A DNA stretch of 64,000 nt from Nymphaea colorata. Lineage: Eukaryota; Streptophyta; Magnoliopsida; Nymphaeales; Nymphaeaceae. Positions 1-64,000 of the stretch are shown piece after piece. The stretch spans positions 372,001-436,000 of the forward strand of contig NC_045143.1 of assembly GCF_008831285.2 (NCBI RefSeq), in the 5' to 3' direction. Every line of letters starts with the position of its first letter. Within the stretch, counting starts at the first letter, position 1. Made by a program: the position numbers and the translations under genes. Under the pieces are notes generated by a model, which was not told the origin of the DNA, searched no databases, and worked only from the letters and a program-made list of their open reading frames with translations.

Positions 1-190
1 CTCCTTTCTTTTATTGTTTCAAGTGCAAGTGGATACTTCGACCTATGGAGGTGTAAAAGTTTTTGGGACTGACGTCTGTGAAGTGTGCGTTTTGTGAGCC
101 ATAAATATAGTTGTGGACTCCCATTATGTGCGACATGATGCTTGTCTTATATTAAGAAGCACTTGCAAGATGCTTTGACGCATTAAATAG

Positions 191-256
191 ATCCTTGTTT
201 GATGCATTAAGTTGGACCCTTGTTTGATGCATTAAGTTGGACCCTTGTTTGATGCA
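191..256. repeat. 25-bp tandem repeat, about 2.6 copies
   Basis: Units 191-215 and 216-240 are near identical (CCTTGTTTGATGCATTAAG core) and a third partial unit follows to about 256. No function is apparent. Confidence 0.85.
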
Positions 257-524
257 CTTGCTAGGTTGAACCATCTAATTAGATATGCTTCTGTTCGCCA
301 TGATCCCCATTGTTCTTTGGTGGTTCCAATCTGCTGACCTATAATTGAGCAGTTTAAGTACATGGTCTTATGATGACGCTTACGGAAGGGACACAACAGA
401 GGCACATTCGCTGATCCAATCTCCTTTGACCATCGAAATGTGCCGATGAATAATTGGCAGTTGTTTTTACCATCGACGAACCGAAGCTATGAAACATGAT
501 AAACGGAAGAAAACAGTGCGAGGG

Positions 525-950
525 GCCACGGAATTATGCGCATCATATCAAGTAAACCATTAGACTTTGGTCTTTCTCATGGTTATTGGGGGGACAGTAT
601 CTTACAGTTCCAGAGAACGCTCTGATGTGCAATAGCATGTCGACTTAAACGGATGGAAAAAGGTTTGAAGGACTACGCAATTACGTGCGTCATACCAGGT
701 AAACCATTAGACTTGGTCTTTCTCGTGGTTATCTGGGGAGCAGTATCTTACAGCTCCAGAGAACGCGCTGATGCGCTACAGCACGTCGACTTCGGATGGA
801 AACAGGTTTGAGGGACTACGGAATTATGTGCATCATAACAGGTAAACCATTAGAACTTGGTCTTGAAAATTTGCCCAGTTCTCGTGGTTATCTGGGGAGC
901 AGTGTCTTACAGTTCCAGAGAACGCGCTGATGTTGCTACAGCATGTTGAC
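525..950. repeat. ~145-bp tandem repeat, three copies
   Basis: The landmark GTAAACCATTAGA recurs at 552, 699 and 842, followed each time by a CTCGTGGTTATCTGGGGAGC-like block, a TTCCAGAGAACGC block and a CAGCATGTTGAC-like block. The third copy carries a short extra insert after the landmark. It lies within 1 kb of the 3' end of the RlmN-like gene. No reading frame is shared by the copies. Confidence 0.8.
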
Positions 951-1452
951 TACTTGCGTGAAACCCAAAAACAAATCGGGGACAGGTCTTCGCTTTATTG
1001 TCACCCATTCCAAAAACTGTCCAGAACTGCCAGGGTTCTGAGCTGATGCATCACCCAATTGCTGCACGTGGACAAAAAATATCATCCTTTGCAAGCTTCA
1101 AGTGTGAATGGCTTCATCAGAACATCATAACATCATCTGCACGGAAGAGTTGGAGATGACATAAATCAAAACAATAGCAGGAAAGGGAAGTGCGGCGAAA
1201 CTGAGTCAAGCAGCCCCTATTTCATGAATGCCTTGTGAATTAACGTTCCCTAGTCATTTCTACTCTTCATTAAAGTAACATGATATTATAAAATTAGTAC
1301 GTGAAGTACATCGTTAACTGAAAAAAGAAAGGGAATCTCTGCATGTAACTTATGCCACTCACGTCTTGGCTTGATGAAAACAATTGCCACATGGGATTGG
1401 CTCGCCGCATTGTTCCGGTGTGTAGTCTTCAGGCATTGCAAGATGATTCAGC

Positions 1453-7170
<5,718 letters not shown>

Positions 7171-9250
7171 TGCCACAAACCTTCTTCACTCTCTGTTCAC
7201 CTCCCCTGTCTCCCACGCTTCCCTCCGTTTTTCCTTCCCAGCGGAACAGATTTTTTTGTCGGCCGCGCGTCGTTCCTTGAACGATGAAAAACAAGGCGAT
7301 ATTTTCAAAATATCTTTTTCTAAATGACATATAGGATATTGCTAAAAAGAAAAAACTTTCTAAAACAAATTACAGTTGAAGCTTTAGCAAAATGCATTCA
7401 AATAGCGATGCAAAGGGGGAGCTTATTACTGTTGCTGTAAAGATTGAATGGGGAGGATTCATATTAAAAACGCTCAAATTTGGGGAACTGTTAGTTTTAT
7501 AGAAATAGTTTTTGTTAAGATTTCGTTTTCTAATCAATTCTTGAAACTTTGTCTGTGTATTTGGGGGCACATACCCAAAAGAACCATTTTGCATTCACTC
7601 GCTCTTGAAAATCATCCAAACACACTTCAAACGATTTTTTGGAGACATACAAAATGGAGTTCTGCAGTTTTACTCAGATGTAGGTTTATAAAAATTATGT
7701 AAGAAAAAAATTGAAATTAGTAGCAAAAAACTTTTAAATAAGAAAAAAAATCAACTTGGGTAAAAAGTAACACAAATATTGATTGAGAAATTGGATACAT
7801 CCTTATAATGATATAGCACATATATTATTACAAAAATATATAAAAAATGGATCGAACAAAATACAGGATAAAACTGTTGCAGATTGACTTTGTCCAAGTG
7901 AATGCCCGATAAGCTTGAAAAAGCATGTGAATACAAACTAAGTCAAGTGGAAAATTTTGCATTGTGGCAAACAAACTCAAAAGTAGTGGGCCCTTTGAAA
8001 GTTGAGTGCAGAGCATGTATACCTAGTGGCATTAGGGCATGTTCTGGAGCGCGTTTTTAGCTCGTTTCTTTCATATGAGCGCGGTCTTTGCGTTCATAAT
8101 GGTAGAACCCAATACCTAAGTTGAAAGGTACACCATTCCGAATTAATCTTAAGACGCCCCAAAAAGACCCAGAGGGACGCCCCAAAAAGACCCAGAGGAA
8201 CTGGAGTGAAGGGCCATGCACGAACTTTATTCCCGATACTAAAGTTTTAGAACCTGTTAAAAATTCATGGCACACTTGTTCCCCATTTGTTTCTTCCTAA
8301 TTCAATTTGATGATGGCAGTGACAATTAAAAACAAAAAAAGAAGCAAGGCCATGGCCATCCAGTTGCCATCACAGGACCATCAACTTTTTCTCATAGTGA
8401 TAGCCAGAATTATTGACAACGAAGGCGAGCCAATCCGCTCCCATTATTGCCTCATCAATGGACGATCGAGCCTCAATTATGTGGAAGCAGGTCGCCATTG
8501 ATGTTCAACAAACCCTTCTTTTTTTCTTTTCAAACTTACTAAGATTCGTGAAAAGCTTGCTTCTGAAACACCGAAAACTTGCTTCTCACGTTAAGCTTGT
8601 CGCTATGGCGTGACATAGATTATCCATTCGTTTAAATTTTTGTGCCCTTTTCTGATATCTGATTCTTCTTTAAGGGAAATTGTCATATTCACATGTTCCA
8701 AAACAGAGAACTCTCTCTCTCTCTCTCATCAGCATACAAAGACTGCCAAGGAAAGAACATTCTTCACAATATCGATAATAGACATGATTTTACAGAAGCC
8801 AAAAAACTTACAGATATTATACCCAAAGAGGGAAGGGAGGGGAAGGGGGGTCGATGCCTCCAAGACAGATCAGAACTAGAGACCCAGGAGCAACTACTAA
8901 TTGAAGTACACAGACACCTCATAAGACAACAAATGAGACATCATACCAAGCCTCTCAATCTCCTTTGTGCCTACTATGCAAATGCTGCAAAGGAAACCCC
9001 CAACCTCGTAAATCCTTCTCACTGCTACATACCGAGTTCTAACTATATCAGCAGCATGAACCCCAGAGATGTATATGAAGAAGTAAGAACCACTCATAGT
9101 TCGTACACTGTAGCTGTCCCGCTGGTGTTTCCAAGTCCAGCAAGTAGGGAGACTCTGAGCATAGACAATAGAGGAAAAAAAACTAAAGCAGCACCGGAAT
9201 TTTTCATTCTTCAGGTGCCTAAATGTTGTTTAGTATAATCTCCCTGGGCC
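7171..9250. other. Intergenic: RlmN-like 5' flank and RLCK 3' flank
   Basis: The region separates two genes that both read leftward, so it should hold the RlmN-like promoter (right of 7171) and the kinase 3' UTR (left of 9251). I see no exon with family similarity. A 23-bp direct repeat (GACGCCCCAAAAAGACCCAG core) occurs twice at about 8152-8197. Open frames at 8640-9240 are antisense to the kinase 3' region and show no domain. Confidence 0.5.
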
Positions 9251-12200
9251 TCATGAATACAGTGGTGAATCTGAAGGCCGAGGGTATGGAACTCTGCCAC
9301 CGTTAGCGACATCAGAAGACCGTTGGTTCTTCTGAGCAGGTGCTGCGTTGTGGTGCCGCTTTTCTCTTCTGTGTTCTGACTGAGGGAGTTTGGGTGTTAT
9401 TGGTTCCTGTAATTGCTCTAGATCTACCACAACTTCAGCCATGGTGGGCCTAAACTTTGGCTCCAGAGATAGGCACTGGAGTGCGAGTGCTGCAACTTTG
9501 TGAACAGACTTCATGTTGTACTGGCCTTGCAGCCGGTTATCGAAAACATGAAATAGCCTGCGCTTGCTGTTCAAATAAGGTTTGGCCCACTCCACAAGAC
9601 TGTGCTCTCCAGGAGGCCGGTTCTTATCCACTGAACGTCGTCCAGATAGCATTTCTAGGATGACCACCCCGAAGCTGTATACATCACTCTTTGTAGATAG
9701 ATGGCCTTGAAAATTAGATAAAGCAGGTGCATCAGAATAAGATAAAAACAGCTCTCTCTCTCTCTCTCTCTCTCGTGTGCACCAAAACAGTTGAAGGTAC
9801 CTGTGGCAAGGTATTCAGGGGCCGCATATCCATATGTCCCCATGACCCTTGTTGATACGTGTGTCTTACCATCAGCAGGACCATCTTTTGCCAGCCCAAA
9901 GTCAGAAAGCTTGGCATTATAGTCCTGTATAATGTTAAATAAAGGGCAAGCAAGAATAAGAAGGATGAAACAAACGGAGAAAAGGTATAGAAGCACATAA
10001 ACGGAGATCTAGATGGGCAATTCATACCGAGTCCAACAATATATTTGATGTCTTAAAATCACGATAAATTACTTTAGTTTCAGCACTATGCAGAAAGGCA
10101 AGTCCTTTTGCAGCCCCCAGAGCAACTTTCATCCGAAGGTTCCAAGGAAGTGGCTGGAAGTATGTCCCCCCTGAGCATGAACGTTCAAAATGATACAATG
10201 AGTTCCAGAAAAGGAAAAGAGACATAATCGGAAATAATGATCTATGCATTGAGCTCTTGGAATTGAATTGCTAACACTGATTTAACGACTAAAAACTAAA
10301 AAGATTTTCAACATCCACAGGTTTCTTTCATGCATCCTTAATATCATAAGATACTTTTTTCTTTTTCTCTCTGTTTGGTAGTTTTATCTTACAGCAAAAG
10401 ACTCGAGGTAACTGACGGGGAAATTCTTATTCAAACTACAGTTGTCTCAGATGGAGTTATTTTTAGTTTCCGACTGTTGACTAGTGACACAAATCAGGCT
10501 AATCATTTTAAAGAAGGGTTCCCAAATTTTGATGAAGATTACAAAATCCCCACTGCAAGAACACCCATGAAGTAAAGGGAAGAATTTATAAAGCAGCTTA
10601 TCTACGAAATAGTCCACGCTTTGTACCAATCAATAAAACATTCCATGCAAAACATGGAGAACAGAACTATAACTCAAAGCGCGTCCTTAATCAAACTGCA
10701 GTTGCCGGTGCTGTTATATAGAACACATAGAGGGCCGGTATTATGCACTAGAAGATGAGGAATAACTCACTCCTGAAAAGATGATTTTCCAAACATCCTC
10801 GAAGCATGAACTCGTAAACGAGTAAACGCTGATCATCTTCCAGACAATAGCCAATGAGTTTCACCAAATTTGGGTGAGAGAGCTGTCCCAAATAGTTCAC
10901 CTCCGCCTGCAGGCTCGCAGACATAGCACAAATAAGAAAGCCAATTTATTTAATTACGACGTTCACTGAATAAGCAAATAGATAACAAGTAACATAATTC
11001 TTTCACGCTTTTTATGAACCCTTTGCACCATGGTCGATAATGTTTTGACTCACCAGCCACTCCCTGTGACCCTGAAGCCCCTCCTGATTAAGTCTCTTCA
11101 CAGCAATGGCCAAGCCAGTTCCCGGTTTGGTTGCTGCCAAAGAATTTACATCAATCCAACCTTTGAATACTGAACCAAAACCCCCTTCTCCCAGAACAGA
11201 ATCGGGCCGGAAGTTCCTGGTTGCAGCCTTCAGATCTGAGAAACTGAAGCTCTTCAAGTTTGACGCTTGCAATATCTCGCCCTCGCTTCTTGGAGTCTGA
11301 GGTGGAGCAGTAGATGCTGAGGAAAACTTGCTTAAATTGCTAACGTCTGTCCCATCTCTGCCACACGATTTTGATGAATTGGCACCTTAACAGAAAACGG
11401 CAAAACGAGAGCACTCAGTGATTAGGAAGATACACGAATGACGACCCCTACTATAAAATTAAGCCAATCCTCGACCGTTGACGTAGCAAAAAAACTAACT
11501 AAGAAACTATACTCAACCATCACCAAAAAACAAAAAACCACAGTTAGGCTAGAAAGAGATTCCGTTGAAAAGAAAAAAATGCAAAAATTGCAGGACGAAA
11601 GACAGGGTAGTGAATAAGGTTAACAAAAGAATCAGGTTATTCTTAATTCACAAAGACTCTATATATTGTTTGCGAAATGTGATTGACTTGGGGAAACAAG
11701 TACTGTATAGCCTTGCCAATTTTAAACAATACGGGAAGAGAATAAGAAGACAAAGTAGACCAAAAAGTTCAGCTCTTTATAAACGTGATCACATTGAGAA
11801 GTTTTTTTTTTTTTTTTTTTAAAGAAAAAGAAACCATAGCCGTAGCCAGTTAGGGCCACAGACAGTCGCAACTAAATCTGAACAACCATGCGTAAGATGA
11901 AGAACAAAATATTCCTCTCAGAAAATGAAGCGAGTCGATTTGAAACATAAAGCGTCTAACAAAATTCCATCAAATGCGAAACTCACGCAAGTACTTATAA
12001 TCTTTTTCGACATTAACCAAAAAAATGGTACAACTGAAACGAAGAAGGATCAGCACGCGACTACCTATCTGTTAAGAAGGCGACGAAAGTGACGCTCAAG
12101 TTTTGCAGAGAAACCCGTATAGCTACATAGCAGTTCCGACGGTCCCTTTGAATGAATTGGTTAAGCAAGAAACCTAAGAAGAATTGTTTCCGTAAAGGTC

Positions 12201-12767
12201 TCGGAGCAAAAACTCCAAAAAAATAAATATCTACAAGAGCGGATTTTTAAGCTAATAATTTTGGTAAAAAAATCCAAGCATTTAAAAAAGGCATTTTTCA
12301 ACTAGTGATCTTGCTCGAAGCTCAAAAATTTCCAAAAATAGAACAGTTATTAACTGCCGATCGTAGATTTTCACAAGAGACCAAACAGTAAACAAGCGCG
12401 CGAAGAATAAGAAGTGATTCTAGATAGAGAAACAGAATAGAGCGGAATAACACAACCAGGCAAGCACTTCCTGTCTGAAGGAAGAATCGTCGGAGATCAC
12501 ACAAAAAAACGGGCCAAGGAAACAAAAACAGAACAAGGGGAAAATTGTAGCCGAGAACTCATTTTGAGGCACGATCGCCAAGAAAACCACTCACAGTTCG
12601 CGCAATTAGTCCAGAAACCACATGTAATTGGGGAACAACAGCCAAAGCAAACGAAGGAAAAGTAACATTAATCCGAAGCTCGACCTAAGGCGCAGCGAAT
12701 TACCTGTAGCCGGGACGCTATGGGACGGGCTCACTGCCTTGATTCTGGCAGTCCAGCAATTCCCCAT
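9251..12767 (-). CDS. Receptor-like cytoplasmic kinase, RLCK-VII/PBL type (6 exons)
   Basis: Exons on the minus strand: 12767-12704, 11385-11054, 10906-10771, 10170-10028, 9924-9801 and 9705-9251, all GT/AG and in frame, giving 417 residues. The N terminus MGNCW has Gly2 for myristoylation and Cys4 for palmitoylation, so it should sit on the plasma membrane. The kinase domain follows a Ser-rich linker: glycine loop [11 protein letters not shown], invariant Lys118 in AVKRLNQ, catalytic loop YRDFKTSN (Asp215, an RD kinase), DFG at 233-235, activation segment ending [11 protein letters not shown] basic, low-complexity tail follows. RLCK-VII kinases relay signals from pattern and hormone receptors; the particular receptor cannot be read from sequence. 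The 1.3-kb first intron is usual for the group. Nearest relatives are probably PBL9/10/11-like, by recall only. It is complete, with no defect. Confidence 0.95.
9754..9776. repeat. (CT/GA)n microsatellite in RLCK intron 5
   Basis: An uninterrupted CT run on the plus strand inside the 95-bp intron between exons 5 and 6 of the kinase gene. Confidence 0.9.
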
Positions 12768-14244
12768 CGCCGATTCACCAGCAGAAGAACATAAGAAGAA
12801 GAAGAAGAAGAAGAACGCAGGATCAGAAGAAAAAGAACAAGCGACCGATAGAAAGCCGCAGAAAATCTAGGGGCTTCGGTCCGCACAGAGGAGGAAGAAG
12901 AGCGAAAGGAGGGCGCACGGGATCCGCGAAGAGGAGAGAGAGAAGGAGACGAAGAACACGCAGGCCAACATCGAGGGCTTTAACGGTCAGAGATGGCGAT
13001 GAGATCCGGATCGGACGGTCCAGAATCAGTCCCTTTGTCCATTTTTTCTACGAGAAGGAGGGGCCAGGGAGGCGAAGAAGCGAGGATTTTTCGCCTTCCA
13101 CCCTTTTTCTTCTGCAAAATTTTAATACTTAAATAATTCCCGAGGAGACTGAGACAGTTGACCCGCTGATGCCATCGATGGCCGCCGGCCTCCTCTTCGG
13201 TCTACTAATCCGCCCAAAAATATCAGCTACATCCTCAAATCGTCACTTATTTCAATGTTTGTCCTTTTTTTTGAAGTATTTATACAAAGTGGACAAAAAC
13301 GGAAACAATTTTTCTAAAAAGTTGTCCAAACATTAATCAAAATATATTGGTCACTTATCAAACAACATATTTTATTTGATTCTCATGGCGTTACGTCTGC
13401 TGGGTCGCATTGATGTGACGCTCAAACTCTAAGTCTAAGTCATATAGGCTGGGTCACATTGATGTGACGCTCAAACCCAAGAGAAGAGAGCAGAAGGGGG
13501 ACACCGGGAGAGAGGGTGCTTCGACCTTTGCCTAGCGGCTCTTAAGCTCGCAACAAAAATGAAACAGGTTTTTTCTATATGCATTTTTTTGGCATGAATG
13601 AGCCAACTTGGGTGGCTCCTTTGACGTTAATTTTTTTTTTTTTTTTTTTTAATGTGAATGCTTTTAAGGCCGATTTGTTTAAAAAGTTCAGGCCGATCTT
13701 CAGATGCCACCTTAATCATATACTATGGAAAAGGTTGTACTTATTTATTGGAAGCAAACAGCCAAATTAACGATTATTCACATCCAAATCAACTTGTTAT
13801 AAACTGGAAATATCTTCGATTGTCTCATCATGGACCCCGATTTCATGTGGTTGGTGGTCATCCAAATCACTGAAGCTCACATGGATCAATGATTTATAAA
13901 AAACAAGTTTACCAAGCTTTAGCGAGTCACAGGTGGGCGTTGGCATTAATCAACAAACCTAATCTATTGAGTGCATGCTCAAAGGTGTAAGAGAAGAATG
14001 TGGAGGATTTCAAGTTTAATTAAGACCTTAGATCGGGGTTAGGTCACGTGCATGATTCTAGCTGTCCATGATTTGTCTGGTTTTCTATTAAAATTTTCAA
14101 TGAGCGAGAGGTTAACAATACACCGCCCAAAAGACACCCATTCACTAATTTTTTGCATTTTTTTTTCAATTTTGTCGACTCTCTTTCTATCTTTCACTTA
14201 CACTTAATTGGTCAAGTTCCTATTCTAGAGAGCCAAATGTAGCG
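12768..14244. other. RLCK 5' leader/promoter and gene-free DNA
   Basis: Read on the minus strand, the first ~300 bases upstream of the kinase ATG are CT-rich with TTC runs, as in many plant 5' leaders. No clear TATA box stands out; a weak TATTTAAGTA lies near 13125-13135. A 52-bp-spaced direct repeat (CTGGGTC(G/A)CATTGATGTGACGC) lies at about 13398 and 13450. The rest, including a poly-T tract near 13630, shows no gene. Confidence 0.45.
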
Positions 14245-14695
14245 GTAAACAATGAGCTTGAACTCGAACTCAACTCGTTAAAGCTCAGCTCATGAATGAA
14301 TTAGAGCCGAGTCATTTGCTTAAGGAGTCGAGCTCGAGTTCATGAGTCGACTCGTTCAAATGATGGAGTTGAGTTCGAGCTCAACACGTAACTGCTGAGT
14401 CAAGCTGGAGTCTTAATCAAGTCGATATATTCAATCGAGTTTACGAGTTTGACGAGCCTTAATCAAGTCAAACTCGAGCTCAATGTGTAATGATGAATAT
14501 CAATTCTATTCAAACGAGTTTATCGAGCTTTAATCGAGTTGAGCTCGACCTCACCACGTAACTGTCGAGTCAAGCTCAAGCTGCTTCCGTCGAGCTATTC
14601 TCGAGCTCGAGCCAAGTCAAGCTTGGGGTTTCATTAGTCGAACCAAACTCGAGGGGACTGAACTCGGATTCGAATCGACTCGTGTTCACCTCTAA
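14245..14695. repeat. Diverged CTCGA-rich repeat (block 0 of the array)
   Basis: Dense, irregular copies of GAGCTCGAGTT / GAGTCGA / TTAATCAAGTCG words. They resemble a strongly diverged form of the ~75-bp repeat at 20.4, 33.0 and 38.7 kb, partly in the opposite orientation. Confidence 0.6.
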
Positions 14696-15044
14696 CAAAA
14701 TGTAGCCAAGTTGACGGATCCACTTGGCGGATTTGAACCCTTTTTGCTTACCACAAAATACAAAAAAAACATGGGGAAAGCAGGCATTGGGCATTCATTT
14801 AACATGGTTGAAAGCACGGAATGCAGGAGGTTGACATAATCTTCTTTTCTAAAAATCTGGCTTTTTTGTGGTTCAGTCTGTGCCAATCAGCCGTTCGGGT
14901 TAAAAAAAAAAAAAAAAGGCACGCAATGGAATTTTTTTTGTTCTTGGCAGCGAAGTCGTAAGACAAGAACAATGTATAAACGACAACAAATAAATAATAT
15001 TTTAGAAATCTGTTTACATATCGTTTTGGAAATCTAATTCGATA

Positions 15045-15735
15045 CAATATCTGTACGCAATCAGGGCGCATCGGCCTATATTTGTCGATTTTAAAGTTGT
15101 CTTTTTAAAAAACAATTATTTTTTGTTCATATATATATGTCACGGCTCTCTGTATCAGCGCAACAAGAACGTTTTTGAGTATTTTATGAATTTACCTCAA
15201 TTTATGAAATATTCAATTAACAAAAGTATCAAACTGTTACTGTTCATATAAATCTACCCTATTAAAATAATAGCAATGTGTTACAAAATGGATCTCTTCT
15301 ATTCCCTTATTAAGTTATAGAAATTAGAAACTAGTCGTTAAGTTTGCAAGTTCAATATTTCAAAAACTAAATGAAATTTTGTAGTGAAACAATAATGAGT
15401 TGAGTACTAGGAATGCACATCTTGGTGGGGATCTGCCTAACCCAAACTTATCCTATTAAGTTATTATCAAACTCAGGCTACCTACCTACCTTTTTATGAT
15501 CAGTTCCGCCAGCCAACCCCACATTGTTTTGACAAGTGCCTCAATTTTATTCGCGCTCCCCTCTAGTTTTGCGTGCCATTAGCCGGAATCAAAGGCATGA
15601 CCCCAGACGCCCCATTAATATACTAGAGCAGTGGTAGAGCTAGAAATTTATAAATTGAGAAAAACACACATATGCAATTTTTGAATAAATTAATTGAGGA
15701 AGAAGGGCAAAAAGGTCATTTTCATGTATATAAAC
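15045..15735. repeat. Block 0: diverged copy of the duplicated downstream flank, no gene
   Basis: The stretch matches, in order, the DNA downstream of the small genes: TGTACGCAATCA...GCGCATCGGCC (as at 27182 and 37908), the TCATATATATATGTCACGGCTC block (as at 19682), AATGGATCTCTTCTAT (as at 19857 and 38163) and the TTAGAGCAGTGG-like block (as at 20211 and 38524). The small-gene exons that should precede it are not visible, so this looks like the oldest and most eroded unit of the array. Confidence 0.75.
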
Positions 15736-15816
15736 ATTGTTAAGATTTTCTTGCATCGAATTTTAAGCATGTGAATCCGATATTTGGATCTGAGACTCCA
15801 ACCAAGGTTTCAGTTT

Positions 15817-16202
15817 GGTACTTAGATGAGTTTTTAAGAAGGAAAAGAGGTTCACTTTTCCCTAAGCAAGTGTTTCCTAGTCAGTTTGAATGAGATGGGT
15901 TCATGCCATGAATAATGCATAGGTTTTGATATATATATATGGTACTTAGATGAGTTTTTAAGAAGGAAAAGAGGTTCACTTTTCCTTAAGCAAGTGTTTC
16001 CTAGTCAGGTTTGAATGAGATGGGTTCATGCCATGAATAATGCATAGGTTTTGATATATATATATGGTACTTAGATGAGTTTTTAAGAAGGAAAAGAGGT
16101 TCACTTTTCCCTAAGCAAGTGTTTCCTAGTCAGGTTTGAATGAGATGGGTTCATGCCATGAATAATGCATAGGTTTTGATATATATATATATATATATAT
16201 AT
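15817..16202. repeat. ~124-bp tandem repeat, three near-identical copies
   Basis: Units start at GGTACTTAGATGAG, at 15817, 15941 and 16066. They differ by only a few bases and each ends in a TA microsatellite, longest in the last unit (to about 16202). The near identity points to a recent expansion. Confidence 0.92.
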
Positions 16203-17245
16203 AAACAATCTAAATCGAATGAATAATCAGGTATAATCCACCACCAGGGCGGAAGGAGGGGGGCCTGCCTAGGCCGTGACCCCGCCCCATGTTTAGTTTG
16301 ACCCTATCCAAATAAGCTCGTTCGACCATTTGGCCCGCCCCTCAAAAAAAATCCTTGCTCCCACCAGTGCTTAATATGTGGATCTAGACATCCATCCAGA
16401 TCCAGCCCAAAGACTTCTCCCGCTTCGCTTGCCCATGCATTTCTCCATCAACATTCCTTGCGAAGAAAACGCCCGAAGTTTAAAACACACAAAACAACTA
16501 AACAAGTGGTGAAAAGAAAAAGAAAGCAAGTCAAACGCGCTACCTTTTGAAAATCATAAAAGTTGGACCACTTTTCCAAATTTGATAAAAATTACGGTAC
16601 TCTGTGAAATTTTAATAATTTAGTAAAGCAACTTGTTGACGACGCTGACGCTCCTCAATAGTGGCTTTGTCGGACCTCCAACATCGGGCTCATTCCAGCC
16701 GTTGATTTCGCCCCTCTTGTGTCGATCAGGGCCGTCCGATCTTGAAGGCTCTAGTCTCCGCTTCTTCATCGTCCAAAAGCGAGAGTGCATGCGGTTCCGA
16801 GATGAGACTGAACCGGAGCAGATCTTATCAGATAAGAAACTAAGTTCAAATCTAAGTAAAACAAAATCCAGATCGGATATCCAAATCATAAGGTCCACGA
16901 TCCAATTGACCAAGTTGGTGGCGAGGGTTAGGCTCAAGACCAGGTCTCCCTTTTTGGGCTCGGTTCCAGAAAGAATTGTGGACCCATATTCGCCTGTATC
17001 GGGTCATGACAAAGTCAAGGGAAAGAAGTCAACAGCTTTTTTCTCGGGGCACATGAAGCGGGCCCCAGGGTTAGGCGAAGAATTCGGTCAAGAGGCCCAC
17101 GCTCAGCAGGAGTTGGTATTCACTGGCTGGTTCTAAATCCGGACCCTACACTGGATTAGGCCATAAAGATCATGGATCCAGATCCAGATCCATAACCATA
17201 GCCATCAAAGTTTTGATCTTTTGTGACTTAAGAAGATTGAAAATA
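16203..17245. other. Gene-free stretch with weak similarity to 39.0-39.5 kb
   Basis: A plus-strand open frame spans 16633-17136 (167 codons), but it has no recognisable domain. Short pieces (the CCATACATTT...CAACATTCC and GATATCCAAATC words) recur near 39030-39390, so it may be a diverged copy of the DNA left of the fourth small gene. I do not call a gene. Confidence 0.4.
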
Positions 17246-20200
17246 AATAGTAAATTTGCTAGGACCACCATACCTCATTCTTGTGGGAAGTACTCCAATG
17301 CTATTTCTAGAAATTAATGAAGCTTATGTTACGTTACAGGCATACATATTTTCAATTGAAATTGAATAAGAAGCAATAGTTTGAATCTTATTGAAATCAA
17401 GGAAACGATTTTACTGAGAATTATGGAACATATATAAAAGGTTCAAGATGTTACCATGTAACATTCTTGAATCAACAATGCAAAGGCATATCATTGAGAA
17501 ATAATATTAATGTATCCTGGTTATGATATAAGCGGAAAAATAATGTGATACATTTAGTACAATGAATTTTGCAATTCCATCAAGTTGGCACACCATGCTT
17601 TGATTTCTTTATGATATTCAAAAAACACACTTTACATTTTACAAGCTTAACACTAATTCTACGAACTTTTGAAATTTCATCGACCATCTTAGACTTTGAG
17701 ATTTATAATCGGTACATTGCAATGAACCTGAAAGTGCTGCCCTCTCAATGGAATAAAACAACTTCCTCCTAAAATTCCTCTCCAACATCAAAATTGCACT
17801 TTCTTCCGTAGAATGGTCATCTGTAGTAATAAAAGAAAAATCTTAACCGACATATATGCTACATACCCTAAAAAGTAGTGGGACATATATGATATTCTTA
17901 TCACATTTTTTTGCCAAAATTGTTTCATTTTATGATGTACTTGAAGTATTTAGCTTCTTGTCATTTAATTTTAAATTTCAGACTACCCATGTTGGCATGT
18001 AAAATGGGTATGGTGAATCCATTTGGGTCAATACGAACATGACACTAAGGAATCCTCTTAGTTGTAGTTTTAATAACTTGAGGTGTTGGATTGGTGTGTA
18101 GTAAGATATGTGCCATTACAAGTGGAGAAGATGGGAGAAATCATATGTTTCCATTTGCTACATATTCTTTATTAGTAAAAAGAAAAAAGAAATACCACAA
18201 TTTTCACATGATGAATGAATATATATTGCATTGTATTCCAGTCTCATGCTTGAATTTTAACCTTTCCGAAGGACATAATCGAATGTCTCAGTTCGCAGAC
18301 ATATTGCCGGGAAACTCGTAAGAGGGCTTTGCTCGTGAAATGACAGACCGGTGAAGCCGATGGGCAAAAAAAACAAAGGGAAAAGCAAAGCTGAAGAAGT
18401 ACGTCCATTCTACTCTACTGGTTTTGTTCTTAGTAATGATGCTTTCATTTGCAGAGTATCATCTCATTAATTTTGCAGTATTATGTTGTATAGTTGAGCA
18501 AGATTATCTAAAATGAACTTCCGTTGCATTTGCATAGATAGGCTGACACGTCCAGAAGTGGTAATGAAGAGAAGCAACCTGATGGTGATGACCCCTATAT
18601 TATGCTCTAGCAATGGAGCATGTGCAGTGATGTATTGCAGACACTAAATGGAGGAGCAAAATTTACGAAGTAGCAGCAGAAAACACTCATCAACACCCCG
18701 ATGTGATCAAATACTGCCATCGACTTGGTAAAAGTCATCTGGTAAGAATTTCATATCTCTTTCATATATATATATATATGTTTTTGGTAGGTTAAAAATA
18801 AGATCGATTCGCGTGAGCCGAATGCATGGATGGTGCAACCAACGATTGCACCCTGTGGCCATGTCGCCTGACCGCTGCATTTCCTGTGAGATGTTTGCTG
18901 AGTTATATGCAGCAGAGGAAGGGAAAGACGAGCCTCCTCAGCAGTAGATTGATCCGATGCTTTGTCATCTCATGCTGAAGAGTTTCTCAATGACGATAGA
19001 TTTGCACCGCATTTAATACGTTCCTAGTCATTTGCTTTGCTGGTTTCAGTCAAAAACCGAGAAACAGGAGTATTTCCATGAGGAAATGAACTTTGATGTG
19101 TACTGGATGTGTTTTTATTATCTTGCTCATTGACAGCGTTGCTATCAAAATTGGTTTTTCAATCGAACACGGGAAAGCCAAATGATTCAGCGAACTGGAG
19201 ATCAATCGAATAGTAATTTGTGAGTCCGATTGATTGAAAGAATGTGTTATTAATTTCAAAAAGTCAAATAAATATCAGCAAAATTAGAAAGAAAAGTGCA
19301 AAAACAATGTAAAGGTTGGAACGCTTTAAAAGAGAAGAAAATACGATCAAAATAAGGTAAATTTACGCCGCTGAAAAATAATAGCTTATATTTGTGACGA
19401 AATATGGTGAGAATAATGCGATACGTACAAAAATAATGCGATGACATACGATATGGTAGACAATTGCGATAATGGCGTGCTTTTTAGAAGACGTATATGT
19501 ACAAAAAATAATGCGATGATCATATACGATACGATTGATAAATTGCAATTTCCGCCGAATCATTATCTTTTATTATTTAACATATTTGGCTTCTTCTCGT
19601 TAACTTCAAATTTTGAACTTTCCATGTAAACATGTAATGGCTACACTTGGTTCGACAAAGAGAAATCAATTACTTTTTCTTCATATATATGTCACGGCTC
19701 TCCATATCAACTCAGCATGAACGTTCTTGGGTATTTTATAAATCTGCCTCAATTTATGAAATATTCAATTAACAAAAGTATCAAATTGTTATTGTTTCTA
19801 ATAAATCTTCCCTGTTAAAATAGAAGCAATTTCTTAGTGTAGGCAAAATGCCCCAAAATGGATCTCTTCTATCCCCTTATTAAGTTATACAAATTAGAAA
19901 CTTGTTGTTAACTTTGCAAGTACAATATTTCAAAAAGTCGGTTCATTTTTCAAATCATCTATAAAACAATTCAGCTCATTCGATCGTGAATCGGCCAAAA
20001 AGTATCTAAAACATTATTTTCCGAAAAACAAAAATATTAATAAGTTAGGAAAAACCTTAATACATTTTTTTTTTAAGAAAAGATAAAATATCACATGCAG
20101 AACCCTTGATAAGGCCGAAAACTAAGAGCCCAAATCAACCTGATTATGACGAAATCATTCAAGCTTGTCACACTGAGAGCTCAAGCCCTGAAAAAGCCCC

Positions 20201-20374
20201 ACTAACATATTAGAGCAGTGGTAGAGATAGAAATTTATAAATTGAAGCGAGAAAAACACATATATGTAGCATATATTTAATTTATGCATAAAAAAAAAAA
20301 ACAAAATAGGATGAAGGGCAAGAAAAAAGTCATTTTCATGTAAGAATTTTATCGGATCATTTTAGGCACGATTC
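17246..20374. repeat. Segmental duplication block 1
   Basis: Block 1 contains the 5' flank, pseudogene and 3' flank homologous to 22.9-27.4 kb and 34.7-38.7 kb. Anchors are GCTAGGACCAC (17258), GCTGCCCTCTCAATGG (17737), the small gene (18360), the AATAATGCGAT segment (19432) and AATGGATCTCTTCTATCCCC (19857). It lacks the ~0.6-kb insert found in blocks 2 and 3 between ACTTGGTTCGACAAAGAGA and AATCAATTACTTTTT. Confidence 0.85.
18360..18947 (+). pseudogene. Small three-exon gene, copy 1 (frameshifted)
   Basis: Exon 1 (18360-18398) encodes MGKKNKGKSKAEE exactly as in copies 2 and 3. Exon 2 (18542-18741, 200 bp) has the long form seen in the gene at 40050 (198 bp) but carries two extra bases after the DDPY codons, which bring a TAG into frame, plus a TGA just after the MEHVQ codons. 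Exon 3 (18791-18947) lacks 8 bases present in the intact copies between the CGHV and APD codons and so shifts again. Intron 2 is only 49 bp. The normal last-exon motif can still be followed across the breaks (IAPCGH, then PDRCISCEMF). It is a dead copy of a family I do not recognise. Its long exon 2 links the 100- and 150-residue forms. Confidence 0.85.
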
Positions 20375-22870
20375 TCTAAGCAATTTTCGTGTTGAGCTCG
20401 AGGTCGACTTGATTAAGGCTCGACAAACTTGTTTGAATAGAATTGATGTTCATCTTTACGTGTTAGGCACGAGTCTAACATGATATTGGCTCGACAAACT
20501 CGTTTGTATAGAAATAACATTCATTGTTTCGTGTTGATCTCAAGCTCGACTCGATTAAGGCTCTACAAACCCGTCTGAATATAATCGATATTCATTGTTT
20601 CTGTTGAGCTCAAGCTCAACTCAATTAAGGCTCGACAAACTCATTTGAAAAGAATTGATAAACGGGTTTCGTGTTGAGCTTGAGCTTGACTCGATTAAGG
20701 CTCGACAAACTCGTTTGAATAGAATTGAGTTTCATTGTTATGTGTTGAGCTCGAGTCTAACTCGATTAAGGCTCAACAAACTCGTTTGTATAGAAATAAT
20801 ATTCATTGTTTCGTATTGAGCTCGAGCTCAACTCGATTAAGGCTTGAGAAACTTGTTTGAATAGAATTGATATTCATTGTTTCTTGTTGAGATCATGCTC
20901 AACTCGATTAAGGCTCGACAAACCCATTTGAATAGAAATGATATTCATTGTTTCTTGTTGAGCTCAAACTTGACTCGATTAAGGCTCGACAAACTCGTTT
21001 GAATAGAATTGATATTCATTGTTTCTTGTTGAGTTTGAGGTCGACTCGATTAAGGCTATACAAACTCGTTTGTATAGAAATAATATTCACTGTTTCGTGT
21101 TAAACTCGAGATCGACTTGATTATGGCTCGACAAACTTTTTTGAATAGAATTGATGTTCATCATTACGTGTTGAGCTCGAGTCTAACATGATTAAGGCTC
21201 GGCAAACTCGTTTGTATAGAAATAAAATTCATTGTTTCGTGTTGAGCTCGAGCTCGACTCGATTAAGGCTCGACAAACTCGTTTGAATAGAATTGATATT
21301 CATTGTTTCTTATTGATCTCGAGCTTGACTCGATTAAGGTTCGACAAACCCGTTTGAATAGAATCGATATTCATTGTATCTTGTTAAGCTCGACTCTATT
21401 AAGGCTCGACAAACTCGTTTGAATAGAATTGATATTCATGTTTCTTGTTGAGCTTGAGCTCGACTCGATTAAGGCCCGACAAACTCTTTTGTATAAAAAT
21501 AGTATTCATCGTTTCGTGTTGAGCTCGAGTTCGACTCGATTAAGGCTCGACAAACTCGTTTGAATAAAATTGATGTTCATTGTTACGTGTTGAGATTGAG
21601 TCTAACTCGATTAAGGCTCGACAAACTCGTTTGTATGGAAATAATATTCATAGTTTCGTGTTGAGCTCGAGCACAACTCGATTAAGGCTCGACAAACTCG
21701 TTTGAATAGAATTGATATTCATTGTTTCTTGTTGAGATCATACTCAACTCGATTAAGGCTCGACAAACCCGTTTGAATAGAAATGATATTCATTGTTTCT
21801 TGTTGAGCTCAAGCTTGACTCGATTAAGGCTCGACAAATTCGTTTGAATAGAATTGATATTCATTGTTTCTTGTTGAGTTTGAGGTCGACTCGATTAAGG
21901 CTCGACAAACTCATTTGTACAGAAATAATATTCACTGTTTCGTGTTGAGCTCTAGATCGACTTGATTATGGCTCGAGAAACTTTTTTGAATAGAATTGAT
22001 GTTCATCATTACTTGTTGAGCTCGAGCCTAACATGATTAAGGATCGACAAACTCGTTTGCATAGAAATAAAATTCATTGTTTCTTGTTGAGCTCGAGCTC
22101 GACTCGATTAAGGCTCGACAAACTCGTTTGAATAGAATTGATATTCATTGTTTCTTGTTTAGCTGAAGCTCGACTCGATTAAGGCTTGACAAACTCGTTT
22201 GAATAGAATTGATATTCATTGTTTCTTGTTGAGCTTGAGCTTGACTCGATTAAGGCTGGACAAACTCGTTTGTATAAAAATAATATTCATTGTGTTGTGT
22301 TGAGCTCGACTCAATTAAGGGTCGACAAACTCGATTGAATAGAATTGATGTTTATCGGTACGTGTTGACCTCGAGTCTAACTCGATTAAGGCTCGACAAA
22401 CTTGTTTGTATAGAAATAATATTCATTGTTTCGTTTTGAGCTCGAGCTCGACTCGATTAAGGCTCGACAAACTCGTTTGAATAGAATTGATATTCATTGT
22501 TTCTTGTTGAGCTCAAGCTCGACTCGATTAAGGCTCGACAAACCCGTTTGAATAGAATTGATATTCGTTGTTTCTTGTTGATCTCAAGCTCGACTCGATT
22601 AAGGGTTGACAAACTCGTTTGAATATAATTGAGCTTGAGCTCGACGAACTAATAAACTCGTTTAAATATATCAACTCGATTAAGGACGGCTAACTCGATT
22701 AGGCCTCGAGCTTGAATCGGCGGTTACGTGTTTAGCTTGAACTCAACTCGATTATTTGAACGAGTTGACTCGTGAACTCGAGCTCGACTCGTTAAGAAAA
22801 TAATTTGGCTGGAACTTGTTCACGAGCCGAGCTTTAACGAGTCGAGCTTAAGTAGATCGACTCATTGTCC
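20375..22870. repeat. ~75-bp CTCGA-rich satellite array 1 (about 30 units)
   Basis: Units read GACTCGATTAAGGCTCGACA, then AACTCGTTTGAATAGAAT or AACTCGTTTGTATAGAAA, then ATTCATTGTTTC(T/G)TGTTGAGCTC. The two unit types alternate in longer patterns. The last part (22640-22870) is a degenerate junction that is itself repeated at 34480-34700. The arrays form the boundaries between the duplicated gene blocks. Confidence 0.93.
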
Positions 22871-24599
22871 ACCCCTAATTTCAGGTAACCTAGTTTTAGT
22901 GTGCATGAATTGAAGCATTTTCAATGGTTAACGCTGTTAATTATTCCTTCTTAGAGCCGTATATGTTATACCCAGTCCAGGAGCAATTGTTGAGTGTACA
23001 TAACATTTAATAATCTTACTAAGAAACTTATGGTGTTGCTAGGACCACGATATCTCACTCTTGTGGGAAGTACTCGAATGTTATTTCTATATATGGGTGC
23101 TTATTTTTACAGGCTTAACACACTCTACAAGCGTAACACTAAGACTTTGAGATTTTTTAGGTATAGAAATATCAGAGATAGCATAGGCACACGAATCAAG
23201 CAATGCAATTCACATGCAAGAAGTGTAATGCCATAAATGTCATCCAATTTCACATCTTTAGCAAATGATTGTAATTTTATAAGTCGTTTAGTAGCAGAGA
23301 TACTGAGTAAGTGTTTCATAAATCTGTCTTAAAAGATCAGTATGTTCATCTGACACAAGAATTATTATTTCATGAACCTATTCCAATGTTTTGGGCAGAT
23401 TCATGAGATACTCGTAATGCATCCCTACCACCAGACAACCGTTTAATGTACATATAATGATATTTGAAAAGTAATTAGGGATGCCCACTTGAAAGACAAT
23501 TGACATAAAACTAATCGGCGAAAATATAACCAAGAAATCAAAATTAAGATTGTTAGAGCCTATACATACCACAGGCTACTACTGCGTGCGTACTTTGGCT
23601 AATTAATTCACCATTTCCTGAACGTATATGGCGTTTCTGATTGTGGCTGGTGTTTAAAGGCTTCAAAAATGGATGTCCTTGAGATAGCTTCACCGAATTG
23701 GCAATTTACGATCAAACCATGATTGTGATCGTCCACTAACAGTCCCTGGTCCAAGCAGAGCGGAACAGTTCAAAATATTAACTTATAATATGTGATTAAT
23801 TTATATGCTAAATGATCATAAATACCGTCATTGAATAGATTACATTAGTCATTGTTTTGAGACATGCGCATGGCTTCGAGAGTTTGGATTTTCTCTTGTT
23901 TCTTGTGTGCCTATGCTGCCCTCTCAATGGAATAAAACAACTTCCTCCCAAAAGTCCTCAACAGTATCCAAATTGCACTATCTTTTATAGAATGATCATC
24001 AGTAGTAATAAAAAACAATCTTGACCGACATATATGATACATACCCTAAAAGAATGTGACATACATGATACTCTTACCACAATTTTTTGCCAAATTGTTT
24101 TATTTTATGATGTGCTTGAAGTATTTAGCTTCTTGTCATTTAATTTCAAATTTCAAACTTCCCTTGTCGGCATGTAAAATGGGTATAGTGGCTTCATTTG
24201 GGTGAATACGAACACGACGCGAAGGAGTCCTCTTGGTTGTAGTTTTAATAACTTGAGGTGTTGGATTGGTGCGTAGAAAGATGTCGGCCATGACAGTATA
24301 GAAAAAGAGGGTTCCCCTTGATTTGTTTTTGTTTTTGCTTTCTTTACAAGTGGAGAAGATGGGAGGAATCATGAGTTTCCATTTGCTACCTATTCTTTAT
24401 TAGGAAAAAGAAAAAAAAATACCACAATTTTCACATAATGAATGAATATATATACGTTCATTTTGTTGCATTGTATTTAAGTCTCATGCTTGAATTTTAA
24501 CCTTCTTGAAGGACATAATCGAAGGTCTAAGTTCTCAAGACATATTGCCGGGAACTCGTAAGAGGGCTTTGCTCGTGACGTGACCTACCGGTGAAGCAG

Positions 24600-26048
24600 A
24601 TGGGCAAAAAAAACAAAGGGAAAAGCAAAGCTGAAGAAGTACGTCCATTCTACTCTACTGGTTTTGTTCTTAGTAATGATGCTTTCATTTGCAGAGTATC
24701 ATCTCATTAATTTTGCAGTATTATGTTGTATAGTTGAGCAAGATTATCTAAAATGAACTTCCGTTGCATTTGCATATATAGGCTGACACATCCAGAAGTG
24801 CAAACGAAGCAGCAGAACAAACCGATGAACCGCACCCCGATTTGGTCAAATACTGCCAACGACTTGCTAAAAGTCATCGGGTAAGAATTTCATATCTCTT
24901 TTATATATATATATATATGCATCATAGTTTCAAACAACGCATTTTTTTAGAAAAAAAGATCTAAAAAAGTGATAAATTAAATTGCTGTTAAAACTTCAAA
25001 AAAGAACATGTTTGTTTGAAAAAAAATTAAGAATGAAAAAAACTGTTTTTAACCCCTTTTAAACGTTTTTTTAATTTTTTTTCTTTTTTTCATTTTTTAA
25101 TGTCAAACAGTTATTTTTATTTTTGATTTTTTTCATTGTTGCAAATCTATTTATTTTTTTATGTTTGTGTTATTAGTTTCTCATTTATTTTATTTTTCTT
25201 TATTTTTAGTTTTTCTTAATTACTGTATTTTTCATATTTTTCAAGTGCCGTGTTGCACCCGAAAAAAAAAACCTTCTCATTCAAAATTTTGAAATGTTAT
25301 TTGTTACTATGATATATACACACCAAAGGTTGGTGCTTAGGCTTGTGACTTGAGGAACAATGTAGGAAACATTTACAAGGTTCAATCGCCAATTTTAGGG
25401 TTTTTTTTTTCATTAGTTGTGGATGGTAAGTAAAGCTGAAATGCAGCTTTAGTTTAGTTCAGGGTGGAGTTGCTACTTTTTTTTTTGTCGGGTTCTAATT
25501 ATAGTTTCAAAACTTTAACATGAACTAAAATAGTCATTTTTCAAATTTATTGTATATGTTGATCCCAAAATTTTAAAATTTACATGTAAAATTTTTATTT
25601 TTTAACGCGGCCATGGCCTTTGCATATAATTTTTAAAAAATCATTTAATCTGTAAAAGAGTTTTGAAAAGTTATATGTTGATTCATGTTGAAATTTTGAA
25701 ATTGCAGCTCCACTCTCCTAATAAAAAAGATTATATCTCCACCCCCTAGGTTAGATCACCATGGTTGCACTTGAGCTCGGGATCCCAGCTCAAGCATAAT
25801 TAAATTTTCTTCTTAAACCTGTCTTCAAGTTATACTTTTAGCTCTTGTTCATATTATATATATATACATTTTTTTTTTGGTAGGTTAAAGATGAGATCGA
25901 ATCGCGTGAGCCGAATGATTGGACGGTGCGCCCTCATATTGCACCCTGTGGTCATGTCTCCATGGCGCCTGACCACTGCGTTTCCTGTGAGATGTTTGAT
26001 GAGTTATCTGTAGCAGAGGAATGGAAAAATGATTCTTCCAAGCAGTAG
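24600..26048 (+). CDS. Unrecognised small protein, copy 2 (100 aa, CGH...CxxC motif)
   Basis: Exons 24600-24638, 24782-24880 and 25884-26048, all phase 0 with GT/AG, encode 13 + 33 + 54 = 100 residues. Exon 1 is MGKKNKGKSKAEE, very basic. Exon 2 ends KYCQRLAKSHR. Exon 3 carries SREPNDWTVR, then IAPCGHVSMAPDHC, then VSCEM, so Cys, His, Cys and Cys are spaced C-x-H-x7-C-x2-C, as in a possible small zinc site (inference). There is no signal peptide or membrane segment. An AATAAA lies at 26176-26181. A TA-rich possible TATA box is near 24447. The frame is intact and the exon structure is shared with three other copies, which argues for a real gene. I do not recognise the family and assign no function. 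Confidence 0.72.
24881..25883 (+). other. ~1-kb intron 2 of copy 2, AT-rich
   Basis: Bounded by TA microsatellites at both ends; the corresponding intron in copy 1 is 49 bp and in copy 3 is 869 bp. It contains poly-T and AT-rich sequence and no coding potential that I can see. Confidence 0.7.
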
Positions 26049-26683
26049 ATTGATCCGATGCTTCTCTTCCGTTGTCATCTCATGCTGAAGACTGAAGACT
26101 TTCTCAAATTTGGTTTCTTTGCACCGCATTTAATAGATTCCTACCGAGAAACAAGTGTTTCTTTCATCATGAGGAAATAAACTTTTGGTTGTTTGCACCG
26201 CAATTAATTCATGAGCTGACTTCTGCTATATGTTGGAAATGTTTTTTTATGCTTCTTCGTCTTCCCCATTGACTGCGTTGTTGCTCTTTCAATCGAATGG
26301 GAAATCCAGACGATTCGGCGAATTGGTGATCAATCGAATCGGAATTTAAATATGTTTTTCAGTAATAGCTTATATTTGTGACGAAATATGGTGAGAATAA
26401 TGCGATACCTACAAAAATAATGCGATGACATACGATATGGTAGACAATCGCGATAATGGCGTGCTTTTTAGAAGACGTATATGTACAAAAAATAATGCGA
26501 CGATCATATACGATACGATTGATAAATTGCAATTTCCGCCGAATCATTTTCTTTTATTATTTAACATATTTGGCTTCTTCTCGTTAACTTCAAATTTTGA
26601 ACTTTCCATGTGAACATGTAATGGCTAAACTTGGTTCGACAAAGAGAAGATACCAAGCAATTCTCCTTAATGTGGTTTTAAGT

Positions 26684-26842
26684 AGACAGGTGCGATGGTT
26701 GTATAAAAAATGGCATCCACCAGAGATATCTTTCGATTGAAGCAAACTTGGTTCGACAAAGAGAAGATACCAAGGAATTCTCCTTAATGTGTTTCTGTTT
26801 TTTCCTTTTATTACAAAGTAAGAAGATGGGAGGTATATAGAT

Positions 26843-26878
<36 letters not shown>

Positions 26879-27190
26879 TTTCATTTTCTTTATATATATG
26901 CTACCAATGAAGCGTGGTTTGCAAAGCCATGAAACATATAGAAGCATGATAAAGTTGGCATATGGCAATGTTTTTTTGCCTAATGGAACATATATAAAAA
27001 GAAAATGAAAGCATATCCATATTAATACCTCCCATCTTCTTACTTTGTAATAAAAGGAAAAAAAAAATAGAAACAAATCAAGGGGAACAGATTTTGCTTC
27101 AATCGAAAGATGTCTCTCGTGGATGCCATTTTTTCTTTCCACAGTTACAAAAATAACCAATATACAACCTTGGCACCTATCTGTACGCAA
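26684..27190. repeat. Hairpin-forming inverted repeat (foldback) downstream of copy 2
   Basis: Left arm: CAGGTGCGATGGTTGTATA (26689), ATGGCATCCACCAGAGA, TACAAAGTAAGAAGATGGGAGG (partly interrupted by a short internal duplication). The right arm reads the same words in reverse complement and ends ATACAACCTTGGCACCTATCTGTA. The loop region includes a TA microsatellite. The arms match the 5' flank of the small gene at 40050 (39718-40005). Block 1 has no insert here, so it arrived after block 1 split off. Confidence 0.85.
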
Positions 27191-27430
27191 TCAATGCGCA
27201 TCGGCCTATATTTTCTGATTTTAAAGTTGTCTTTAAACTAAAAAATCAATTACTTTTTGTTCATATATATGTCACAGCTCTCCGTATCAACTCAGCGTGA
27301 AGGTTCTTGAGTATTTTATAAATCTGCCTCAATTTATGAAATATTCAATTAACAAAAGTATCAAATTGTTATTGTTTCTGATAAATCTACCCTGTTAAAA
27401 TAGAAGCAATTTGTTAGTGTAGGCAAAATG

Positions 27431-27897
27431 TGAAAGAAAAGATGCAAGACTAAGATTTTTTAAGTGGTTCGGAGTAAAATCCTAAGTCCACTGTCTCTCA
27501 CACCTATTATAGGCGATAGATGTGAGGTTCCCTTAATGTGAGAATTTATACGTGATTTGTTGAAGAGATTGTTAAACAATCCTTCCTTGATTTTTTTGTT
27601 TCTATAATCCTTTCTTTCTCTTTTGATAAAGGGACGTTGCCACTTTTCTTGCCTTTGTGATCTTGATTGATTTCTCCAGATTTAACAAGTATAGTTGCCT
27701 TTTTGCTGGATTTGTCACGATCTTCATGATTTTCTTCAATCGCCTTGTGATCTTGATTGATTTCTTCCAATCTAGCGAGTACAGTTGCCTTGTTGCTGGA
27801 TTTGTCATGATTTTCTTCATTTGTTGAACTGGCATGATCTCCACAATTTCCTTCATCCGGTGGACAGCTGTAACTATCAGCAGTTTGTGCGTTAACA
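27431..27897 (-). repeat. 3' LTR of the copia element
   Basis: 467 bp; starts TGTTAACG and ends CTTTCA on the minus strand. The RNase H reading frame runs on into it. Confidence 0.92.
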
Positions 27898-30310
27898 TCC
27901 CCCTTCAATCTCGAGCGTAGGTTGTAGCGAAGACCGAGATTGTGGCCTAGAGCTGTCAACCGATGATGGGGAAGAGGCTTTGTAAACATGTCAGCTAGCT
28001 TATGAGTGGTCGAAATATATTGAGTAACTAATGATCCAAGAGCCACCTTTTCTCTTACGAAATGAAAATCAAGCTCAATATGCTTCATCCGAGAGTGATG
28101 TGCCGTTTTGATGGTGGATTGCAGGGCAGACAGATTGTCACATAACAACAAGGGAGATTGAGAAAGAAACATTCCAAGATCTTGAAGAATAAATGTGATT
28201 CAAGTGAGCTCTGCTGTTGTCGTTGCAAGGGCATGGTATTCAGCTTCACAAGAAGATCTTGCAACACTTTGTTGTTTTTTGGATGCCCAAGAAATACAAT
28301 TGGGGCCTAGAAAAGTGCAGTAGCCAATGGTAGAACGACGAGTGGAGGGGCAGCCGGCCCAATCTGCATCAGAATAAGCTCGGATTGATAATTTTCTGGG
28401 CTTAAAGAATTGCATTCCAAGAGAGATAGTGCCCTGAATATAGCGAAGAATGCGTTTCAGTAGCTAAAAATGTCGCAGGGAAGGAACGTGCATAAATTGT
28501 GACACATAATTAACAGCATAAGTGATGTCTGGTCGAGTGAAAGTAAGATATTGCAGAGCTCCAACAAGACTGTGATACAACGTAGCATTGGGATATGCTT
28601 CTTCTTCTACAGTGTTGTTGTTATAGACATTAGTAACTATTGGTGTAACAGTTGATCGGCATGATTGCATCTGAGCACGTTCTAGGATGTCTATAGCATA
28701 GCATTGCTGATTGAGAAACAGGCCGAAAGCAGTGCGTTGGACTTGAATGCCTAAGAAGTAATGTAAGTCCCCAAGATCTGTCATAGCAAAAGTACGAGAT
28801 ACTTCATTCTGAAAGGATGCAAGAAAAGTTGGACTGTTGCCGGTGAGAATGATATCATCCACATAAAAGAGAAGAATGGTTACAGTCGATTGTTGGAGTC
28901 TCACAAATAACGATGGATCTGAAGAGCTGGCTTGAAAATTGTGAGAGAATAAAAATTGAGCAAAGTGATCATACCAAGCTCGCGGGGCCTGTTTGAGACC
29001 GTATAGAGCACGATTTAATTTGCAAACATGGTGAAGAAACCGAGCATCTTGGAAACCTGGAGGCTGCTCAATAAAAACAGTTTCAGTCAAATATCCATTC
29101 AGAAATGCATTTTTGACATCAAGTTGTTTAAGAGGCCAGCTATTCATAAGAGCAACAGAAAGTATGATCCGAATAGTTGCTGGTTTAACAACTAGTGAGA
29201 AGGTTTCAAGAAAATCCATGCCTTCAATTTGAGTATAGCCCTGTGCCACCAGCCTGGCTTTAAGTCTGTCAATGTGTCCTTCACTATTCAATTTTGTTTT
29301 GTAAACCCATCGGCTGCCAATAATATGCATGGAGGGGTCAAGAGGTACAAAGGTCCAAGTATCATTTGCAATCAAAGCTGCCATTTCATCTTCCATAGCA
29401 CGCCTCCAGCCGGGATGTTTAAGGGCAATGGAGAAATGTTTAGGTTCAGCGGGAGCAAGGGTAGTTAATATGTATTTGGGATTGGGTTTGACAATACCAT
29501 GTTGAGAATGTGTGACCATAGGGTGAGACGGTCTGGTCATGGTATTAGGTAAGGCATTAGATGGGATAGGAGAAGGAGGACTAGGTGGCGATGGTGAAGG
29601 AGGAGGTGGCGAGCTAGGTGGTGATGGTGAAGGAAGAGGTGGCGAGCTAGGTAGCGATGGTGAAGGGAGAGGTGGCGAGCTAGGTGGTAATGGTGAAGAA
29701 GAACCGGCATCTCTGGTGATGGCAGAGGTAAGGGAGAAATGGCTGGTGGTGGTAGAGTAGAGGTAGAAAGGGAAGGTTCAGGTTCACTATTGTGAAGTCT
29801 GGCAACATCATGAGGGTTCACTTCAATGAGAGCAGGCTGATTAGATTGAATAGCGACCGGAGAGAAGGACACAAGATCATGAGCAAAATTGTATTTCAGT
29901 TGTGTGCTAGCCAAACCTTGATTGAAGGGAAAACATTGTTCATCAAACACTACGTGTCTGGAAATATAGACCCGATTTGTCAAGGGATAAGGGCAGCGAT
30001 AACCTTTGTGTTGGTCACTATATCCTATGAAGACACATGGTAAAGATTTGGGTTCAAATTTGTGTTTATTGTAGCTTTTGATGTAGGGAAAACATCTACA
30101 CCCAAAAGTCCTTAGGCAAGAATAGTCGGGAGGTTTATGAAATAAGCTTTCATATGGACTTAGCATTTGGAGCGTGGATGTCGGCAACCGATTTATGAGC
30201 CACACAGCAGTAGTGAAGGCTTCCACCCAATGTTTTGCTAGAACATTACTATGGAATAGTAGAGTTAATCCAAGTTCAGTAACTGACCTGTGTTTTCGTT
30301 CCACCAACCC
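27898..30310 (-). pseudogene. copia pol remnant: integrase C-terminal part, reverse transcriptase, RNase H
   Basis: Read leftward: integrase C-terminal part from ERKHR (about 30300) through AFTTAVWLINRLP and the CVFIGY block; a Pro/His-rich linker; reverse transcriptase with RWVYKTKLN, the core LLFYVDDIILTG (about 28860) and the YFLGIQV block; RNase H with YSDADWAG and SCEAEYHAL; and the C-terminal ADMFTKPLP. Defects seen are a frame break in the linker near 29540, a TAG near 28464 (before LLKRILRY) and a TGA near 28200 (after AELT). The catalytic YVDD is intact. Retrotransposon origin is certain. Confidence 0.93.
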
Positions 30311-32221
30311 ATTCTATTCAGGTGTTTTTGGACAGGCCTTGAGATGTTTGATTCCACATTCTCTTAGATAAGAGAGAAAAGCATTGTTATTAAATTCACC
30401 ACCTTCATCACTTTGAAAAAATTTAACAGATCTTCCAAATTGTGTACTCACCATCTTATGAAACTCCATAAACTTGGCAAAAAAATCAGACTTAGATTTT
30501 AATGGGTAGATCCAAGAATAGCGAGAATGATGATCAACAAAGAGCGCATAATATCGAAACTTTTGACATGAATCAACCGGTGCTGGTCCCCAAAGATCAC
30601 AATGAATTTTTTCAAAGGATTCATAATATTCATCATCTAATGGAAAAAACGGCAAGCGTGTTGCTTTGCCCAATTGACAACTTTGACAAATGGAAAACAT
30701 AGACATTTTTGCTGCTAAATTTATTCTACCCTTGGATGACAAAAAATCAATGATCTTAGCTGATGGATGCCCGAGCCGACTGTGCCAAATCTCTGAAGTT
30801 GCTATCCTGAAACGATCAGAAAAAAATACTGCCTTTGGTCTGGTCTTGAGCACATACAAATCTCCCTTTCTAGCTCCCTTGGCAATCGTCTGATTGGTTT
30901 CCTTATCCTTAATCACAAAAGAATCAGATGTACACTCAAAGACATAGCGCATAGACGGGGTAAGCTGACTCACGGAAATAAGATTTTTCTTTATAGCAGG
31001 AACAACCAACACATTATCAAGAGTAAGAGTCGTATTTCCAAGATCAAGATTAGTAGAACCAATATGAGTTATTGGTAAATGCTTCCCGTTTCCAACCATA
31101 ACTGAATCAGTTCCATGATATTTAATGAGATGATTGAGAGTACCTGGATCATCTGTAATATGAGAAGTTGCGCCAGTGTCCGGATACCAGTCTGCATTAT
31201 TAGGATCGGCAACTTGAACAGTGAAAAAAATTTGTAGAAGATCTTTGGGTTGATACGCCTGATTGAATCTGTGGTAGCATTTGAATGTCGTGTGGTTACT
31301 CAGTCCACAAATTTGACACGCTGTTTTAACTGAAGGCTGAGTGGTACTTTGATCGGCGTTGGCTGGAGTATTGGTGGGACGAGATTGAGAAGCATGTGGA
31401 AAACCACGTCCTCGCGAGTTGAAGCGAGGGTTGCTGTTTTTCCTGGTATACTGAGCACGTCCTCTGTAGTTGTGAAAGTAGGAGGGTTGAGCTGGAACTT
31501 GCTGGCTTATGAACGCAACATTTGGATTAAGTTGAAACCCATGGATGTTTTTCATGTTGTCATGGCTTTCAAGCAGAGAGACAACATCAATATATGCAGG
31601 AATAGGAGGCCGAAGTATCGACATCATAAACGATTCATAACCTGCTCCAAGCCCATTTATGAGCCAATAAACTTTGTCTTGATCCGACAGAGGTTTCCCA
31701 ATGGCTGCCAATTCATCACATATGGTTTTGAAACTTGTTACATACTCAGTAACAGTTTTTTCTTGCTTTTGAAACGTCTGCAATTTTCTGTTTAACAGAA
31801 ATTCTCGGTCTTTGGATTCTCTAGCAAAGACCTTTGAAAGAGCAGTCCAAACTTCGGAAGAAGTTTGGAGTCCGACCACAAGACCTAGCACTTCTTCAGA
31901 TAGTGATCCAGTGATCTACCCTCTAAGGAGTCGGTCTGATTTTTTCCAGGCAAGAAATTCTGGATTTGGGACAGAACGGGCCTCGCCATTTTCAATAGTT
32001 TCAATGGTGGAGGTCGGTTTGGAGATTTGTCCTTCTATAAATCCCATCATGTCTTGGCTTTGAATGAGTCCAAGCATTTGGGTCTTCCAAAGCAAGTAAT
32101 TCTTGTGGGAGAGTTTGATAGAGACAAAATTTGCAACATTAATGTTGGAAGGATATGGATACTTAGCTGCCATGATAAGCGAAGGAGATGCTCCGGTCGA
32201 AGAGGATGCACTGGAAGCCAT
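30311..32221 (-). pseudogene. copia gag and protease-integrase remnant
   Basis: The gag start is at 32221 (MASSASSSTG). A gag core includes NYLLWKTQ; then an in-frame TAG near 31917 follows DRLLRG. The frame resumes with VWTALSKVF and YVTSFK, a CCHC zinc knuckle (CQICGLSNHTTFKC), protease DTGATSH, the GAG_pre-integrase block with IWHSRLGHP, and the integrase HHCC/DDE part with DLWGPAP and SDEGGEF. A second TAG near 30312 interrupts the integrase immediately before the conserved NGLVERKHR block. Confidence 0.93.
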
Positions 32222-32249
32222 GGAGAAAACGAAAATCCTCACGGAGATA

Positions 32250-32261
32250 GCTCTGATACCA
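32250..32261 (-). promoter_or_regulatory. Primer-binding site of the copia element
   Basis: TGGTATCAGAGC on the minus strand directly abuts the 5' LTR end (CTTTCA). It is complementary to the 3' end of initiator tRNA-Met, the usual primer of plant copia elements. Confidence 0.95.
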
Positions 32262-32739
32262 TGAAAGAAAAGATGCACGACTAAGATTTTTTAAGTGGTT
32301 CGGAGTAAAATCCTACGTCCACTGTCTCTCACACCTATTAGGCGATAGATGTGAGGTTCCCTTAATGTGAGAATTTATACATGATTTGTTGAAGAGATTG
32401 TTAAACAATCCTTCCTTGAATTTTTTGTTTCTATAATCCTTTCTTTCTCTTTTGATAAAGGGATGTTGCCACTTTTCTTGCCTTAGATTCTTGCCTTTGC
32501 GATCTTGATAGATTTCTCCAGATTTAACAAGTATAGTTGCCTTTTTGCTGGATTTGTCACGATCTTCATGATTTTTTTCAATCGCCTTGTGATCTTGATT
32601 GATTTCTTCCAATCTAGCGAGTATAGTTGCCTTGTTGGTGGATTTGTCATGATTTTCTTCATTTGTTGAACTGGCATGATCTCCACAATTTCTTTCATCC
32701 GATGGACAGCTATAACTATCAGCAGTTTATGCGTTAACA
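32262..32739 (-). repeat. 5' LTR of the copia element
   Basis: 478 bp; the pair of 27431-27897, with a 14-bp internal duplication near 32480 that the other copy lacks. Confidence 0.92.
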
Positions 32740-32882
32740 TCCCCCTTCAATTTCGAGTATAGGTTGCAGCGAAGACCGAGATTGTGGCCTAGAGCTGTCA
32801 ACCGATGATGGGGGAAGAGGCTTTGTAAACATGTCAGCTAGCTTATGAGTGGTCGAAATATATTGAGTAACTAATGATCCAA
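32740..32882 (-). mobile_element. Truncated second copia copy (3' end of pol)
   Basis: The 143 bp right of the LTR match 27898-28039: polypurine tract, then the RNase H C-terminus with THKLADMFTKPLP. So the 5' LTR of the main element also serves as the 3' LTR of a second, truncated element. At 32882 homology stops and host DNA (TATATGTTATTTACGAATAAA) resumes. Confidence 0.9.
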
Positions 32883-32989
32883 TAGCTAGCTTATATATGT
32901 TATTTACGAATAAAAAAAAAAAACAAAATAGGATGAAGGGCAAGAAAAAAGTCATTTTCATCTAAGGATTTTATCGGATCATTTTAGGC

Positions 32990-34700
32990 ACAATTCTCTA
33001 AGCAATTTTCGTGTTGAGCTCGAGTTCGACTTGATTAAGGCTCGACAAACTTGTTTGAATAGAATTGATGTTCATTTTTACGTGTTAAGCTCGAGTCTAA
33101 CATGATATTGGCTCGACAAACTCGTTTGTATAGAAATAATATTCATTGTTTCGTGTTGTTCTCAAGCTCAACTCGATTAAGGCTCTACAACCCGTTTGAA
33201 TAGAAACGAAATTCATTGTTTCTTGTTGAGCTCAAACTCGACTCAATTAAGGCTCAATAAACTCATTTGAAAAGAATTGATATTCGTAGTTTCTTGTTGA
33301 GCTTGAGCTCGATTTGATTAAGGCTCGACAAACTCGTTTGTATAAAAATAGTATTCATTGTTTCGTGTTGAGCTCGAGCTCGACTCGATTAAGGCTCGAC
33401 AAACTCGTTTAAATAGAATTGAGGTTCATTATTACGTGTTGAGCTCAAGTCTAACTCGATTAAGGCTCGACAAACTCGTTTGTATAGAAACAATATTCAT
33501 TGTTTCGTGTTCAGCTCGAGCTCAACTCGATTAAGACTTGAGAAACTTGTTTGAATAGAATTGATGTTCATTGTTTCTTCTTGAGATCATGCTCAACTCG
33601 ATTATGGCTCGACAAACCCGTTTGAATAGAATTGATATTCATTGTTTCTTGTTGAGCTCAAGCTCAACTCAATTAAGGCTCGACAAACTCGTTTGAATAG
33701 AATTGATATTCATTGTTTCTTGTTGAGTTTGAGCTCGACTCGATTAAGGCTCGACAAACTCGTTTGTATAAAAATAATATTCACTGTTTCATGTTGAGCT
33801 CGAGTCTAACTCGATTAAGACTCGACAAACTTGTTTGAATAGAATGGATGTTCATCTTTACGTGTTGAGCTCGAGTCTAACATGATTTAGGCTCGACAAA
33901 CTCGTTTGTATAGAAATAATATTCATTGTTTCGTGTTGAGCTCGAGCTCGACTCGACTGAGGCTCGACAAACTCATTTGAATAAAATTGATACTCATTGT
34001 TTCTTCTTTAGCTCAAGCTCGACTCGATTAAGGCTCGACAAACTCGTTTGAATAAAATTGATATTCATTGTTTCTTGTTGAGCTTGAGCTTGACTCGATT
34101 AAGGCTATTCAAACTCGTTTGTATAAAAATAATATTCGTTGTTTCGTGTTGAGCTCTACTCGATTAAGGCTCGACAAACTCGTTTGAATAGAATTGATGT
34201 TGATCGCTACGTGTTGACCTCGAGTCTAACTCGATTAGGGCTCGACAAACTTGTTTGTACAGAAATAATATTCATTGTTTCGTTTTGAGTTCGAGCTCGA
34301 CTCGATTAAGGCTCGACAAACTCGTTTGAATAGAATTGATATTCATTGTTTCTTGTTGAGATCAAGCTCGACTCGATTAAGGCTCAACAAACCCGTTTGA
34401 ATAGAATTGATATTCATTGTTTCTTGTTGATCTCAAGCTCGACTCGATTAAGGCTTGACAAACTCGTTTGAATAGAATTAAGCTCGAGCTCGACGAACTC
34501 ATAAACTTGTTTAAATATATCAACTCGATTAAGGACGGCTAACTCTATTAGGCCTAGAGCTTGAATCGGCAGTTACGTGTTTAGCTTCAACTCGATTATT
34601 TGAACGAGTTGACTCGTGAACTCGAGCTCGACTTGTTAAGAAAATAATTTGGCTCGAACTTGTTCACGAGCCGAGCTTTAACGAGTCGAGCTTAAGTAGA
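32990..34700. repeat. ~75-bp CTCGA-rich satellite array 2 (about 20 units)
   Basis: Same two unit types as array 1 and the same degenerate right-hand junction (34480-34700). It is shorter than array 1 by about ten units, which fits unequal exchange. Confidence 0.93.
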
Positions 34701-35654
34701 TCGACTCATTGTCCACCCCTAATTTCAGGTAACCTAGTTTTAGTGTGCATGAATTGAAGCATTTTCAATGGTTAACGCTGTTAATTATTCCTTCCTGGAG
34801 CCGTATATGTTATACCCACTCCAGGAGCAATTGTTGAGTGTACATAACATTTAATAATCTTACTAAGAAACTTATGGTGTTGCTAGGACCACGATATCTC
34901 ACTCTTGTGGGAAGTACTCGAATGTTATTTCTATATATGGGTGCTTACTTTTACAGGCTTAACACACTCTACAAGCGTAACACAAAGACTTTGAGATTTA
35001 TAATTGCAATGAACCTGAAATCGCTGCCCTCTCAATGGAATAAAACAACTTCCTCCCAAAAGTCCTCAACAGTATCCAAATTGCACTATCTTTTATAGAA
35101 TGATCATCAGCAGTAATAAAAAACAATCTTGACCGACATATATGATACATACCCTAAAAGAATGTGACATACATGATACTCTTACCGCAATTTTTTGCCA
35201 AATTGTTTTATTTTATGATGTGCTTGAAGTATTTAGCTTCTTGTCATTTAATTTCAAATTTCAAACTTCCCTTGTCGGCATGTAAAATGGTGTTGTTTTA
35301 ATAACTTGAGGTGTTGGATTGGTGCGTAGTAAGATGTTGGCCATGACAGTATAGAAAAAGAGGGTTCCCCTTGATTTGTTTTTGTTTTTGCTTTCTTTAC
35401 AAGTGGAGAAGATTGGAGGAATCATGTGTTTCCATTTGCTACATATTCTTTATTAGGAAAAAGAAAAAAAAAATACCACAATTTTCACATAATGAATGAA
35501 TATATATACGTTCATTTTATTGCATTGTATTTAAGTCTCATGCTTGAATTTTAACCTTCTTGAAGGACATAATCGAAGGTCTAAGTTCGCAAGACATATT
35601 GCCGGGGAACTCGTGAGAGGGCTTTGCTCGTGACGTGACCTACCGGTGAAGCCG

Positions 35655-36973
35655 ATGGGCAAAAAAAACAAAGGGAAAAGCAAAGCTGAAGAAGTACGTC
35701 CATTCTACTCTACTGGTTTTGTTCTTAGTAATGATGCTTTCATTTGCAGAGTATCATCTCATTAATTTTGCAGTATTATCAATGTTGTATAGTTGAGCAA
35801 GATTATCTAAAATGAACTTCCGCTGCATTTGCATATATAGGCTGACACGTCCAGAAGTGCAAACGAAGCAGCTGAACAAAACGATGAACCGCACCCCGAT
35901 GTGGTCAAATACTGCCAACGACTTGCTAAAAGTCATCGGGTAAGTCTTTTATGTATATATATATACATCATAGTTACAAACAACGCATTTTTTTAGAAAA
36001 AAAAAATTTTTTAAGTGATAAATTAAATTGCTGTTAAAACTTAAAAAAAACATGTTTTTTTTAAAAAAAAATAAGAACGAAAAAAACTGTTTTTAACCCC
36101 CTTTTTAACGTTTTTTAAATTTTTTTTCTTTTTTCATTTTTTTAATGCCAAACAATTTTTTTTATTTTTTATTTTTTCTTTGTTGAAAATCTATTTATTT
36201 TTTTTATGTTTGTGTTATTAATTCTCACTTATTTTATTTTTTTTATTTTTAGTTTTTCACACATTTAAAATTTTGAAATGTTTTTTGTGATTATGATATG
36301 TACACACCACAAGGTAGGTGCTTAGGCTTTGGGGAACAATGTGGAAAATGTTCAATTGTCAATTTGAGACTCTTTTTCATTAGTTGTTGATGGTAAGTAA
36401 AGTTGAAATGCAACTTAGGCCCAGGGCAGAATCACGATTTTTTTTTGTCTGATTCAAATTATAGTTTCAAAACTTTAACAAGAACCAAAATAGTCATTTT
36501 CCAAATTTATTTATACGTTGATCCTAAAATTTTAAAATTTACACGTAATATTTTTATTTTTTAACGCGGCCATGGCCTTTGCATGTAATTTTAAAAAAAA
36601 AATCATTTAATCTGTAAAAGTTTTTTGAAAAGTTATATTTTGATTCCACTTGAAATTTTGAAATTACAGCTCCACTCTCCTAATAAAAAAGATTATATCT
36701 CCCCTAGGTTAGACCACCATGGTTGCACTCGAGTAATTAAATTTTTTTCTTGAAGTTATACTTCCAGCTCTTGTTCATATTAATTATATATATATATATA
36801 TTTTGTAGGTTAAAGATGTGATCGAATCGCGTGAGCAGAATGATTGGACGGTGCGCCCACATATTGCACCCTGTGGTCATGTCTCCATGGCGCCTGACCG
36901 CTGCGTTTCCTGTGAGATGTTTGATGAGTTATCTGTAGCAGAGGAATGGAAAAATGATTCTTCCAAGCAGTAG
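35655..36973 (+). CDS. Unrecognised small protein, copy 3 (100 aa, CGH...CxxC motif)
   Basis: Exons 35655-35693, 35841-35939 and 36809-36973 have the same phases and lengths as copy 2 and encode 100 residues. It differs from copy 2 at a handful of residues: Q-N-D for Q-T-D and D-V-V for D-L-V in exon 2; K-D-V, R-E-Q and P-D-R-C in exon 3. The motif IAPCGHVSMAPDRC is intact. An AATAAA lies at 37101-37106. Intron 2 is 869 bp. The frame is open throughout although the introns and flanks carry indels relative to copy 2, which suggests that coding constraint has acted. No function can be assigned. Confidence 0.72.
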
Positions 36974-37604
36974 ATTGATCCGATGCTTCTCTTCCGTTGT
37001 CATCTCATGCTGAAGACTGAAGACTTTCTCAAATTTGGTTTCTTTGCACCGCATTTAATAGATTCCTACCGAGAAACAAGTGTTTCTTTCATCATGAGGA
37101 AATAAACTTTGGTTGTTTGCACCGCAATTAATTCATGAGCTGACTTCTGCTATATGTTGGAAATGTTTTTTTATGCTTCTTCGTCTTCCCCATTGACTGC
37201 GTTGTTGCTCTTTCAATCGAATGGGAAATCCAGACGATTCGGCGAATTGGTGATCAATCGAATCGGAATTTAAATATGTTTTTCAGTAATAGCTTATATT
37301 TGTGACGAAATATGGTGAGAATAATGCGATACCTACAAAAATAATGCGATGACATACGATATGGTAGACAATCGCGATAATGGCGTGCTTTTTAGAAGAC
37401 GTATATGTACAAAAAATAATGCGACGATCATATACGATACGATTGATAAATTGCAATTTCCGCCGAATCATTTTCTTTTATTATTTAACATATTTGGCTT
37501 CTTCTCGTTAACTTCAAATTTTGAACTTTCCATGTGAACATGTAATGGCTAAACTTGGTTCGACAAAGAGAAGATACCAAGGAATTCTCCTTAATGTGGT
37601 TTTA

Positions 37605-37915
37605 AGTAGACAGGTGCGATGGTGCTACCAATGAAGCGTGGTTTGCAAAGCCATGAAACATATAGAAGCCTGATAAAGTTGGCATATGGCAATGCTTTTT
37701 TGCCTAATGGAGCATATATAAAAAGAAAATGAAAGTATATCCATATGAGTACCTCCCATCTTCTTACTTTGTAATAAAAGGGAAAAAAAAAAACAGAAAC
37801 AAATCAAGGGGAACAGATTTTGCTTCAATCGAAAGATGTCTCTGGTGGATGCCATTTTTTCTTTCCAGAGTTACAAAAATAACCAATATACAACCTTGGC
37901 ACCTATCTGTACGCA
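37605..37915 (-). repeat. Inverted copy of the fourth gene's 5' flank, downstream of copy 3
   Basis: Its reverse complement follows 39718-40005 base block by base block: CAGATAGGTGCC, TGGTTATTTTTG, AATGGCATCCACC, TACAAAGTAAGAAGATGGGAGG, CCATTAGGCAAAAAAG, CCAACTTTATCA, GCAAACCACGCT. Compared with block 2, the left arm is lost except for its first ~20 bases, so no hairpin remains. Confidence 0.85.
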
Positions 37916-38694
37916 ATCAATGCGCATCGGCCTATATTTTCTGATTTTAAAGTTGTCTTTAAACTAAAAAATCAATTACTTTTTGTTCATATATATGTCA
38001 CCGCTCTCCGTATCAACTCAGCGTGAACGTTCTTGAGTATTTTATAAATCTGCCTCAATTTATGAAATATTCAATTAACAAAAGTATCAAATTGTTATTG
38101 TTTCTGATAAATCTACCCTGTTAAAATAGAAGCAGTTTGTTAGTGTAGGCAAAATGCCCCAAAATGGATCTCTTCTATCCCCTTATTAAGTTATACAAAT
38201 TAGAAACTAGTTGTTAACTTTGCAAGTACAATATTTCAAAAAGCCGGTTCATTTTTCAAATCATCTATAAAACAATTCAGCTGATTCGATCGTGAATCGG
38301 CCAAAAAGTATCTAAAACATTATTTTCCGAAAAACAGGAACATAAATATTAATTAAGTTAGGAAAAACCTTAATACTATTTTTTTTAAAGAAAAGTTAAA
38401 ATATCGCATGGAGAACCCTTGATAAGGCCGAAAACTAAGAGCCCAAATCAACCTGATTATGACGAAATCATTCAGGTTTGTCACATGGAGAGCTTAAGCC
38501 TTGAAAAAGCCCCACTGACATATTAGAGCAGTGGAAGAGCTAGAAATTCATAAATTGAAGCGAGAAAAACACATATATGTAGCATATATGTTATTTACGA
38601 ATAAAAAAAAAACAAAATAAGTTGAAGGGCAAGAAAAAAGTCATTTTCGTCTAAGGATTTTATCGGATCATTTTAGGCACAATTCTCTAAGCAA

Positions 38695-39006
38695 TTTTCG
38701 TGTTGAGCTCAAGTTCGATTTGATTAAGGCTCGACAAACTTGTTTGAATAGAATTGAAGTTCATCTTTACCTGTTATGCTCGAGTCTAACATGATATTGG
38801 CTCCACAAACTCGTTTGTATAGAAATGATATTCATTGTTTCGTGTTGATCTCGAGCTCGACTCTATTAAGGCTCTACAAACCCGTTTGAATAGAATCGAT
38901 ATTCATTGTTTCTTGAGCTCAAGCTTGACTCACTTAAGGCTCGACAAACTCCTTTGAAAAGAATTGATATTCATTGTTTCTTGTTGAACTTGAGCTCGAC
39001 TCGATT
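38695..39006. repeat. ~75-bp CTCGA-rich satellite array 3 (about 4 units)
   Basis: Four units, then an abrupt end inside a unit at GACTCGATTACAGG. It marks the right edge of the well-conserved duplication. Confidence 0.9.
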
Positions 39007-39139
39007 ACAGGATCTTCGACTTCACTTACCCATACATTTTTCCGTCAACATTCCGCCCCAGTTCCTGAAGTAAAAGGAACTGTCAACTTTATCATGGTCG
39101 GAGGAGAATTAAACAGCCCAGGTAGCAAAAATAAAATTG

Positions 39140-39530
39140 GTTAAGTATTCAGAATATCCAGCAATTTTAGTATGAAACTTATACTACAATTGATACAAGT
39201 AGAACCATCATGACTCTTGGGAGAAGCACTCGAATGTTCCTAAGATAACAATGTTTTCCAAAATGCATTAAGTATGTTTATTTTCTTAATCAACCTAATG
39301 ATGAATACAATTCCATTCAAATGAGTTTGTCGAGCACCATAAGAAATTGAATCCAAATTTATGTTCCAAATCCAGACTTGATATCCAAATCGTAAATTTG
39401 GCTCCGTTAAGAGTAACAGTTGTGTATGAGTACTCAGAATATCCAGCAATTTTAGTATGAAACTTATACTACAATTGGTAGAAGTTGAACTACCATGACT
39501 CTTGGGAGAAGCACTCGAATGTTCTTTCAA
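39140..39530. repeat. Direct duplication, 285 bp apart
   Basis: AGAATATCCAGCAATTTTAG and the following ~90 bases (ATGAAACTTATACTACAATTG, TGACTCTTGGGAGAAGCACTCGAATGTTC) occur at 39151 and again at 39436. The second half is similar to the CTTGTGGGAAGTACTCGAATG anchor of blocks 1-3. Confidence 0.85.
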
Positions 39531-39717
39531 TTAATGGAGCATACTGGTGCTTTATCTTTTCACACGTTTTTTCTACTACATTACAAACATACATATTTTT
39601 CAATTGAATAAAAAAAATACATTTTTAAATTTTTAAAAGTAAAATTTACTTTAAACCATTGAAATGATTTGCGAAGTATTATTATAAAAGTTCCGGAGAT
39701 AATAATGTTGAACCAGA

Positions 39718-40049
39718 TAGATAGGTGCGATGGTTGTATATTGGTTATTTTTGCAACCAAAGTGAAGGGAAAATGGCATCCACCCGAATATCTTTCGATT
39801 GAAGCGAAAGGGTTCCCCTTGATTTGTTTCTGTTTTTTCCTTTTTTTACAAAGTAAGAAGATGGGAGGTATTAATATATATGCTTTCATTTTCTTTATAT
39901 ATATATGCCCATTAGGCAAAAAAGTTGCCATATTGTTCACATAAAACCGCCAACTTTATCATGCATCTATATATTTCGTGTCTGTGCAAACCACGCTCGA
40001 ACATTTTGATCTTTGCGAAGGAGATCATAAGAGGTCTGGGTGTGGGAAC
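39718..40049 (+). promoter_or_regulatory. 5' flank of the fourth small gene (source-like copy of the inverted repeats)
   Basis: The DNA from GATAGGTGCGATGG to GCAAACCACGCTCGAAC lies directly upstream of the ATG at 40050. Its inverted copies are at 26684-27190 and 37605-37915. A TA-rich tract (39894-39906) may include a TATA element. Which copy is ancestral is inferred, not shown. Confidence 0.6.
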
Positions 40050-40660
40050 ATGTCGTCTGGAAGCAAGCCGCCGCCTGCCAACGAAGCCCACAGAGGTAGA
40101 AACGAAGGACAAAGCCACATGCATCGTCAAGTTGAACACGTAAGTAAGCTTTCCCTTCTTCACCTCCCCTTTTCTTCTTGTTGATTATACTGTTTCTGTT
40201 CTTAATGGAGCCATCGTTTTCATGATATAATACCTGAGAAGGTTTGCAGTATGGATTCTTTTCTGTTGTTGTATAGTTTTAGCAAGGTTGTGTGAATGAA
40301 TTTTCTTTGCATATACAGGCCGATATGTCAGGGCATGGAAATCGAGACCAGCAACGTAGTCATGACCCCTATTTTTCACTAGCCATGGAGCATATGCAGA
40401 AAAAGATTCTAGACCCTGAGTGGAGGAACTCAATATTTCAGCGTTCGTCATCCTCAGCCTCTCATCCCTCCATCCACGAAATCAATATCCACAATCGCTT
40501 TGCTAGAAGTATTGCGGTAATCATCTTATCTCTCTTTATATATATATATATTTTGTTTCTGCCGTTTGTTTTTGTACTTAGGAACTTCTTGTTCCCAAAT
40601 TTTGTTATATATTTCCATTTTATCGGCTCATTCTCTCTTTTTTTTTTTTTTTCTCTCTCC

Positions 40661-40696
<36 letters not shown>

Positions 40697-40868
40697 GTTA
40701 ACTTTAGCTTTTTAGAGTCATATGTTAGCATGATGATCATGAACAGTTAAAAAAAAAAACAAGAAAAAATTTTTGCTATCTAATATCCATTTACACTTTT
40801 TTGTGTTTGTTTTTCTTTCAACCATTTATGTGTTTGATATGGGCGGTCATGAGTGATATATATATATA

Positions 40869-40944
<76 letters not shown>

Positions 40945-41187
40945 TGTGTGGTAGATAAATATTTGTGCCTTTAGCCAAAGAGAAATTCATTGGGTTGTTG
41001 TTCCTAAAATTGATACTCGCAGCGGCTGAATAAGCTCAACTCGCGTGAGCCTAATCCGTGGACGGTGAGAGGTACCATTGCACCGTGTGGCCATATTGCC
41101 CTGTCGCCGGACCGCTGCTTTTCCTGTGAGATGATCGCCGAATTACCAACGCCAGGGTTATCGAAAGATTGGCCTGTTGAAAAGTGA
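40050..41187 (+). CDS. Unrecognised small protein, copy 4 (150 aa, diverged)
   Basis: Exons 40050-40139, 40319-40516 and 41023-41187, all phase 0, encode 30 + 66 + 54 = 150 residues. Exon 1 (MSSGSKPPPANEAHRG) is unlike the MGKKNK exon of the other copies. Exon 2 has the long form, with HDPYFSLAMEHMQKKILD, corresponding to the broken exon 2 of the pseudogene at 18360. Exon 3 keeps SREPNPWTVR, IAPCGHIALSPDRC and FSCEM and is exactly 54 residues, as in copies 2 and 3. The protein is rich in His, Ser and Arg, with no membrane segment. Upstream DNA is unrelated to the promoter of copies 1-3. It is probably a functional older member; function unknown. Confidence 0.72.
40660..40697. repeat. Pyrimidine/(AT)n microsatellite in intron 2 of copy 4
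   Basis: A CT-rich tract followed by an AT run. Confidence 0.9.
40856..40950. repeat. (AT)n(GA)n(GT)n microsatellite in intron 2 of copy 4
   Basis: A TA run, then about 70 bases of uninterrupted GA, then a short GT run. It is the longest GA tract in the window. Confidence 0.95.
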
Positions 41188-41714
41188 ACTGATCTAACAC
41201 TCCCGTTGTCGTGGGGTTTGTCATTGTGGAAGACTTGGTTTTCGCACCGGGCAATACATTTGGAAATGATGTGCTTTGCTGGATTTTCTCGCAAATTAAA
41301 CTGCTAATAATGGTGCATGCTTTTCTCTTTTATATAATGAAGCATTTTCCACAACAGTTTAGTTCCGAATAGTTGGTCTAAATTATTCACCTACGTGCTA
41401 CGAAAGTGAAACTTATGAACCAGAAACCTGCCTTTTCTATAACATGCTTCTTACTATGGATGTAAACTGAGTCAGATTTGGGTCAGATCCATGCTTTAGG
41501 GTTTGGAGCTGACTCTTGTTAGTTGGGTTTTCGGTTCGAATGCATATATATGTTCTCTTGAAAGAAAACGGGTACCGACTTGTTTGTTTCATGTCCAGCG
41601 TTTGCAACCAAACAGGTCAATTCCTTCTTAGGCATTGATACTCAAATCTGAGATCGAATTGTTGCTGCGAGTGTAACGTGTTGCTAGTAGATCGCTACTG
41701 GCTTGTCCTGATTT

Positions 41715-42146
<432 letters not shown>

Positions 42147-42149
42147 GAT

Positions 42150-43800
42150 TGAAAGGCATGTAGCAAAATCTCGAGACTATCACAGTGTGTAACCTAAATG
42201 GGTACATCCTTAAAATAAATTGGACAGTATGGATTGGCTTTTGTTCACTCCTTAGAATAAATCATGTCTTTAAAAGGACAATATCTTTTGCTGGTGAACT
42301 AGTCTCCGCACATGAGTTAGAGAACTCACGCTTGTTCTACGACATTATGCAGCTAGACTTTAAGTTGGATAAGTTTAAAGTTCTGTAGTGATAGTATGAG
42401 ATCTTCAAGACCAAAATATTGATATCGATGAGGCGTTTAAATCCCCATTAGCAATATCGGGCAGGACCTGTATGTATGCGTGCATTGGTGATTCTCACAC
42501 GTGCCTGAAATAGTTTAACTCCAAAAAGAATCCTCACAAGGGTTGAAAAACAGATTAACCTCCTAAAGAATCCTAAAGCTCGATGCAGTTTTCAGTTATC
42601 GAGGTGCTGTAATCAAATTGTAAGTCGTGAAAGACTTACTGGAGGTTCCCGAGCGAGACCCTGTGGCTGTGAAGCCCCACGAACTCAGAATAGATTTCCT
42701 TGCAAATTAAAACTAATGAGTGCCATGAGTCTCCCTCCGTTGAGACGATGCTTCAAAGGTGATCTCTCCTCTACCATTGGTTTAATTTCTGACGACTGAG
42801 TATAAGTAAAGGAACTTCTGTTTGTACTACAGAATCCAACTTCCCAGAAAGAACAGGACAGGGAGACCCATCTCCCCGCAGGTTTCCGGAATACCTCCTG
42901 AAGGCTTCTCTATTCCCCGTCTCCGGGATCCCATTATTGAACTCCGAATCCGAGGACCCTTTAGACCCCTTAAATCTAAAAAGATGTATGGCGCAAATAC
43001 ATTATTTTCAGTGGAGCACCAAATATCCATCCATGAACGCCATTGTTGTGGCACACCCACAAAAATATTTCTAGTTCCTACGAGAAAGCACGGCTGTCTT
43101 GAGTGTCGTCAAGATTCATGTGAAGAGTCGAAATTGAAAGAGGATCCAACTAGCCATCTCAAATCCAAAGGGAGATCACTTCTCCAAATGCTCGTACGCT
43201 TCTGCTTCAGCTTCGACTCAGCACTCGACCTTTGTGTGCTACCAGCCTATAACGACAACGACAGGGAGTCCCTAAAACTGATTTTTAATACCCATTTCAA
43301 ACACAAGAGTTCCTGCCTCATCAGTTTTTCTTCTAAAACTTGGACGCCTCCAGTTTCAACTGCGTTTTTTTTTTTACTTGGTTTTTTTTTTTTCTTCCTT
43401 TAAGATGACCATAGGTAAGCCTCTCAATTATGATCAAACAGGCACGAGTTACCAAGACGCCACCATAGATTCAGATACCCCAGTTGCGAAAGCATCTTTC
43501 CACGAAATTTTCCAAGGAAATCAAGGCCTTGTTTCTACAGTGAAGTTGTCCAGGACGCCGTCACCCAAGACAGCTTCACCAGGGCTAAAAAGCAGGCTTA
43601 ATATAACGACGTGTCAAGCTTAAGATCGACTATCATCAATAGATCAAAGAGCACAGTGAAGTCATTCACAATTATAGATTATTTTTTGTAAAACAACGGC
43701 ACAATTTTTTTATTTTCTTTTAAGATAGAACCGAGAAACCAAAATTGTAGGCAAAAATACAGCCCACCATCATCCTCCTAGATATTGGAAGCAAAACTTA
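42150..43800. other. Unassigned stretch between the rpoB fragment and TPI
   Basis: 42420-43400 is less AT-rich than its surroundings and looks foreign to them. It contains a 193-codon open frame on the plus strand (42822-43403) that ends in a poly-T-derived Phe run and has no recognisable domain. It might be further organellar (mitochondrial) DNA joined to the plastid piece, but I recognise no organelle gene in it. AATAAA for the TPI transcript lies at 43807-43812 on the minus strand, just outside. Confidence 0.35.
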
Positions 43801-43980
43801 AGGTTATTTATTGCAGGTACCAAAAGTAGGAGTTGCCAATTCATAATCTCATAGCCTGAAAACTCTACCGACATGTAAAGACAAAGGAGTAGGTCCGATT
43901 TGCCATGGCGTAATAGTCGGATACTTGAACAAAAGAACGAATCCAGCAGCTAAAAGCCGAGAAAACTTCCCAAAACTAGC

Positions 43981-49074
<5,094 letters not shown>

Positions 49075-49181
49075 TTTCACCGCCCTTTTCTTCCTCTCCT
49101 TCCGCTAGTTTCTTCCGCTTCTCGTCCGACAATTTCCTCCAGATGAGAAACGGACGAAGAAGGAGCGAACGGATCGTGGGC

Positions 49182-49188
49182 TTTTATA
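49182..49188 (-). promoter_or_regulatory. TATA box of TPI
   Basis: TATAAAA on the minus strand, 108-114 bases upstream of the ATG, within CTCTATAAAAGCC. Transcription would be expected to start near 49150-49155, giving a leader of about 80 bases. Confidence 0.7.
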
Positions 49189-49199
49189 GAGCGGTGGCT

Positions 49200-52100
49200 C
49201 TGTGGACAGGAGAAACGATGGGTACTTCCCGCGGTATTTGACGGCGATGCCCTCAAAAGGAAATATCGGATTCAGCCCCTCCTTTTTCTCCTTAATTTTC
49301 CAGATGTCCCTTACAGTTACTTGGAGCAGGGTGCGATAAAGGGAATATTCCTTGTTTATACCATATGCTTTTCGTTTGAAGATTAGAAATTCGCCTATCA
49401 CCATCTACTTTTTCCAATAATTAAATGCCCATACATATTTTTTTTCATTTTTTTAGAATAGATATCCGCAGCTTAAAGTCGATGGGACTACCTATAGTCT
49501 AAGTCTAAACGATGATCACAAAACCCTCATCTTTTTAAGATTCATAGCTTTAATGTTATACCCCTCTCTGATTGAAAATCAGACCTGCAAATGTAAAATG
49601 ACGCAGTTAAGTACAAATATCACTAAATTCAACTTTTAAGTCTTCGTAGTTTGATAAACCCAAAGTTTTGACTGGAGATCTTTCGCCACACCAAATTCAT
49701 AAATTTGAGATATTTGCTCTCATAAGCACCCTTCAATACCCCAACAAGTTTTGCCTCACCAATTGCAAACGGATCATATGGGAATTTACTAAAATACGTA
49801 GCAGAAGGAAAAAGAACATTACTTGAAACCTCGTTCTGTACTCTACGGCCCATCTAAATTTTGCAAAGCCTTGTTGTTTTGACGAGTGATTAACTTTTCT
49901 TTTAGGCGCATTTATAAAAATAAGGGAGTAGCAAAGGGGCTTAGTGTAATTTAAGCGGTGGTGTAAAACACCAGCCCCTGGTTTTTCATTAAGAGGATTA
50001 CAAAAAAGTACCCGGCGAGGGACGACCCTTGATGATATTTCAGGCACACCCTCACGTTTATGAACATTTTCTGTTCGGTGCACAGATATTTTTAGATGGA
50101 AGCTTCTGGAATCAGAAAAAAAAAGGAAAAAACAAACGGGCACCACTTCTTTTTTGTCTCTTGGCCCTTACTTGCCTTTGTGCTCACACTGTCTTTTTTA
50201 AATTTAATCAAAAGTTTTAAATTTTTTAAAGTGCTCAGCTTCTATATTTATGCATTTTGCTTTGGTGACAAAACTTTTATTTATTGAGATGTGGTTTTCT
50301 GACATTGTTTTTGATTTTTTAAAGTGCTCAGCTTATATGCTTGCTTAGCTTTGGTGACAAAAATAAATGGGGATGTGGTTTTCTGACATTTGCATGGGAA
50401 AGCGAGAGCAGCTCCTCCTAAATGCGCAGGCTTGCCTTCATCATCCCTAGACAATTTTTACCGGTCGGCGCAAAACTGGATTCATCCCGCCCCTTGATTC
50501 CAACGCTGTTTCTTTCGATCCATATTGTTTAAATTTTGGTCTATTTAAACGCAGCCTTAAAAGAAGCTTCTTCAACAAAAATACCGAGGAAAAACGGGAA
50601 ATCCATTTTTTGATTTCTAAGTTACCTTTCTGTTTATAGATGTTTAATGTCTAATAATCAGTAGTGAAAATAACAAGAAATGCAATTAATGTGATATCGT
50701 CGTATTTAATGAAAGTCGTAATCTACTTTTTTAGTTAATTTATGTGAAAATGTTGTGGATCATGGAGGCAATATGATTTAAAATTCAGAAATATGCTTAA
50801 CCTTGACGTATGCATGATTCAGCTTCTCCTTGTGCGTGGAGAAAAAGTGTTTGACATGGAAGAATCCTACTTGCCTTTTAACAAATGCAAATGGGTCACA
50901 TCTAAAAAATTTTAGCTTGGCCCGAATGATAAAAGATGAGGTCACTAGTGCCAATTCTTCTCCATATTTGTTGATGTTGATGTGCTAGTCTCTAACTAGA
51001 CAACTACTCCACTTGAAGTGAACCGGCGTTTAACTAGAGAGTGATTTGGGTGTTAAAAGCATTTTACTTGTTAAGTCTTTGACACGGAATGTCAAGTGAT
51101 TGGGTGATTCCATTGTCCCAGGTGAAGTGCCCTAACAAGTAAGTAAAAACAAATTTGATTTCATTGATGAGTCCATTTCAAAACCATTCAATGCAAGTAC
51201 AGTTTCTTTCATGCATAGATTCCGAGTTATATCAGTCTTTTTGACATAATGCTTTCTTAGATCTCGAATATGGAGATTGTTGACCCATTTACGGAATCAA
51301 AATTATGGGCCCAATGCTATCCGAACATGAGATGAATGAATATAATAGATGACATTTACTAACAAGAATGTTGCATTTTATGGTGGAGCATAAATGTGCA
51401 TACCGTGTTTCAAAAGAATGCTGTGTTCTTATTAGGACATAATCTGGAGATCAAGAAGATTATCGATATTGATGTTGAATCTTGAACCATTTGCACCAGA
51501 AGCAAAGTTATGTAAGAAAAGCATCAATGAAGTCGGACAAGGATAATTATGAAAAAGTTGTGCATGTTTATATAAATGCGAATTCCCAACCAGTCGATGG
51601 GACTTCCAGGAAAATGGTAATATGACATCCCTCAGGCACGCGTGCTCATTTTATATTGACAAACTGTTAATATCTCGCGTAGAAGATTCTCTCTTTTGTA
51701 ACTTAATATAAAACCGAGATGGCCAAATTTTTATACAAAGCTCACCTGCTACAATCCTTCGAACTAAGGACCTCACCTCTCTGTTTTATAATGTACGTTG
51801 ACAAACGCAGAACAAAGGGAAAAGTAAAGGAAAAATAATGTGAAAAATGCAACATTTTGAATATTATTTTTTTGCCAAAAAATGTTTTTAAATATATTTT
51901 AAATATTCCGAGGTTCTTTTTACCATTTTCATAATTGTTTAAAATTTTTTTATGTTCTTGTAAGAAGAAAAGCTGAAAACTCTAATATTATATATATATA
52001 ATATTTTTTAACTTTTTGATTACTTCGATCTTCCCCGGAAAAATCTCCCTGGTGAAAAACCCAATTACTATATCACTGTCAATGTGTGAAGCTATTGTAT

Positions 52101-53630
52101 TCTAAGTATTTAGTACTTTTAACCTTTTAAATGCCCGTTACCATACTTTAGTACTTCTTCCTTAGGGCCACCAATATTTTTTACCAACTTTAATATGTGA
52201 ATTTGTGTTGCATGGGCACGGAGACAAAGCAAAAAAAAAAAAATCTTGGGCACGCGAACATGGCTTATACATATACGCACAGATATTAAGAATCTTAAAT
52301 TTTTGGCAAACAAAACAATGCATTCATAATTGATAAATTATATAAGTTATGAACAAACCAATAGTAAAGTAAGAAACATACCAAGATATATAACCTCGGA
52401 TGTTTGTGAGAATGATCCACAAATTTACCGTTGAAAAAAAGTTTGCCTGGAGAACAAAAAAAATTGTAAAATAAGGAAGTAATGTAAAAGTAATAAAGTT
52501 ATAACTTATAAAACAATAAAAGTCTAAAATGGGTCAACAAAATGACCTGATTTTACAATGGACATTCATATTTATAAATTTATATGCTTCTTAAAGGTGA
52601 AAAACACTAAAATAAAAAAAACTTGATACGATCTGATGAAAAGAACAGATGATTAGACTTCAAAATCAGATTACAAATACCAAATCATTTCATATCCATA
52701 TGAAAAAACTGCCACTATTTGATAAATAATTAAAGTATGATCAAAACAAGTGATCACGTATTCAAAAATTTTGATAACGACTCACGAGTGTCAAATCAGA
52801 TCATATTCATATGATAAAAACACTAACAGAGTTCAAAATTACATATTGGGCTGATGAAGAGTAAAAATGTAAACGAAAAACCTTATATGCACTGAATACT
52901 GAGGTAGTTTACAAGTCACATGATCATATCCTTGTGTTTCCAGAGTCCACCTTATACGTGTACGCAAACACAGAGCACACACAGTTCCTACAGTCATATT
53001 CAACTAAAAAAATGAGTGGAGTTTTGAAACTGTGAAAAGCGACCGAGAAACAGAGGTAGAGAAAAAGAAAAAGAGAGGCAGAGATACAGAGAAAGAGTGA
53101 TGAGGCAAAGGAAGAGAAAGAGAAAGAGAGAGGTAGAGAGAGAGAGAGAGAGAGCGCAAGGCAGAAAGAAAGAGGCGGAGAGGCATACTTGTTGGTAGGG
53201 AAGAGATACTTGTTGGTGCAGAAGAGTTGCGACGGATTGAATATGCATTTTTCTCTTCTGGGTTTTTGAGCAGATGAATTTAGATGCAGAAGTTTAAGAG
53301 AAAACTGCCGCTATTTAATTATTGTAGTGCTCTCTGCCATCGTCACGCACATCTGTATAACCATTAAGTTAGTTAAAAGAGGAAGATCAGAATGAAAGTC
53401 ATCTGAGAAACAACTTTAGTTTAGTTCGATGCACCTCTTGCTGTAAGTAGACCAACGAAGAAAGAGATCTTAAGAACATAAAGAGAAAAAGGTGCAGTCT
53501 ACTCAAATAGTTTTAGATTCTTGGGGCATTAATATATAAAAAAGTGCAATCTATTGAAGGTATCAATGTTGAATTTTGTGGACTGTTATGGGGATGAAAT
53601 GCCCACACGTGGCTCCCCCGTGCATATGAA
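49200..53630. other. Long gene-free AT-rich stretch
   Basis: Both strands are dense in stops and I recognise no exon. It includes an imperfect direct repeat of about 93 bp (TTTAAAGTGCTCAGCTT at about 50226 and 50319, each followed by TTTGGTGACAAAA and GATGTGGTTTTCTGACATT). It also includes a purine-rich stretch (about 53038-53180) on the plus strand, mostly GA with AG runs. Confidence 0.5.
50515..50775. repeat. Dispersed repeat, first copy (pair of 53640-53795 and 54220-54260)
   Basis: TTTGGTCTATT(T/C)AAA(C/T)GCAGCC, the TTACCTTTC(T/C)G block and GATGT(T)TAATGT(C/T)TAA recur in order at about 53640-53795. The homology then resumes at about 54225 (TTAATGAAAATC), so the second copy is split by the element at 53795-54225. 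Confidence 0.7.
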
Positions 53631-53794
53631 AGACTTAAATTTAAATTTGGTCTATTCAAATGCAGCCCTACAAGAGGCATCTCCAACAAAAGAATAATAT
53701 TTGGTGATTTTTAAATTACCTTTCCGTTTTTTGATGTCTAATGTTTAAGAATTAGTAATGGAAAAAAGAAAAAACACAACTAATTTGATTTTGT

Positions 53795-54225
53795 CAGGAG
53801 GAAAAGGAAGGGATGAAAAGGGAAAGAAAGGAAAGGGAAGGGAAGAAAAAGAGAAGGGAAAAGAAATGAATGAAATGAAAAGGGAAATGAAGAGAAAGGG
53901 AAGGGAAAGAAATGTTTGAATATAAAGGAAAGAAAAAAAAAAAAGAAAGACTAAATAAATAGCACATGAATTTATGAAGGAAGGAAATGAAAAGAGGGGT
54001 AGTATAGGAATAAAAAATTATTCCACTTACATTTCTTTCATTTTCTTCACAATTCCTTCGATTTGGGAGGGAAAATATTTATACTATACAATCCCTCATT
54101 TTTTTTCCCTTCCCTTGCAGTCAAACACGCTTTGCCCCTTTCACTCTTTTTTCCTCTTTTCTAATTTGCCAACCAAATAAAAGAGAGATTGCTCAATCCC
54201 TTCCTTTTTCCTCATACCAAATAGG
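53795..54225. mobile_element. MITE-like element with purine-rich terminal inverted repeats
   Basis: The left end reads GAGGAAAAGGAAGGGAT and the right end is its reverse complement, ATCCCTTCCTTTTTCCTC, both followed inward by low-complexity purine (left) or pyrimidine (right) sequence. It splits a dispersed repeat that is continuous at 50515-50775. At about 430 bp with no coding sequence, it fits a miniature inverted-repeat element. The superfamily is not determined and clean target duplications are not visible to me. Confidence 0.65.
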
Positions 54226-54549
54226 CCGTTAATGAAAATCATAAGCCAGTTTTGTGCATGAATGCATTTGAAAAAAGAAAAAATAAGTGCAAGAAATTTA
54301 AACTAGTGTCGCATTGCAATTAAAGCTATTTTTATTTGATTACCTCATTATTTTATATTCTAATCAATGATCAACCTACGAACCACGTACAAGAGAGAGT
54401 TGGGAGCTAGAGATTGGTAATTACTTGCATAGTTTTCTTTCTTTTATTTATCTTATAGGTGAAAAAGTTTTGGATGATGGAGACAATGTGATTCCTGACA
54501 TATCTCCCCTCTATCCTCCTATAATTTAACAGAAATCGGGTCAGGAGGC

Positions 54550-54770
54550 ATCTCGGTTTCAAGAACCGAGTCAGAAAAGCATCTCGGTTTTAAGAACCGG
54601 ATTGAAGAGGTGTGTTTCGGTTTCAAAGACCGATTTAAAGAGGCGTATCAGTTCCAATAACCGGTCAGAAATGCATATCGGTTTCAAGAACCGATTTGGA
54701 GACATGTATCGGTTTTAAGAACCGGGTTAGAGATGTATCTCGGTTTCAAGAACCGAGTTGTTTCAGATAC
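54550..54770. repeat. 31-bp tandem repeat, seven copies, each with a CGGTT...AACCG palindrome
   Basis: CGGTT-type cores begin at 54554, 54585, 54618, 54649, 54679, 54710 and 54741, so the period is 30-33 bp. Most units contain CGGTTTCAAGAACCG, a near-palindrome of 15 bases, followed by a variable GT(C/T)AGA...GCAT(C/A)T linker. Confidence 0.9.
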
Positions 54771-54835
54771 CGTTCCTAAATCATTTATACTGAGCTTTCG
54801 ACCTCTTTCTATCGTATTTATCTGATGGTATCGGC

Positions 54836-54860
54836 TCTCTCTCTCTCTCTCTCTCTCTCA
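54836..54860. repeat. (CT)n microsatellite
   Basis: An uninterrupted CT run between the 31-bp repeat array and the 184-bp inverted repeat. Confidence 0.95.
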
Positions 54861-55143
54861 CTCCGCGAACAGCTTTCGAAAGATGATGAGGTGCAGTTTT
54901 CCCCTCGCGGTCTTGTTTTCCCGCTCTTTCTTGTTTTGGAAGAAAGAATCCCCCCCTCCGATGGTTCTCAGATGACACGGCATGCCAGGGTCGCCGGATA
55001 TGCCGGAGTGTCCTCCTCGTCTGATCAATGATCAGAACACAGCAGGTTTCTTTCTCTCCCTTTCTAATCTCTCTCGGTAGCCCCTGATCTTTTCATTAAT
55101 CTATCGTCTATCTTGTAGGAGAGAGTCTCGTTATATTTTCTGT

Positions 55144-55544
55144 GACGCGGAAACGTGCCTGCTCCATTGAAGAGGAAGGTTCCGTGCATTTCTGACTTTG
55201 GGGCTGGTTGGGGACATCGGCGTCCATGGATCGCCGTCGAAGAGATGGAAATTTTTATGTGCTCGTATTTATGATCATGTTCCTCCCAAAAAAAGGGCAT
55301 TCCTCTCAACAAGCCTAATGAATGCCTAGGGAGAGAGTTTTGTTGATGGAATTTTTTGAGAGGCATTCATTAGGCTTGTTGAGAGGAATGCCTTTTTTTT
55401 GGGAGGAACATGATCATAAACACGAGCACATAAAAATTTCCAACTCTTCGACGGCGATCCATGGACGCCGATGTCCCCAACCAGCCCCAAAGTCAGAAAT
55501 GCACGGAACCTTCCTCTTCAATGGAGCAGGCACGTTTCCGCGTC
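55144..55544. repeat. Almost perfect inverted repeat, 184-bp arms, 33-bp spacer
   Basis: Left arm 55144-55327 and right arm 55361-55544 are reverse complements with only about three mismatches that I can find. The spacer is 55328-55360. Transcription in either direction would give a long hairpin RNA. The right arm contains most of an exon-like sequence (55461-55568), and the left arm carries the same start in the opposite orientation. Confidence 0.95.
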
Positions 55545-55568
55545 TCCCTTACCAGTCAGCCTCCTGAG
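55461..55568 (+). other. Possible first coding exon, duplicated in the inverted repeat
   Basis: ATG at 55461 opens 36 codons (MDADVPNQPQSQKC..., ending TSQPPE), followed directly by a good splice donor GAG|GTATGC. The sequence is GC-richer than its flanks, as a coding exon would be. No downstream exon can be joined to it with confidence; the next coding-like DNA is the MHX pseudogene at 56.2 kb. I do not recognise the peptide. Confidence 0.4.
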
Positions 55569-56239
55569 GTATGCTCTTTCAAGCATGTTCTGTATCGTGC
55601 TACCCATCATATACCTTTCATTCATGGCTGGTGGTGTTTCCATTGCGCTTACCTCAACTTAGTTAAGACAGATTCTTGCATTTATATATTGTAGTTGTAA
55701 TTACTTTCAATGTCATGCTGTTCGCATTCTTTCCCCTTGAGATTTTGTTTCCCAGCTGCCTCCTGGCTTGCACGTGCTTTAGGTGCCTTTCTTTCCCAAC
55801 GTCAACTTGTTTTCCACATGCCAGGGTTATTGATATTGGTGTTGGGATTAGCGATGGCAACACAAAAGAAGAACAAGAGATTCACGTGGTTCGGTGACCA
55901 GCACCTATGCCCATGGTAAAACAACTCTCAAAGCTCTCATCGTGAGAGATACATAACTTAATTCCATCTTTACAATGATTACAACTTTTTGATAAGGAGA
56001 GAAAGATTTTCTTAGTGCAACAAATGTTAAATATGAGAACATATTTGGGCAAATTTTATTTTCATTCATAATGTTGGCAATGATAATGATCTGGAACTGA
56101 TAACCATGACTAAATGTCGTATTTTCTCTTCGCAGGCTCCTGTGTGTCAATACAGACAAAATTGATGCATGATGAGGAACTGCATGACTTGGAGGATGGG
56201 GTTCAAAATGTCATAGAAAGTGAAAAAAATTTTAATAAG

Positions 56240-57655
56240 CCAGTAATTAGGTGAAAAATATTGTTAAGCAGACAAAGCCAGTGGTTGCTGTAGACCCTTG
56301 TTCAAAAGCTGAGTTGATTAAAAGGGCAGAGATATGGAGCCACACAATAGCTGATATTACTCTCCTGGCTTTTGTAACAAGCTTTCCTCGGATGTCTTTT
56401 GCTATAATAGATGATTTCTAGAACCTTGGTTGCAAATATGCCGGAGGTGGCATCCCTCTTCTTGTTTCCTGAACCAGTTTATTAGGTATGTAAATTTTTG
56501 GGTGTAATTTTGATGTTTCATTTTAACTGTATCAAATTTGATCCAAATCCTATTTCCATGTGTTTAATAATCTATATCTGAATTGTTACATTTTTTACAT
56601 GTTTAGCATCTCTCCTTCCCATGTCATTTGCAGATCGGAATAGTCTTTTCTTTTCAGTATGCTAAGGACATAGCAAATAAATTTGTTATTGTGTTTAATT
56701 GAGGCTTTTACATACCTTTTTGCTCCAATAGACATATTTCAGTTGAAATTTAGAAGGGCTGGCTTATACATTTAGATAATTTACTAAATTCATTGAGAAG
56801 CTCTTTTCCATCTATTTATTGAAATTTCTGTTTTTCCTTTTTTGAAATTGCATATTGCCATCATTGTTCCACTTTTGATATCATACTTTTTTTTGGTTAT
56901 TTATGTAACACTTCCCTTTGTTTAAGCAAAACAAATAAAGAACGGAATCTATATGTACACTCAACTGTTTTTTTGGAATACTAGCTTCTAAGTCATGCAA
57001 CTTAATCATGAACATGGTGATGAACAAAATGAAGCTTTGATTATCAGCTAATGGATGTAGGATAATTATATATCTTTCTCCCTTACCTGTACATGTGGAA
57101 ATGAGGAAGAACTAACGCTGGGTTCTGTTGATCTATATATGACGGTGTTCTTACTCCTTTGCAAATGGTGTTCCTCATATTGTCCTTTCCCTTTGGTGTT
57201 GAACTTAATGATGCCCTTGTTTTGTTGCTGTTAAACTTTTAAAGGACTTTCTTCTTTCTTTTATGAAAATGATCATGGACTTGATTCTTGAAGTGGCAAG
57301 TGAGCCTTTAGTTGCTTTGCATCTTTACGAGGCCTGACTAGATTCCTTCAAATACCCTGTGCACGGTGCTGCTACTTGAGTATCGTTGGTGATCAGTCCT
57401 TAGTTTTGTATTTTTCCATGTTTGCTGCTTCCAAAAATTGGTGATTTTGTTTTTTTTGTTTTTGCAAAAATGCATGTTTTATACACAATTGTTTACTTCT
57501 GAACATTTCAGGTTTAGGTCTTGGAACACTTGTTGGTTCTGCAGCATTTGATCTCTTCCCCATTCACAGTGAAGAGGATATCTGATACAGGTGTATGGCT
57601 GGTAGAACTGTTCTGCTCATTTTGGGCATATGTGTGGCTCTATAATTTTGGAGGT
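56240..57655 (+). pseudogene. Truncated pseudogene like the vacuolar Mg2+/H+ exchanger MHX
   Basis: Two pieces match the C-terminal half of plant MHX (a cation/Ca2+-exchanger family protein). Piece 1 (56257-56450) reads NIVKQTKPVV, KAELIKRAEIW, TIADITLLAF and TSFPRMS, and then meets a TAG after IIDDF. Piece 2 (57512-57655) follows an AG acceptor and reads [15 protein letters not shown]. The frame then shifts, with loss of the segment that normally follows, and continues as [22 protein letters not shown]. The N-terminal half and first membrane domain are not found. It is a decayed fragment; whether it arose from a nearby duplication cannot be told from this window. Confidence 0.85.
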
Positions 57656-59734
57656 ATTTAATGCATATTGGCCATTTAAGGTTCTGTTTTATACCATTAG
57701 AAAGACCAGCTAATAAAATATGTTCCTATTAGGTTTGTCTAATTTATAATTGTTCTCCTTCTATGTTGTTTGGACACTTGTGTCACATCAGTGTGGGTGT
57801 GGATCTTCAAATATGCTATTTATGTTTGATTTTTGAATTTGCCTGCTTAATGAGTGTTTATTTCTGTTTTCGACATGGTAGTAGCATTTTTTTTTTCTGA
57901 CAGAGTTTTCAACTGATTAAAAATATGAAATCAATCATTTTCCTCATCCTTGTGCACCATTTTCATGTGTGATTGTCTGAAGCCATCTATCCACAAAACA
58001 GTGGAAATCTATGGCGATCTTCACAAAACAATAAAAATTTATAGTAATCTTCACAAAACAATCGAAATCTATGGTGAGAGATTTTTATACATTTCAGGAA
58101 AGAAATCAGCAACCCCTTCAGTTACAATTTGATATCTCATGTGCAAATCTTTCTTCAGATTGATGTTTCCTCTCTTAAATTGATTGGAGATCTACTCCAC
58201 TCAACTCCTACGAGTGTTTAGAAATTAGAAGTGAGGAGAGAGGGATTTTTAGAACCCCAACTGAAAAGGGGGTTTCAATTACCCAAGGAGTGTACTTTAT
58301 CGATTTTCCAATAGTTACAATACGTATGGTAGGATATGTGCAACTCTAGTATTAGTACTATATGCATGTGGTTTATGTATTATATTATATCGCAGGAGTT
58401 CATTTCACCATCTCATTAGTTCCTATGGTCAACTTCTGCAGCCATTGCAGCTGCTAGGATGTAGGTCAGAAGTTAAATAAACTTGTCTGCAGCAATTGCA
58501 GCCGCTAGGATTCAAGTCAAAAGTTAAACTTTGTTAATGGTTACTGCACTTTGTTAGATGCAAAGATTGTAACTTACAGTGACAATTTTCTGTTCTTTTC
58601 AACTTTGAAAATTCTCAAACTTTCATTGATGTTATTACATTGTTGTTCATTGTACTAGTGGTTCTCACTTTTTGTTTTGTAATTAATAATGTACTCAATG
58701 TATTTTCGATTGAACACTATCTGTTGGCTTCAATTCTATTGGCTTATTTGTCCAGTGACCTTCCATTTTCGAGCAAACTGAGGATGATGGCTGGTCCACA
58801 GTCCATATATTTGTGCTATACATCCTAAACCTCAATAACACATCCCATTGGTTGGGGAGAGTAGCACACGTCATTGCCACAGTTTGTTGCTTCTAATCTC
58901 AACACAAATCTTCTTTGCCATCTTCTCGTCCCCAAATGTCTTCTAATATTTTGGGAAAAGGTTCTCACCAAATCAAATCAATTTTATCTATCCTTTCGTT
59001 CCTCATGTACATGAAAGACTCTCCGATCCCTTTCTCTCCATTTCTTCTTCAATTTGTCCTCAAATCAGTATTTGGATCTCATAGTATAGAGATTTTTTGG
59101 CATGGAAAACCATCTGTCAAATACGCAAGGTGCATTGTTGCTCAACAGTAGCAAATCTTTCAATAAGCAATGATGGGCATGGACACACTGAAGTGCGTCT
59201 GAGCTTCTGCTTTCACCATCATTGACTTGGAACCTATGTCACATAGGTGTGGGTGGCGGTGTGCTCACAGCTAGTTAAAAGTGAGATTTTAAAAGTTGGA
59301 TTGAGTAAGATTTTTGCTTGTGATTAAAAGTTGATATTGGAAAGGTAGGTATTTTAACTTTTTTTTTTAATGTTTTTATTTTTTTGTGTGTGAGATTTTA
59401 TTTCTTGCAGTTAGTAAACATAGGGTTCAACTTAGTCTTCCTCATTTTGCTGGTGTTTTTATTCTTAGTGGTTCTAAATTGCCTTTTTTTTGCTTGAATT
59501 CTTGAGTTATGGAGCTTAAAGTGCAAGGAAGGAGTGATTAGACAGGTGGGAATAGAGTAGAATAGATTATTTGTGTTTCATTTGCAAATTTGATTGTTTA
59601 ATTGATTGTTTTTGTAATGCTAATACCATCCTTCTTAGAGAACTTATTATCTTTTTAGTATAATTTTTGAAGTAGCCTAGGAATTGTAGAAGTTGTTCTC
59701 TAGACAAAATTTTTACTAGATAGTTTTAAAATAT
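57656..59734. other. Gene-free stretch
   Basis: No exon recognised. A ~56-bp direct repeat (CTGCAGC(C/A)ATTGCAGC(T/C)GCTAGGAT) occurs at 58433 and about 58489. AT-rich elsewhere. Confidence 0.5.
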
Positions 59735-62700
59735 AAACCACCTTCTAATTAGTAAATGAGAGGAGATGCAAGTAAAAAAAAAATATTTCCATATAGTTAA
59801 ATGGAACGAGGGTAGAAAGATATGATGACCCCACACAACAAGAGGGGGAAGGAGTACCGTGAGACCTAGGGACTGCTAAAGGATTTTGATGAGGCGTCGT
59901 CCCCACCCTCTAGCTCAAAATGTCAATTTGGAGCAATCAAGATAAATGGCTGGCTAGTTGTCGTGGGAAAGTAGCGGATGCTCCATGTGGTAGTACATTC
60001 TTGACGAATTGCGATGAACAAACATGGACTTTGTTTGGGATTATTTGACATGCTTGTGCCTCTTGCCTCATCTTGGCAGGAGAGCAACACTTATAACTTA
60101 ACGAGTTCTGAATGGATGCCATGTAAATATTGTGTGATCGTCTCATTTTATGTGCGCAAAAGGTACGACGAACCTCATACAACAAGAGGGAAAGTAGTCT
60201 TGTGAGACTTGGGAACTGCTCAAGGATCTTGATGAAGCAAGGTTCTCACCATCAAGTTAAGGGGGAAGTAGTTCTGTAAGACCTAGGGACTGCTCAAAAA
60301 GATACGATGAACCTCGTACAACAAGTGCGGAAGCAGTCCTGTGAGACATGGAATGCTCAAGGATTTTGATGGAGCAACGTCCTCACCATGTAGTTAAAAA
60401 TGTCAATTAGATGAAATTAAAAATATTGGTTGAAATCAATAGAATAAGTTCAAATTAGTAAATGAGAGGAGATGCAACTAAAACAAACATTTCCATATAG
60501 TTCATTCGAACAAGGGTAGGAAGATACAATGAACTCCATACAACAAGAGAGGGAAGTAGCCCCGTGAGAGCGGGGACTGCTCAAAAAGATACACTGAACC
60601 TCGTACAAGAAGAGGGGAAGCATCAGGCCTGGGAATTGCTCAAGGATCTTCAGAATGCAACATCCTTACCATCATGTCAAAAATGTCTATTAGATGAAAT
60701 TCAAAATATTGGTTGAAATCAATGTGCGATGTTCAAATTGAGAGGAGATGCAATTAAAAAAACAAGATCTTCATATTGTTAAATCAAACAAAGGGAGAAA
60801 GATACGATGAACCCCATACAACAAGATGGGTAAGGAGTCCCGTAAGACCTAGGAACTACTAAAAAAGATACGATGATCCCCATACAACAATAAGCGAAGC
60901 AGTCCTATGAGACCAGGGAACTACTCAAGGATCTTGATAAAATAACATCCTCACCATCATGTTAAAAATGTCTATTAGATGAAATTCAAAATATTGGTTG
61001 AAATCATTGTGCGATGTTCAAATTAGTAAATGAGAGGAGATGCAATTAAAAAAACAAGATCTTCATATTGTTAGATCAAACTACGAGAGAAAGATACGAT
61101 GAACCACATACAACAAGAGGGGTAAGTAGTCCCGTAAGACCTAGGGACTGCTAAAAGAGATACGATGAACCCCGTACAACAAGAAGGGAAGCAGCTCTGT
61201 GAGACCTGGGAATTGCTTAATGACCTTGATAAAGCAACATCCTCACCATCATGTTAAAAATGTCTATTAGATGAAATTCAAAATATTGGTTGAAATAAAT
61301 GTGCGATGTTCAAATCAGTAGATGACAGGAGATGCAATTAAAAAAACAAGATCTTCATATTGTTAAATCAAACTAAAGGAGAAAGATACGATGAACCCCA
61401 TACAACAAGAGGGGTAAGTAGTCCTGTAAGACATAGGGATTGCTCAAAAAGATACGATGAACCCCGTACAACAAGTGAGGAAGCAGTCCTGTGAGACCTG
61501 AGAACTGCTCAAGGATCTTGATAAAGAAACATCCTCACCATCATGTTCTGTCTAATAGATGAAATTTAAAATATTGGTTGAAAGCAATATGTGATGTTCA
61601 AATTAGTGAATTAGAAGAGATGCAATTAAAAAAAATCTTGATATTGTTAAATCAAACAAAGGGAGAAAAATACGATGAACCCCCCATACAACAAGAGGAG
61701 AAAGTAGTCCCGTAAGACCTAAGGACTACTCAAAAAGATATGATGAACCCCGTACAACAAGAGGGGGAGTAGTCATGTGAGACCTGGAAACTGCTCACCA
61801 TCATGATGGAAATATAATGAACCCCGTACAACAAGAGGGGGAGTAGACCCGGAAGACTTGGGGACTTTTCAAAAAGATGCGATGAACCCCGTCCAACAAG
61901 TGGGGATGCAGTCTTGTGACCTGGAATGCTCAAGGATCATGATGAAGCAACGTCCTCACTATGAAGTTAAAAATGTCGATTAGATGAAATTAAAGATATT
62001 GGCTGAAGTCGATGGGCGTTGTTTGAATTAGTAAATGAGAGGAGATATAATGAACCCCGTACAACAAGAGGGGAAGCAGTCCTGTGAGACCTGGGAACTG
62101 CTTAAGGATCTTGATAAAGCAACATCCTCTCCATTATGTTGAAAATGTCTATCAGATGAAATTCAAAATATTGGTTGAAATCAATGAGCGATGTTCAAAT
62201 TAGTAAACGAGAGGAGATGCATTGTTAAATGAAATAAAGCTGCAAAGATACGATGAACCCCATACAACAAGAGGGGGAAGTAGTCCCGTAAGATCTAGGG
62301 ACTGCTCAAAAAGATACGATGAACCCCATATAACAAGTGGGGAAACAGTCTTTTGAGACTTGGATTGCTCAAAGGCCTTGATGAAGCAACGTCTTCACCA
62401 TCAAGCTAAAAATGTCAATTAGCTGAAATTGAAGATATTGGTTGAAATCAATGGGCGTTGTTTGAATTAGTAAATGAGAAAAGGTATAATGAGCCCCATA
62501 CAACAAGAGGGACAAGTAGTCCTGTAAGACATAGGGACTGCTAAAAAAGATGCGATGATCCCCATACAACAAGAGGGGAAGCAGTCCTGTGAGACCTGGG
62601 AACTGCTCAAGGATCCTGACAAAGCAACATCCTCACCATCATGTTAAAAATGCCTATTAGATTAAATTTAAAATTTTCGTTGAAATCAATGTGCGATGCT

Positions 62701-64000
62701 CTAATTATTTAATGCGAGGAGATGTAATTATAAAAACAGGATCTTCATATTGTTAAATCAAACAAAGGTAGAAAGATACGATGAAGCCTATACAACAATT
62801 GGGGAATGCTCAAAAGATTCGATGAACCCGTACAACAAATGGGAAAGCAGTCCTGTGAGACCTGGAATGTTGAATGATCTTGATGAATCTTCGTCTTCAC
62901 CATCAAGTTAAAAATGTCAAGTAGATGAAATTAAAAATATTGGTTGAAATCAATGGGCGTTGTTTGAATTAGTAAATGAGAGGAGATATAATGAACCCTG
63001 TACAACAAGAGGGGAAGCAGTCCTTTGAGACCTGGAAACTGGTTAAGGATCTTGATAAAGCAACATCCTCTCCATTATGTTGAAAGTGTCTGTCAGATGA
63101 AATTCAAAATATTGGTTGGAATCAATGTGCGATGTTCAAATTAGTAAACGAGAGGAGATGCATTGTTAAATCAAATAAAGCTAGAAAGATACGATGAAGC
63201 CCAAACAACAAGAGGGGGAAGTAGTCCCATAAGACCTAGGGACTGCTCAAAAAGATGCGATGAACCCCGTACAACAAGTGGGGAAGTAGTCTTTTGAGAC
63301 CTGGAATGCTCAAAGGCCTTGATGAAGCAACGTCTTCACCATCAAGATAAAAATGTCAATTAGATGAAATTGAAGCTATTGGTTGAAATCAATGGGCATT
63401 GTTTGAATTAGTAAATCATATTGCTAAATCAAACAAAGGTAGAAAGATACGATGAAGCCTATACAACAATTGGGGACTGCTCAAAAGATACGATGAACCC
63501 GTACAACAAATGGGAAAGTAGTCCTGTGAGACCTGGAATGCTGAATGATCTTGATGAATCATTGTCTTCACCATCAAGTTAAAAATGTCAAGTAGATGAA
63601 ATTAAAAATATTGGTTGAAATCAATGGGCGTTGTTTGAATTAGTAAATGAGAGGAGATATAATGAACCCCGTACAACAAGAGGGGAAGTAAACCCGTAAG
63701 ACCTGGGGACTAACCAAAAAGATACGATGAACCCCGTCCAACAAGTGGGGAAGTGCTCGGTGATCATGATGAAGCAACGTCCTCACCATGAAGTTAAAAA
63801 TGTCAATTAGATGAAATTTATAATATTGGATGAAGTCGATGGGCGTTGTTTGAAATTTGAATTAATAAATGAGAGGAGATATAATGAACCCCGTACAACA
63901 AGAGGGGAAGCAGTCCTGTGAGACCTGGGAACTGGTTAAGGATCTTGATAAAGCAACATCCTCTCCATTATGTTGAAAGTGTCTATCACATTAATTCAAA
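59735..64000. repeat. Tandem array of ~285-bp units with a ~940-bp higher-order period
   Basis: Each unit has one or two ~65-bp subunits (GATACGATGAACCCC(G/C)TACAACAAG, AGTCC(C/T)GT(A/G)AGACCT, GGGAACTGCTCAAGGATCTTG), then GCAACATCCTCACCATCATG, AAATATTGGTTGAAATCAAT and AATTAGTAAATGAGAGGAGAT. The ATTGGTTGAAATC word recurs at roughly 60425, 60710, 60992, 61285 and 61575. Beyond about 61990 the spacing pattern itself repeats with a period near 940 bp. An unrelated insert lies at about 59940-60160. The array runs off the window edge. No protein-coding frame is shared by the units. Confidence 0.92.

Follow-up and report, generated by a model that had tools for sequence, protein, structure and literature searches.

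A tandem cluster of small three-exon genes in Nymphaea colorata with a candidate Cys/His metal site in the last exon

RING fingers bind two metals through eight ligands in a cross-brace, with the spacing C-x-H-x2-C-x2-C in the middle of the motif, and the CCHC zinc knuckle of retroelements has the pattern C-x2-C-x4-H-x4-C. Orphan tandem clusters that include pseudogenes are common in plant genomes. The locus described here, in Nymphaea colorata, is a cluster of four gene copies (A to D) with a candidate compact Cys/His site in the last exon. The best explanation, to which we give about an even chance, is a small tandemly duplicated plant gene family, probably restricted to its lineage, in which copy D is probably a working gene, copy A is dead and copies B and C are either decaying or retained for their last exon only.

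Setting and gene models of the cluster

The analysed window is a 64-kb stretch at positions 372001-436000 of contig C6 (NC_045143.1); the assembly has 407,766,735 bases in 783 contigs. The published Nymphaea colorata genome is described, in the available excerpt of its report (PMC7015852), as 409 Mb in 1,429 contigs and 804 scaffolds. To the left of the cluster, a Pfam search of reading frames found a protein kinase gene on the minus strand: the frame at 9251-9814 is above the cut-off of PK_Tyr_Ser-Thr (32.6 bits versus 23.1), and a second kinase frame at 11012-11386 is under it (14.9 bits). To the right, at about 44-49 kb, lies a minus-strand gene that, by its motifs, we take to be a triosephosphate isomerase. 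In the whole 64-kb window nothing matched Rfam at gathering score, and no tRNA was found. The features of the cluster are, in window positions:

18360..18949, plus strand: copy A, read as a pseudogene, with a D-type long exon 2 that has stops and frameshifts
20385-22632: 71-bp tandem array 3' of A, 31.9 copies
24600..26048, plus strand: copy B, exons 24600-24638, 24782-24880 and 25884-26048, 100 aa
25884..26048, plus strand: last exon of B with the Cys/His pattern, the sequence used for the AlphaFold2 model
27431..32886, minus strand: Copia-type LTR retrotransposon between B and C, LTRs at 27431-28043 and 32262-32886
33007-34479: 71-bp tandem array 3' of B, 20.8 copies
35655..36973, plus strand: copy C, exons 35655-35693, 35841-35939 and 36809-36973, 100 aa, near-duplicate of B
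36809..36973, plus strand: last exon of C with the Cys/His pattern, from the rebuilt gene model and the three-row alignment
38703-38983: 71-bp tandem array 3' of C, 4.0 copies
39719..39997, plus strand: upstream region of D, 279 bp, with inverted copies 3' of B and C
40050..41187, plus strand: copy D, exons 40050-40139, 40319-40516 and 41023-41187, 150 aa, the best candidate for a working gene
41023..41187, plus strand: last exon of D with C22-G-H24-x7-C32-x2-C35, from the rebuilt gene model and the alignment

The anatomy and the copy number of the cluster are matters of observation. Rebuilt, B, C and D form open three-exon models, with GT-AG sites and phase 0 at all six introns and a length divisible by three in all nine exons; with similarity between the copies far above chance, the four clustered copies of the preliminary description are real. 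The last exon has 54 codons and a stop in each of the three intact copies, the length that had been claimed. Phase 0 had been assigned to all four copies; it applies to B, C and D but not to A, because A has stops and frameshifts in exon 2, an intron 2 shortened to a 49-nt remnant and an exon 3 with 8 nt deleted. Judged by these lesions, copy A is a dead gene.

The two LTRs of the Copia element are 94.6% identical, and no matching 5-bp target duplication was seen at its edges. At the insertion point, the host unit is about 420-430 bp shorter than units A and C. Outside the cluster, tandem arrays that overlap one another (292-, 172- and 436-bp periods) cover 60260-63416, and an inverted repeat at 55144-55544 has 184-nt arms that are 98% complementary and a 33-nt loop. 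The region 55130-55560 folds as a single long hairpin (-376.6 kcal/mol, z -41); a search with the hairpin arm matched only both arms and a 57-nt stretch on another contig (C13:1057883-1057940), and the hairpin could be a young small-RNA locus.

Exons were searched in six frames against the 407.8-Mb assembly, where only the best candidates were scored and very distant paralogues could escape. The last exon of B (E <= 0.001) and that of D (E <= 10) each returned five pieces, all from the four cluster copies, with B exon 3 finding D exon 3 at E 1.7e-12 and D exon 3 finding those of B and C at E 1.9e-12 and 7.9e-12; exon 2 of D (E <= 10) matched itself and copy A only. A search with the 652-bp 3' flank of B gave seven matches including itself, six in the cluster and one on contig C3 (101-bp span). 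Since the exon matches are confined to the cluster, the copies are a local tandem family and not the product of a dispersed transposon. A transposon-encoded peptide, which the preliminary description had considered as a contrary explanation, was rejected for the same lack of dispersed copies of exon 3 and of D exon 2.

In Pfam, the proteins of B and D matched no family at E 10, and at E 1 neither their third exons nor exon 2 of D did; no family matched among the NCBIfam profiles. Three matches were dismissed as chance level: a PHROG match to D exon 2 (E 0.34), a PDB match of D to the chlorophyll a-b binding protein Lhca5 (best E 0.034) and a PDB match of the exon-3 profile to alpha-galactosidase A (E 0.16). 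Pattern searches gave 38 matches in prokaryote contigs and 19 in viral contigs, none of which was confirmed. The last exon had been assigned to no named family, and it still has no credible relative in Pfam, NCBIfam, PHROGs, PDB sequences, prokaryote contigs or viral contigs, the collections to which the word unnamed applies here. Literature searches found no occurrence of the motif strings of D, and none that joins orphan genes, tandem duplication and Nymphaea.

Duplication and remodelling of the copies

All four copies can be aligned from the 5' flank to the last exon, and A, B and C would be derived from a D-like gene through local duplication. Exon 2 is 200 nt long in A and 198 nt in D, and 99 nt in both B and C; as the loss in B and C leaves 99 nt, their frame stays open. 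Exon 1 differs too. The start ATG of D reads ATA in A, B and C, and the frame of D is closed by stops in all three; instead, these copies have a downstream ATG in a frame other than that of D, which joins exon 2 in phase 0. As the frames differ, exon 1 of D and exon 1 of the other copies encode different protein stretches. The direction of this frame change, judged from the four copies alone, is tentative.

Copies B and C resemble each other in patches. They are identical at 142 of 143 positions of intron 1 and 599 of 599 positions of the 3' flank (about 600 bp), and at 767 of 863 positions of intron 2 and 364 of 398 positions of the 5' flank, so that parts of the noncoding DNA match as closely as the exons. 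The patchwork is probably gene conversion, or else stepwise duplication, and because it resembles either, exon identity between B and C is not readable as selection. From the sequences, the similarity of B and C can be explained by recent duplication together with probable gene conversion.

Inverted copies of the upstream region of D lie at 26911-27182 (3' of B) and 37635-37908 (3' of C) and are 80-82% identical to it. They point to a past inverted duplication in the cluster.

B and C appear as remodelled, truncated duplicates and are putative genes. One reading is that B, C and D all work, as an expanding family in which the last exon is the selected module and the N-terminus is free to vary. 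The open frames and kept splice sites of B and C, the reduction of exon 2 with the frame preserved and the new exon-1 ATG in a frame that matches exon 2 agree with this, but copy A is dead, the differences between A and B are spread over the codon positions without bias, as in neutral sequence (4, 6, 6), three of the four exon-3 differences between B and C alter the protein, and the identity of their exons is matched by that of their noncoding 3' flank; we consider it unlikely. In the preferred reading, D is the probable working gene, and B and C, with only half of exon 2 left and exon 1 in a frame other than that of D, are decaying or kept for the last-exon domain only.

Constraint on the last exon

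Among the stretches tested between D and the other copies, the last-exon core alone shows amino-acid constraint, with omega about 0.4 and p about 0.01-0.05. For codons 1-41 of the last exon, D versus B and C gives dN 0.32-0.34 and dS 0.69-0.72; for codons 7-41, dN/dS is 0.22/0.68 (B-D) and 0.23/0.73 (C-D), the core ranges 7-41 and 7-37 having been picked after the alignment was seen. Maximum likelihood on the 41 codons of B, C and D has its peak at omega about 0.4 (lnL -303.3 versus -305.3 at omega 1), and with masked A added lnL is -348.6 versus -352.1 at omega 1; the doubled differences of about 4 and 7 were taken as p about 0.05 and 0.01, values that are approximate because kappa lay at the lower grid edge (0.8) for most omega values.

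Randomisation gives a similar picture. Between D and B, the 21 base changes in codons 7-37 alter 9 amino acids, where 13.8 such changes are expected (P 0.005; D versus C, P 0.002), and P is 0.007 and 0.002 for codons 1-41 of D versus B and C, respectively. Over all 54 codons, done for D-B only, P is 0.047. The final 18 codons of exon 2, again for D-B only, have 14 changes versus 14.4 expected (P 0.53): conservation had been described as concentrated in the last exon, and the contrast between its core and the end of exon 2 bears this out. Fisher's test, applied to whole-number counts, yields 0.095 over codons 1-41 and 0.025 over codons 7-41. The comparison of D with B and C, one pair of lineages over 41 codons, shows moderate constraint on the last-exon core at the level of sequence.

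Two other measures speak against constraint. Differences between B and D by codon position are 16, 7 and 14, first positions changing as often as third positions. Nucleotide identity of D and B over the whole of exon 3 (105/165) is not above that of intron 1 (86/134 aligned positions, 54 gap columns), and neither is the identity of A and D over exon 2 (117/195). B and C differ by five nonsynonymous and three synonymous changes, and their dN/dS was rejected as evidence of selection, having no power at such numbers and being subject to probable gene conversion. Of the dN/dS comparisons that the preliminary description had proposed, those of D with B and C gave the values below 1 stated above.

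Could the whole cluster, D included, be non-functional, made of gene fragments or chance open frames spread by local duplication? One copy in four is clearly dead, the flanks contain tandem repeats and a Copia element, the libraries searched hold no credible relatives, the end of exon 2 is unconstrained between D and B, exon 2 of A and D is no more alike than intron 1, and exon 1 cannot be compared at the protein level. The constraint on the last-exon core argues against it, and so does the fact that D keeps three exons and canonical sites at a synonymous distance from B/C of about 0.7 per site, measured over the last exon. We regard a wholly non-functional cluster as improbable and prefer D as the probable working gene.

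The candidate metal site and comparison with known systems

The last exons of B, C and D align over 57 columns, of which 24 are invariant, including C22-G-H24, C32 and C35. Invariant in all three rows are S-R-E, N, W-T-V-R, I-A-P-C-G-H, P-D and C-x-S-C-E-M. The preliminary description had listed SREPNxWTVR for all three intact copies; this is correct for two of them, but copy C has SREQNDWTVR, with Q in place of the P. Its other two motifs, IAPCGH and the P-D/C-x-S-C-E-M segment, proved invariant. C22, H24, C32 and C35 are the only invariant Cys and His residues of exon 3 and make the pattern C-x-H-x7-C-x2-C in all three intact copies, a plausible candidate for a compact metal site. The AlphaFold2 model of B exon 3 is weak (mean pLDDT 61, pTM 0.28); it places strands of two residues at 18-19 and 25-26, one on each side of C22-G-H24, and a helix at 33-51.

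The preferred reading would work as follows. D is probably a working gene for a 150-residue protein with the last exon as a compact domain; C22 and H24, placed on a short turn, and C32 and C35, where the helix begins, could together coordinate a single metal ion, most probably zinc, and the surface of the domain could bind a partner protein or nucleic acid. We infer metal binding, fold, partner binding and the expression of D. A more far-reaching version, which we think doubtful, is a family of early-diverging angiosperms with an undescribed mini metal-binding domain, C-x-H-x7-C-x2-C with S-R-E-x-N-x-W-T-V-R upstream, whose tandem daughters kept the domain while the N-terminus was replaced via the exon-1 frame switch and exon 2 was cut. 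Should D prove to be expressed, with the Cys/His residues conserved in relatives, the locus would offer a new zinc domain of small size and a clear example of a tandem gene that acquired a new N-terminus by switching its start codon and frame; otherwise it is one more ordinary orphan cluster that includes pseudogenes. Neither CHCC nor CXHX appears as a term in the available part of a review on zinc-finger NMR (PMC7614390).

Among described domains, the RING finger (C3HC4/C3H2C3) is similar in that the last exon has P-C-G-H followed by a C-x2-C pair and, in the weak model, the helix begins at the second pair. It differs in having eight ligands and H-x2-C, compared to four candidate ligands and H-x7-C in the cluster. 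With no Pfam profile match and only C22, H24, C32 and C35 invariant, the last exon was not classed as a RING. Descent by divergence from a named plant family, for example as a degenerate RING or another zinc finger, would explain why P-C-G-H and C-x2-C resemble half of a RING, and would suit the turn and helix of the weak model; with the B and D proteins and last exons unmatched in Pfam, PDB sequence matches at chance level only and the small number and spacing of the ligands, it is very unlikely.

The CCHC knuckle is likewise a small four-ligand Cys/His pattern, and a Copia element lies inside the cluster. However, the cluster exons have a different order and spacing in all three intact copies, lie outside the Copia element and on the opposite strand, and are matched only in the cluster; membership of the knuckle family was rejected on the pattern.

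In overall form the cluster is like the generally known orphan tandem clusters of plants: small genes with few exons, local duplication, intact and dead copies side by side, and no relatives in the libraries searched. The one clear difference is the change of exon-1 frame between D and copies A, B and C.
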